Shown one piece after another: positions 1 through 49,540 of a DNA stretch of 49,540 bases (position 1 is the stretch's first letter; every line of letters starts with the position of its first letter). The notes under the pieces are model-generated. The model saw nothing but the letters and a program-made list of their open reading frames with translations, was not told the DNA's origin and made no database searches. The stretch comes from Knoellia flava TL1 (lineage in GTDB: Bacteria > Actinomycetota > Actinomycetes > Actinomycetales > Dermatophilaceae). The DNA is taken from NCBI RefSeq assembly GCF_000768675.1, contig NZ_AVPI01000029.1:1-49540 (forward strand). The letters run 5' to 3'. Made by a program: the position numbers and the translations under genes.

Positions 1-1
1 C

Positions 2-1513
2 ACCGCCGCCACCATCGTCGACCGCCTCGTCGCCCGCGCCGCCGAACCCGCCCCATCGAAGACCACCGAAGACGCCACTGCCGGCGAACCGGCGTGCCCG
101 ACGCGCGGGTGGGACGAGACCGCCGGACCGCTGGCCTCACGCACCCGCCGGCTCGTGACCCGCCACGCCCCCGACGTCGCCGCGACCCGCAGGAAGCAGG
201 CGGTGAAGGACCGGTGCCTGACCCGGCGCGCGATCTCCGAAGCCGCGGACCAGTGGCACGGACTCGTTCCGGTCGAACAGTCGCTGGTCATGTGGCAGGC
301 CGTGGACTCCCTCGCCCGCACCCTCCAAGCAGCCGACCCCGCCCTCACCCTCGACCAGGCCCGCGTCGACGCGATGCAGCAGCTCATCCTCCAGCAGGCC
401 GACGTCACCATCCACCTGCACGCCACCCACCCCGCCGCCCCCGACGCAGCCGGCGCAGCAACCGCCCCTGAGCCGGCCCGCGCCACCACCACCGCGGGAC
501 GGGCAGGCGCAACCACCACCTTCGACCCCGCGACGACACGGGCCGACGCCCGCTCGGCCACCGCAACCGCAGCAACCGCTGCCCCTACACCCCCGGATGG
601 GGCGACCGCTGCTTCTGCCGACAGCCGCTCCGCCGCTGCGCCGGCGCCCGTCGGAGCGGACACGCCCACCAACCCGGTGCACCGGCCTCGGACCGGACTG
701 GCCGAGCGGGCCGTCCGCGGGGTCGTCGAGCTCGGCGGGCTCAACCGGCCCGGCACCACCACCGTCGACCTCGACCGGCTCCCCGCCAGCGTGCGCCTGA
801 CCGACTCGACCACCTTGGCCTGCCACCCCGACACCGGCGCCCTCCTCACCGGGCACGTGCCGAAGGGCCTCGCACCCACCAGCCGCCGCAACCAGACCGG
901 CGACCCCAAGCAACCGAAGCCGCCAGGAGAGGACGGCGTGGAGCGCTACCGGCCCTCCCCCGCACTGCAACGCCTCGTCCGCCTCCGCGACGGACACTGC
1001 CGCTTCCCCGGATGCCGCGTCGCCGCACGCTCCTGCGACCTCGACCACGTCATCGCCTGGCCCACCGGCCCCACCACCGCCACCAACCTCATCTGCCTCT
1101 GCCGACGCCACCACCGCGTCAAACAACGACTCGGCTGGACCGTCCGCCTCGACCCCGACGGGGTCGCGCACTGGACCGACCCCGGAGGCCGCCGCACGGC
1201 AAGCGCACCCGTCGACCACCTCGACCGCGTCCACCACGACGACGTCCGCACCGCGCCGATGACAGCAGCGGACCTCGGCGCCCTACTGTCGACCCCACCG
1301 GCATCGCCGCACTCTCTGGCCGAGCTGACCCTCGCCCGGCTCCTCGAGCTCGCCTCGGTTCCCGTCATCCCGGGCGAGCGGGGGCACGCTCCTTCCCACC
1401 CGGCCGCTGTCGGCGCGGTCGAGTGCCACTTCGGACCTTGGAAGGCGGTTGTGGAGGTCGGCATGATCCCGCCGGAACCACCGAGACCGAACCCACCGCC
1501 CCCGCCCTTCTGA
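2..1513 (+). CDS. DUF222/HNH endonuclease domain protein, 5' end outside window
   Basis: The frame is open from the left edge, so the N-terminus is missing; about 503 residues are visible. The first part is an alpha-helical DUF222 (13E12-type) region, followed by a low-complexity Ala/Thr/Pro linker (about residues 140-215). The C-terminal HNH module (about residues 335-375) has FPGC, then SCDLDHVIAW, then a TNLICLCRRHH stretch, i.e. both Cys pairs and the catalytic His. This architecture is one of the commonest repeated families in actinobacteria, often in many copies per genome and of unclear role (possibly DNA repair or mobile DNA). It ends in a Pro-rich tail. No partner gene is visible. 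Confidence 0.88.
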   Translation, partial: TAATIVDRLVARAAEPAPSKTTEDATAGEPACPTRGWDETAGPLASRTRRLVTRHAPDVAATRRKQAVKDRCLTRRAISEAADQWHGLVPVEQSLVMWQAVDSLARTLQAADPALTLDQARVDAMQQLILQQADVTIHLHATHPAAPDAAGAATAPEPARATTTAGRAGATTTFDPATTRADARSATATAATAAPTPPDGATAASADSRSAAAPAPVGADTPTNPVHRPRTGLAERAVRGVVELGGLNRPGTTTVDLDRLPASVRLTDSTTLACHPDTGALLTGHVPKGLAPTSRRNQTGDPKQPKPPGEDGVERYRPSPALQRLVRLRDGHCRFPGCRVAARSCDLDHVIAWPTGPTTATNLICLCRRHHRVKQRLGWTVRLDPDGVAHWTDPGGRRTASAPVDHLDRVHHDDVRTAPMTAADLGALLSTPPASPHSLAELTLARLLELASVPVIPGERGHAPSHPAAVGAVECHFGPWKAVVEVGMIPPEPPRPNPPPPPF

Positions 1514-1593
1514 CGTTCGGTCCCTGCCGTGCCGGCGTCTCGACGGCGTCCGACGGCTGCGACGTGCACGGGCGGATGTGAGACCGTGGCGCC

Positions 1594-2640
1594 GTGCGTG
1601 AGACTGCTGCCCGCGAGGCCCTTCAGGCGATGGGCCTGCTGCGAGAGCGGGACGGGCGCGCGTGGCTGGAGCTGAGGACGTCGGGCACGAGCGCCGTCGC
1701 CCGCACCGTCGTGCGGTCGCTGGCGTCGTGGGAGGACAGCTTCGACCACGTGAGCCGACTGACCGGCATCACGACCGACGACACGGTCCTCGTGCCGGCG
1801 CCGCCGAGCGGGTCGATGTTCGCCTTTGCCCATGCCCACGCAGCCCACGTCGGCGCCGACGTCGTCGCTCTCGACCGCTGGAGTCCTGCCTCGGCGGTCG
1901 AGGCCACGACGACCTGCACCGCCGCCCACCTCACCCCGGCCATGCTCGCGACCCTCCTCGACCGCGGCACCGGTCGGCTGCGGACGGTCGTCTGCGCCGG
2001 CGCCTCGCTCCCCGAGTCCACGCGGCTCCGGGCGCGAGAAGCGGGCGTCCGGGTCGTCGACTACTACGGTGCGGCGGAGCTGAGCTTCGTCGCCATGCGT
2101 GTGGGAGCTCGCCTCGAACCCTTCCCCGAGGTCGACGTCGACGTGCGCGACGGCGTCATCTGGGCGCGCAGCCCCTGGCTCGCCGACGGCTACGCGCCGG
2201 GACAGTCCGGCCCGCTGCGCCGCGACGAGGACGGTTTCGCCACCGTCGGCGACCTCGGCCGGTGGGACGCGACGTCCGGGCTCGTCGTCCTCGGTCGCGG
2301 CGACGACGTCGTCACCACCGGTGGCGCCACCGTCGTCTGCGCCGACGTCGAGGCAGCGCTGCTGTCGCTGCCGGGCGTCCCCGCGGTCGCCGTCGTCGGC
2401 ACGCCGCACCCCGACCTCGGCGAGGTCGTCGAGGCCGTCGTCGTCGGGGACAGCCGCCTCGACCCCGCGCACCTCGATCCGGCACACCTGCGCGGGTGCG
2501 CTGCCGACCTGCTCGACCGGACCCAGCTGCCTCGACGGTGGCACGTCTGGTCCGACCTCCCCCTCACCGCAGTCGGCAAGATCGACCGAACCGAGGTGCG
2601 TGCCCGCCTCCTCTCTACCAGGACGGAGGTCACGACGTGA
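1594..2640 (+). CDS. compact class I adenylate-forming enzyme (acyl-CoA synthetase-like)
   Basis: A 348-residue ANL-superfamily protein, well below the usual 500-550, yet the core motifs are all there: P-loop TSGTS (29-33), YGAAE (158-162), the GD at 219-220, LGRGDD (233-238), and a C-terminal domain ending with AVGKIDRTEV, where K329 is the expected catalytic lysine. The missing part is N-terminal. It should activate a carboxylic acid as acyl-AMP and pass it to CoA or another thiol; the substrate cannot be read from sequence. Start is GTG; GACCGT six bases upstream suggests a leaderless mRNA. The stop overlaps the GTG of the thiolase gene (GTGA), implying coupled translation and a shared pathway. 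Confidence 0.82.
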   Translation: MRETAAREALQAMGLLRERDGRAWLELRTSGTSAVARTVVRSLASWEDSFDHVSRLTGITTDDTVLVPAPPSGSMFAFAHAHAAHVGADVVALDRWSPASAVEATTTCTAAHLTPAMLATLLDRGTGRLRTVVCAGASLPESTRLRAREAGVRVVDYYGAAELSFVAMRVGARLEPFPEVDVDVRDGVIWARSPWLADGYAPGQSGPLRRDEDGFATVGDLGRWDATSGLVVLGRGDDVVTTGGATVVCADVEAALLSLPGVPAVAVVGTPHPDLGEVVEAVVVGDSRLDPAHLDPAHLRGCAADLLDRTQLPRRWHVWSDLPLTAVGKIDRTEVRARLLSTRTEVTT

Positions 2641-3773
2641 ACGACGACACGCCCGTCATCGTCGCCGCGCGTCGCACCCCCATCGGCACGTCCGGTCTCG
2701 CGCTCCGCGCCGTCGACACGACCGGTCTCGCAGCCCCGGTGCTCGAGGCCCTGACGGCAGACACCGACCTCCGGGCGCCGGACCACGTCGTCCTCGGCAA
2801 CTGCATGGGCGCCGGCGGCAACGTCGCCCGTGTCAGTGCCCTCGCCGCCGGCCTCGGCACGGACGTCCCGGCTCTCACCGTCGACCTCCAGTGTGGCAGC
2901 GGGCTCGCCGCGATCACGACAGCCGCGGCGTTCGTGCGCTCCGGCGCCGCTGAGACCGCCTTCGCCGGCGGTGTCGAGAGCGCGAGCACCGCACCGTGGC
3001 GCCTCTGGCCACCGCGCGACGGCGTCGAGCCGCAGCGCTACACGCGAGCACCGTTCTCCCCGGCTGAGATCGGCGACCCGGACATGGGCGCGGCCGCCGA
3101 CGCCGTCGCCGCACGCTGGGGCATCACCCGCGAACGACAGGACGCGTATGCCGTCCGCTCCCACGCGCGCGCCGCCGCCGCTCGCGCACGCGGGGCCTTC
3201 GACGACGAGCTCGTCCGCCTCCCCCGGCTCGACCACGACGAACGGGTCCGCGACAACCTCCGCGCGAGCACCCTCTCCCGCCTCCCAGCCGCCTTCACCG
3301 ACGGCGGCACCGTCACCGTCGGCAACGCCTGCGGCATCAACGACGGCGCGGCCGCTGTCGCGGTGGTGAGCGAGGCGCGGAGGCGGGCGGACGGCATACC
3401 GGGTCTGGCCTTGCTCGACTGGACGACGGTCGGGGTGGACCCCAACCTGCCGGGCGTCGGACCGGTCCCCGCAGTCCAAGCGTTGCTGCGGCGCAACGGG
3501 ATTACCCTCGACGACATAGGCGTCGTCGAGATCAACGAGGCGTTCGCGGCACAGGTCCTCGCGTGCTGCGACGAGCTCGGTCTCGACGAGGAGCGCGTGT
3601 GCGTCGAAGGAGGAGCCCTCGCCCTCGGCCACCCATGGGGCGCGTCCGGCGCCGTGCTGGCCGTGCGCCTCTTCAGCCAGATGGTGCGTCGTGACGGACC
3701 CGAGCTCGGTCTCGCGGCCATCGCCGTCGGCGGCGGGCAGGGCGTCGCCATGCTCGTCCAGCGCGTCGGCTGA
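2637..3773 (+). CDS. thiolase-family protein lacking the second catalytic cysteine
   Basis: A 378-residue thiolase fold protein. The nucleophile cysteine is present (C86 in LQCGSG), as are NEAF (300-303) and the GHPWGASG loop with H332. In normal thiolases a second cysteine precedes the last glycine run (CIGGGQG); here the stretch reads AIAVGGGQG, so that position is Ala363. The enzyme therefore may not run ordinary biosynthetic or degradative thiolysis and could be an altered Claisen or acyl-transfer enzyme. It starts with GTG inside the stop of the acyl-AMP ligase. The two genes form a closed two-gene unit followed by a convergent gene 8 bp away. Confidence 0.85.
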   Translation: MNDDTPVIVAARRTPIGTSGLALRAVDTTGLAAPVLEALTADTDLRAPDHVVLGNCMGAGGNVARVSALAAGLGTDVPALTVDLQCGSGLAAITTAAAFVRSGAAETAFAGGVESASTAPWRLWPPRDGVEPQRYTRAPFSPAEIGDPDMGAAADAVAARWGITRERQDAYAVRSHARAAAARARGAFDDELVRLPRLDHDERVRDNLRASTLSRLPAAFTDGGTVTVGNACGINDGAAAVAVVSEARRRADGIPGLALLDWTTVGVDPNLPGVGPVPAVQALLRRNGITLDDIGVVEINEAFAAQVLACCDELGLDEERVCVEGGALALGHPWGASGAVLAVRLFSQMVRRDGPELGLAAIAVGGGQGVAMLVQRVG

Positions 3774-3781
3774 GACCCGGG

Positions 3782-4102
3782 CTAGCGGACGAGCCAGTAG
3801 CCCTGCCCCGGCTCCGTGACGAGGTGCCGTGGGTGGGAGGGATCGGGCTCGAGCTTGCGCCGCAGCTGGTTGGCATAGACCCGGAGGTCGTTCGACTCCC
3901 GCCCGTAGGCCGGACCCCACACATCGCGCAGGAGGTCGCGGTGGAGGACGAGGTGCCCCGGCCGACGCGCCAGGACCTCGAGCAGGCTCCACTCGGTCGG
4001 CGTGAGCCGCACCTCCTCGCCGGCCACGAGCGCGCGACGCTCGGCGAAGTCGAGGTGGAAGTGCCGGCCGAGCCCGAGGAGAGCCGCCGTCCGGTGCTCC
4101 AC
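3782..4102 (-). CDS. orphan OmpR/KdpE-type winged-helix DNA-binding domain, probably a truncated response regulator
   Basis: 106 residues match the effector domain of KdpE-like response regulators: LTPTEWSLLEVLARRPG, then LLRDVWGPAYG, then LRVYANQLRRKLEPD and the wing ending EPGQGYWLVR. The receiver domain is absent: the same frame meets a TGA about 25 codons upstream, and no other frame upstream reads like a receiver. No KdpD or kdpFABC is nearby. It may be a remnant or a stand-alone DNA-binding protein; the intact wing and recognition helix leave the latter possible. It lies next to another broken gene, which favours decay. Confidence 0.65.
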   Translation of the reverse strand: MEHRTAALLGLGRHFHLDFAERRALVAGEEVRLTPTEWSLLEVLARRPGHLVLHRDLLRDVWGPAYGRESNDLRVYANQLRRKLEPDPSHPRHLVTEPGQGYWLVR

Positions 4103-4266
4103 GTCGGCGGCTGACCGCGCCGTAGGGCCGCGCCGAAAGCGCCGTGCCGGAGCGCTGCGGCGGCCCGTGGCAACTCACGGCAACCGCTGACGTCGAGACG
4201 CTCCGCCTTCCTACCGTCATGGGAAAGGTCCGCCCGACCGGCGGCCGACGATCGTGGTAGACAGCG

Positions 4267-4487
4267 GTGCACGCACTCGACTGGATGGTGGTGGGCCTGT
4301 TCTTCCTCGGCATGGTCGCCATCGGCGTCTGGAGCAAGAGGAAGAGCTCGGACTCGGGCGACTTCTTCGTCGGCCGCGGCAAGGTGCCCTGGTGGCTCTC
4401 GGGCGTCTCGCACCACGTCTGGGGTCACGACGGAGGCGTGGGAGCGCGCCACGGTGTGACCGCCGCCGTGATGGGTACCTTCGGTCC
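4267..4487 (+). pseudogene. N-terminal fragment of a sodium:solute symporter (SSS family)
   Basis: From GTG 4267 the frame reads as a classic SSS N-terminus: a first membrane helix (LDWMVVGLFFLGMVAIGVW), a SKRKSSDSGDFFVGRGKVP loop, then PWWLSGVSHHV. Similarity stops near 4425-4440, where the next helix should follow; instead the frame runs into a short unrelated stretch and overlaps the start of the DUF6328 gene. Only about 55 of roughly 500 expected codons remain, so this is a deletion remnant. Together with the receiver-less regulator beside it, the interval 3782-4487 is an eroded junction. Bases 4103-4266 between the two remnants hold no recognisable gene. Confidence 0.72.
4476..4481 (+). 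promoter_or_regulatory. -10 box TACCTT, leaderless promoter
   Basis: TACCTT is followed by exactly six bases and then the ATG at 4488. No Shine-Dalgarno sequence precedes the ATG. This geometry puts the transcription start on the start codon. Confidence 0.55.
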
Positions 4488-4988
4488 ATGGACCCTACCC
4501 CCCGCGACACCGAGCGCGACGACACCGAGCGCGACGAGACCGCGACGGAACGGTTCGACCGCAACTGGGACGAGCTGCTCCAGGAGCTGAGGGTCACCCA
4601 GACGGGCGTCCAGATCCTCGCCGGCTTCCTCCTCACGATCCCGTTCCAGCAGAGGTTCGCCGACCTCACGGACGGTCAGCGGACGGCATACCTCGTCGCC
4701 CTCGCGACAGCGGTCCTCGCGACGACGCTCCTCGTGGCGCCGGTGAGTGCCCACCGGCTGCTCTTCCGCAAGCGCGCCAAGCAGGAGCTCGTCCGGCTCG
4801 CCGACGCGTCCGCGCAGGCAGGGCTCGTGGCGCTCGCCGCCACGATCGTCACCGTCACGTGGCTCATCCTCGACGTCGTCGTCGGCAAAGGGCCCGCACT
4901 CGTCGCCGCAGGCCTCGCCCTGCTGCTCTTCCTCGTCAACTGGCTGCTCGTGCCGCTCCTCGTCCGCAGCAGGCTCGACAGGACCTAG
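4488..4988 (+). CDS. DUF6328 family membrane protein
   Basis: A 166-residue protein with a charged, acidic N-terminal tail rich in Asp/Glu/Thr/Arg (1-25), then WDELLQELRVTQTGVQIL, typical of DUF6328 (role unknown). About four hydrophobic segments follow (roughly 38-55, 68-88, 108-128 and 133-153). It sits in the cytoplasmic membrane. The start is set by a leaderless promoter rather than a ribosome site. Its stop codon lies inside a palindrome proposed as the DevR-type operator for the following gene, so the DUF6328 gene itself need not be under that operator. Confidence 0.8.
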   Translation: MDPTPRDTERDDTERDETATERFDRNWDELLQELRVTQTGVQILAGFLLTIPFQQRFADLTDGQRTAYLVALATAVLATTLLVAPVSAHRLLFRKRAKQELVRLADASAQAGLVALAATIVTVTWLILDVVVGKGPALVAAGLALLLFLVNWLLVPLLVRSRLDRT

Positions 4989-4993
4989 GACCC
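4980..4993. promoter_or_regulatory. candidate DevR-type operator upstream of PPOX-fold gene
   Basis: AGGACCTAGGACCC, flanked as ACAGG...CCCTGT, matches the window-wide palindrome. Its centre is 42.5 bp before the ATG at 5029, which is preceded at six bases by AACGAT, a plausible leaderless -10. Confidence 0.55.
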
Positions 4994-5028
4994 TGTGTCC
5001 GTCCCCGGCGCGTCGGAACGATGGGGCC

Positions 5029-5481
5029 ATGGACACCGACACCCGACCCGACCCCGTGCCACTGCCGGAGGGAGGCATGCGCGCGCTGACGACGGAGGAG
5101 TCGTGGGACCTCCTGCGGCAAGCGGTCATCGGTCGACTGGCCGTCGTGCACGACGACGCCCCGGACATCTTCCCGGTCAACTACACCGTCGACCACGGGA
5201 CGATCGTGCTGCGCACCGCAGGCGGCACGAAGTACGAGGCCGCCCGCAACCGCCCGGTCGCCTTCGAGGTGGACGGATACGACCTCGACCGGGCCGAAGC
5301 CTGGAGCGTCGTCGCCCGGGGGAAGGCCGTCGAGGTGCGCGACGTCGACGACTCGATCGCCGTGATGTCGCTGCCGCTCATGCCGTGGGCCGAAGGGTCG
5401 AAGCCGCACCTCATGCGGCTCGTGCCGGACACCGTCACGGGGCGCCGGATCCGGGTGGTCGGCGGGGCCCGGCGGCCGTGA
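5029..5481 (+). CDS. pyridoxamine 5'-phosphate oxidase-fold (FMN/F420-binding split barrel) protein
   Basis: 150 residues of the short PPOX-like split-barrel family: an ESWDLLRQAVIGRLAVVHDD opening, then FPVNYTVD, a GGTKYEAARNRPVAFEVD strand pair, SVVARGKAVEV, and a C-terminal GRRI strand. Such proteins bind flavin or F420 and act as small reductases, and relatives are common in DosR-type dormancy regulons. A second copy lies at 7503-7943. The stop overlaps the GTG of the CoA-transferase gene (GTGA). A palindrome centred 42.5 bp upstream suggests control by the local DevR-type regulator. The substrate is unknown. Confidence 0.82.
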   Translation: MDTDTRPDPVPLPEGGMRALTTEESWDLLRQAVIGRLAVVHDDAPDIFPVNYTVDHGTIVLRTAGGTKYEAARNRPVAFEVDGYDLDRAEAWSVVARGKAVEVRDVDDSIAVMSLPLMPWAEGSKPHLMRLVPDTVTGRRIRVVGGARRP

Positions 5482-6776
5482 CGCGCTCGACGACCGCGGC
5501 CGTCGCGGCTGCCCTGCGGCTCGCCGCCCGCCGCCACGACCGGCCCCTGCGCATCGTCGCCGGAGGCAACGCCTCCGTGCCGTGGACGCTGCTCCGGATC
5601 CTCGAGGAGAACGTCGACGAGGTCGAGCTCTTCATGCTCAACGCACCCCACGGCATACCCTCCCGCCCCGGCATCACCTACGTCACGCCGTTCGTCGGAC
5701 CCGGCATGCGCGGCGCCGCCGGCCTCTCCTACCTGCCCGCACGGCTCTCGCACGTGCCCACCCTGCTGCGGTGGAGCTTCGTGCCGGACGTCGTCCTCGT
5801 CACCGTCTCGGCGCCACGTGGTGCCGGGTCGCTGTCGCTCGGCGCGGAGGTCAACATCCTCCCGGCCGCCATCGACGTATGCCGTGCCGCCGGCGGTCTC
5901 GTCGTGGCCGAGTCGCGCGACGACGTGCCCTTCACGTTCGGCGACGCCGAGCTCGCCGCCCATGACGTCGACCTCGTGGTCGACGCTCCGGCGGGGTCCG
6001 CCACCATGCATGCGCCTCGTAGGCCCTCGCCCGGGGTCGAGCGGATCGGGGCGCACGTCGCCGCACGGGTGGGGTCCGGCGCGACCCTCCAGCTGGGCAT
6101 CGGCATGATCCCCGACGCCGTCGTACCGCGGCTCACGTCGCTGCGACGGCTCGGCATCTGGAGCGAGATGGTCTCGGACGGCGTCCTCGACCTCGCCGAC
6201 GCCGGGGCCCTCGACCCCGACCGACCGGTGGTGGCGTCCTTCGCCGCCGGCAGCCCGCGGCTCATGGCGTGGCTGCACGAGAACCGGCGGGTGCAGATGC
6301 TGCGCACCGACACCGTCAACGACCCCGGCCGGATCGCGGCGAACCCGGCGATGACGAGCATCAACACCGCGCTCGCCGTCGACCTCTACGACCAGGCGAA
6401 CGCGACCCACGTGGGCTCGCGGCTGCACTCGGGGTTCGGCGGGCAGTGCGACTTCGTCACCGGCGCGATGGACTCGGTCGGTGGACAGTCGCTCATGGCG
6501 CTGCTGTCGTGGCACCCACGCGCGGACGTGTCGTCCATCGTCGGGCTGCTCGAGGGACCGGTGACGTCGTTCCAGCACACCGCGGTGATCACCGAGCAGG
6601 GCACCGCCGAGATCACCGGGTGGGACGCGCCGGCCCAGGCACGCCACCTCATCGACGACGCGGCGCACCCGTCGGTGCGCGGCGAACTGTGGGAGGAGGC
6701 CGAGGCGCTCGGTCTCGGCCGCGACCGGGGCGCCCCTCGGCCGACGGGACGAAGGGCCTTGTCCCGGCAGGCGTGA
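5478..6776 (+). CDS. acetyl-CoA hydrolase / CoA-transferase family protein
   Basis: 432 residues. The carboxyl half has the family I signature: WSEMVSDGVLDL, where the Glu is the expected acyl-carrying residue, and FGGQCDFVTGAMDS. The N-terminal half has the usual first Rossmann-like domain (RIVAGGNASVPWTLL; PDVVLVTVSAPRG). Closest in style to 4-hydroxybutyrate or acetate CoA-transferases; it would move CoA between a short-chain acid and acetyl-CoA. Translationally coupled to the PPOX gene before it, so probably in the same hypoxia-type unit. The last 10 codons are Arg/Pro-rich and overlap a palindrome proposed to serve the next gene. Confidence 0.83.
   Translation: MTRSTTAAVAAALRLAARRHDRPLRIVAGGNASVPWTLLRILEENVDEVELFMLNAPHGIPSRPGITYVTPFVGPGMRGAAGLSYLPARLSHVPTLLRWSFVPDVVLVTVSAPRGAGSLSLGAEVNILPAAIDVCRAAGGLVVAESRDDVPFTFGDAELAAHDVDLVVDAPAGSATMHAPRRPSPGVERIGAHVAARVGSGATLQLGIGMIPDAVVPRLTSLRRLGIWSEMVSDGVLDLADAGALDPDRPVVASFAAGSPRLMAWLHENRRVQMLRTDTVNDPGRIAANPAMTSINTALAVDLYDQANATHVGSRLHSGFGGQCDFVTGAMDSVGGQSLMALLSWHPRADVSSIVGLLEGPVTSFQHTAVITEQGTAEITGWDAPAQARHLIDDAAHPSVRGELWEEAEALGLGRDRGAPRPTGRRALSRQA
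6746..6759. promoter_or_regulatory. candidate DevR-type operator upstream of CBS gene
   Basis: GGGACGAAGGGCCT, continuing to TGTCCC, is an imperfect palindrome 123 bp before the CBS start and inside the end of the CoA-transferase gene. Its core GGGACGAAGGGCC is identical to the one before fhs. Weaker by position than the others. Confidence 0.35.
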
Positions 6777-6813
6777 ACCCAGCAGGCTGGGCACACCTGC
6801 CCACACCACACCT

Positions 6814-6855
6814 GCCCACGGCACCATCCGCCCACGGCACCATCCGCCCATGGCA
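6814..6855 (+). repeat. 16-bp tandem repeat
   Basis: GCCCACGGCACCATCC occurs twice head to tail (6814-6829, 6830-6845), followed by a partial third copy with T for C, which creates the ATG at 6850. That ATG is therefore repeat-derived and unlikely to be the start of the CBS gene. Confidence 0.8.
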
Positions 6856-6882
6856 CAGCCCCGCCCACAGGAAGAGGCCCAG

Positions 6883-7464
6883 ATGCTCGTCTCCGAGGTC
6901 ATGACCTCCCCCGCGAAGTCGCTGTCGCGCGACGCCACCCTTGACGACGCCGTCGAGCTCCTCGGGGGCTCCGGCATCAGCGCGGTCCCGGTGGTCGACG
7001 ACGACGGTCGCTGCGTGGGCATCGTCTCCGAGGCCGATGTCCTGCACGAGCCCCTGCCCAGGGACCCGCGCGCCCACCTCTGGTCGACGGCGGCGTCGAA
7101 CACGGCCTCACGCACCCTCGCCGACGTCATGACCCCGGACCCGCAGTGCGTCGGACCGAGCGACGACGCGTCGGAGGTCGCCGCCCTCTTCGCCCGGACG
7201 GGGTTCAAGAGCCTGCCCGTCGTCGAGGACGACCGCCTCGTGGGCGTCGTGAGCCGCAGCGACATCCTGCGCGCCATGTCCGTCTCGAACTCGGCGCTCA
7301 CCGACGCCGTGGGACAGGCGTTCGCCTCGGCGGGTCTGCCGGCGCGTGCGTTCCTCGTGCAGTCCGGCCACGTCACGGTGACGCCGACCGACGACGGCCT
7401 CGACGACGCGGCCGTCGCCGTCGTGGCCACCGTCCCCGGCGTGCGGAGCGTCCGGCTCGGGTGA
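6883..7464 (+). CDS. CBS-domain pair protein with C-terminal BON-like region
   Basis: 193 residues. Two CBS motifs: LVSEVMTSPAKSLSRDATL...VPVVDDDGRCVGIVSEADVL, and LADVMTPDPQCV...LPVVEDDRLVGVVSRSDIL. The last 55 residues look like a BON-type module (VQSGHVTVTP; AAVAVVATVPGVRSVRLG). CBS pairs bind adenosine nucleotides and sense energy state; such stand-alone proteins are frequent in DosR-type regulons. Start chosen at ATG 6883 because AGGAAGAGG ends five bases before it; the in-frame ATG at 6850 lies in a tandem repeat without a ribosome site. Monocistronic, ending in a hairpin. Confidence 0.85.
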   Translation: MLVSEVMTSPAKSLSRDATLDDAVELLGGSGISAVPVVDDDGRCVGIVSEADVLHEPLPRDPRAHLWSTAASNTASRTLADVMTPDPQCVGPSDDASEVAALFARTGFKSLPVVEDDRLVGVVSRSDILRAMSVSNSALTDAVGQAFASAGLPARAFLVQSGHVTVTPTDDGLDDAAVAVVATVPGVRSVRLG

Positions 7465-7487
7465 GACCGTCGGGCCCCGAGCCGGAC
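7450..7487 (+). terminator. hairpin after CBS gene
   Basis: Perfect 11-bp arms GTCCGGCTCGG (7450-7460) and CCGAGCCGGAC (7477-7487) span the CBS stop codon. No T-run follows, which is usual at this GC. Confidence 0.5.
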
Positions 7488-7493
7488 GCGACC

Positions 7494-7515
7494 GCTCCCC
7501 GGTCAGGCGGGGAGC
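7494..7515 (-). terminator. hairpin at end of convergent PPOX gene
   Basis: Arms GCTCCCC (7494-7500) and GGGGAGC (7509-7515) flank the stop codon region of the minus-strand gene. Confidence 0.35.
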
Positions 7516-7943
7516 AGCTCCCGGCCGGTGATCGCGTCCGGGCGGATCCGGATCCAGACCGACGTCGCCGGGTCGCCCACCGTCCAGGGCACCCGGTCGT
7601 CGGCCTCCAGCGCGGCCTCGACGTCGGCGTCGTAGACCACCGAGGCGATACCCGTCACCGTGACGCTCCACCCCGCGCGGCTCGACACGTCGTAGTCGTC
7701 GACCTCGTAGCTCATCGGGTCGTGGTCGGCGGCAGCCTCGATCTTGCTGTTGCCGCTCGTCCTGAAGCAGATGTCGGTGCCGTGCAGCACGTGGTGGACC
7801 GGCAGGAGCACGATCTCACCGTCGTGGACGAAGGCCACCCGGCCGATGACCGCACCGCCCAGACGCTCGAGGCACTCGTCGGTGCCCATGACCCGCAGTC
7901 CCGTGTGGTCGGTCACGGAGCCGTTGGCGTCGGTGGCGGTCAT
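7503..7943 (-). CDS. second PPOX-fold (pyridoxamine 5'-phosphate oxidase-like) protein
   Basis: 146 residues, a paralogue in style of the protein at 5029-5481: TDECLERLGGAVIGRVAFVHDGEIVLLPV, then the HVLHGTDICFRT strand, a SKIEAAADHDPMSYEVDDYD segment, and a C-terminal ITGRELLPA. Expected to be a flavin- or F420-binding split barrel. It is the second gene of an operon: its ATG overlaps the TGA of the universal stress protein gene (ATGA). Candidate operator at 8894-8907 controls the pair. Confidence 0.82.
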   Translation of the reverse strand: MTATDANGSVTDHTGLRVMGTDECLERLGGAVIGRVAFVHDGEIVLLPVHHVLHGTDICFRTSGNSKIEAAADHDPMSYEVDDYDVSSRAGWSVTVTGIASVVYDADVEAALEADDRVPWTVGDPATSVWIRIRPDAITGRELLPA

Positions 7944-8827
7944 GACTCCTCCTTCGCGCCGTGCACGACGACGAGCGGGCACGGGCGGTCGCGGTGGATG
8001 AGGCCCTGGCTCACCGAGCCGATGAGCAGGCCGACGAACCCTCCGTGCCCCCGGCTGCCGACGACGATGAGCTGCGCGCCCTCCGCCCTGGCCAGGACCG
8101 CCTCCACGGGGAGGTTGCGACGCAGCACCGTGGTGACCTCGACCTCGGGGTGCTTGGCGGCCCACGGAGCCACCGTGTCCTCGAGCAGCTTCTGGTGGTG
8201 CCGCTCGAGCTCGACGACGTGCTCCTGGCTGAGCCATGCCGTGTCGAAGGCGTCGGGCACGTCGAGGGTCCACGCGTGGACGGCGACGAGCGGGGCGGAC
8301 AGCGCGGCGGCCCGCTCGACGGCGAAGGCGAGGGCGGCCTCGTTGGCCGGGGAGCCGTCGACGGCGACGACGACGGGCGCGTGCGGGTCGCTCGAACCGG
8401 GACGGTCGGCGACGACGACCGGGCACCGTGCGTGCGCGGCGACCTGGGCGGAGGTCGAGCCCGAGACGAGCTCGCCGAGCACGCTGTGCCGGTGGCGCCC
8501 GACGACGACGAGCTCGGCGCCCTCCGACGCTTCCACGAGGGTGGCGGCCGGCGTTCCGACCACCGACTCGGTGACGACCTCGCACTCCGACGAGAGCTCG
8601 GCGACACGGGCCCGTGCCCGTTCGACGACCTCGTTGTCGAGGTCCTCGGGCCAGGGCGCGGCGGGTCCGAAGCCGGGGGACGTCGACCAGAGCATGCCGC
8701 GAGCGACGACGACCTTGAGCGGCCGGCCCAGGCGGTCCGCCTCGCGGACGGCCCACTCCAGGGCGATGTCGCCGTCGGGCGAGTCGTCGAAGCCGACGAC
8801 GACGGGGCGGACGGTCTCGGTGCTCAT
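7940..8827 (-). CDS. tandem-domain universal stress protein
   Basis: 295 residues with two USP domains. Each carries the ATP-binding G-x2-G-x9-GS pattern: VVGRHRHSVLGELVSGSTS in the first and VVGSRGHGGFVGLLIGSVS in the second. ATP-binding two-domain USPs of this type are the hallmark of DosR-like regulons and slow growth under hypoxia. Start is ATG 8827, preceded by a strong GCAGGAGGAACC ribosome site; an in-frame upstream ATG at 8860 lacks one. The gene lies downstream of the DevR-type regulator gene in the same direction with its own candidate operator, and is coupled to the PPOX gene after it. Confidence 0.9.
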   Translation of the reverse strand: MSTETVRPVVVGFDDSPDGDIALEWAVREADRLGRPLKVVVARGMLWSTSPGFGPAAPWPEDLDNEVVERARARVAELSSECEVVTESVVGTPAATLVEASEGAELVVVGRHRHSVLGELVSGSTSAQVAAHARCPVVVADRPGSSDPHAPVVVAVDGSPANEAALAFAVERAAALSAPLVAVHAWTLDVPDAFDTAWLSQEHVVELERHHQKLLEDTVAPWAAKHPEVEVTTVLRRNLPVEAVLARAEGAQLIVVGSRGHGGFVGLLIGSVSQGLIHRDRPCPLVVVHGAKEES

Positions 8828-8893
8828 GGTTCCTCCTGCGCTGGGTGCGGTGTCCTGCACCTCCAGCGTGGTGAACCCGGCGTCGCCGTCACA

Positions 8894-8907
8894 GGGCCCT
8901 AGGTCCC
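8894..8907. promoter_or_regulatory. candidate DevR-type operator upstream of USP-PPOX operon
   Basis: GGGCCCTAGGTCCC preceded by ACA, among the closest matches to the window palindrome. Centre 73.5 bp before ATG 8827; because this gene has a ribosome site, a start of transcription about 30 bp before ATG would place it near -42. Confidence 0.65.
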
Positions 8908-8928
8908 GTGCCCGCGGTGACGCTCGGC

Positions 8929-9564
8929 TCAGGACCCGGCGGAACCGTGCTTCGTCACGTAGATGGCCGCCTGCGTCCGGCGCTCCATCCCCATCTTGGC
9001 GAGCACCGAGGTGACGTAGTTCTTCACCGTCTTCTCCGCGAGCGACATCGTCTCGCCGATCTGCCGGTTGGTGAGGCCTTCGGCGATGTGCTCGAGGATC
9101 CGCCGCTCCTGCGGTGACAGCTCGGCCAGGCGCGGGTCCTCGACGTCATGCCCCCACTGCTTGCGCAGGCGCGCCACGACGCCGTCGTCGAGCAGGGACT
9201 CCCCCGACGCGACCCGGCGGATCGAGTCGACGAGCTGCGTGCCGCGGATGTCCTTGAGCAGGTAGCCCGAGGCGCCCGCCATCACCGCTGCACGGAGCGC
9301 GTCGTCGTCGTCGAAAGACGTGAGGATGATGCCCGCGACCGACGGGTCGACCGAGCGCACGTCGCGGCACACGTCGATGCCGGAGCCGTCGGGCAGGCGG
9401 GCGTCGAGCACCATGACGTCGGGGCGCAGGGCCGGGATCCTCCGCGTCGCCTCTGCCGCCGTCGACGACTCCCCGACGACGTCGAGGTCCTCCTCGACCT
9501 CGAGCAGCTCGCGCAGCCCTCGACGCACGACCTCGTGGTCGTCCAGCAGATAGACACGGATCAT
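8929..9564 (-). CDS. NarL/DevR (DosR)-type response regulator
   Basis: 211 residues. Receiver domain 1-120 with the acidic pair in LLDDHE, phospho-acceptor D54 in MVLDARLPDGSG, and K in GYLLKDI. LuxR-type helix-turn-helix at about 145-205: LSPQERRILEHIAEGLTNRQIGETMSLAEKTVKNYVTS (in two adjoining parts). The layout is that of DevR/DosR, the hypoxia/NO/CO regulator of mycobacteria. Start at ATG 9564 is set by GAGGAGGG eight bases upstream. It sits third after the histidine kinase and a USP gene, all on the minus strand. Expected to bind the GGGNCCTAGGNCCC palindromes recorded here; that link is inference. Confidence 0.87.
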   Translation of the reverse strand: MIRVYLLDDHEVVRRGLRELLEVEEDLDVVGESSTAAEATRRIPALRPDVMVLDARLPDGSGIDVCRDVRSVDPSVAGIILTSFDDDDALRAAVMAGASGYLLKDIRGTQLVDSIRRVASGESLLDDGVVARLRKQWGHDVEDPRLAELSPQERRILEHIAEGLTNRQIGETMSLAEKTVKNYVTSVLAKMGMERRTQAAIYVTKHGSAGS

Positions 9565-9607
9565 CGACACCCTCCTCGCGGTTGGCGTCATCGTAGGACG
9601 CCGAGCG

Positions 9608-10552
9608 TCAGAGCGCACCGCTCCTGACGACCGCCACGGGCAGGTCGGCCCGTCGCAGGACCCCCCGGCTCACCGATCCGAGCAGCAGCCCGGCGAAGCC
9701 ACCTCCACCCCGCGCACCGACGACGAGGAGACCCGCCTCCTGCGACTCGGCGAGGAGCGCGTCGGTCTCGTGCGCCCGAGGCGTGCGTCGCGTCGTCCGT
9801 ATGCCGGGGTGGGACTGCCGCACGAACCGCTCCGCCTCGTCGACCGCCCACGTCGCGCGCTCGAGCTCCGCCTCGACCCGGTCGGGGCCGTGGCCGAGGC
9901 CGCCCCAGAGCTCGTCGAGCCACGGCACGACGTCACGACCCGACCACGCCGAGACGAGGACGAGGTCGGTGCGGGCGGCTGTTGCTGCCGCCGCCGCGAA
10001 GGCCACGGCACGCATCGAGGGTCGCGAGGCGTCGACCCCCACGACGACGGGACGCCCCTGCCCCAGCCGGCGCTGGCCCTGGACGACGACGACGGGGCAG
10101 CGGGCGTGGGCGCTCAGGGCGAAGGACACCGAGCCCACGCTCGCCGCGGGGTTCTCCAGACGGGTTCGTCGGCCGACGACGACGAGGTCGGCCTCGCCCG
10201 AGAGGGCGACGAGCTCGGCCGAGGGGTGCCCCACCGCACCGATGCTGCGGACGTCGAGTCCCGGGTGGGCCGGACGCACATGCTCGACTCCCTGGCTGGC
10301 GACCCGGTCGACGGCTCGACGCAACGTCGGGACGTCGGGCCCAGAGGCAGACCCCGGTCCTGCCGACAGCACGGGATCGACCGCGCACGCGACCATGAGC
10401 CGGCTCCTGTGCAGCTCGGCCCAGTCCGCCGCCCAGTCCAGCGCGAGACCCGCCTCCGGGGTCGCGTCGTAGCCGACGACGACGGTGCCCGTCGTGGCGC
10501 CGGGCACGTCCCGTGGTGGGAGGACGCCGGGGTCGGTCCTGAGATCAGCCAT
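9608..10552 (-). CDS. tandem-domain universal stress protein
   Basis: 314 residues with two USP domains: TVVVGYDATPEAGLALDWA opening the first, PVVVGVDASRPSMRAVAFA opening the second, and GARGGGGFAGLLLGSVSRG as the second ATP-binding loop. The first domain has a looser loop (GRRTRLENPAASVGSVS), so only the second surely binds ATP. Start ATG 10552 is preceded at six bases by CAGGCT, a plausible leaderless -10, and by a palindrome centred 42.5 bp upstream. It stands between the sensor kinase and the regulator genes, as in DosR-type clusters. Confidence 0.88.
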   Translation of the reverse strand: MADLRTDPGVLPPRDVPGATTGTVVVGYDATPEAGLALDWAADWAELHRSRLMVACAVDPVLSAGPGSASGPDVPTLRRAVDRVASQGVEHVRPAHPGLDVRSIGAVGHPSAELVALSGEADLVVVGRRTRLENPAASVGSVSFALSAHARCPVVVVQGQRRLGQGRPVVVGVDASRPSMRAVAFAAAAATAARTDLVLVSAWSGRDVVPWLDELWGGLGHGPDRVEAELERATWAVDEAERFVRQSHPGIRTTRRTPRAHETDALLAESQEAGLLVVGARGGGGFAGLLLGSVSRGVLRRADLPVAVVRSGAL

Positions 10553-10587
10553 GCGGCCAGCCTGCGGTCGCGCGAACCCTCCCGACA

Positions 10588-12371
<1,784 letters not shown>

Positions 12372-12389
12372 TCAGCCCGCCGCGGGTTC

Positions 12390-12403
12390 GGGACCTCCGG
12401 CCC
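12390..12403. promoter_or_regulatory. weak DevR-type operator candidate upstream of alcohol dehydrogenase
   Basis: GGGACCTCCGGCCC keeps the left half and the outer right bases but loses the central AGG. Centre 78.5 bp before ATG 12475. Confidence 0.35.
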
Positions 12404-12474
12404 TGACGGGACGGTCGCCGACTCCGTGGACTGGTGGTGCGGCACTCCGCCGCACCCCAGGAAGGAGCACGACC

Positions 12475-13515
12475 ATGAAGGCACTCGTCTACCACGGGCC
12501 CGGACAGAAGGCCTGGGAGGACGTCCCGGACCCCGCGATCACCGACGACACGGACGCCATCGTCCGGGTCGACGCCGTGACCATCTGCGGCACCGACCTG
12601 CACATCCTCAAGGGTGACGTGCCCGACGTCACCGACGGTCGCATCCTCGGGCACGAGGCCGTGGGTACGGTCCTCGAGGTCGGGTCCGCCGTGACCCGGG
12701 TGAGGCCGGGTGACCGCGTCCTCGTCTCGTGCATCTCCTCCTGCGGGTCCTGCCGCTTCTGCCGCCAGAGCCGCTACGGACAGTGCCTCGGTGGTGGCGG
12801 CTGGATCCTCGGCCACCTCGTCGACGGCACCCAGGCCGAGCTCGTCCGCGTGCCCTTCGCCGACACCTCGACCCACCCGATCCCGGACGGCGTGAGCGAC
12901 GAGGAGGTCCTCATGCTCGCGGACATCGGTCCGACGGGCTACGAGGTCGGCGTGCTCAACGGGCGCGTCTCCCCCGGCGACACCGTCGTCGTGGTGGGCG
13001 CAGGGCCGATCGGGCTGTCGGTCATCATGGGCGCCCGGCTCGTCAGCCCGGCGCACATCGTCGCCGTCGACCTCGCCGACTCCCGGCTGGAGGCGGCCAA
13101 GCAGTTCGGGGCCGACGTCACGGTCAACCCCTCGCGCGAGGACGCGCTCGAGGTCGTCCGGTCGCTGACCGACGGACTCGGCGCCGACACCGCCGTCGAG
13201 GCAGTGGGCGTCCCGGAGTCCTTCGAGCAGTGCTGCGCCCTCGTCCGCCCCGGCGGCACGGTCGCCAACGTCGGCGTCCACGGCTCCCCCGCGGTGCTCC
13301 ACCTCGAGGACCTCTGGATCAAGGATGTGACGATCACGACCGGTCTCGTCGACACCTTCTCGACGCCGACGCTCCTCCGGCTCGTCGCCGGCCACCAGGT
13401 CGACCTCGCGCGGTTCGTCACCCACCGGTTCACGATGGACGAGTTCGAGAAGGCCTACGAGGTCTTCGCCGCGGCCGCCGACACCCGCGCCCTCAAGGTG
13501 GTCCTCACCCGCTGA
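12475..13515 (+). CDS. zinc-dependent alcohol dehydrogenase (medium-chain)
   Basis: 346 residues. Catalytic zinc site: ICGTDLHILKG and GHEAVGTV. Structural zinc cysteines: CISSCGSCRFCRQSRYGQC. NAD-binding motif VVGAGPIGLSV, followed by an acidic residue (VDLADSRL) favouring NAD over NADP. It interconverts an alcohol and its aldehyde or ketone. ATG 12475 has a GGAAGGAG ribosome site eight bases upstream; an open frame reaching further upstream is ignored. The MgtE-like gene follows four bases after the stop, so they are probably one operon. Possible DevR-type control via a weak palindrome. Confidence 0.9.
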   Translation: MKALVYHGPGQKAWEDVPDPAITDDTDAIVRVDAVTICGTDLHILKGDVPDVTDGRILGHEAVGTVLEVGSAVTRVRPGDRVLVSCISSCGSCRFCRQSRYGQCLGGGGWILGHLVDGTQAELVRVPFADTSTHPIPDGVSDEEVLMLADIGPTGYEVGVLNGRVSPGDTVVVVGAGPIGLSVIMGARLVSPAHIVAVDLADSRLEAAKQFGADVTVNPSREDALEVVRSLTDGLGADTAVEAVGVPESFEQCCALVRPGGTVANVGVHGSPAVLHLEDLWIKDVTITTGLVDTFSTPTLLRLVAGHQVDLARFVTHRFTMDEFEKAYEVFAAAADTRALKVVLTR

Positions 13516-13519
13516 CCGG

Positions 13520-14536
13520 GTGCGGACCACGGCCGACGGGGCACCAGTGGTGGACCGGACCGCGTCCTCGCGGCGGAGGGCGCACCCAGCCCGCGCGGCG
13601 CTGCGTCACGCGACGCTCGCCGTGCCGCGCACGACGCCGGACGAGCGGGTCGACGACCTGCTCGCCCGGTTGCGTGGCGACCCCGTGGCGCGTGCCGAGT
13701 ACGTCGCCGTCTTCGACGCCGAGCGCCTCGTCGGCGTGGTGAGCACGGGCGCCCTCGTCGCGGCCGGTCCGTGTTCCTCCGTCGCCGACGTCATGGACCC
13801 GAACCCTCCGACCGTGTCGCCGACGACCGACAGTGAGCCCGCCGCATGGCGGGCGGTCGAGGCGGGCTGGTCGACGGTGGCCGTCGTCGACGAGCGTGGC
13901 CGGTTCCTCGGGCTCGTCCCCTCGCAGACGCTGCTCGCCCTCGTGCACTCCGAGCACGACGAGGACCTCGCCCGCCTCGGTGGATTCGGGGGCACCGCCG
14001 CGGCCGCTCGCTCGACGAGCCTCGAGCCGGTCTCGCGCCGGTTGCGCCACCGGCTGCCGTGGCTCGTCGTCGGACTGCTGGGAGCCCTGCTCGCCGCCGG
14101 TGTCGTGGGTGGCTTCGAGGAGACGCTGCGCGTCAACGTCCTCGTCGCCTCGTTCCTGCCCGGGGTCGTCTACCTCGCCGACGCGGTCGGCACGCAGACC
14201 GAGGCCCTCGTCATCCGCGGGCTGTCACTGGGTGTCGGCATCCGACGGGTCGTGCGGCGAGAGGCCCTCACCGGTGCGCTCCTCGGCGCCTTCCTCGGGG
14301 CCATCGCACTCGGGGTCGTGGCCGCCATCTGGCGCGACTCCGGCGTGGCGATCGCCGTCGCCCTCGCCATCCTTCTCGCGTCGGTCATCGCCACCGGGGT
14401 CGCCATGGCGCTCCCGTGGGTCTTCCACCGCCTCGGCACGGACCCGGCGTTCGGGTCGGGACCACTGGCGACGGTCGTGCAGGACATCATCACGGTCGCG
14501 GTCTACTTCCAGCTCGCGACCTGGATCGTCCGCTGA
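13520..14536 (+). CDS. CBS-MgtE-type magnesium/divalent cation transporter-like protein
   Basis: 338 residues. Two degenerate CBS motifs (about 45-75, and VADVMDPNPPTVSPTTDSEP with the following VAVVDERGRFLGLVPSQTL), then five hydrophobic segments from about residue 178 on, ending ATVVQDIITVAVYFQLATWIV, the usual MgtE end. The MgtE N-terminal superhelical domain is missing, replaced by a short basic leader. Role: probably Mg2+ or Co2+ channel gated by the CBS pair; the shortened form may be gated differently. GTG start four bases after the dehydrogenase stop. The last 47 bp overlap the convergent gene at 14490-15149. Confidence 0.75.
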   Translation: MRTTADGAPVVDRTASSRRRAHPARAALRHATLAVPRTTPDERVDDLLARLRGDPVARAEYVAVFDAERLVGVVSTGALVAAGPCSSVADVMDPNPPTVSPTTDSEPAAWRAVEAGWSTVAVVDERGRFLGLVPSQTLLALVHSEHDEDLARLGGFGGTAAAARSTSLEPVSRRLRHRLPWLVVGLLGALLAAGVVGGFEETLRVNVLVASFLPGVVYLADAVGTQTEALVIRGLSLGVGIRRVVRREALTGALLGAFLGAIALGVVAAIWRDSGVAIAVALAILLASVIATGVAMALPWVFHRLGTDPAFGSGPLATVVQDIITVAVYFQLATWIVR

Positions 14537-15149
14537 CCCCGCGGGAGGCGCCGCGGAGAAGCCGAGGCAGCGCGAGGCCGGTCACGACCGCGACCGCCGT
14601 GGCCATGGCGAGGGCCCCCAGCAGTCCCACCGCCACCGAGACGGGCAAGGGCTGGCCGGGTCGCCACAGCGGGGTCGCGAGGAGCATGAAGACGGCGAGC
14701 CCGCACGACCATGCGACCGCCGTCCACGGCACCCAGAACCCCGCACGGTCGACGTGCCGTCTCAGCTCGAGCCACTGCGCCGTCCCCAGCGACGCGAGAA
14801 GGACCGCAGCGAGGGCCGCCGCGACGAGTGCGAGCACGGCAACCGGCAGCTCGCCGAGCGTCACCGCCGCCGCCATCGGCACCATGACCACGACGTAGGC
14901 CAGGGCCGCCGCCACCGACGTCAGCCCGGAGAAGCGCCACACGTCGAGCCTCGGCACCACCGACCGCAGGACGTGCCCCTGCGCTGCTCCCAGCAGCAGC
15001 CCTTCCACCGCACCGGCGAGAACGACGGAGGGCACGGCCAGGCGGGCCGGCGAGTCCGCGGTGAGCACGCCGACCACGGCGGGCGCGACGAACCCGGCGA
15101 GCTCTCCCGCGACCGTCCAGCGCACCCAGCGCCACTGCAGCGGGCTCAC
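14490..15149 (-). CDS. membrane protein of unknown function, coupled to sulP
   Basis: 219 residues, not recognised. About six hydrophobic segments (13-30, 40-60, 75-98, 100-122, 138-160, 168-192) with short basic loops and an Arg/Ser-rich tail; no motif I can name. The GTG start overlaps the TGA of the sulP gene (GTGA), so it is almost certainly translated with it and may modulate transport. Its 3' end overlaps the convergent MgtE-like gene by 47 bp, an unusual arrangement that makes the final 15 codons doubtful. Confidence 0.68.
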   Translation of the reverse strand: MSPLQWRWVRWTVAGELAGFVAPAVVGVLTADSPARLAVPSVVLAGAVEGLLLGAAQGHVLRSVVPRLDVWRFSGLTSVAAALAYVVVMVPMAAAVTLGELPVAVLALVAAALAAVLLASLGTAQWLELRRHVDRAGFWVPWTAVAWSCGLAVFMLLATPLWRPGQPLPVSVAVGLLGALAMATAVAVVTGLALPRLLRGASRGVSGRSRSRAGSRPRP

Positions 15150-16915
15150 GGCGCCGGCCCTCCCGGGCCGGGTATGCCGTCCGGCCCGGTCGAGCGGTCC
15201 CCCTCGCGTGGCGCACGACCGCCGCCCTGCGCCGCACCACCCGGCGGTGACGAACCGTTCATCCTCGCCGACCAGTCCGCGTAGCCCTGCACGGCATACG
15301 GGAGGGTCATGAAGATGTGGTCCTCCCCGACGCGGTCGACGAGGCCGGAGCGGCGCAGGTCGTCGCGCAGCTCCTGCTTGACCCGGCTCAGCGCGAGGAC
15401 GACACCGCGGCGGTCGACCTCCCGGCGCAGCGTCTCGAGGGTGTCCGAGGCGGTGAGGTCGACGGTGACGTTGGCCTCCATGTTGAGCAGCAGCCACCGA
15501 GCCGGCGTCGGCGCCTCGTCGACGGCGCGGAGCGCGCGGGTGACGAAGTCGTGGGCGTTCGCGAAGAAGAGCGGCGAGTCGTAGCGGTAGACGACGAGAC
15601 CCGGGACCGGTCTGGCCGAGGGGTAGTCGTCGACGTCGTGCATGCCGGCGACGCCCGGGACGTGACCGAGGATGCCGTCGTGCGGGCGCGACACCCGGTG
15701 CAGCAGGTCGAGCAGCGACAGCACGATGGCGACGAGCACCCCCGGCAGGATGCCGAGCACGAGCACCGACGCGGTCGTGCCGACGGCGAGCAGGCCCTCG
15801 GTCCGCCGGAAGGAGAAGATCCGCCGGAACTCGGCCACGTCGACGAGCCGGAGCGCCGCGAAGACGACGAGTGCCCCGAGCGCCGCGGTCGGGAACCTCG
15901 CGAGCACGGGGTTGGCGACGACGACGGCGAGGACGACCGTGACGAGTGCGACGAGCGAGTTCACCTGGCTGCGACCGCCGCTCGCGTCGACGATGGCGGT
16001 CCGGCTGCCACTGCTGCTCACCGGGAAGCCCTGGGTGACACCGACGGCGACGTTGGTGACGCCGAGGGCGAGCAGCTCCTGCTTGGCGTCGAGCCCGTCC
16101 TCGTGGCGCGGCTCGAAGGCGCGCCCGGTGAGGACGTTGTCGGTGTAGGCCACGACAGCGATCCCGAGCGCCGCAGGCAGCAGCGCCCGCAGGTCGGCGA
16201 TCCCGACGTCGGGAACGGTCGGGACCGGGAGCTCGCGCGGGACCGGGCCCACGACCGCGACCCCACGGGCGTCGAGCGAGAGGAGCACGACGGCGGCGGC
16301 TGAGGCGAGCACGCCCAGCAGGGGCACCGGCAGCCTCGGCGCGAACCGTGTGACGACGAGGAGGAAGGCGAGCACCGAGGCGGCCACGAGGACGGTGGGC
16401 CGGTGGACGTCGCCGAGCCCCTCGACGACCGACGACACCTGCGCCACGGTGCTCTCTCCCGTCACCTCGAGACCCGTCACCTTGCCGAGCTGGCTCACCA
16501 CCATGAGGGTCGCCACCCCCGCCATGTAGCCGACGAGCACGGGCCGCGAGAGCAGCTCGGCGAGGAAGCCGAGACGCAGCGCCCACGCGAGCAGGCAGAA
16601 GCCGCCGACGAGGAGCGCGAGCCCGGCGGCGAGGGCGGCGTAGCGCCCCGGGTCGCCTCTGGCGAGACCGCCGAGCGCCACCGCCGTCATGAGCGCGGTC
16701 GTCGACTCGGGCCCCACGGAGAGCAGCCGGGAGGAGCCGAGGACGGCATACCCCACGATCGCGGTCCCGGCCGCCCACAGACCGGTGACGGGCGGCAGAC
16801 CGGCGACGCCGGCATACGCCATGACCTGAGGGATGAGGTAGGCCGCGACGGTGACCCCGGCGACGACGTCACCCCGCAGACGCACCCGGTCGCCCAGGAT
16901 GTCGGTGGCCCGCAC
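15146..16915 (-). CDS. SulP-family anion permease with STAS domain
   Basis: 589 residues. SulP core from residue 15: VVAGVTVAAYLIPQVMAYA, then GTAIVGYAVLGSSRLLSVGPE (two adjoining parts), about 10-12 membrane segments, NVAVGVTQGFPVSSSGSRTA, and a C-terminal STAS domain (about 425-545; LLLNMEANVTVDLTASDTLE). Carries sulfate, bicarbonate or another small anion in the membrane; sequence alone does not say which. A Gly/Pro/Ala tail follows the STAS domain. GTG start six bases after the fhs stop and an overlap with the next membrane gene make a three-gene operon. A bicarbonate or formate-related role would suit the fhs neighbour, but that is speculative. Confidence 0.88.
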   Translation of the reverse strand: MRATDILGDRVRLRGDVVAGVTVAAYLIPQVMAYAGVAGLPPVTGLWAAGTAIVGYAVLGSSRLLSVGPESTTALMTAVALGGLARGDPGRYAALAAGLALLVGGFCLLAWALRLGFLAELLSRPVLVGYMAGVATLMVVSQLGKVTGLEVTGESTVAQVSSVVEGLGDVHRPTVLVAASVLAFLLVVTRFAPRLPVPLLGVLASAAAVVLLSLDARGVAVVGPVPRELPVPTVPDVGIADLRALLPAALGIAVVAYTDNVLTGRAFEPRHEDGLDAKQELLALGVTNVAVGVTQGFPVSSSGSRTAIVDASGGRSQVNSLVALVTVVLAVVVANPVLARFPTAALGALVVFAALRLVDVAEFRRIFSFRRTEGLLAVGTTASVLVLGILPGVLVAIVLSLLDLLHRVSRPHDGILGHVPGVAGMHDVDDYPSARPVPGLVVYRYDSPLFFANAHDFVTRALRAVDEAPTPARWLLLNMEANVTVDLTASDTLETLRREVDRRGVVLALSRVKQELRDDLRRSGLVDRVGEDHIFMTLPYAVQGYADWSARMNGSSPPGGAAQGGGRAPREGDRSTGPDGIPGPGGPAP

Positions 16916-16921
16916 GACGGC

Positions 16922-18628
16922 TCAGAAGAGCCCGACGACGTTGCCGTCGGGGTCGAGGTCGATCGAGGCGGCGGCCGGGTGGCGGGGCAGGCCGGGCATC
17001 GTGCGCATCTCGCCGCTGATGGCGTAGACGTAGCCGGCCCCGGCGGCCACGCGGACCTCGCGCACCGGCATCCGCCACCCGCGCGGGTCACCGCGCAGCG
17101 TGGGGTCGGACGAGATCGACAGGTGGGTCTTGGCGATGACGACGGGGAAGGCGCCGTAGCCGAGGACCTCGAACCGGGCGAGGTCGCGGGTCGCGACGTC
17201 CGAGAAGTCGACGCCCTCGGCGCCGTAGACGTCGGTCGCCACCGCCTCGATCTTGCGACGCAGCGGGGCGTCGAGGTCGTAGGTGGGACGCAGGGCGTGC
17301 GCGTCGTCGCACGCCCGAGCCACGACGGCAGCGAGGTCGGTCGCACCCTTGCCACCGTCGAGCACGTGCGTCGAGACCGCGACGCGGGCGCCCTCCTGCT
17401 CGGCGGCCTGGGCGATGACGGCGAGCTCGGAGTCGTGGTCGGTCGGGAAGGCGTTGACCGCGACGACCGGCGGGATGCCGAAGCCGCGGACGATCTCGAT
17501 GTGACGGCGCAGGTTGGCGATCCCGGCCCGCACCGCGTCCGGGTCCTCGTCGAGCATCTCAGCCGGCAGCGGCCGGCCGGCAGCGACCGAGAAGCGGCCC
17601 GAGTGCGCCTTGAGCGAGCGGACGGTCGCGACGAGGACCGCCGCGTCGGGAGCGAGCCCCGACACCCGGCACTTGAGGTTGACGAAGCGCTCGGCCCCCA
17701 TGTCGGACCCGAAGCCGGCCTCGGTGAGCAGGAAGTCACCCGTGTGGATCCCGATGCGGTCGGCGACGACCGACGAGTTGCCCGTGGCGATGTTGCCGAA
17801 CGGCCCGGTGTGGACGAGCACGGGAGTGTTCTCGGTCGTCTGGAGCAGGTTGGGCATGAGGGCGTCCTTGAGGATGACGGCCATGGCACCTGCCGCACGC
17901 AGGTCCTCGGCGGTCACGGGACGGCCGCCGGCCGTGAAGCCGACGACGATCCGTCCGAGCCGTTCGCGCAGGTCCGCGAGCGACGTCGACAGCGCGAGCA
18001 CCGCCATGACCTCGCTCGCTGCGGTGATGTCGAACCCGGACTGCCGGGGAACCCCGTCGATGCGCGCACCGAGGCCCTCGACGATGCCGCGCAGCGCCCG
18101 GTCGTTTACGTCGAGGACGCGGCGCCACGAGATGCTGCGGACGTCGACGTCGAGCTCGTTGCCGTGGTGCAGGTGGCTGTCGAGCATCGCGGCGAGGAGG
18201 TTGTGCGCCGCCGTCACCGCGTGGAAGTCGCCGGTGAGGTGGAGGTTGAGCGTCTCCATCGGCAGCACCTGGCTGAACCCGGCTCCCGCCGCCCCGCCCT
18301 TGACGCCGAACGTCGGACCCATCGACGGCTGCCGCAGCGCGAGCGTCGCCCGGTGCCCCAGCTGCGAGAGGCCCTGTGCGAGACCGACGGCGGTCGTCGT
18401 CTTGCCTTCGCCGAGCGGCGTCGGCGTGATGGCGGTGACGACGACGTAGCGGGCCCGCGGCAGCCCGGCCAGGTCCTGCTCGGCGGCGAGGTGGACCTTC
18501 GCGACGTGCCGCCCGTAGGGCTCCAGCCGCTCGAGGGGTATGCCGGCCACCCCCGCGACCGTCTCGATCGGGTCGAGGCGCGCGGCGCGGGCGATGGCGA
18601 GGTCGGACGGAGGGGCGACGGTGCTCAT
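16922..18628 (-). CDS. fhs: formate--tetrahydrofolate ligase
   Basis: 568 residues, full length for the family. ATP-binding PTPLGEGKTTTAVGLAQGL near residues 70-88, RQPSMGPTFGVKGGAAGAG, then HLTGDFHAVTAAHNLLAA, and a conserved C-terminal GMRTMPGLP-like stretch (GEMRTMPGLPRHPAA). Makes 10-formyl-THF from formate, THF and ATP in the cytosol, feeding purine and one-carbon metabolism; under anaerobiosis it can run in reverse to yield ATP. ATG 18628 is preceded at six bases by GACCGT (leaderless) and by a palindrome centred 42.5 bp upstream, suggesting hypoxic induction. First gene of the operon with sulP. Confidence 0.95.
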   Translation of the reverse strand: MSTVAPPSDLAIARAARLDPIETVAGVAGIPLERLEPYGRHVAKVHLAAEQDLAGLPRARYVVVTAITPTPLGEGKTTTAVGLAQGLSQLGHRATLALRQPSMGPTFGVKGGAAGAGFSQVLPMETLNLHLTGDFHAVTAAHNLLAAMLDSHLHHGNELDVDVRSISWRRVLDVNDRALRGIVEGLGARIDGVPRQSGFDITAASEVMAVLALSTSLADLRERLGRIVVGFTAGGRPVTAEDLRAAGAMAVILKDALMPNLLQTTENTPVLVHTGPFGNIATGNSSVVADRIGIHTGDFLLTEAGFGSDMGAERFVNLKCRVSGLAPDAAVLVATVRSLKAHSGRFSVAAGRPLPAEMLDEDPDAVRAGIANLRRHIEIVRGFGIPPVVAVNAFPTDHDSELAVIAQAAEQEGARVAVSTHVLDGGKGATDLAAVVARACDDAHALRPTYDLDAPLRRKIEAVATDVYGAEGVDFSDVATRDLARFEVLGYGAFPVVIAKTHLSISSDPTLRGDPRGWRMPVREVRVAAGAGYVYAISGEMRTMPGLPRHPAAASIDLDPDGNVVGLF

Positions 18629-18663
18629 GGCACCACGGTCCTCCAGCAACGGTCCGGCGTCAC

Positions 18664-18677
18664 GGGACGAAGGGCCC
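18664..18677. promoter_or_regulatory. candidate DevR-type operator upstream of fhs
   Basis: GGGACGAAGGGCCC. Centre is 42.5 bp before the presumed leaderless ATG at 18628, the same spacing as at 5029 and 10552. It is also 92.5 bp from the divergent start at 18763. Confidence 0.58.
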
Positions 18678-18750
18678 CCGACTCCCTCACGGCGTGGAGC
18701 CCACCCGGGCAGGCCCGCTCGGGCCGTTCCGGTGACGCCCGGCCCGGGTC

Positions 18751-18756
18751 TAGCCT
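18751..18756 (+). promoter_or_regulatory. -10 box TAGCCT, leaderless promoter
   Basis: TAGCCT is followed by six bases and ATG 18763; no ribosome site is present. Confidence 0.55.
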
Positions 18757-18762
18757 GCGCAC

Positions 18763-19248
18763 ATGTGGACCCGTCGGCATCACGAGGACGCGCCGGTCTC
18801 GCACGAGGAGAGTGCAGTCGCCCGCCGCTATCGCTACGTGCTGAGGACGGCCGGCGACCACGTCCTGCGCGACGTCCACCGCGTCGGGGTCACCGCGCTC
18901 GACGACGAGGACCGCCAGGTCCTGCTCACGACGATCCAGGCCCAGCTCATGTCCGGGGCGCGCCTCGGGGTGGAACGGGCCGAAGAGATCTCACGGCTGC
19001 TGGTGCTCGGTGAGCGGCGCAGGGCCGGGTCGGTCATCGCCCACCTGCCTGCCGACGTCCTCGACCGGCTCGCGACCTCGGTCGTGAGCGAGGCCGAGAG
19101 GTCGGGGCTGCTCGAGGCCTATGACGAGTGGGACGGAGCCGACCCGGTGGTGGCGGAGGAGACCGACAGTGGATACCGCTCGGGCTTCGACACGGTCCGC
19201 CACTACGACATCGTCCAGGGCCGTGCCGAGGGCGGTTTCAGCACCTAG
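18763..19248 (+). CDS. hypothetical protein
   Basis: 161 residues, not recognised. Mostly alpha-helical and soluble, rich in charged residues (SHEESAVARRYRYVLRTAG; DDEDRQVLLTTIQAQLMSG; RAEEISRLLVLGERRR), with an acidic C-terminus ending GGFST. No signal peptide or membrane segment. Leaderless ATG start. It is divergent from fhs and monocistronic; the shared intergenic region holds the fhs palindrome, so it may respond to the same regulator. Third-position GC looks like that of its neighbours, so it is probably a resident gene. Confidence 0.7.
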   Translation: MWTRRHHEDAPVSHEESAVARRYRYVLRTAGDHVLRDVHRVGVTALDDEDRQVLLTTIQAQLMSGARLGVERAEEISRLLVLGERRRAGSVIAHLPADVLDRLATSVVSEAERSGLLEAYDEWDGADPVVAEETDSGYRSGFDTVRHYDIVQGRAEGGFST

Positions 19249-19312
19249 CCGACCGACGTCCCTCTCGGGTGACGTCGTCCCGAGTCCCCGTGCGCCGTCA
19301 TGACGTATGCCG

Positions 19313-19783
19313 TCACTCGTGCGCCATGAGAGCGCCCGGGTGCGCCGCCCGCCATGCCGCCATCGACGCGTCCCACTCGTCCCCGTCGAGTCCGGTGAGC
19401 GATGCCGGGAAGAGCCCGTCCTCCTCCTTGGCGATGTGCTCGCGCAGCTCGGCGGCCGCCACGCGCAACCGCTCCCGATCCCGTGGGCTGTCGAGGTCGA
19501 GCGCCGCGAGCAGCTGCTCGAGCTCGCGGTGCTCCTGCACGAGGGGTTCGATGTGCGCGAGCCAGAGGGGGTCACGGGCCATGACGGCGAAGAGACCGTT
19601 CTCCTCGCCCTGCCAGTGCGACCCGAGCTCGGAGGCGAGCTCGGACACGAGCCGACGCGCCGTGTGAAGGTCGCCTGCGTCCATGGCGCGAACGGCCCCT
19701 CCGGACAGGTCGACCGCTCGCTCGTGCTCGGCGATGTAGTCCATGAGCAGAGGCATGTCGCGGCATCCGCAGTAGTGGCACAT
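19313..19783 (-). CDS. hemerythrin HHE-domain protein with N-terminal CHYCGC motif
   Basis: 156 residues. Begins MCHYCGCRDMPLL, a Cys-rich start seen in a subgroup of HHE proteins, then the four-helix di-iron set: DYIAEHERAVD, SELGSHWQGEENGLF, VQEHRELEQLL and LREHIAKEEDGLFPAS. It should bind a non-haem di-iron centre and sense or carry O2 or NO; the N-terminal cysteines could bind another metal. Such proteins fit a hypoxia/NO regulon. A half-conserved palindrome is centred 40.5 bp upstream of the ATG. Monocistronic. Confidence 0.85.
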   Translation of the reverse strand: MCHYCGCRDMPLLMDYIAEHERAVDLSGGAVRAMDAGDLHTARRLVSELASELGSHWQGEENGLFAVMARDPLWLAHIEPLVQEHRELEQLLAALDLDSPRDRERLRVAAAELREHIAKEEDGLFPASLTGLDGDEWDASMAAWRAAHPGALMAHE

Positions 19784-19816
19784 AGGTCGGCTCCGCTCGG
19801 TCGTGGTCCGGTCCCG

Positions 19817-19830
19817 CCAGCCTAGGACCC
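19817..19830. promoter_or_regulatory. weak DevR-type operator candidate upstream of hemerythrin gene
   Basis: Read on the minus strand: GGGTCCTAGGCTGG. The left half is perfect, the right half degenerate. Centre 40.5 bp before ATG 19783. Confidence 0.4.
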
Positions 19831-19923
19831 GACCCCGACGGACTATGGCTCGGAAGGTGACCCTGCCCTAGCGTCGAGGGGATCAGCATCGGCCACCGCC
19901 GACCCACAACGGAGTGGATGATC

Positions 19924-21567
19924 ATGACGAGAACGCAGACCCATCGAGCACGCACGAGTGCTCTGCGGCTGACCGCCCTGGCCGCCGCCGTCGCCCTCAC
20001 GACCGCCCTGTCCCCGCAGCTCGCGTCCGCGGCACCGTCGGCCGACGCCTGCGCCGACCGGGCCAACAACACCTACCAGAAGCTCCTCGAGTGCGTCACC
20101 GTCGAGGGTGTGCGCGCCCACCAGGAGGCGCTGCAGAAGATCGCCGACAACAGCACCGACCCGGTCTACCCCGGCACCCGCGCCGCGGGCACCGACGGCT
20201 ACGACGACAGCGTCGACTACGTCGCCGGGCTGCTGCGTGACGCCGGCTACCAGGTCACTCTCGACCCGGTCGACGTCACCTTCAACTTCCCGGCCGTGCT
20301 GCGCCAGCTCACGCCGGTCGCAGCGGAGTACGAGACCGGTGTCTTCACCGGCAGCGGCTCGGGCGAGGTCGAGGGCAACGTCATCCCGGTGGACCTCAAC
20401 CTCACGCCGCCGCGCGCCTCCACGAGCGGCTGCGAGGCAGCCGACTTCGCCGGCAAGGACTGGAGCGGTGACAACGACATCGCCCTCGTCCAGCGCGGCA
20501 CCTGCTTCTTCGGCACGAAGGCCTACTACGCCGAGCAGGCCGGGGCCGAGGCCATCATCATCATGAACCAGGGCAACACGCCCGACCGCGAGGCGCTCAT
20601 CGTCGCGGACGGGACGAGCATCGACGAGCCGATCCCCGGGGCACCCGGGCCCGTCACCCACGGCATCCCTGTCGTGGGCGCGAGCTTCGCCGATGGTGCC
20701 GCGCTCGCCGCCCCCGGCTCGACGGCATACGTGCAGGTCCTCCCGGCGGAGACGCGCAGTGACTACAACGTCATCGCCGAGCTGCCGGGCAAGAACACCG
20801 AGAACGTCGTCATGGCCGGCGCCCACCTCGACAGCGTCATCGAGGGGCCCGGCATCAACGACAACGGTTCCGGTTCCGCCGCACTTCTCGAGACGGCGCT
20901 CAAGATGGCCGAGCTCACCCCGCAGAACACGATCCGGTTCGGCTGGTGGGCCGCCGAGGAGCAGGGCCTCGTCGGTTCGGCCGACTACGTCAACGGGCTC
21001 TCCGCCGCCGAGCGCGACCGGATCGCCCTCTACATGAACTACGACATGGTCGGCTCGCCCAACTACATCTTCATGGTCTACGACGCCGACGAGTCGACGT
21101 TCGAGGCTCCTGTGCCCGTCCCCGCGGGCTCGGAAGCGATCGAGGACGTCTACGAGTCCTACTACACAAAGGTCGGTGAGCTCTACGAGGACACCGAGTT
21201 CTCGGGTCGCAGCGACTACGAGGCGTTCATCCTCGCCGGCATCCCGTCGAGCGGGCTCTTCACCGGCGCCGAGGTCATCAAGACCGAGGAGCAGGAGGCC
21301 ATCTGGGGCGGCACCGCAGGTGAGCAGTTCGACCCGTGCTACCACGAGGCCTGCGACACGATCGCGAACAACAGCATGCACGCGCTCGAGGTCAACAGCG
21401 ACCTCATTGCCTTCGCGATGCTGACCTTCGCCTACTCCACCGAGTCGGTCAACGGCGTGCCCGGCAAGAAGGTCCCCGGACCGGCCTTCACGCTGCCGGC
21501 GCCCGCCGGACCGGAGGGCACCTTCGCCGGCGAGGACGGTGGCTTCGGCCACAGCCACGACGGCTGA
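19924..21567 (+). CDS. secreted M28-family aminopeptidase with PA domain
   Basis: 547 residues from ATG 19924. Signal peptide about 1-35 (basic start, hydrophobic core, ending LASA-AP). A protease-associated domain lies in the first half (about 140-270). M28 metallopeptidase core: GAHLDSV (zinc His), NDNGSGSAALLE (bridging Asp), WWAAEEQGLVGS (catalytic Glu pair), NYDMVGS and CYHEACD (last zinc His). Exported and likely cleaves N-terminal residues from peptides outside the cell. ATG 19924 is preferred over ATG 19918 because GGAG at 19911 is nine bases from it. A strong hairpin follows. Confidence 0.9.
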   Translation: MTRTQTHRARTSALRLTALAAAVALTTALSPQLASAAPSADACADRANNTYQKLLECVTVEGVRAHQEALQKIADNSTDPVYPGTRAAGTDGYDDSVDYVAGLLRDAGYQVTLDPVDVTFNFPAVLRQLTPVAAEYETGVFTGSGSGEVEGNVIPVDLNLTPPRASTSGCEAADFAGKDWSGDNDIALVQRGTCFFGTKAYYAEQAGAEAIIIMNQGNTPDREALIVADGTSIDEPIPGAPGPVTHGIPVVGASFADGAALAAPGSTAYVQVLPAETRSDYNVIAELPGKNTENVVMAGAHLDSVIEGPGINDNGSGSAALLETALKMAELTPQNTIRFGWWAAEEQGLVGSADYVNGLSAAERDRIALYMNYDMVGSPNYIFMVYDADESTFEAPVPVPAGSEAIEDVYESYYTKVGELYEDTEFSGRSDYEAFILAGIPSSGLFTGAEVIKTEEQEAIWGGTAGEQFDPCYHEACDTIANNSMHALEVNSDLIAFAMLTFAYSTESVNGVPGKKVPGPAFTLPAPAGPEGTFAGEDGGFGHSHDG

Positions 21568-21596
21568 ACCGCGGCCGCTCGACGGCCACACGACGG

Positions 21597-21621
21597 CCCC
21601 CGGCGCAGCTCGCGCCGGGGG
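21597..21621 (+). terminator. terminator after M28 peptidase
   Basis: Perfect 10-bp arms CCCCCGGCGC and GCGCCGGGGG around a five-base loop (AGCTC), 30 bp after the stop. Confidence 0.75.
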
Positions 21622-21668
21622 TCGTGGCACGCCAGGCCGCGACGCGTCTCCCGGAGTGGGGCTCACGT

Positions 21669-21682
21669 GGGACCTTCTGCCC
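21669..21682. promoter_or_regulatory. weak DevR-type operator candidate upstream of lipoprotein gene
   Basis: GGGACCTTCTGCCC matches at 12 of 14 positions of the relaxed palindrome. Centre 53.5 bp before ATG 21729. Confidence 0.33.
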
Positions 21683-21728
21683 TCGCGTGGCGGTTGATGC
21701 CGCGGTGCGATGGGGTCGGAGGTGGACG

Positions 21729-22042
21729 ATGACACGACACTTGAGAACAGTCGCCACCGGAGCCGCGGCGCTCCTCGTCCTCGCGGCGTGCGCCGCATCG
21801 GGCAACGAGAGCGCGGGCACGGCCTCGGGGCAGCCCGGCTTCTGGCCGGGTCTGTGGCACGGGCTCATCAGCCCGGTGACCTTCCTCGTCTCGCTCTTCC
21901 GCGACGACGTCGGGATCTACGAGGTGCGCAACTCCGGAGGGTGGTACGACTTCGGCTTCATGCTGGGGGTCTCGATCTTCTTCGGCGGACCGGCCGGCGC
22001 GGGCTCGCGTCGGGCTGGGAGCGGCAGGAGGAGTGACGCCCG

Positions 22043-22046
<4 letters not shown>
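21729..22046 (+). CDS. small conserved lipoprotein of unknown function
   Basis: 105 residues. Lipoprotein signal with lipobox LAAC (about residue 20), so probably anchored outside the membrane. The mature part is short: GFWPGLWHGLISPVTFLVSLF, then DDVGIYEVRNSGGWYDFGF and MLGVSIFFGG, a pattern I recall from a small protein found also in other phyla, function unknown. The middle is hydrophobic enough to touch the membrane. Stop overlaps the ATG of the next gene (ATGA), so the two are made together. Possible DevR-type control. Confidence 0.72.
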
Positions 22047-24896
<2,850 letters not shown>

Positions 24897-25319
24897 TCAG
24901 GTGGCCGCGGCGGCGCAGTCGCTGCACGTGCCCCAGTAGACGACCTCGGCCTCGTCGACCACGAAACCATGGCCGCCCGGGGCGGTGAGGCAGGGGACAT
25001 GCCCGACGGCGCACTCGACGTCGACGATCTCGCCGCACGAACGGCATACGGCGTGGTGGTGGTTGTCGCCGACGCGTGCCTCGTAGCGCGCGTTGGAGCC
25101 GGCCGGCTGGATGCGGCGCACGAGCCCGGCGGAGGTGAGCGCACGGAGGACGTCGTAGACCGCCTGGTGCGAGACCGAGCCGTGCTTCTCGCGCACGCGG
25201 CCGATGATCGTGTCGGTGTCGAGGTGCGGCTCGTCGGCCAGCACCTCGAGGACGGCGAGACGAGGCCGGGTCACCCGCAGCGAGGCCTGCTGCAGCTCGA
25301 TCCTCGGGTCCGTCGTCAC
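24897..25319 (-). CDS. furA: Fur-family repressor (FurA/CatR type)
   Basis: 140 residues. Winged helix at the N-terminus (RVTRPRLAVLEVLADEPHL, SHQAVYDVLRALTSAGLVRR), then the metal region: NHHHAVCRSCGEIVDVEC and the last cysteine pair YWGTCSDC. The two CxxC pairs make a structural zinc site. FurA proteins repress furA-katG and release it on oxidation. GTG start at 25319; the first residues VTTDPRIELQQ fit the family. The operator is probably in the 135-bp gap to the divergent flavoprotein gene. Confidence 0.9.
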   Translation of the reverse strand: MTTDPRIELQQASLRVTRPRLAVLEVLADEPHLDTDTIIGRVREKHGSVSHQAVYDVLRALTSAGLVRRIQPAGSNARYEARVGDNHHHAVCRSCGEIVDVECAVGHVPCLTAPGGHGFVVDEAEVVYWGTCSDCAAAAT

Positions 25320-25339
25320 GCCTGCAGCATCACGCACTT

Positions 25340-25356
25340 TCTGGAACAAGTCAAGA
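25340..25356. promoter_or_regulatory. candidate FurA operator
   Basis: TCTGGAACAAGTCAAGA lies in an unusually AT-rich stretch 21 bp upstream of furA. On the minus strand it reads TCTTGACTTGTTCCAGA: an imperfect inverted repeat (TCTTGA/TCCAGA) that also contains a TTGACT -35-like box. It resembles furA promoter operators of mycobacteria as I remember them; not verified. Confidence 0.45.
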
Positions 25357-25377
25357 TTGGCGCAACTCCCCGGTGGC

Positions 25378-25391
25378 GGGACCAAGAGCCC
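25378..25391. promoter_or_regulatory. candidate DevR-type operator upstream of flavoprotein-DsrC-DsrE operon
   Basis: GGGACCAAGAGCCC followed by TGT, 13 of 14 to the relaxed palindrome. Centre 70.5 bp before ATG 25455, near the spacing seen at 8827 and 29993, both genes on ribosome-site leaders. Confidence 0.5.
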
Positions 25392-25454
25392 TGTCGGGCC
25401 GGCCTCGTCGTTCGTAGCGTCGAAGGCGAAGACCTCGAGAAGGAGGAGGATCCC

Positions 25455-26753
25455 ATGCGACGGCTCCTGGTCCTGGGCGCAGGCACGGCCGGCACGATGG
25501 TCGTCAACAAGCTGAGGCGCCGACTGCGAGCGGACGAGTGGGAGATCACGGTCGTCGACCGCGACGACGCGCACCCCTACCAGCCGGGGTACCTCTTCCT
25601 CCCGTTCGGCGCCACCGCGCCCGAGGACCTCGTCCGAGCGCGACACGCCTTCATCCCCGACGGCGTCGAGCTCGTCCTCGCTGACGTGGACCGCATCGAC
25701 GCCGACGAGAACGCGGTCCTCCTCGCCGACGGGCGGAGGCTGTCGTACGACTACCTCGTCATCGCGACCGGGACGACGCCCCGACCGGACCAGACGCCCG
25801 GGATGCTCGGCAAGGAGTGGCGACGCAGCGTCTTCGACTTCTACACGTTCGACGGCGCTCGAGCCCTCGCCGCGGCCCTTCCCGCCTTCGACCACGGACG
25901 CCTCGTCGTCCACATCACGGAGATGCCCATCAAGTGCCCGGTGGCGCCACTCGAGTTCGCCTTCCTCGCCGACGCCTGGCTGCGCCAGCGCGGCGTCCGC
26001 GACCGGGTGGAGATCGTCTACGCCACCCCGCTGTCGGAGGCGTTCACGCAGCCGGTCGCCGCACAGCACCTCGGCGCCATGCTCGAGGAGCGCAAGATTC
26101 TCCTCGAGCCGGACTTCATGATCGAGCGGGTCGACGACGAGCGGAAGTCGATCGTGTCCTGGGACGAGCGAGAGATCCTCTTCGACCTGCTCGTGACGGT
26201 CCCGCTCAACATGGGCGACGACGTCATCGCACGGTCGGGCCTCGGAGACGAGCTCAACTACGTCCCGGTCGACAAGGGCACGCTGCAGTCCAAGGCCCAC
26301 GCCAACGTCTTCGCCCTCGGGGACGCCTCGAACATCCCGGCGTCCAAGGCCGGCTCGGTCGCGCACTTCTCGGTCGAGATCTTCGTCGACAACTTCCTCG
26401 ACCTGGTCGCGGGCAGGCCGATGACCCGCTCGTTCGACGGGCACGCGAACTGCTTCGTCGAGTCGGGCGACGGCAAGGGCCTGCTCATCGACTTCAACTA
26501 CGACACCCAGCCGCTTCCCGGGCGCTACCCGTTGCCGGTGGTCGGCCCGCTGAGCCTGCTCAAGGAGAGCCGAGCCAACCACCTCGGGAAGCTGGCCTTC
26601 CGCTGGGTCTACTGGAACGTCCTCCTCCCGGGACGCCCCCTCCCCCTCCCTGCCCTCATGACCATGGCGGGCAAGGTCGCGCCCCCCGACCGGAGTGCCG
26701 CCTCGGCCGGGGCGGGCGCCACGAACCCCTCCACCTCGACACCCCAGGAGTGA
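25455..26753 (+). CDS. FAD/NAD(P)-dependent oxidoreductase, sulfide:quinone oxidoreductase-like
   Basis: 432 residues. N-terminal dinucleotide motif RRLLVLGAGTAGTMVVNKL, a DRDDAHPYQPGYLFLPFG segment typical of SQR-like flavoproteins, second motif YDYLVIATGTTPRPDQTPG, a cysteine in MPIKCPVAPLEFAFL, and the FAD-contacting NVFALGDASNIPASKAGSVAH. C-terminal amphipathic region suits membrane surface contact. Probably oxidises sulfide or a persulfide and reduces quinone; only one obvious redox cysteine of the SQR set is visible, so chemistry may differ. Strong AAGGAGGAGG ribosome site. First gene of a three-gene sulfur-relay operon. Confidence 0.85.
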   Translation: MRRLLVLGAGTAGTMVVNKLRRRLRADEWEITVVDRDDAHPYQPGYLFLPFGATAPEDLVRARHAFIPDGVELVLADVDRIDADENAVLLADGRRLSYDYLVIATGTTPRPDQTPGMLGKEWRRSVFDFYTFDGARALAAALPAFDHGRLVVHITEMPIKCPVAPLEFAFLADAWLRQRGVRDRVEIVYATPLSEAFTQPVAAQHLGAMLEERKILLEPDFMIERVDDERKSIVSWDEREILFDLLVTVPLNMGDDVIARSGLGDELNYVPVDKGTLQSKAHANVFALGDASNIPASKAGSVAHFSVEIFVDNFLDLVAGRPMTRSFDGHANCFVESGDGKGLLIDFNYDTQPLPGRYPLPVVGPLSLLKESRANHLGKLAFRWVYWNVLLPGRPLPLPALMTMAGKVAPPDRSAASAGAGATNPSTSTPQE

Positions 26754-26758
26754 GCACC

Positions 26759-27073
26759 ATGCCCGTCACCACGATCGACAACCGCCCCGTGCACGTCAAC
26801 GACGAGGGCTTCCTCACCGAGCCAGCAGAGTGGGACGAGGCGCTGGGCACGGCGCTGGCCGCCGAGATCGGGATCGAGCTCGGCGATGAGCACTGGAGGG
26901 CCATCCGCTTCCTGCGCGACGACTACGCCAGCCACGGCGAGACGCCGACCCTGAGACGGGTGACGGTCGCGGGCGGCATACCGACCAAGGACCTCTTCCG
27001 GCTCTTCCCCCAGAAGCCCGCCAAGAAGATGGCCTACGTCGCCGGTCTCCCCAAGCCCCACGGCTGCGTCTGA
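26759..27073 (+). CDS. DsrC/TusE-like sulfur carrier with a single C-terminal cysteine
   Basis: 104 residues. DsrC fold signature: DEGFLTEPAEWDEALGTALA, DEHWRAIRFLRDDYASHGETP, GGIPTKDLFRLFPQKPAKK, and the swinging arm GLPKPHGCV. The penultimate Cys103 is present, but the partner cysteine eleven residues before (present in true DsrC) is Ala92. It can carry a persulfide as TusE-type proteins do, but cannot close the intramolecular disulfide/trisulfide of dissimilatory DsrC. The AGGAG ribosome site overlaps the end of the flavoprotein gene five bases upstream. Confidence 0.87.
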   Translation: MPVTTIDNRPVHVNDEGFLTEPAEWDEALGTALAAEIGIELGDEHWRAIRFLRDDYASHGETPTLRRVTVAGGIPTKDLFRLFPQKPAKKMAYVAGLPKPHGCV

Positions 27074-27108
27074 ACGCGGGTCCCCCACCAACGACAGGAA
27101 GGTTCGTC

Positions 27109-27624
27109 ATGACCACCACCGACACCGCGCCCGCCATCGTCCCCAGCTTCGACACCCCGGGGAGCGCCGCCCGCAAGCTGGCCATCATCTGCTCCAAGGG
27201 AAGCCTCGACATGGCCTACCCCGGTCTCATCCTCGCCAACGCGGCCCTGGGTGAAGGCGTGGAGACGCACATGTTCTTCACCTTCTGGGGCTTCGACATC
27301 ATCAACAAGAAGACGATGGCCGACCTTCGCTTCACCCCGCTCGGCAACACCGCCACGCACATGCCACAGGGTCTTGGCGGCATCCCCGGGGTGACGCACC
27401 TCGCCACGTCGAAGCTCAAGAAGTCGATCGCCGACCTCGACGTGCCGGAGGTGCCGGAGTTCCTCGAACAGATCGTCGCCTCGGGTGGTCACCTCTGGGC
27501 CTGCCGGATGTCGGCGGACATGAACCACCTCACGGAGCAGGACCTCTACGACGAGGTCGAGGGCATCATCAGCGCCAGCGACTTCATCGAGAAGACCGAG
27601 GGCGCGCAGCTGCTCTTCATCTGA
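27109..27624 (+). CDS. DsrE2-like sulfurtransferase-family protein
   Basis: 171 residues. DsrE/DsrF/DrsH-like fold: KLAIICSKGSLDMAYPGL with Cys28, ANAALGEGVETHMFFTFWG, and the conserved active-site Cys132 in HLWACRMSADM. DsrE2-type proteins pass sulfane sulfur and are usually found with DsrC-like partners and SQR-like or TusA proteins, as here. GACAGGAAGG ribosome site precedes ATG. It ends 22 bp from the convergent PPK2 gene with no clear hairpin between. No TusA gene, rhodanese or hdr-like gene is in view. Confidence 0.87.
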   Translation: MTTTDTAPAIVPSFDTPGSAARKLAIICSKGSLDMAYPGLILANAALGEGVETHMFFTFWGFDIINKKTMADLRFTPLGNTATHMPQGLGGIPGVTHLATSKLKKSIADLDVPEVPEFLEQIVASGGHLWACRMSADMNHLTEQDLYDEVEGIISASDFIEKTEGAQLLFI

Positions 27625-27645
27625 CCCGCACCGACCCCCGCGACG

Positions 27646-28458
27646 TCAACCCAGGCCGGCGCTGTGGTCGGGGACGTAGGTCGTGTGCTCACGCGGAGGG
27701 CGCTCGTAGCCGCGCGGCGCGGGTCGGGTGGGAAGCACGAGGGCCGGAGGGGGCACGTCGGCATAGGGGATCGTCGAGAGCAGGTGGGCGATCATGTTGA
27801 GCCGCGCCCGCTTCTTGGAGTCCGACTCGACGACGTACCACGGCGCCTCCGGGATGTCCGTGTGCACCATCATCTCGTCCTTGGCGCGGGAGTAGTCCTC
27901 CCACCGCGTGATCGACTCCAGGTCCATCGGTGAGAGCTTCCACTGCCTCATCGGGTCACTGAGCCGGGACTTGAAGCGTCGCTGCTGCTCGGCGTCGCTC
28001 ACCGAGAACCAGTACTTGCGCAGGAGGATGCCGTCCTCGACGAGCAACCGCTCGAAGATCGGGCACTGGTGCAGGAAGCGGCGGTACTCGTGCGGGGTGC
28101 AGTAGCCCATGACCCGCTCGACGCCGGCACGGTTGTACCAGGACCGGTCGAAGAGCGTGATCTCACCGGCCGCCGGCAGGTGCTCGACGTAGCGCTGGAA
28201 GTACCACTGTGTCTGCTCACGCTCTGACGGTGCGGGCAGGGCGACGATCCGCGCGGTGCGGGGGCTGAGGTACTCGGTGATCCGCTTGATCGTGCCGCCC
28301 TTGCCGGCCGCGTCCCGGCCCTCGAAGACCACGACGACCCGCTGCTTCTCCGCCTTGACCCACTCCTGCACCTTGACCAGCTCGGCCTGGAGGCGGAGCA
28401 TCTCGGCCTCGTAGACCTGTGCGTCCAGCGACCTCGCGGATCGCTCGCGCGGCGACAT
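27646..28458 (-). CDS. ppk2: polyphosphate kinase 2
   Basis: 270 residues, single-domain PPK2. Walker A FEGRDAAGKGGTIKR, Walker B-like LFDRSWYNRAGVERVM, and lid/helical parts EQQRRFKSRLSDPMRQWKLS and DLESITRWEDYSRAKDEM (each shown in part). Uses polyphosphate to phosphorylate ADP or GDP, or the reverse. Start ATG 28458 is preceded at six bases by TACGAT, indicating a leaderless mRNA; a GGGGTC/GACCCC inverted repeat lies just upstream. A second, more distant PPK2 is at 36171-37028. Fits the energy-saving theme of the neighbouring USP and dikinase genes. Confidence 0.92.
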   Translation of the reverse strand: MSPRERSARSLDAQVYEAEMLRLQAELVKVQEWVKAEKQRVVVVFEGRDAAGKGGTIKRITEYLSPRTARIVALPAPSEREQTQWYFQRYVEHLPAAGEITLFDRSWYNRAGVERVMGYCTPHEYRRFLHQCPIFERLLVEDGILLRKYWFSVSDAEQQRRFKSRLSDPMRQWKLSPMDLESITRWEDYSRAKDEMMVHTDIPEAPWYVVESDSKKRARLNMIAHLLSTIPYADVPPPALVLPTRPAPRGYERPPREHTTYVPDHSAGLG

Positions 28459-28464
28459 GGATCG

Positions 28465-28470
28465 ATCGTA
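28465..28470 (-). promoter_or_regulatory. -10 box TACGAT, leaderless promoter of ppk2
   Basis: Minus-strand TACGAT, six bases, then ATG 28458. Confidence 0.55.
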
Positions 28471-28489
28471 GGGGTCGAATCGTGACCCC
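28471..28489. promoter_or_regulatory. inverted repeat in ppk2 promoter
   Basis: GGGGTC and GACCCC separated by seven bases lie directly upstream of the -10 box, where a repressor or activator could bind. Distinct from the DevR-type palindrome. Confidence 0.35.
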
Positions 28490-28508
28490 GTCGCGGCCTC
28501 GGCGAACC

Positions 28509-28970
28509 TCAGGCGGTGACGAGCTCCTCGATCCGGGCGAGCGTGCGCTCCATGTTGCGGCGCGTCGTTCCCGCCATGCGCCGGACCGCCGGGCGGCCCG
28601 GCCACGCCTCGGTGCTGATGTCCCACGTCTCGCGCACGAGCGTGCCGCCGTCGACCGGCTCGAGCTCGTAGCGCCAGGTGCGCCCCGTGAAGAGCAGGCT
28701 CAGTGGGGCGGGCGCGAGGGTGCGCCATGCGATGCGCTCGTTCTCGACGAGCTCGACGACCTCGTTGCGGGTCGAGTACCTCGCGCCGAGCTTCATGTCC
28801 ATGCCGAAGGAGTCGCCGAGAGCGAGCCGCCGCCCTCCCGAGCGAGCTCGCATCACCGTGCCGGAGCCGTCGATGTCGAGGTGGCGGGCGGGGTCCACGA
28901 GGAGGTCGAAGATCCGCTCGGGCGGAGCAGGGACCAGACGTTCGACGCTCACTCGGTCACGGTTCGTCAT
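28509..28970 (-). CDS. SRPBCC (polyketide cyclase/START-like) family protein
   Basis: 153 residues of the helix-grip fold: SVERLVPAPPERIFDLLVD at the start, GDSFGMDMKLG, VVELVENERIAWRT, a TWRYELEPVDGGTLVRETWD strand pair and a long C-terminal helix ending LARIEELVTA. Binds a hydrophobic ligand in the cytosol; ligand unknown. ATG 28970 has TAGCCT seven bases upstream, so it is probably leaderless. Not obviously linked in function to ppk2 downstream. Confidence 0.8.
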   Translation of the reverse strand: MTNRDRVSVERLVPAPPERIFDLLVDPARHLDIDGSGTVMRARSGGRRLALGDSFGMDMKLGARYSTRNEVVELVENERIAWRTLAPAPLSLLFTGRTWRYELEPVDGGTLVRETWDISTEAWPGRPAVRRMAGTTRRNMERTLARIEELVTA

Positions 28971-28977
28971 GGCGCAC

Positions 28978-28983
28978 AGGCTA
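28978..28983 (-). promoter_or_regulatory. -10 box TAGCCT, leaderless promoter of SRPBCC gene
   Basis: Minus-strand TAGCCT with seven bases to ATG 28970. Confidence 0.45.
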
Positions 28984-29027
28984 CGTGCACGCCACGTCTC
29001 GGCCGCGAGCGCTCCGGTCGGGAGGTC

Positions 29028-29993
29028 TCAGCCTCCCGGCGTCGGAGCCGCTACGTATGCCGTGGTCGAGCCGAAGCGGATCGACGTCCGGTGCGGCACG
29101 ACGAGCGTGTCGCACCCGAGTCCGTCGAGGAGGCGTCTGGCCACCGAACCGTCGATGAGCCCTGCCAGCGTGCCGCCACCGCGTGTTCCCACGACCACGA
29201 GGTCGCCGCGTCGGCAACGGTCCCGCAGCGCGACCACGGGATCACCTCGCACCACCTCGACCCGGCAGGGGACGGTCGTCGACGCCAGCAGTGGGCGCAG
29301 GGCGTCCCACACCCGGTGGACCTCGGCACACAGGTCGTCCGCCGAGCACGAGGTGGGTACGGCACGCACGACCCTCAGGGGCGTCCCGCGCAGTCCCGCC
29401 TCCGCCACCGCCTCGAGCAGCAGGGCGTCAGAGTCTCCGCCGCCACGACCCAAGCCGACGAGGACCTCGGGCTCTCGGGGACCCGGCTCCGCGTGGCGTC
29501 CTTCCACCGACGTCGGAGGTCCAACCCCGGCGCCGGCAACGCCTTCCCCATGCGGCAGGAGGATGGGCACCCTGAAGCGCCGCGCCAGCTCACCACTCGT
29601 CGAGCCGAGCGAGAACGCCGTCTCGCCCGCGCTGCCGTGCCCGCCGAGCACGAGGAGCCCCGCCCGGTCGACGAGACGCTCGACCTCCGGCGCGTCGATC
29701 GACGTGGCCACGACGGTCTCGATCGTCACGCCCGGACCCGAGCGTTCCGCGAGCTCCCGGGCACGAGCGCCGATCGCCACGGCATACGACAACGCTCGGT
29801 GCTCGGCCTCCGTCTGGGCCGAGAGGGTCGACCCCGTCGCGCGGATGCGGGCGAGGGTCAGGACCACGAGCGGCCACCCGCGAAGGCGCGCCTCGTGGGC
29901 TGCGGCTTCGACGGCTCGTTGGCTCTGCCAGGAGCCGTCTGCCCCGACCACGACGACGTCGAGCTGCTGCTGCTCGGCCACTCGGCTCACCAC
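29028..29993 (-). CDS. universal stress protein, two domains
   Basis: 321 residues with two USP-like halves (about 10-145 and 175-300). The second has VVGTRGGGTLAGLIDGSVARRL, a near-complete ATP loop; the first has VLGGHGSAGETAFSLGSTS, also usable. Start GTG 29993; GTG 29990 is an equal alternative. A well-matched palindrome 73.5 bp upstream suggests DevR-type control, shared with the divergent dikinase gene. Third USP of the window, in line with a dormancy-type regulon spread over 25 kb. Confidence 0.82.
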   Translation of the reverse strand: MVSRVAEQQQLDVVVVGADGSWQSQRAVEAAAHEARLRGWPLVVLTLARIRATGSTLSAQTEAEHRALSYAVAIGARARELAERSGPGVTIETVVATSIDAPEVERLVDRAGLLVLGGHGSAGETAFSLGSTSGELARRFRVPILLPHGEGVAGAGVGPPTSVEGRHAEPGPREPEVLVGLGRGGGDSDALLLEAVAEAGLRGTPLRVVRAVPTSCSADDLCAEVHRVWDALRPLLASTTVPCRVEVVRGDPVVALRDRCRRGDLVVVGTRGGGTLAGLIDGSVARRLLDGLGCDTLVVPHRTSIRFGSTTAYVAAPTPGG

Positions 29994-30059
29994 CCGTCCT
30001 CATCCAGGTCGCCCGGTGCGACCACCTCCACGGTGCCCGCCACACCCGTGTCCGCGCCC

Positions 30060-30073
30060 GGGACCTTGGGCCC
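30060..30073. promoter_or_regulatory. candidate DevR-type operator between USP and ppdK
   Basis: GGGACCTTGGGCCC, a match at every constrained position. Centre 73.5 bp before GTG 29993 (minus) and 94.5 bp before ATG 30161 (plus); may serve both divergent genes. Confidence 0.6.
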
Positions 30074-30160
30074 TGACCTTGCGGGCACCCGGCGGGCAAG
30101 GCTCGTCACGGAGAACGGAGCGCCCGCACCCCGGGTCGCCCACCCCGTGAGAGGAGCACC

Positions 30161-32860
30161 ATGGCCCACGACGCACCCCTGCTCATGTCCTTCGCCGAGG
30201 GCGACCGGTCGATGGCCGGCCTGCTCGGCGGCAAGGGAGCGAACCTCGCCGAGATGACCCGGATGGGACTGCCCGTCCCCGCGGGCTTCACGATCACGAC
30301 CGAGGCCTGCCGCGACTACCTCTCGCACGGCCGGATCCCTACGGCGCTCCCTGACCTCGTGACCGGCGCGCTGACCCGCCTGGAGCGGGAGAGCGGACGC
30401 CGTCTCGGGGACGCTGCCGATCCCCTTCTCGTCTCGGTCCGCTCGGGCGCGAGGTTCTCGATGCCCGGGATGATGGAGACCGTCCTCGACGTCGGGCTGA
30501 CCGACGCGTCGTTGCCGGGACTGGTCGCGCGTGGCGGCGAGCGGTTCGCGTGGGACTGCTACCGACGACTGGTCCTCATGTACGGCCGGACGGTGCTCGG
30601 CATCGACCCCGCCTCGTTCGAGAAGGCGGCCGAGGCCGTCACCGGACCCGCCGGACGGGACGAGTCACTCCTCGACGTCGCGGACCTGAAGGCCCTCGTC
30701 ACCGAGTTCCGGCAGGTGCTCCGGGAACGCACCGGCGACGACCTACCGCAGGACCCGCGCGAGCAGCTCGACCGGTCCATCGAGGCGGTGTTCGCGTCGT
30801 GGAACAGCCCGCGCGCCAACGTCTACCGGGCCCACGAGGGGATCGCAGCCGACCTCGGCACCGCCGTCAACGTCATGGAGATGGTCTACGGCAACACCGG
30901 CCCGCGATCCGGCAGCGGAGTCTGCTTCACCCGCGACCCGGCCACGGGCGAGGCCCGGCCCTACGGCGACTACCTCCGGAACGCGCAGGGCGAGGACGTC
31001 GTCAACGGAAGCCGGGCGACGGTGAGCCTCGCCGATCTCTCGGACCTCGAGCCCACGGCATACGCAGAGCTCCTGGGCCATCTCGACACCCTCGAGCACC
31101 ACTACCGCGACCTGTGCGACGTCGAGTTCACCGTCGAGAACGGCCGGCTCTGGGTCCTGCAGACCCGCGTGGGCAAGCGGAGCCCGGCCGCGGCGTTCGT
31201 CCTCGCCCACGAGATGGCCGAGGAAGGCCTCATCAGCCGCGACGAGGCCCTGCTGCGGGTCAACGGTCTCCAGCTCGAGTCGCTCATGCACCCGCAGTTC
31301 GCGCAGACCTCCGAGAGCCGCCTGCTGGCCGAGGGCCTGCCGGCGAGTCCGGGTGCGGCGGTCGGTGAGGCAGTGTTCGAGCCGGCCGACGCGGTACGGC
31401 TCGCCGCCGCCGGGACCGCGGTCGTGCTCGTGCGCACGGAGACGAGCGCCGAGGACGTCGACGGCATCCTCGCGTCGGCAGCCGTGGTCACCGCGCGCGG
31501 CGGGCTGGCCTCGCACGCCGCCGTCGTCGCCCGGGGTTTCGGGCGCACGTGCGTCACCGGTGTCATGAGCCTCACCGTCGACTCCGCGGCGCGGACGGCA
31601 CGCACGTCCGACGGCGCGACCATCCAGGAGGGCGACCTGCTGTCGGTCGACGGGACGTCGGGCAAGGTCTTCGCCGGGGCGCTCGCCGTGCGTCCCAGCG
31701 AGGTGGCAGGGGCGCTGGAGTCGGACGACCCGGCCGAGGACACCGAGCAGCCGGTCGTGCGAGCCGTGCGCTCGCTGCTCGGGCACGCCGACGCACGCCG
31801 GCGGCTCGCGGTTCTGGCCAACGCCGACGTCCCCGCCGACGCCCTTCGCGCTCGTCGGCTCGGCGCCCAGGGCATCGGGCTGTGCCGGACGGAGCACACC
31901 CTGCTCGGCGAGCGGCGGGTGCTCGTCGAGCGCTTCGTCCTCGACGACGACCGGGTCTCGGCCCTCGCCGAGATGGAGCGGCTCGCGACCGAGGACTTCA
32001 CCGGCCTGCTGCGCGCCATGGACTCGCTCCCCGTCGTCATCCGTCTGCTCGACCCGCCACTGCACGAGTTCCTGCCCGGCGTCGAGGCCCTGGCGACCGA
32101 GGTGGCGCGGGTCGAGGCGCTCGACGGCGAGGCCGACTCCTCGCTGACGCGCCGACTCCGGGTGGTGCGGTCGTGGCAACAGGTCAACCCCATGCTCGGC
32201 CTGCGGGGCGTCCGTCTGCTCGCCGTCTTCCCCGAGCTCGTCGACGTCCACGTCCGAGCCCTGGTGAACGCCGCCGACGCCCTCGTCCGCGAGGGCCTGC
32301 ACCCTCGACCCGAGATCATGGTCCCCCTCGTGGCCGACGCGGCCGAGCTGAGGGCGGCGCGCACCCGCGTCGAACAGTGCATCGCGCGCACCCGTGGCAC
32401 GAGGGCCTCGTCCCTGCACATCCCCGTCGGCGTGATGATCGAGCTCCCCCGGGCCGCCCTCACCGCGGCCGCCCTCGCCGAGCACGCGGACTTCTTCTCC
32501 TTCGGCACCAACGACCTCACCCAGACCACGTGGGGCGTGTCCCGCGACGACGGCCAGACCGGCTTCCTCACGGCATACCTCACCTCGGGGGTCCTCGCCC
32601 ACGACCCGTTCGTCCGGCTCGACGAGACAGGCGTCGGTGAGCTCGTCGAGGTGGCGGTCGGCCGGGGTCGCAGCGCGCGTCCGGACCTCGGGCTCGGCGT
32701 CTGCGGGGAGCACGCCGGCGACCCGTCGTCGATCTCCTTCTTCGACCGGGTGGGACTGGACTATGTGTCCTGCTCAGCGCCCCGTGTGCCCATCGCCCGC
32801 CTCGAGGCCGGTCGGGCCGCGGTGTCCGCCACTGACGTCGTCGGCAGCGACACCCGCTGA
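30161..32860 (+). CDS. ppdK: pyruvate, phosphate dikinase
   Basis: 899 residues, full length. ATP-grasp domain from LLGGKGANLAEMTRMGLPVP, then the swivelling phosphohistidine domain with H452 in GGLASHAAVVARGFG, then the PEP-pyruvate barrel with LSVDGTSGKV linker, FFSFGTNDLTQTTWG and catalytic C848 in GVCGEHAGDP. Interconverts pyruvate, ATP and Pi with PEP, AMP and PPi. The residue two before the phospho-His, usually Thr and target of the regulatory kinase, is Ala450, so that control cannot operate. GAGAGGAGC ribosome site. A terminator follows. Confidence 0.96.
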   Translation: MAHDAPLLMSFAEGDRSMAGLLGGKGANLAEMTRMGLPVPAGFTITTEACRDYLSHGRIPTALPDLVTGALTRLERESGRRLGDAADPLLVSVRSGARFSMPGMMETVLDVGLTDASLPGLVARGGERFAWDCYRRLVLMYGRTVLGIDPASFEKAAEAVTGPAGRDESLLDVADLKALVTEFRQVLRERTGDDLPQDPREQLDRSIEAVFASWNSPRANVYRAHEGIAADLGTAVNVMEMVYGNTGPRSGSGVCFTRDPATGEARPYGDYLRNAQGEDVVNGSRATVSLADLSDLEPTAYAELLGHLDTLEHHYRDLCDVEFTVENGRLWVLQTRVGKRSPAAAFVLAHEMAEEGLISRDEALLRVNGLQLESLMHPQFAQTSESRLLAEGLPASPGAAVGEAVFEPADAVRLAAAGTAVVLVRTETSAEDVDGILASAAVVTARGGLASHAAVVARGFGRTCVTGVMSLTVDSAARTARTSDGATIQEGDLLSVDGTSGKVFAGALAVRPSEVAGALESDDPAEDTEQPVVRAVRSLLGHADARRRLAVLANADVPADALRARRLGAQGIGLCRTEHTLLGERRVLVERFVLDDDRVSALAEMERLATEDFTGLLRAMDSLPVVIRLLDPPLHEFLPGVEALATEVARVEALDGEADSSLTRRLRVVRSWQQVNPMLGLRGVRLLAVFPELVDVHVRALVNAADALVREGLHPRPEIMVPLVADAAELRAARTRVEQCIARTRGTRASSLHIPVGVMIELPRAALTAAALAEHADFFSFGTNDLTQTTWGVSRDDGQTGFLTAYLTSGVLAHDPFVRLDETGVGELVEVAVGRGRSARPDLGLGVCGEHAGDPSSISFFDRVGLDYVSCSAPRVPIARLEAGRAAVSATDVVGSDTR

Positions 32861-32878
32861 CGCGGCACGGCATATGAG

Positions 32879-32911
32879 AAGGCCCCGGTCCGCAGTGCGG
32901 TCCGGGGCCTT
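32879..32911. terminator. bidirectional terminator between ppdK and tRNA operon
   Basis: Arms beginning AAGGCCCCGG and ending CCGGGGCCTT, 15-16 bp with one mismatch and a very tight loop, placed after ppdK (plus) and after tRNA-Val (minus). Confidence 0.75.
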
Positions 32912-32922
32912 CGTCTCTCTGG

Positions 32923-32994
32923 TGGGCGATACTGGGTTTGAACCAGTGACCTCTTCCGTGTCAAGGAAGCGCGCTACCACTGCGCCAATCGCCC
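32923..32994 (-). tRNA. tRNA-Val (GAC)
   Basis: Minus strand, 72 nt. Acceptor GGGCGAT pairs with ATCGCCC; anticodon arm CTTCC-TTGACAC-GGAAG gives anticodon GAC; T arm has GGTTCAAACCC. CCA is not encoded. Last of three tRNAs in one minus-strand array. Confidence 0.95.
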
Positions 32995-33011
32995 GTGAGG
33001 GGTACTACTCG

Positions 33012-33082
33012 AGGTGGAGACGGGATTTGAACCCGTGTAAACGGCTTTGCAGGCCGCTGCCTCGCCTCTCGGCCACTCCACC
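33012..33082 (-). tRNA. tRNA-Cys (GCA)
   Basis: Minus strand, 71 nt. Acceptor GGTGGAG with CTCCACC; anticodon loop centred on GCA within CGGCCTGCAAAGCCG; T loop GGTTCAAATCCC. Middle of the array, 17 nt before tRNA-Val. Confidence 0.95.
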
Positions 33083-33105
33083 ATTAGGGGCGGCTAAACC
33101 CTCCG

Positions 33106-33178
33106 AGCGGATGACCGGGTTCGAACCGGCGACCTCAACCTTGGCAAGGTTGCGCTCTACCAACTGAGCTACATCCGC
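33106..33178 (-). tRNA. tRNA-Gly (GCC)
   Basis: Minus strand, 73 nt. Acceptor GCGGATG with CATCCGC; anticodon GCC in CAACCTTGCCAAGGTTG; T loop GGTTCGAACCC. First of the Gly-Cys-Val array; the AT-richer stretch 33190-33230 upstream probably carries its promoter. Confidence 0.95.
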
Positions 33179-33254
33179 GCGACGCCCGAAGTTTCCTTCC
33201 TGCGTGCGGAGAGAAACTTAACTGATTCCGAGCGCGAACTCCAAACCGGCTCGG

Positions 33255-34385
33255 TCAGCGCCCGGAACCGACCCGGATCCGCGGGATGACGAGGGTCTCG
33301 TCGTCGTTGACCGGGGTGAGCGGCCGCCTCGCAGCCTCCCGTATGCCGTCCAGCTCCAGGTCGTCGTCGACGTCGCCCTCGCCGGGCCGGCCGTCCTCGT
33401 CGAGGCCCTCTTCGGCGTCGCCGCCGGCCGGGCCCGTCGACGTGCCGCGAGCCTCGCGCCGACGCAGCCAGCCCACCACCCGTTGGCGCAGCCCCCGCTC
33501 GTCGGACGACGGCCAGAGGTTGCGGATCGCGGCGTTGAGGGCGGCACCGATGAGCACGGCGATGGCGAGCATGTAGAGCCAGATGAGCAGCACGATGGGG
33601 GCACTCAGGGGTCCGTAGATCGAGGTGCCGTCGAGCGAGGCCGCGATCGAGCCGCGCACGACGAAGGACGCGACGACCCAGATGAGCAGCGTGAGCACGG
33701 CGCCGGGCACGTCGTGCGTCCACGGGCTCCGGACCGGCGTGGACACGTGGTAGAGGCTCGTGAAGGTCGCGATGACGAGCAGCGAGACGACCGGCCAGTA
33801 GAGCAGGGTGAGGGCGTCGAGTCGCTCGGGCAGGAACTGGCCGAGGAGCGTCGGGCCGATGAGCACGAGCGGGATGGTGATGATGCCCACGATCAGGGCA
33901 ACGACGTAGAGCGAGAAGCTGAGCAGTCTCGTGGGGACGATGCCGCGCACGCCCGACTGGCCGTACATGATCGACACGGTGTCGACGAGGACGTTGAGCG
34001 CGCGCGAGCCCGACCACAGCGAGAGCACGAACCCGACCGAGATGAGGTCGAACCGGCCCGACGTGAAGACGTCGTCGACCGTCGGCGTGAGCGTCGAGGA
34101 GATGACGTCCGTGGTGAGGAAGCGACCGGCATACTCCGTGATCGCGACGCGCACGGTCTCGACGGTGCCGGTGCCCAGCCAGCGACCGACGTAGCCGACG
34201 CCGCCGAAGAGGCCGAGGACGAGCGGCGGAAGCGAGAGCAGCGCGAAGAACCCGGCCTCGGAGGCCAGCCCGGTGACGCGGTAGCGCAGGCAGACGCGGA
34301 TCGTCTCCACCGTGAGGCGGGCCAGCGCCTCGAGGGCAGGGAAGCGTGCCAGCCAGCGCCGCAGGCGTCGCTTCGCGTCGGTCAC
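33255..34385 (-). CDS. YihY/BrkB-family membrane protein
   Basis: 376 residues. Six membrane segments between about 40 and 290, with family stretches LASEAGFFALLSLPPLVLG, LISVGFVLSLWSGSRALNV, and near the end YGPLSAPIVLLIWLYMLA. The last 85 residues are a soluble acidic/basic tail (Arg-rich then Asp/Glu-rich). Family formerly called ribonuclease BN in error; role in the cell envelope is unclear. GTG start six bases after TAGCGT, so leaderless. Confidence 0.88.
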   Translation of the reverse strand: MTDAKRRLRRWLARFPALEALARLTVETIRVCLRYRVTGLASEAGFFALLSLPPLVLGLFGGVGYVGRWLGTGTVETVRVAITEYAGRFLTTDVISSTLTPTVDDVFTSGRFDLISVGFVLSLWSGSRALNVLVDTVSIMYGQSGVRGIVPTRLLSFSLYVVALIVGIITIPLVLIGPTLLGQFLPERLDALTLLYWPVVSLLVIATFTSLYHVSTPVRSPWTHDVPGAVLTLLIWVVASFVVRGSIAASLDGTSIYGPLSAPIVLLIWLYMLAIAVLIGAALNAAIRNLWPSSDERGLRQRVVGWLRRREARGTSTGPAGGDAEEGLDEDGRPGEGDVDDDLELDGIREAARRPLTPVNDDETLVIPRIRVGSGR

Positions 34386-34391
34386 CCGGTC

Positions 34392-34397
34392 ACGCTA
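34392..34397 (-). promoter_or_regulatory. -10 box TAGCGT, leaderless promoter of YihY gene
   Basis: Minus-strand TAGCGT, six bases, then GTG 34385. Confidence 0.6.
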
Positions 34398-34487
34398 GCC
34401 GCCGGGCCGGCACGGACACCCGCGTGACACGGTGCGGCGGCGGACACGAGCGGGTCACATCTGGGCCGCTCCGGCCCGTGCTCGGGC

Positions 34488-34493
34488 TAGCGT
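34488..34493 (+). promoter_or_regulatory. -10 box TAGCGT, leaderless promoter of acyl-CoA dehydrogenase gene
   Basis: TAGCGT, six bases, then GTG 34500. Same hexamer as the divergent YihY promoter. Confidence 0.6.
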
Positions 34494-34499
34494 TCGGCC

Positions 34500-36143
34500 G
34501 TGCAGACCTCCGACGTCGTCAACCAGGTGCCGGACTTCGCCGGGCACGACCTCTTCACGACCGATGCCGTCGCCGTCGAGGCGATGAAGAGGTGGGGTGA
34601 CCCGGCCGACGTCGCCGGTCTCACCGAGCTCGGCGTCCTCGCCGGGAGCCCCGAGGTGCAGGCCTGGGCCGACGACGCGCACCGCGACACCCCGCGGTTG
34701 CGCACCCACGACCGCACGGGGCGCCGCGTCGACGAGGTCGACTACGCGCGCAGCTACCACGACCTCATGCGCGTGGCCGCCGGTCACGGTCTCACCGCCG
34801 AGCCGTGGACGCGGCCACCCGCCAGCGGCGCGCACCTGCGCCGGGCCGTCGGCTTCGTCACATGGTCGCGCGCCGAGGCGGGTCACCTCTGCCCTGTCTC
34901 GATGACGTATGCCGCGGCGCCGGCCCTGCGCTCCACGCCCGCCCTCGCGGACCGATGGGTGCCGCTGCTCGCCTCGCGCGACTACGACCCGGTGCTGCGG
35001 CCGCGCGCCGACCGGCGCAGCGCCATCGCAGGCATGGGGATGACCGAGAAGCAGGGCGGCTCCGACGTGCGCGCCAACGTCACCCGGGCCGTCCCGGTGC
35101 CGGGCGGGCCCGTCGAGGGTGGCGAGACCTACCGCCTCACCGGGCACAAGTGGTTCTTCTCGGCACCGATGAGCGACGTCTTCCTCGTGCTGGCGACGAC
35201 ATTGGCCGGCGTCACGTGCTTCCTCGTGCCCCGCGTGCTCGACGACGGGACCCGCAACGGCCTTCGGCTGCAGCGCCTCAAGGACAAGCTCGGCAACCGG
35301 TCGAACGCCTCGTCCGAGGTCGAGCTCGACGAGGCGTGGGCGGTGCGGGTCGGCGACGAGGGTCGCGGGATCCGGACGATCATCGACATGGTGTCGTCGA
35401 CGCGTCTCGACTGCGTCCTGGGTTCGACCGCGACGATGCGCGAGTCGGTTGTCCGGGCGGTGCACCACGCCCGGCACCGGTCGGCCTTCGGCGCTCTCCT
35501 CGTCGAGCAGCCGCTCATGCGCAACGTGCTCGCCGACCTCGCGCTCGAGGTCGAGGCGGCTGAGCTGCTCGGCCTGCGGATGGCGCACGCCGTCGATGCC
35601 GGCGAGGGCGAGCTGGCGCGGATCGGTGTGGCGCTCGGCAAGTTCTGGGTCTGCAAGCGCACGCCACCCGTCGTCGCCGAGGCGCTCGAGTGCCTCGGCG
35701 GGGCGGGCTACGTCGAGGAGAACGGCCTCGCCCGCCTCTACCGCGAGGCACCTCTCAACTCCATCTGGGAGGGGTCGGGCAACGTCGGCGCGCTCGACGT
35801 CCTGCGGGCGATGACGCGCGAGCCCGCCACCGTCGCCGCCCTCGACAAGGAGCTGTCGGCCGCCCGCGGGCACGACCGCCGCCTCGACCGCGCCATCGAC
35901 GAGGTGCCCGCGCTCGTGGCGGCTGCCTCGAGCGAGGACGGCGCGTGGCGGGCCCGTCGCATCGTCGAGCACCTCGCCGTGACGCTCCAGGCGGCGCTGC
36001 TCACGCAGCACTCCCCCGCCTCGGTGTCCGAGGCGTTCGTCGCGTCGCGGCTCGAGCCGGGCGGCCACGGGGCGACCTTCGGCTCGCTCGACGACGTCGG
36101 CGCGGACGAGGTGACGAGCATCCTCGACCGCACCTTCACGTGA
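34500..36143 (+). CDS. acyl-CoA dehydrogenase, AidB-like
   Basis: 547 residues, the long AidB-type length. AidB-like N-terminus (NQVPDFAGHDLFTTDAV), FAD-binding GMGMTEKQGGSDVRANVT, TGHKWFFSAPMSDVFLVLA, substrate region with DGTRNGLRLQRLKDKLGNRS, and the typical ARLYREAPLNSIWEGSGNV. AidB of E. coli binds DNA and is part of the alkylation response; relatives oxidise branched acyl-CoAs such as isovaleryl-CoA. Which applies here cannot be told. Monocistronic, convergent with the second PPK2 gene. Confidence 0.9.
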   Translation: MQTSDVVNQVPDFAGHDLFTTDAVAVEAMKRWGDPADVAGLTELGVLAGSPEVQAWADDAHRDTPRLRTHDRTGRRVDEVDYARSYHDLMRVAAGHGLTAEPWTRPPASGAHLRRAVGFVTWSRAEAGHLCPVSMTYAAAPALRSTPALADRWVPLLASRDYDPVLRPRADRRSAIAGMGMTEKQGGSDVRANVTRAVPVPGGPVEGGETYRLTGHKWFFSAPMSDVFLVLATTLAGVTCFLVPRVLDDGTRNGLRLQRLKDKLGNRSNASSEVELDEAWAVRVGDEGRGIRTIIDMVSSTRLDCVLGSTATMRESVVRAVHHARHRSAFGALLVEQPLMRNVLADLALEVEAAELLGLRMAHAVDAGEGELARIGVALGKFWVCKRTPPVVAEALECLGGAGYVEENGLARLYREAPLNSIWEGSGNVGALDVLRAMTREPATVAALDKELSAARGHDRRLDRAIDEVPALVAAASSEDGAWRARRIVEHLAVTLQAALLTQHSPASVSEAFVASRLEPGGHGATFGSLDDVGADEVTSILDRTFT

Positions 36144-36170
36144 GTCGACCGCGGGCGCGAGCAGCCCGGC

Positions 36171-37028
36171 TCATGGCATGAGCGAGAGCCGCCGCTTCTC
36201 CGCCTCGACGTCGAAGTCGGCCTGGGGCCACTGCGGGTCGAGTGCCTCGAGGTGCTCGAGGACGAGGTTCGTCACGGCGAGCCGGGCATACCACTTGCGG
36301 TCGGCGGGCACGACGAACCACGGCGCGACCTCGGTCGAGCACTTCTCGATCGCCGCCTGGTAGGCCTCCTGGTAGTCCGCCCAGTGCGCCCGCTCGTCGA
36401 GGTCGCCCGGGTTGAACTTCCAGTGCTTGTCCGGTCGCTCGAGCCGCTCGGCCAGGCGCTCCTTCTGCTCGTCGCTCGAGATGTGGAGCATGACCTTGAT
36501 GATCGTCGTCCCGGACTCGGCGACCGTGGCCTCGAAGTCGTTGATCTGCGCGTAGCGGCGCGACCACTGGCTCGGCGGCACGAGGTCGTGGACCCGGACG
36601 ATGAGCACGTCCTCGTAGTGCGAGCGGTCGAAGACGCCGATGTCGCCGGGGACGGGCAGCGCCTTGCGGATGCGCCACAGGAACGGGTGCTTCTTCTCCT
36701 CGTCGGTCGGCGCCTTGAAGGACGTGATCTCGACGCCCTGCGGGTCGAACGCCCCGACGACGTGGCGCATGATGCCGCCCTTGCCGGAGGTGTCCATGCC
36801 CTGGATGAGCAGGAGCACCGAGCGGGTGCCGCCGCCGCGTGACTCGGCGTAGAGCCGCTCCTGGAGCTCGGCGAGCCGTTTCCCAAGGCCGGCCAGCGCG
36901 GCCTCGCCGGCGGCCTTGTCGCCGTCGAACCCTGGTGTCGACCGAGGGTCGAGCGCCGCGAGGTCGAAGCCCTCCCCCGCCCTCAGGGCGTCGGTGTATG
37001 CCGTGGACGTCGTCGCGCTCTTCGCCAT
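36171..37028 (-). CDS. PPK2-family polyphosphate:nucleotide phosphotransferase
   Basis: 285 residues. Walker A LLLIQGMDTSGKGGIMRHV, DPQGVEITSFKAPTDEE, Walker B-like GVFDRSHYEDVLIVRVHDLV, DEQKERLAERLERPDKHWKF lid and a C-terminal RKWYARLAVTNLVLEHLEAL. This is the other PPK2 subgroup (often annotated polyphosphate--AMP or --nucleotide phosphotransferase) and differs clearly from the PPK2 at 27646-28458. Converts AMP or ADP using polyphosphate. ATG 37028 with CAGGAT six bases upstream: leaderless. Confidence 0.9.
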   Translation of the reverse strand: MAKSATTSTAYTDALRAGEGFDLAALDPRSTPGFDGDKAAGEAALAGLGKRLAELQERLYAESRGGGTRSVLLLIQGMDTSGKGGIMRHVVGAFDPQGVEITSFKAPTDEEKKHPFLWRIRKALPVPGDIGVFDRSHYEDVLIVRVHDLVPPSQWSRRYAQINDFEATVAESGTTIIKVMLHISSDEQKERLAERLERPDKHWKFNPGDLDERAHWADYQEAYQAAIEKCSTEVAPWFVVPADRKWYARLAVTNLVLEHLEALDPQWPQADFDVEAEKRRLSLMP

Positions 37029-37034
37029 CCCCGC

Positions 37035-37040
37035 ATCCTG
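37035..37040 (-). promoter_or_regulatory. -10 box CAGGAT, leaderless promoter of PPK2-family gene
   Basis: Minus-strand CAGGAT, six bases, then ATG 37028. Confidence 0.5.
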
Positions 37041-37078
37041 TCAGCCGCCGACCCCGCCGTGGGGGCGTCGCGGGGTGA

Positions 37079-37084
37079 CAGACT
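37079..37084 (+). promoter_or_regulatory. -10 box CAGACT, leaderless promoter of RibD-type reductase gene
   Basis: CAGACT, six bases, then GTG 37091; no ribosome site. Confidence 0.5.
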
Positions 37085-37090
37085 TCCGGC

Positions 37091-37774
37091 GTGCGCCTCC
37101 TCCTCGAGACCGGCTCGGCCGGCGACGTGCCCGCCCCGATCGACGACGGTGCCCTCGCCAGGCTCTATGCGTGGCCCCACGGCGGAGGTGTCAGGGCGAA
37201 CTTCGTCTCGACCCTCGACGGCTCCGGTGTCGGCGGCGACGACCGCAGCGGCTCGATCAACACCGAGCCCGACGGCCGTGTCTTCCACTTCCAGCGCGAC
37301 CTCGCCGACTGCGTCCTCGTCGGCGCGGGCACCGCACGGGCAGAGGGCTACCGGCCCGGCTCGACCCCGATCTTCGTCGTGAGCGGACGCGGCCGACTCC
37401 CGGAGTCGCTCGCGTCCGGCGACGGCGAGGTCGTCCTCGTCACCTGCGCCGCGTCGGGCCGCGAGGCGGCCGACGACGTGTGGGTTCTCGGCGAGGAGAG
37501 CGTCGACCTCCCCGCCGTCGTCGCCCGCCTCCGAGAAGCCGGTATGCCGTGCATCCTCACCGAGGGCGGACCGAGCCTCTTCCACGACCTCCTCGACGCC
37601 GGGCTCGTCGACGAGGTGGCGCTCACGTTCGCGCCACGCATCGTCGGCGGCGACCACACCCGGGTCGTCGCCGGTGCCGGGCTCGGCGGCCCGTCGGGTC
37701 TGGACGCCGAGCTCCGGCACCTGCTCGAGGAGGACGGCACCCTCCTCGGACTCTGGCACCTCCCCCGCACCTAA
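37091..37774 (+). CDS. RibD C-terminal/dihydrofolate reductase-fold protein
   Basis: 227 residues. Pyrimidine-reductase fold: VRANFVSTLDGSGVGGDDRS, then FQRDLADCVLVGAGTARAEGY (shown in part), PIFVVSGRGRL, MPCILTEGGPSLFHDLLDAG and VDEVALTFAPRIVGG. Members without the deaminase half reduce a pyrimidine or pterin-like substrate with NADPH; no riboflavin genes are nearby, so the substrate is unknown. GTG start decided by the leaderless promoter. The TAA stop is the first part of a long inverted repeat. Confidence 0.83.
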   Translation: MRLLLETGSAGDVPAPIDDGALARLYAWPHGGGVRANFVSTLDGSGVGGDDRSGSINTEPDGRVFHFQRDLADCVLVGAGTARAEGYRPGSTPIFVVSGRGRLPESLASGDGEVVLVTCAASGREAADDVWVLGEESVDLPAVVARLREAGMPCILTEGGPSLFHDLLDAGLVDEVALTFAPRIVGGDHTRVVAGAGLGGPSGLDAELRHLLEEDGTLLGLWHLPRT

Positions 37775-37836
37775 CTCACCAATTCCTCCCGTTCCGCACG
37801 CCGATTCGCGTACCGAACGGGAGGAATTGGCGAGTT
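37773..37836. terminator. 22-bp-arm inverted repeat between convergent genes
   Basis: Left arm 37773-37794 and right arm 37815-37836 are complementary at 21 of 22 positions (core AATTCCTCCCGTTC / GAACGGGAGGAATT), spacer 20 bp. It overlaps the last two bases of the TAA stop and ends 21 bp before the next gene's end. Can work as a terminator for both strands, but is longer and more AT-rich than the other hairpins. Confidence 0.65.
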
Positions 37837-37857
37837 GAGCACGGGCCGGTGGGCGGG

Positions 37858-38853
37858 TCACTCCGAGGCGAGGAGCTCGAGGGCGCGGAGACGGTTGTCG
37901 AGGCCCGGCGCGGCGTTGGTGACCATGAGCTCGTCGGCCTGCGCGTGCTCCGCGAAGCGGGTGAGGTAGTCCCGCACCGCGTCGATGTCGCCGACGGCCG
38001 AGTAGGTCATCATGTGCCGGGCCTGCATCCCCACCGGCGAGCCCATGAGCTCGTCGACGGCCGCGTCGTCGAGCCGGCCGGCATACGCAGGGACGCGCGA
38101 GGCGAGCGAACGCACGCGTGAGCGGAGCACCGAGGCGGCCAGGGCCTCGGCGTGCTCCTGCTCGTCGGCGACGACGACGTTGAGCGCCGCGATGGCGTAG
38201 GGCTCGGCGAGCTGCTCCGATGGCCGGAACTCGCGGCGGTAGACCTCGATCGCCTGCACGAGCGCGTCCGGGGCGAAGTGGCTCGCGAAGGCGTAGGGCA
38301 GGCCGAGGCGCGCCGCCAGCTGGGCACCGAAGAGGGAGCTGCCGAGGATGTAGAGGGGCACCTTGGTCCCCCGGCCCGGAATGGCGTTGATCGTCGGCAC
38401 GAGGCTCTCGTCGGAGAGGTAGCCCTGGAGCTCGAGGACGTCGTCGGGGAAGCGGTCCGACGCCCGCGGGTCCGCGCGCAGGGCGCGCATCGTCACCTGG
38501 TCCGTGCCGGGCGCCCTGCCGAGGCCGAGGTCGATCCGGCCCGGGTGGAGCTCTGCGAGGGTGCCGAACTGCTCGGCGATGACGAGCGGTGAGTGGTTGG
38601 GCAGCATGACGCCGCCCGAACCGACGCGCAGGCGCTCGGTCCGGGCGGCGACGTGCGCGAGCAGGACCGCGGTCGCCGCCGACGCGATCGAGGGCATGTT
38701 GTGGTGCTCGGCGAACCAGAGCCGCTCGAAGCCTCCGAGCGAGTCGGCCTTCTGCGCCAGCACCGTGCTCGCCTCGAGCGCCTCACCGATGGGCTGGTCA
38801 CGCCCGACGGTGGCGAGGTCGAGCAGCGACAGCCGCGGTCCTGCGGGGCTCAC
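37858..38853 (-). CDS. LLM-class flavin-dependent oxidoreductase
   Basis: 331 residues, bacterial luciferase-like TIM barrel. [20 protein letters not shown] start, [59 protein letters not shown] and [20 protein letters not shown]. Likely uses reduced FMN for an oxygenation; substrate unknown. The GTG start overlaps the stop of the upstream symporter gene (GTGA), so it belongs to the operon behind the Cys leader peptide. That makes an organosulfur substrate (a cystine-related or sulfonate compound) an attractive but unproven idea. Confidence 0.87.
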
Positions 38854-40280
38854 GCGGAGACCGCCACGCGGGCGTCCTCGGTGCGGGTGGCGTCGGCAGC
38901 GGACAGCGGCGTGGCCTCGTCCTCGTCGAGCTCGAGCCGCCGGTCCGCGCCGCCGAACGTGTTGGCGTCGTAGACGGACTGGTCGAGCAGGCCGTTGCGC
39001 TTGGCCACGATCGTCGGCACGAGTGCCTGGCCCGCGACGTTGGTTGCGGTGCGGATCATGTCGATGATCGGATCGATCGCGAGCAGCAGGCCGACGCCCT
39101 CGAGCGGCAGCCCGAGCGTCGAGAGCGTCAGCGTGAGCATGACGACCGCGCCGGTGAGGCCTGCCGTGGCCGCGGACCCGACGATCGAGACGAACGCGAT
39201 GAGCAGGTAGTCGGTGATGCCCAGGTCGACACCGAAGAGCTGGGCGACGGTGATCGCCGCCAGCGCCGGGTAGATCGCGGCGCAGCCGTCCATCTTCGTC
39301 GTCGCGCCGATCGGCACGGCGAACGAGGCGTAGTCACGCGAGACACCGAGGTTGTGGGTGACGACGCGCTGGGTGAGCGGCAGGGTGCCGATCGAGCTGC
39401 GCGACACGAACGCGAACTGGATCGCGGGCCAGGCTCCGGCGAAGAACCGCACCGGGTTGAGGCCGTTGGCGCGCGCCACGACCGGGTAGATGACGAGCAG
39501 CACGATGGCGCAGCCGAGGTAGACGTCGGCGGTGAAGATCGCGAGCGGGCCGAGCAGGTCCCAGCCGTAGTTGGCGACGGCAGAGCCGATGAGCGCCGCG
39601 GTGCCGACAGGCGAGAGCTTGATGACCCACCAGACGAGCTTGCTGAAGATCTCGAGGGCGCTGCGGGTCAGCTCGACGAAGGGGTCGGCCTTGGCACCGA
39701 CGGCGAGGGCGGCCGCGCCGATGGCGATGCCGAGGATGACGAGCTGGAGGATGTTGAACGACGGGCTCGAGCTGAGCGCGCCACCCTCCTCGGCCGACGT
39801 CGAGACCTCGAGCCCGAGGAAGTTCCCCGGCACGATCGAGGTGAGGAAGTCGAGCCAGCTGCCGGTCTTGCTCGGGGCCTCAGCGGCGGCGGTGTCGAGG
39901 GTCGCGTTGGCACCCGGGTTCGTCACGAGCCCGAGCGTGATGCCGACGACGACGGACGCGGCCGCGGTGACCGCGAACCAGACGAGCGTCTCGCCGGCGA
40001 GCCGCGCGGCGTTGGTCACCTGCCGCAGGTTGGCGATCGAGACGATGATCGCGGTGAGCACGAGCGGGACGACGATGACCTTGAGCAGCTGGACGAAGAT
40101 GCCGCCGACGGTCTTGAGCGTCTCGGCGAGCCAGGCCTGGTCGAAGGAGCGGGCGACGAGCCCGAGGACGACACCGGCCACGAGGCCGACGAAGACCTGG
40201 GCCCAGAAGGGGGCGCGCCGGCGCGGGGCGGCGCCGGTCGCTGCCGCGGGCACGGCGGGATCAGGGGTGGTGCTGGACAT
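38850..40280 (-). CDS. dicarboxylate/amino acid:cation symporter (DAACS), possibly cystine uptake
   Basis: 476 residues. DAACS fold: [40 protein letters not shown], the Ser-rich hairpin [39 protein letters not shown], and the hallmark [19 protein letters not shown]. Takes up an acidic amino acid, dicarboxylate or, in the TcyP branch, cystine, with Na+ or H+. The 23-codon leader with a Cys codon 40 bp upstream points to sulfur/cysteine control and hence cystine, which is inference. AGGAG ribosome site before ATG. Translationally coupled to the LLM oxidoreductase. Confidence 0.88.
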
Positions 40281-40320
40281 GACGGACTCCTGAGGAAGGG
40301 GACGTGGGGGGCGGAGGCGG

Positions 40321-40392
40321 TCAGCCGCGACAGCGGTCGCTGGCGTCCAGCCTCAGGTCCACGTGCAGACGCCGCCAGAGGGCAGGAGTCAT
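40321..40392 (-). CDS. putative cysteine leader peptide (RLHVDL type), 23 aa
   Basis: A 23-codon ORF, MTPALWRRLHVDLRLDASDR followed by CRG and TGA, 40 bp upstream of the symporter. The RLHVDL core with one Cys codon near the end matches small leader peptides of actinobacteria found in front of sulfur and cysteine genes, thought to act in attenuation: ribosomes pausing at the Cys codon change downstream translation or termination. Cys is the third codon from the stop (TGT, a rare codon at this GC). Too short for coding statistics; the motif and place are the evidence. Confidence 0.62.
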   Translation of the reverse strand: MTPALWRRLHVDLRLDASDRCRG

Positions 40393-40496
40393 CGTCGGGG
40401 TACACACAGGGGCGGCAACCGGGGACGTCGCGCGGCTATTCCCGACACGCCGGGACCCACCGTCCTGGGCCGCCCTGTCAGCGGCCACTGCCTGCG

Positions 40497-41663
40497 TCAG
40501 CTCACGAAGTCGCCGACGACGCGCTCCCACCGCTGCGGGTCGGTGTTCCACTCCTTGCAGTGGCGGGCCAGCTGCCACTCCTCGTAGGTCACGAGGTCGG
40601 GACGGTGCTGGGCGAGCGCCCGCGACGGACCGACCGGCACGAACTCGTCCTCGGCCGAGTGCACGACGAGCATCGGGTGGCGCAGCTCGCCGGCCCGGCT
40701 CACCCAGTCGGTGCGTGCGACGTCGACCGACTCGTGCACCCCGACGAACCGCTTGCCCCACCCCCGGCCCATCATCGAGCGCGACAGGAGGCCGACGCCC
40801 CTGGGCAGCCGGTGCAGCCGTGCGTGGTGGTCGAGGACGTCGCCCCAGTCGATGACCGGCCCGTCGAGCACGACCCGCGAGACGACGTCGGCCATCGGCG
40901 AGCGGTCGAGGAACTGGAGCACGATCGCCCCACCCATCGACCAGCCGACGAGGACGACCTCCTCGGCACCGGACCGGACGGCATACTCGACCGCCGCCTC
41001 GAGGTCGCGCCACTCCGAGAGGCCGAGGTTGTAGCGGCCGTCGGGGCCCGCGGGCACGTCCTCGTCGTTGCGGTAGGTCGGGACGAGCGAGGTCAGTCCG
41101 GCGGTGTGCAGCGCGGGCAGCGCCCGCAACGTCTCCTGGCGCAGGGCGCCGCGCCCGTGGACGCACACCGCCCACCTCGTGCCCCGGCCCTCCGGGGACG
41201 GCACGAGCCAGGCGGGCATCCGGCCGAGCTCCCCGGGGAAGTCGACGGACTCGGTGCGCAGGCCGAGCGCCTGCTCGGGCGTGCCCGCCCAGTAGTAGCC
41301 GTCGAAGCGGGCACCGCCCGGTCGCAGCTCGCCGTGGTCGGTGCCGTGGACCTCGCGCTCGACCGTGCCCGCCGCGGCGTCGGTGGCGGTGATGTCACCG
41401 ATGCGCGCGTGACCCTCGCCACCGTCGAGCCACAGCCCGTAGCGCCCCGGGACGACGGTCTCGTCGGTCGCCGAGAGCAGCACGCGGCCGTCGCGGACCT
41501 CCAGGATCTCGGTGTCGTCCGGCCGCTGCCGCTCGGGGGTGAGCACGCGACGGGCGAAGTATGCCGCCGCCGCCAGCGAGCCGGCCGCGCTCGCGAGCGT
41601 CGTCGTCGCCCCCACCGCCGCCGCCGCGACCGCCGCCCGACGCAGGCCGCGCGCCTCAGCCAT
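40497..41663 (-). CDS. alpha/beta hydrolase with N-terminal membrane anchor
   Basis: 388 residues. N-terminal hydrophobic helix (about 10-36, TLASAAGSLAAAAYFARRVL), a 110-residue N-terminal region of beta type, then an alpha/beta hydrolase: VCVHGRGALRQETLRALPAL with the oxyanion HG, nucleophile elbow VLVGWSMGGAIVLQFL, acid HSAEDEFVPV, and a late His (ARHCKEW). Esterase or lipase-like, facing out or in unknown. The start overlaps the ligase stop by eight bases, so both are translated from one message; a functional link to DNA repair is not expected. Confidence 0.85.
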   Translation of the reverse strand: MAEARGLRRAAVAAAAVGATTTLASAAGSLAAAAYFARRVLTPERQRPDDTEILEVRDGRVLLSATDETVVPGRYGLWLDGGEGHARIGDITATDAAAGTVEREVHGTDHGELRPGGARFDGYYWAGTPEQALGLRTESVDFPGELGRMPAWLVPSPEGRGTRWAVCVHGRGALRQETLRALPALHTAGLTSLVPTYRNDEDVPAGPDGRYNLGLSEWRDLEAAVEYAVRSGAEEVVLVGWSMGGAIVLQFLDRSPMADVVSRVVLDGPVIDWGDVLDHHARLHRLPRGVGLLSRSMMGRGWGKRFVGVHESVDVARTDWVSRAGELRHPMLVVHSAEDEFVPVGPSRALAQHRPDLVTYEEWQLARHCKEWNTDPQRWERVVGDFVS

Positions 41664-43797
41664 CGAGCACGTCGGCGAGGTCGTAGGACACCGGCTCCTC
41701 GAGCTGGGCGTAGGTGCAGGACTCCGGCTCGCGGTCCTCGCGCCACCGGACGAACTGCGCCGTGTGACGGAACCGCACCCCCTCCATGTGGTCGTAGCGG
41801 ACCTCGACGACGCGCTCGGGACGCAGCGGCGTGAAGGACAGGTCCTTGCCCGCGGCCCACCGGGACTGAGCCGCGTTCTGCGGCGTCCGGGTGCCCTCCT
41901 CCTGCTTGGCCCACGCCCACGGATGGTCGTCGAAGTCGGTGACGAGTGGCTGGAGCTCCTCGAAGAGCTCCCTGCGCCGCGCCATGGGGAACGCGCCGAT
42001 GACCCCGACGCTCGCGAGCGTGCCCTCGTCGTCGTAGAGCCCGAGGAGCAGCGAGCCGATGAGGTCGTCGCCGCTCTTGTGCGTGCGGTAGCCGGCGACG
42101 ACGCAGTCGGCGGTGCGCTCGTGCTTGAACTTGTGCATCGTGCGCTTGTCGGGCTCGTAGGTCCCGTCGAGCGGCTTGACCATGACCCCGTCGAGACCGG
42201 CCCCCTCGAACTGCTCGAACCACTCGCGCGCCTCGTCGGGGTCGCGGGTGGCCCGGGTGAGGTGGATCGGCGCCTTCACCGACGCGAAGGCCTTCTCGAG
42301 CTCGGACCGACGCACCTCGAACGGCTCCCCCATGAGGTCGCGCTCCCCCAGCGCCAGCAGGTCGAACGCGACGAAGCTCGCAGGGGTCTCGGCGGCGAGC
42401 TTCTTCACGCGCGACGCCGCGGGGTGGATGCGCTGCTGGAGCAGGTCGAAGTCGAGCCGGTCCTCGCCCGGCCGCACGAGGATGATCTCGCCGTCGACGA
42501 CGCACCTGTCGGGGAAGTTGGCGAGCACGGCCTCGACGACGTCAGGGAAGTATCGCGTCATCGGCTTCTCGTTGCGGCTGCCGATCTCGACCCGGTCGCC
42601 GGAGCGGTAGATGATCGACCGGAACCCGTCCCACTTGGGCTCGTAGCTGACGTCGCCCTCCACGAGCTTCTTGCTCGGTTTGGCGAGCATGGGCGAGATC
42701 GGCGGGACGACCGGCATCTCCCACTGCTCGCGCAGGTCGGCGTCGCGCTCGGCCTTGGGCCTCATGTAGTCCTCGTCGGCACGGTCGGCCCGACGCTTGC
42801 TCGGCTGCACCCGCGGTGGCTCGCCTGGCATCTTGGGATAGTCCGGCGGGAAGTTGAGCTCGCCGAGCCCGCGCTCGACGTCGGCGTCCCAGAGCGCGAG
42901 CGCCGGGGCGATGTCGCCGACGGCCTCCCCCATGTCCGCCCACGCGTCACCCCGGTCGGCGAGGATGCCGGGCACGGTGACCACGGTGAAGTCGCCCGGG
43001 CTGACCGAGCCCAGCTCGTCCCACGTCACCGGCATCGACACCGGCGCGCCGGGCAGGGGGCGCGGGCTGTAGGCCGACGCGATGGTGCGGTCGCGGCAGG
43101 CCTGGTTGAAGTCGACGAAGACCCGCTCCCCGCGCTCCTCCTTCCACCAGCTGGTCGTGACGAGGTCGGGCAGGCGGCGCTCGAGCTCTCGGGCGATGCC
43201 GATGACGCCGTGGCGCACGTCGAGGAACTCGTGGGTGGGGCGGATGCGTGCGAAGACGTGCACGCCGCGGTTGCCCGACGTCTTGGCCCAGCCGGTGAGA
43301 CCGAGCTCGGTGAGCACCTCCCGCAGCGCGAACGCCGCCTCGACGGCGTCCTCGAACGAGCGGCCCGGCTGCGGGTCGAGGTCGATGCGGAGCTCGTCGG
43401 GGTTGTCGTTGTCGGCGGTGCGGACGGGCCACGGGTGGAAGGTCACGGTGTTCATCTGCACCGCCCAGGCGGCCGCCGCGACCTCGTCGACGACGAGCTG
43501 GTCGTGGCGCCGCCCTGACGGGTAGCGGCAGGAGACGGTGCGGATCCAGTCGGGCATTCCCTTGGGCGGGTTCTTCTGGTAGAACTCCTCGCCCTCGATC
43601 CCTTCGGGGAAGCGCTGGAGCGTGACCGGACGGTCCCCGATCGCGCGCACGAGCGGCTCCCCGACCGAGACGACGTATGCCGCGAGGTCGCCCTTGGTGA
43701 TCCCCTCACCGGGCCACATGAGCCGGTCCGGGCTGGACAGGCGCACCTCGCGCGTGCCGTCCGGCCCGTCGATCTCCAGCGTCGTCGCACCCGTCAT
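41656..43797 (-). CDS. LigD-type polymerase-DNA ligase fusion without phosphoesterase domain
   Basis: 713 residues. N-terminal archaeo-eukaryotic primase-like POL domain (about 10-290): metal-binding DELRIDLDPQPG, AKTSGNRGVHVFARI, RVFVDFNQ. C-terminal ATP-dependent ligase (about 360-705): nucleophile K388 in YEPKWDGFR, VVDGEIILVR, GLDGVMVKPLDGTYEPDKR. The 3'-phosphoesterase domain of Pol-PE-Lig LigD is missing, and no ku gene is in view. Role: end joining of double-strand breaks. ATG 43797 chosen because TAGGGT lies six bases upstream; GTG 43803 is an alternative. Confidence 0.9.
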   Translation of the reverse strand: MTGATTLEIDGPDGTREVRLSSPDRLMWPGEGITKGDLAAYVVSVGEPLVRAIGDRPVTLQRFPEGIEGEEFYQKNPPKGMPDWIRTVSCRYPSGRRHDQLVVDEVAAAAWAVQMNTVTFHPWPVRTADNDNPDELRIDLDPQPGRSFEDAVEAAFALREVLTELGLTGWAKTSGNRGVHVFARIRPTHEFLDVRHGVIGIARELERRLPDLVTTSWWKEERGERVFVDFNQACRDRTIASAYSPRPLPGAPVSMPVTWDELGSVSPGDFTVVTVPGILADRGDAWADMGEAVGDIAPALALWDADVERGLGELNFPPDYPKMPGEPPRVQPSKRRADRADEDYMRPKAERDADLREQWEMPVVPPISPMLAKPSKKLVEGDVSYEPKWDGFRSIIYRSGDRVEIGSRNEKPMTRYFPDVVEAVLANFPDRCVVDGEIILVRPGEDRLDFDLLQQRIHPAASRVKKLAAETPASFVAFDLLALGERDLMGEPFEVRRSELEKAFASVKAPIHLTRATRDPDEAREWFEQFEGAGLDGVMVKPLDGTYEPDKRTMHKFKHERTADCVVAGYRTHKSGDDLIGSLLLGLYDDEGTLASVGVIGAFPMARRRELFEELQPLVTDFDDHPWAWAKQEEGTRTPQNAAQSRWAAGKDLSFTPLRPERVVEVRYDHMEGVRFRHTAQFVRWREDREPESCTYAQLEEPVSYDLADVLDG

Positions 43798-43803
43798 GGG
43801 CAC

Positions 43804-43809
43804 ACCCTA
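43804..43809 (-). promoter_or_regulatory. -10 box TAGGGT, leaderless promoter of LigD-type gene
   Basis: Minus-strand TAGGGT, six bases, then ATG 43797; this geometry argues against the GTG at 43803. Confidence 0.55.
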
Positions 43810-43905
43810 GTGACGCGCCACGACACCGGAGCCGAACGCGCGAAGGCCCTGCTGACCGGCGCGGACGCCCGGTCGGACCCGCGGCACCCTCCCGGCGCGA
43901 GAAGT

Positions 43906-43933
43906 TTGCCGAATGCTTACCCAGCACTACAGA
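43906..43933 (+). promoter_or_regulatory. possible promoter of secreted nuclease gene
   Basis: TTGCCG and TACAGA are 16 bp apart in a locally AT-rich stretch, about 75 bp before the ATG at 44009. The rest of 43810-44008 shows nothing else except one copy of the CGGCATAC motif. Confidence 0.35.
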
Positions 43934-44008
43934 CAAAAGTGTGCAAACGGCATACGGTCTGTGGGTCTCTCCCTGGGACTCCTCCCTGTTCACCCGAAGG
44001 GTCTGTAC

Positions 44009-46426
44009 ATGTCCGCTCTCACCCGTCGAACGTGCGCCGCCGTCGCCGCACCGCTCGTCGCCCTCCCGCTCGTCGGCGCCACCGCGCTGCTCACGGCCGC
44101 CCCGGCCTCCGCCGTCTCCACCACCGTCCTCATCTCCGAGGTCTACGGCGGTGGCGGCAACTCCGGAGCCACCCTGACCCACGACTTCATCGAGCTGTCC
44201 AACAAGACGGCAGGGGCGCTCTCGCTCGAGGGATGGTCGGTCCGCTACTGGTCGAGCACGGGCACGACCTTCTCCTCCACGCCGCTCAAGGGCTCGATCG
44301 CCGCCAACGGCTACTACCTCATCCAGCAGGCCAAGGGCAGCGGCGGCACCACCGCGCTCCCGACCCCGGACGCCACGGGCTCGGTCGCGATGTCCGGCAC
44401 CAGCGCACGTGTCGCCCTGGTCAACGGCGCGGGCGAGGTCGTCGACCTGCTCGGCTGGGGTTCGAACGCGGCCTCCTACGAGCGTGCCCCGGCTCCGGCG
44501 ACGACGAACACGACCTCGGTCGCACGCAAGAGCGCCTTCGTCGACACGGACGACAACTCCGCCGACTTCGCCGTCGGCGCACCGACGCCGCAGACCTCAG
44601 GCTCGGGCGGCGGCACCGACCCCGAGCCCGAGCCCCCGACTGCGGCGACGATCGCCGAGATCCAGGGCACCGGCGCCTCCTCGCCGCTCAACGGCAAGCT
44701 CGTCACCACCAAGGGCGTCGTCACCGCGGTCTACCCGACCGGTGGGTTCAACGGCTTCTACCTCCAGACGCCGGGCACCGGCGGCACGACAGACGCCACC
44801 CCGGGCGCGTCCGACGGCGTCTTCGTCTTCGGCCGCACGAGTGTCGACGTCGGCGACTGCGTCGACGTCGCCGCCACCGTCGAGGAGTACAACGGCCTCA
44901 CCGAGCTCACCAAGGTGACGGCCGTCGCCCCCGCGACCGACTGCGCGCCCGTGACCCCGACGCCGCTCGCAACGCTTCCGGCCACGGACGCCGAGAAGGA
45001 GCAGTACGAGGGCATGCTCGTGCAGCCGCAAGGCACCTACACGATCACGAACAACTACCAGCTCAACCAGTACGGCCAGGTCGGCCTCGCCGTCGGTGAC
45101 GAGCCGCTGCGCACCGCGACCGACGTGGTCCTCCCGGGTGCGGCGGCCACGGCATACGAGGCGGAGAACAGGAAGAAGTACGTCACCCTCGACGACGGCT
45201 CGAGCTGGGACTACATCCGCAACGAGGCAGCTCAGGACTCACCGCTGCCCTACCTCTCGCAGAAGGAGCCGATGCGGACCGCGTCGCAGGTGACCTTCAG
45301 CAAGCCGGTCATCCTCGACTACCGCTTCCAGTGGAACTACCAGCCCACCGGCCAGGTCGTCGGGGCGACCGACGCCGACGACCCGGTGACCACCGAGAAC
45401 GACCGTGAGACCACCGCCCCGGCCGTGGGCGGCAACCTCAAGATCGCCACGTTCAACGTCCTCAACTACTTCACCGACCTCGGCGAGACCGAGGACACCT
45501 TCAAGAACTGCCCGTTCTACGCGGACCGCGACGGCACCCCCGTCACGACGAACTTCTGCGAGGTCCGTGGTGCGTGGACGGCCGCGGCCCTCGCGGACCA
45601 GCAGGCCAAGATCGTCACTGCGATCAACGGTCTCGGCGCCGACGTCGTCTCCCTCGAGGAGATCGAGAACTCCGCGGGCATCTCCTACCTGCCGGGTCAG
45701 TCGCGCGACAAGGCGCTCGCCACGCTCGTGACGGCGCTCAACGAGGCCGGTGGCACGTGGGCCTACGTGGCCTCGCCGCTCGTCACCCCGAGCAACGAGG
45801 ACGTCATCCGCACCGCGTTCATCTACAGGAAGGACCGGATCCAGGCGCTCGACGCGTCGCAGATCCTCCTCGACCCGGCCTTCGCCAACGCCCGCTACCC
45901 GCTGGCGCAGAAGTTCAAGGCGCTCAACGCGGGCAACCCGTTCGTCGTCATCGCCAACCACTTCAAGTCCAAGGGCTCCGGCGTGGATGACGGCACCGGC
46001 CAGGGCAACGCGAACCCGTCGCGCATCGAGCAGGCCAGGGCGCTGCGGACGTGGGCGAACACCCAGTTCGCGGACGAGGCCGTCTTCCTCGTCGGCGACT
46101 TCAACTCCTACTCCAAGGAGGACCCGGTGCGCGAGATCGAGGCGGGAGGCTTCACCAACCTCGCCGAGCGCTTCGACGCCGGGTCGGCGAGCTACCAGTT
46201 CGACGGCCGCCTCGGCTCGCTCGACCACGGCTTCGCCAACGCCAAGGCGCTCAGGATGGTCACCGGCGCCGGCATCTGGGACATCAACAGTGACGAGTCG
46301 GTGGCGATGCAGTACTCGCGTCGCAACTACAACGTCACCGACTTCTACACCACCGGACCGTGGTCGTCCTCCGACCACGACCCGCTGCTGATCGGACTCG
46401 CCGTCAACGGCCGCGGACCCCGCTGA
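44009..46426 (+). CDS. secreted ExeM/NucH-like endonuclease with lamin-tail domain
   Basis: 805 residues. Signal peptide about 1-36 (ends PASAVS). Lamin-tail domain about 36-165 (LISEVYGGGGNSGATLTHDF, FIELSNKTAG), an OB-fold region about 205-310 (ATIAEIQGTGASSPLNGKLV), and a C-terminal endonuclease/exonuclease/phosphatase domain about 480-800: IATFNVLNYF, VVSLEEIEN, FVVIANHFKSKG, FLVGDFNSY, SSDHDPLLI. Degrades extracellular DNA, likely for phosphate and nitrogen or biofilm turnover. No sortase signal or C-terminal anchor. ATG 44009 has GAAGGG upstream; the frame is open to 43913 but without ribosome site. Confidence 0.92.
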   Translation: MSALTRRTCAAVAAPLVALPLVGATALLTAAPASAVSTTVLISEVYGGGGNSGATLTHDFIELSNKTAGALSLEGWSVRYWSSTGTTFSSTPLKGSIAANGYYLIQQAKGSGGTTALPTPDATGSVAMSGTSARVALVNGAGEVVDLLGWGSNAASYERAPAPATTNTTSVARKSAFVDTDDNSADFAVGAPTPQTSGSGGGTDPEPEPPTAATIAEIQGTGASSPLNGKLVTTKGVVTAVYPTGGFNGFYLQTPGTGGTTDATPGASDGVFVFGRTSVDVGDCVDVAATVEEYNGLTELTKVTAVAPATDCAPVTPTPLATLPATDAEKEQYEGMLVQPQGTYTITNNYQLNQYGQVGLAVGDEPLRTATDVVLPGAAATAYEAENRKKYVTLDDGSSWDYIRNEAAQDSPLPYLSQKEPMRTASQVTFSKPVILDYRFQWNYQPTGQVVGATDADDPVTTENDRETTAPAVGGNLKIATFNVLNYFTDLGETEDTFKNCPFYADRDGTPVTTNFCEVRGAWTAAALADQQAKIVTAINGLGADVVSLEEIENSAGISYLPGQSRDKALATLVTALNEAGGTWAYVASPLVTPSNEDVIRTAFIYRKDRIQALDASQILLDPAFANARYPLAQKFKALNAGNPFVVIANHFKSKGSGVDDGTGQGNANPSRIEQARALRTWANTQFADEAVFLVGDFNSYSKEDPVREIEAGGFTNLAERFDAGSASYQFDGRLGSLDHGFANAKALRMVTGAGIWDINSDESVAMQYSRRNYNVTDFYTTGPWSSSDHDPLLIGLAVNGRGPR

Positions 46427-46499
46427 ACGGACGCTGCAGCACCGACCGACGGCCGTGTGATCGCGGCCTGACGTCACCCTGACCTACGCATGGGCCACC

Positions 46500-46527
46500 A
46501 GACCCCCGGGAACGTTCCCGGGGGTCT
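46500..46527. terminator. perfect 28-bp palindrome after nuclease gene
   Basis: AGACCCCCGGGAAC directly followed by its reverse complement GTTCCCGGGGGTCT, 74 bp after the nuclease stop and 17 bp before the msrB start. As RNA the loop would be the central 4-6 bases. Confidence 0.7.
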
Positions 46528-46544
46528 CGTGGTTGGCTCATGAC

Positions 46545-46982
46545 ATGGAGCCTTCGAACCGCACGTATGCCGTCACCAAGACCGATGAGGAGTGGCGCTC
46601 CGAGCTGAGCCCCGAGGAGTACGCCGTGCTGCGCCAGGCGGGCACCGAGCGTCCCTACACGGGTGAGTACACCGACGCCAAGACCGAGGGCGTCTACTCG
46701 TGCCGCGCTTGTGGTGCCGAGCTCTTCACCTCGGACACCAAGTTCGACAGCCACTGCGGCTGGCCGTCCTTCTACTCCCCTCTCGCCGGCGACTCGGTCG
46801 AGTACCTCGAGGACGCGTCGCTGCCCGGCCGCCCGCGCACCGAGGTCCGCTGCGCGTCCTGCGGCAGCCACCTCGGCCACGTCTTCGAGGGCGAGGGCTA
46901 CGACACCCCAACCGACCAGCGGTTCTGCATGAACAGCATCGCCCTCACCCTCCGCCCCGCCGGCGAGGCCCCCACCGCCTGA
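46545..46982 (+). CDS. msrB: peptide-methionine (R)-S-oxide reductase
   Basis: 145 residues. Zinc-binding CRACGAELF and CASCGSHLGHVF pairs, FDSHCGWPSFYSPL, and catalytic C128 in QRFCMNSIAL. Repairs methionine-R-sulfoxide with thioredoxin. A possible resolving cysteine lies at HCGW. ATG 46545 is preferred; an in-frame TTG at 46533 sits where a -10 box would be (TTGGCT, six bases to ATG). msrB next to hemQ is a common actinobacterial pairing as I recall; here a 1.2-kb repeat-flanked cassette separates them. Confidence 0.94.
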   Translation: MEPSNRTYAVTKTDEEWRSELSPEEYAVLRQAGTERPYTGEYTDAKTEGVYSCRACGAELFTSDTKFDSHCGWPSFYSPLAGDSVEYLEDASLPGRPRTEVRCASCGSHLGHVFEGEGYDTPTDQRFCMNSIALTLRPAGEAPTA

Positions 46983-46994
46983 CCTTGCCCGAAG

Positions 46995-47078
46995 GGGGAC
47001 CGTTTTACTCCGTCCCCGCTAAACGGGCCCGGAGCAAGAGAACTGATCTCTTGCTCCGGGCCCGTTTCTCTTGCACGG
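46995..47078 (+). repeat. 84-bp palindromic repeat, copy 1
   Basis: Contains a perfect hairpin with 21-bp arms (47021-47041 and 47047-47067; AAACGGGCCCGGAGC start of the left arm) and a five-base loop, preceded by a smaller GGGGAC/GTCCCC stem. It aligns without gaps to the reverse complement of 48122-48205 at about 70 of 84 positions. Placed 12 bp after msrB and 4 bp before the end of the AbiEi-like gene. Confidence 0.85.
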
Positions 47079-47082
47079 CGGG

Positions 47083-47994
47083 TCAGGCGCTATCCGCCAA
47101 CAGAGCACGACGGACCTTCGCCGAGGCCCGACCCGGGACGTCGAGGTCGAGCCACGTCGCACGAACGAACAGCCAGCCCTCAGCCCGCATGTCGTCCTCG
47201 CGCCGCTTCTCACCCCAGAGCACGGCCGGGTCTCCCTCGGCGTACTTCATCCTCCCGTCGATCTCGATGAGCAGGTTCGTCCCCTTGACACGAAAATCCG
47301 CGCGTCCGATCACGGAGCCGTCGGCTCGGCGCACGACGAACTGCGACACGACCTGTATGCCGTGTGACGCGAACTCCACACGCGCGCGGCTCTCCGCGAC
47401 GGACTCGGCCTTGGCGTCGACGTGCGTCATCATCGAGCGAGGCCGGTGCGAGCGCGACCACGTGGCGACGGCATCGACGGCGGCATTGAGCTCCTCCTTC
47501 GAGACCAGGCCGCGATGCAGTGCGGCGTCGGCCGAGACGACTCCTTGGACGATGCCGTGGTCCATACACAGCTGCACCAACGCCTCCGCGAGCGGCACAC
47601 TCGGGCCCCAAGGTCCGTCCACCACGGCGGTGCGCAGCGGCCGGACCCGAAAAGGCTTGGGTCCAGCCTGACGGTCCACGGGACGCAGCAGCTCAGGCTG
47701 GTCCAGCGCGAATCCCCACACCGGCAGCCCATGAGCCAGCACGGCCGTCACGCCGGTCAGCACGGCATCCTCATAGAGCAGCTGGGCGCCGGCGGCCATG
47801 TGCCCTTGCCACGCTGCGGCACCCGGTTGGACAAGGGCCGCCACGGCATACAGGCCACGCGCCGGATGGCGCACCGCCCCGGAGCGGACGGCCTGGCGCA
47901 AGGCCTTGCGGCCCACCCCAGCGGCGTTCGCCTGCTGCGTCGTGAACATGCCCCGCTGGGCGGCGGCGAACCGCGCGATCTCCTGAAGACTCAT
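47083..47994 (-). CDS. AbiEi-type antitoxin-domain protein with PD-(D/E)XK-like C-terminus
   Basis: 303 residues. N-terminal helical winged domain of the AbiEi family (IARFAAAQRGMFTTQQANAA; RQAVRSGAVRHPARGLYAV). C-terminal part resembles a DUF559/Vsr-like nuclease: VIGRADFRVKGTNLLIEIDG, then REDDMRAEGWLFVRAT, where the D, E-x-D and later charged residues could form a PD-(D/E)XK site. No AbiEii toxin is adjacent, so a plain toxin-antitoxin pair is unlikely. ATG 47994 chosen by homology of MSLQEIARF; the frame is open further upstream. The gene is bracketed by inverted 84-bp repeats. Confidence 0.78.
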   Translation of the reverse strand: MSLQEIARFAAAQRGMFTTQQANAAGVGRKALRQAVRSGAVRHPARGLYAVAALVQPGAAAWQGHMAAGAQLLYEDAVLTGVTAVLAHGLPVWGFALDQPELLRPVDRQAGPKPFRVRPLRTAVVDGPWGPSVPLAEALVQLCMDHGIVQGVVSADAALHRGLVSKEELNAAVDAVATWSRSHRPRSMMTHVDAKAESVAESRARVEFASHGIQVVSQFVVRRADGSVIGRADFRVKGTNLLIEIDGRMKYAEGDPAVLWGEKRREDDMRAEGWLFVRATWLDLDVPGRASAKVRRALLADSA

Positions 47995-48092
47995 CCGGGC
48001 AGCCTCACCGGACCTGCCTGGGGTTCGACAGGTTTGCCTGCCCTTCCTGTGGACGGAAGCTCCACGTGGTCGGCCCTGTGGACAGGTGCTGC

Positions 48093-48125
48093 GCAGGACC
48101 CGGGCAGGACCCGTGCAGGACCCGC
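48093..48125 (+). repeat. 11-bp tandem repeat, three copies
   Basis: GCAGGACCCG plus one variable base, three times head to tail (48093-48103, 48104-48114, 48115-48125). It abuts repeat copy 2 and lies in the gap upstream of the AbiEi-like gene. Confidence 0.8.
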
Positions 48126-48205
48126 ACAAGAGAAACGGTCCCCGAGCAGGAGAACAGTTCCCTTGCTCGGGGACCGTTTTCCGGGGATGGCGGAAAACGG
48201 TCCCC
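48122..48205 (-). repeat. 84-bp palindromic repeat, copy 2 (inverted)
   Basis: Reverse-oriented partner of 46995-47078. Main hairpin 48133-48155/48157-48179 with 23-bp arms (two mismatches), and an overlapping 11-bp hairpin ACCGTTTTCCG/CGGAAAACGGT (48173-48183, 48191-48201), so two alternative folds exclude each other. Ends 10 bp after hemQ. Two stem positions differ from copy 1 in a compensatory way. Confidence 0.85.
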
Positions 48206-48215
48206 GCCAAGGGCG

Positions 48216-48944
48216 TCAGCGCTGGCGGGCGATGAGGTCGGCGACCTCGACGCGGGGGCCGGTGAAGAACGGCACCTCCTCGCGCACGTGCATCCGGGCC
48301 CGCGACGCGCGCAGCTCACGCATGAGGTCGACGATGCGGTGCAGCTCGTCGGCCTCGAAGGCGAGCACCCACTCGTAGTCGCCGAGGGCGAACGACGCGA
48401 TCGTGTTGGCCCGGACGTCGGGGTAGTCGCGCGCCATCTGCCCGTGCTCGCGCAGCATGTCGCGGCGCTCGGCGTCCTCGAGGAGGTACCACTCGTAGGA
48501 GCGCACGAAGGGGTAGACACAGACGTAGTCGCGCGGCTCCTCACCGGCGAGAAAGGCCGGGATGTGGCTCTTGTTGAACTCCGCCGGGCGGTGCAGCGCG
48601 GCGTTCGACCACACCGACGACAGGTGCGCGCCGAACGAGGTCTGCAGCAGACGGTGGTAGGCGTCCTGGAGGTCCTCGATGCGCTCGGCGTGCCACCACA
48701 CCATGAGGTCGGCATCTCCGCGCAGCCCGGCGACGTCGTAGAACCCGCGCACGACCACGTCGCGCGACTCGAGGTCGGCGACGAGCTCCTCGACCTCGGC
48801 CGCCATCGCCGCGCGGTCCCCGTCGCCCAGCCGCTCGGTGACCTCGAAGACCGACCACATCGTGTAGCGGATCGTCTCGTTGATCTCGCGCATGCGCGCG
48901 GGCGTGGGCTTGCTCGGGACCGGTCGGCCGGACGGGGTGCTCAT
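48216..48944 (-). CDS. hemQ: coproheme decarboxylase HemQ (ChdC)
   Basis: 242 residues of the chlorite dismutase-like fold. Opening [39 protein letters not shown], catalytic Tyr in [16 protein letters not shown], haem-ligating His in [15 protein letters not shown], and the closing [14 protein letters not shown]. Converts coproheme to haem b with H2O2, the last step of the coproporphyrin-dependent pathway of actinobacteria. Its start is four bases after the stop of the oxidase gene at the right edge, so they are one operon. Confidence 0.95.
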
Positions 48945-48948
48945 GGTG

Positions 48949-49540
48949 TCATTCTCCCGCGCGTCCCTCGAGCGCCCGGAGGTGGGTCAGGACGACGTCG
49001 GCGGCGAGGTGCGCCGACCCGATCACGGCCGGGATCCCGACACCGTCGTAGGCCGCCCCGGCCACCGCGAGCCCGCGCACCCCCGCCACGTCGGCGCGCA
49101 CCCGCTCGACCCGGTCGACGTGCCCCACGGCGTACTGCGGCAGCCCACCACCCCACCGCTGCACGTGGCTGTCGAGGACCTGCAGCGGCCCGGACCCGAC
49201 CGCCTCCGCGATCTCGAGTGCGGCGAGCGCGACGAGGTCGGCATCGTCCCGCTGGAGCGTCGCGTTCTCCCCCGCCCGCCCCACGGACGCCCGCACGTAT
49301 GCCGTCCCGTCACCCTCGTCGGCGAGCCACCCCCACTTGGCTGAGCTGAAGGTGCTGGCCTTGATGCCCCGGCCGTCGACCGGGGGCACGAGGAAGCCCG
49401 ACCCCTCCCAAGCGGCGACCTGCTCGGCCGGGAGCGCCAGCGTGATGACCCCGACCGAGGCCACCTCGACCCCCGCCAGCTCGTCGGCCGCGACCGGGGC
49501 GTGCGGACGCAGCAGCCGCGCGGCGGCCGGCGGCGGCACG
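48949..49540 (-). CDS. hemG: coproporphyrinogen/protoporphyrinogen oxidase, C-terminal part (5' end outside window)
   Basis: About 197 residues of the C-terminal half are visible; the N-terminal FAD motif lies beyond the right edge. Recognised by [60 protein letters not shown] and [20 protein letters not shown], the usual HemY/CgoX-type end. With HemQ next, it should oxidise coproporphyrinogen III to coproporphyrin III. The ending with the [11 protein letters not shown] loop contacts FAD. Also named hemY or cgoX. Confidence 0.9.

Follow-up and report, generated by a model that had tools for sequence, protein, structure and literature searches.

Two Gram-negative bacterial families are known to carry uptake tags in their DNA. 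The DUS of Neisseriaceae is a short, non-palindromic, and very abundant word, whose genus dialects lie one to two bases apart on a common frame and cluster on the tree, as described in the available sections of PMC3630211. The USS of Pasteurellaceae occur in the order of 1,000 per Mb, and the density of the Haemophilus influenzae uptake sequence is given as 754-1,014 per Mb; these sequences are scarce in newly acquired and in coding DNA, evolve by point mutation, and presumably spread by molecular drive (available text of PMC7811141 and PMC12616744). Other abundant words serve as comparisons: cyanobacterial HIP1 (GCGATCGC), which is an octamer of very high frequency in numerous genomes of a single group (available text of PMC3497702), and Chi sites (see PMC8022716), which are over-represented short motifs tied to recombination. 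Transformation of Micrococcus luteus requires comEC and two tad loci, one tadB being required only partly, according to the available text of PMC4322843.

We analysed a stretch of 49,540 nucleotides of the Knoellia flava TL1 genome (hereafter the window), which has a G+C content of about 72%. The window contains 37 copies of GGCATAC (20 forward/17 reverse), 36 of CGGCATAC (19 forward/17 reverse), and 27 of ACGGCATAC (15 forward/12 reverse), which are the figures that the original prediction had obtained by eye; the near variants that it had called scarce amount to two GGCATAG, one GGCATAT, and no GGCATAA. Within the window, GCATAC never occurs without a G before it (37 of 37). Rather than being absent from the rest of the genome, the outcome that the original prediction had set against its own claim, CGGCATAC is in excess there too. 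The whole genome holds 2,541 copies (1,273 + 1,268; 713 per Mb), 27 times the 94 copies (50 + 44) of a backwards-read control pattern that is not matched for codon use, and a 373-kb contig holds 276 against 7.0 expected.

Table. Motif sites in the window; gene 2637-3773 is a putative thiolase, as it was originally named.
Motif	Context	Position	Strand
CGGCATAC	coding	3146..3153	-
CGGCATAC	coding, gene 2637-3773	3392..3399	+
CGGCATAC	coding	4684..4691	+
CGGCATAC	coding	5651..5658	+
CGGCATAC	coding	5877..5884	-
CGGCATAC	coding	9799..9806	-
CGGCATAC	coding	11542..11549	+
CGGCATAC	coding	15172..15179	-
CGGCATAC	coding	15292..15299	+
CGGCATAC	coding	16744..16751	+
CGGCATAC	coding	16810..16817	+
CGGCATAC	coding	18538..18545	-
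CGGCATAC	intergenic	19305..19312	-
CGGCATAC	coding	20723..20730	+
CGGCATAC	coding	22381..22388	-
CGGCATAC	coding	25042..25049	+
CGGCATAC	coding	26974..26981	+
CGGCATAC	coding	29055..29062	-
CGGCATAC	coding	29780..29787	+
CGGCATAC	coding	31056..31063	+
CGGCATAC	coding	32571..32578	+
CGGCATAC	coding	33341..33348	-
CGGCATAC	coding	34127..34134	+
CGGCATAC	coding	34907..34914	-
GGCATAC, preceded by G (the only one of 37 that is not CGGCATAC)		36285..36291	+
CGGCATAC	coding	36996..37003	-
CGGCATAC	coding	37542..37549	-
CGGCATAC	coding	38079..38086	+
CGGCATAC	coding	40979..40986	+
CGGCATAC	coding	41559..41566	-
CGGCATAC	coding	43675..43682	-
CGGCATAC	intergenic	43948..43955	+
CGGCATAC	coding	45150..45157	+
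CGGCATAC	coding	46565..46572	-
CGGCATAC	coding	47355..47362	-
CGGCATAC	intergenic	47844..47851	+
CGGCATAC	coding	49297..49304	-

The excess is independent of codon use. An order-2 Markov model expects 0.82 CGGCATAC in the window against 36 observed, 200 synonymous-codon shuffles that kept the intergenic DNA unchanged gave a mean of 5.4 and a maximum of 11, and shuffling both codons and intergenic DNA gave 2.6 (z 17.7). A codon-shuffled null with similar counts, the other outcome that the original prediction had set against its claim, did not occur. The 24 one-mismatch words stay at or below about twice their expectation, with the exception of CGGCATAA (2 vs 0.4). The motif had also been said to be read in all frames, and all six gene-relative frames do occur on the 373-kb contig, but two of them dominate: 168 of the 202 coding sites read (N)CG-GCA-TAC or (N)(N)G-TAT-GCC-G, which encode Ala-Tyr or Tyr-Ala. 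Much of the contig's use of the rare codons that had been attributed to the motif indeed sits within it, since 97 of the 189 TAT codons (51%) and 15 of the 21 ATA codons (71%) in the called genes lie wholly inside a site.

Intergenic DNA makes up 12.9% of the sequence but harbours 70 of the 272 sites, about twice its share (p 1e-8), and a 23-kb, low-GC island adjoining a tRNA-Thr has one CGGCATAC against 18.2 expected, this one island being the instance of scarcity in newly acquired DNA. The original prediction had listed four candidate roles and chosen none. An uptake-type sequence fits best, because of the balanced orientation, the density of ~700 per Mb, the island scarcity, the intergenic excess, the dialects, and the in-place point mutation (the last two described below), and we consider that CGGCATAC, which has an A before it at 59% of its sites, probably serves Knoellia and much of Dermatophilaceae as a DNA uptake sequence. 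Two of the other roles, and an FtsK-type one, lose ground: a Chi-like or FtsK-type function is disfavoured because orientation bias is lacking, and a modification scar because, by our reasoning, it should not lead to the conservation of sites. The traits that the available text of PMC7811141 assigns to uptake sequences match those of CGGCATAC and so support the uptake reading.

CGGCATAC shares with the DUS its shortness, lack of palindromy, abundance, and system of genus dialects that lie one to two bases apart on a common frame and cluster on the tree, and with the USS its density, its lower frequency in acquired and coding DNA, its change by point mutation, and the presumed molecular drive. 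It differs from the DUS in its Gram-positive hosts, in the G+C content of about 72% in the window, in the hosts' tad/Flp genes in place of classical type IV pilus genes, and in having one dialect, CGAAGGGGG, that is unrelated by sequence and by place. USS have AT-rich flanks, whereas CGGCATAC has none within 16 bases, is a different word, and occurs in another phylum. Like HIP1, it is a very frequent octamer; unlike the palindromic GCGATCGC, it is not its own reverse complement, and the available text of PMC3497702 describes no dialects of the CGGCATAC kind. A literature string match for the motif words gave, among the matches listed, only papers unrelated by title.

Sites are strongly conserved in position: in comparison with a congener at 80.3% DNA identity, 153 of the 193 alignable CGGCATAC sites are unchanged against 42.4 expected. 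On the complete chromosome of the congener G003, each of 20 stretches has sites (3-21 each). Both results would likewise be expected if a nucleoid or condensation protein bound CGGCATAC every ~1.4 kb as a chromosome-organising site kept by purifying selection. We consider this unlikely, as any change in the protein would demand matching base changes at many sites at once and the words of the genera differ, 11 of the 38 genomes placed in the family tree described below are labelled as lacking a clear word, and the motif is nearly absent from the island, although an organiser might be expected there too.

The orientation of sites is nearly balanced, as had been noted in contrast to strand-biased FtsK guides: to the 20/17 in the window can be added 137/139 on C1 of the same genome and 115/131 over the 20 stretches of G003, and relative to genes there are 89 same and 113 opposite sites. 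A signal for a RecBCD/AddAB/AdnAB-type nuclease could take the form of an over-represented, non-palindromic 8-mer that differs between taxa, as Chi motifs do, and in G003 orientation correlates weakly with GC skew (-0.44, p 0.055), which leaves such a role a little room. Chi sites of Escherichia coli are strongly oriented with replication, however, and the near-balance of CGGCATAC along the G003 chromosome and relative to genes makes a Chi-like role very unlikely. Guide sequences of the KOPS type are read in a strand-biased manner by FtsK, and the strong terminus-ward bias that marks them is lacking here. This also makes it very unlikely indeed that the drive comes from transfer or packaging other than transformation (a gene-transfer agent or FtsK/TraB-type conjugation), even though such a bias, combined with recombination, could by inference yield the accumulation, the dialects, and the island scarcity, and even though mutation of an FtsK/SpoIIIE-family translocase beside tad-1 reduces transformation of M. 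luteus (available text of PMC8467076).

Of the 40 Dermatophilaceae genera sampled, 21 are rich in CGGCATAC; none of the 30 genomes taken from other families of the same order is. The dominant word in some genera is instead CGGCATCC, CGGCGTAC, or CGAAGGGGG, and every motif-rich genome of the family shows a clear abundance of one of these four words counted. CGGCATAC, CGGCATCC, and CGGCGTAC have the common core CGGC-T-C, which CGAAGGGGG lacks. Several Microbacterium genomes carry ~4,000 CGGCATCC each, with densities of ~1,100-1,480 per Mb in five of six (genome sizes rounded), and the Propionibacteriaceae words CGGCGTCC/CGGACGCC exceed the codon shuffle in only two loci. At some sites the dialect has changed in place: CGGCGTAC stands opposite the CGGCATAC of a relative at 10 of 21 alignable sites in G047 and 5 of 10 in G030 (39 of 100 and 36 of 90 cells, ~0.06 expected), and the next one-mismatch word occupies 5 cells. 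For CGGCATCC the proportions are lower, at 4 of 28 and 5 of 25 sites, and no such change was found at the CGAAGGGG sites compared (0 of 15 and 0 of 13).

On a ComEC tree (one gene, quick method, 38 of the 48 family genomes), the motif state changes at least 12 times compared with 16.1 in shuffles, a value as low being reached in 0 of 200. Labels were set by hand from counts, with G009 (CGGCATCC 1,336), G026, and G027 labelled 'none'. The placements that the tree resolves are those of CGAAGGGGG, which forms one side of a supported branch, and CGGCGTAC, which needs at least two changes. A mutation, repair, or codon-use artefact can be given next to no credence, for although the CGGCATCC excess elsewhere is partly codon-driven (shuffled mean 95.5 vs 310 observed in 13 Microbacteriaceae-type loci) and one Microbacterium phage of the four, Efeko, has a raised count of CGGCATCC (13 vs 1.8), CGGCATAC far exceeds the full shuffle in its own window, its one-mismatch neighbours are not comparably raised, the island nearly lacks it, and four of five phages have the tested host word at close to background level. 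A LexA query gave no usable phage of an actinobacterial host among the 30 of 289 records listed.

The ComEA encoded by the K. flava genome has SLBB and HHH domains, and its ComEC has Competence and metallo-beta-lactamase domains; together with two tad (Flp pilus) clusters, they are predicted to constitute an uptake machinery of the M. luteus type. A set of this type (comEA, comEC, and two tad clusters) features in the Flp/tad transformation of M. luteus (PMC4322843), from which the present case differs in that the term 'uptake sequence' does not occur in the available text on that system (PMC4322843, PMC8467076). Of the 111 loci compared (80 named and 31 other), 108 gave a best hit for ComEA, the exceptions being L173, L175, and L205. 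The last 110 residues of ComEA look alike to the eye, and no dialect-linked feature was seen in them; nor was one seen in Flp, TadE, and TadF of 12 tad-2 loci, which are too divergent to be matched with dialect by inspection. The tad-2 Flp gene of the motif-rich congener G003 seems broken, and TadE and TadF were not found in the stretch read. PilM in 48 genomes and the 12 tad-2 loci yielded no counterpart of ComP.

Four genes were rejected as separators of motif-rich and motif-poor genomes: ComEC is found in 45 of the 48 family genomes, the tad-2 ATPase has a match in all 46 searched, T2SSE does not separate the 21 genomes compared, and PilM, of the classical type IV pilus family, is present in 2 of 48. 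The tad ATPase matches in G038 and G041 (motif-rich, fragmentary) and G043 (motif-poor) may be paralogues, because they have just 36-38% identity to the K. flava tad-2 ATPase. That machinery genes do not separate motif-rich from motif-poor relatives counts against the uptake reading, as do the apparently broken tad-2 Flp gene of G003, the CGGCATCC enrichment of Efeko, the lower or missing in-place change for CGGCATCC and CGAAGGGG, the slight link between orientation and GC skew in G003, and the lack of the term 'uptake sequence' in the available text on M. luteus.

Under the uptake reading, word-bearing DNA would be preferred by a receptor on the cell surface that belongs to the competence machinery and may be a minor tad/Flp pilus subunit or a ComEA partner, and incoming DNA of the same kind would recombine into the chromosome. 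Because preferred DNA would be recombined in, word-bearing alleles would gain by molecular drive, and the word would accumulate where the protein sequence permits. Should the receptor's preference shift, the sites would follow by in-place point mutation and give rise to the dialects CGGCATAC, CGGCATCC, and CGGCGTAC. What we infer are the transformability of Knoellia, a promoting effect of the word on uptake, and the proteins that might act as the receptor. More broadly, we lean towards a Gram-positive uptake system in which a sequence-preferring tad/Flp competence machine would read CGGCATAC, CGGCATCC, CGGCGTAC, and the apparently independent CGAAGGGGG (Janibacter-like genera) across Dermatophilaceae and Microbacteriaceae, possibly also Propionibacteriaceae. 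If true, this would add a third case, Gram-positive and with several dialects, to the two known, would allow the idea that molecular drive alone gives rise to such words to be tested independently, and would make tad/Flp pili candidate sequence-reading uptake machines; the right word in donor DNA might then ease the transformation of Microbacterium, Knoellia, and relatives.

Where two sites lie less than 80 bases apart, they are mostly inverted relative to each other (13 of 15 pairs).

The original prediction had reported an excess of GGCATAC in both orientations, and its counts in the window proved exact: 37 GGCATAC, 36 of the 8-letter word that holds it (CGGCATAC) and 27 of the 9-mer extension (ACGGCATAC), with orientations split 20/17. 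The window is one entire contig, C29, among the 94 that make up the 3.56-Mb draft genome. This genome has 1,273 forward and 1,268 reverse copies of CGGCATAC; reading the pattern backwards gives 50 and 44. The 373-kb contig C1 of the same genome carries 276 copies against 7.0 expected (order-2 model); with genes called by a simple codon-model caller, 202 lie wholly within genes, 70 are intergenic and 4 span a border. Among the 24 one-mismatch words on C1, CGGCATCC ranks first (70 against 35.8), and CGGCATAA is the sole one above about twice its expectation (2 against 0.4).

As predicted, the excess is not a codon effect: when codons and intergenic DNA were both shuffled, the window retained 2.6 copies against the 36 observed. 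Shuffling synonymous codons within genes left 5.4 copies in the window and 88 on C1, the latter including up to 70 intergenic sites that stayed unshuffled. The motif wholly contains 97 of the 189 TAT codons and 15 of the 21 ATA codons in the genes of C1. Two frames, spelling Ala-Tyr or Tyr-Ala, hold 168 of the 202 coding sites, which means that the positions open to the word depend on protein sequence.

Orientation is balanced on C1 (137/139) and on the complete chromosome of a congener, G003 (115/131 over 20 stretches totalling 394 kb, with 3-21 sites each), where its rank correlation with GC skew over the 20 stretches is -0.44 (p 0.055). Relative to genes, 89 sites have the same orientation and 113 the opposite one. 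Sites are enriched between genes: intergenic DNA accounts for 12.9% of C1 but for 70 of 272 sites (p 1e-8). Fifteen neighbour pairs are less than 80 bases apart, four of them only 13-18 bases, and 13 of the 15 are inverted. The two longest gaps between sites adjoin, with one site between them, in a low-GC stretch that starts next to tRNA-Thr. The island in this stretch, the sole one examined, has a single site where 18.2 would be expected (p 2e-7, which is optimistic because the bounds were chosen after the gap was seen) and encodes a probable IS3-type transposase, recognized by reading the protein by eye.

Sites are conserved between congeners. An alignment to 440 kb of its G003 counterpart covers 64% of C1 at 80.3% identity. 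Of the 276 C1 sites, 193 align without gaps and 153 of these are unchanged in G003; neighbouring windows in the same codon phase predict 42.4. This holds for coding (124/156) and intergenic sites (29/37), and in the reverse comparison K. flava has the identical word at 153 of the 206 G003 sites that could be aligned. Around comEC, ten-odd more distant relatives keep small and variable numbers of the K. flava sites, e.g., 4/5 in Phycicoccus elongatus and 4/8 at locus L154, 0/4 in Humibacillus and 0/2 in Terrabacter.

We surveyed 78 genomes including that of K. flava, 48 from Dermatophilaceae and 30 from other families of the order, and set the line for motif-rich genomes at 900 CGGCATAC. This was reached by 29 of the 48 family genomes, namely all nine of Knoellia and one each from 20 other genera (four of the 29 are 58-84% complete); three were intermediate (196-293) and 16 had at most 111, and all 30 genomes from other families had at most 167. 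Within Knoellia, G002 shares its CGGCATCC count with the K. remsis genome of locus L143, and the ComEA ends of the two match. Among 80 named loci around comEC, CGGCATAC marks Knoellia, Phycicoccus, Humibacillus, Terrabacter, Terracoccus and Intrasporangium oryzae, and, at lower counts, three of four Ornithinimicrobium loci; P. jejuensis L144, L145 and I. flavum (L166) are exceptions.

Other genera have other words. CGGCATCC is high in G033 (3,949) and G024 (3,816), followed by G009 within the family (1,336) and G067 outside it (1,548); CGAAGGGGG is high only in G044 (1,939) and G045 (1,666), the other 76 genomes having at most 74; and CGGCGTAC is high in G047 (3,903), G030 (2,216) and G031 (1,359), the other 75 having at most 900. 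When all 8-mers were ranked against shuffled codons and intergenic DNA, the top words (z 12-18) were CGGCATAC in the window, CGGCATCC in G033 and G024, and CCCCTTCG in G044 and G045. G047 was weaker, with the related word CGTACGAC first (z 9.7) and CGGCGTAC second (z 8.9), as were L146, a locus of G020 (CGGCATTC, z 8.5), G030 (CGGCGTAC, 7.3) and G027 (CCGCATAC, 6.9). Ten samples without a clear word (G009, G010, G014, G016-G018, G021, G022, G026 and G031) had a first 8-mer at z 4.6-6.8, so a z near 7 alone proves little. CCGCATAC (G027, loci L020 and L266; 11 against 1.1) and CGGCATTC (L146; 13 against 1.0) are possible further dialects. Janibacter loci, which were pooled with G044 and G045, carry CGAAGGGG. 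Around comEC in the 80 named loci, CGGCATCC marks many, not all, Microbacteriaceae, and 13 such loci hold 310 copies against a codon-shuffled mean of 95.5. Across the whole genomes of 15 named loci, CGGCATCC numbers 3,797-4,287 in five Microbacterium and one Leifsonia, 2,931 in Pseudolysinimonas, 1,349-1,597 in Homoserinibacter, Leifsonia poae and M. lacus, and 511-697 in Subtercola, two Propionibacteriaceae, Knoellia and Phycicoccus elongatus. Further over-represented words, from loci L195, L188, L212, L218 and L206, are CTACCCGC (Propionibacterium sp. MAG), CACCCGCA (Subtercola), CGCGTACG (Hamadaea) and CGACGTAC (Nocardioidaceae MAG).

We aligned minority-dialect sites from sampled stretches to motif-rich relatives. 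CGGCATAC stands opposite CGGCGTAC in at least one relative at 10 of 21 aligned sites in G047 (52 sites; 39/100 cells) and at 5 of 10 in G030 (42 sites; 36/90 cells), where the overall rate predicts about 0.06 cells; CGGCCTAC, which comes next among the one-mismatch words, fills five cells in each. CGGCATCC faces CGGCATAC at 4/28 aligned sites in G033 and 5/25 in G024 (10/152 and 13/158 cells; about 0.1 expected), and CGAAGGGG does so at 0/15 and 0/13. Site counts matter more here than cells, which share ancestry and are not independent. Judged by these alignments, the CGGCGTAC and CGGCATCC dialects in part occupy the same sites as CGGCATAC, with a single base changed, and the CGAAGGGG dialect seems to have originated at other places. 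At least 12 changes of motif state are needed on a ComEC tree of 38 family genomes.

Phage counts were compared with an order-2 model. Tetrasphaera phage TJE1 has 2 CGGCATAC (0.9 expected), and the Microbacterium phages Min1, SanaSana and Lynlen have 5, 3 and 6 CGGCATCC (5.4, 3.6 and 3.6 expected), which is near background. Microbacterium phage Efeko, with 13 CGGCATCC in 17.5 kb (1.8 expected), makes it unlikely that absence of the word is a simple rule for phages, taken here irrespective of the dialects of their hosts.

The overall picture matches uptake sequences, from which we infer a link to DNA uptake. Shared with those described for Haemophilus and Neisseria (PMC7811141 and PMC3630211) are the density and balance of sites, their excess between genes and scarcity in acquired DNA, the existence of dialects and evolution by point mutation. 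Uptake sequences are known only in Neisseriaceae and Pasteurellaceae, according to PMC12616744, and the open-access matches listed, a scope outside which most subscription papers and bioRxiv preprints fall, do not describe a word of this kind from these bacteria.

In K. flava, comEA (SLBB and HHH domains) and comEC are adjacent. Its tad genes form two clusters, one on C41 and the other on C45; the latter encodes TadE- and TadF-like proteins as well as a small Flp-like one (DUF4244). According to PMC4322843, Micrococcus luteus requires comEC and the genes in two tad clusters for transformation, with one tadB needed only in part, and Actinobacteria often combine tad with comEA/EC. We found comEC in 45 of 48 family genomes and a match to the K. 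flava tad-2 ATPase in all 46 searched, although this is partial in G012, G014 and G037 and has just 36-38% identity in G038, G041 and G043, perhaps to paralogues. As both genes are nearly everywhere in the family, neither separates motif-rich from motif-poor genomes. TadE and TadF were not found in stretch L106 of motif-rich G003, where the tad-2 Flp reading frame continues into unrelated sequence.

Coordinates of features in K. flava and compared genomes
Feature	Genome	Contig	Positions	Strand	Locus
Two longest gaps between CGGCATAC sites	K. flava	C1	30,272 to ~57,740		
Site-poor island	K. flava	C1	31.0-54.2 kb		L046/L047
Open frame of 1,475 aa, within	K. flava	C1	31,000-54,200		L046/L047
tRNA-Val, tRNA-Cys and tRNA-Gly genes in a row	K. 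flava	C29 (window)	32920-33178	minus	
Stretch with tad-2 Flp frame	G003	C1	668000-687999		L106
tad-2 ATPase match with one in-frame stop codon	G045	C59	8587-9615		
tad-2 ATPase match with one in-frame stop codon	G019	C6	143907-144944
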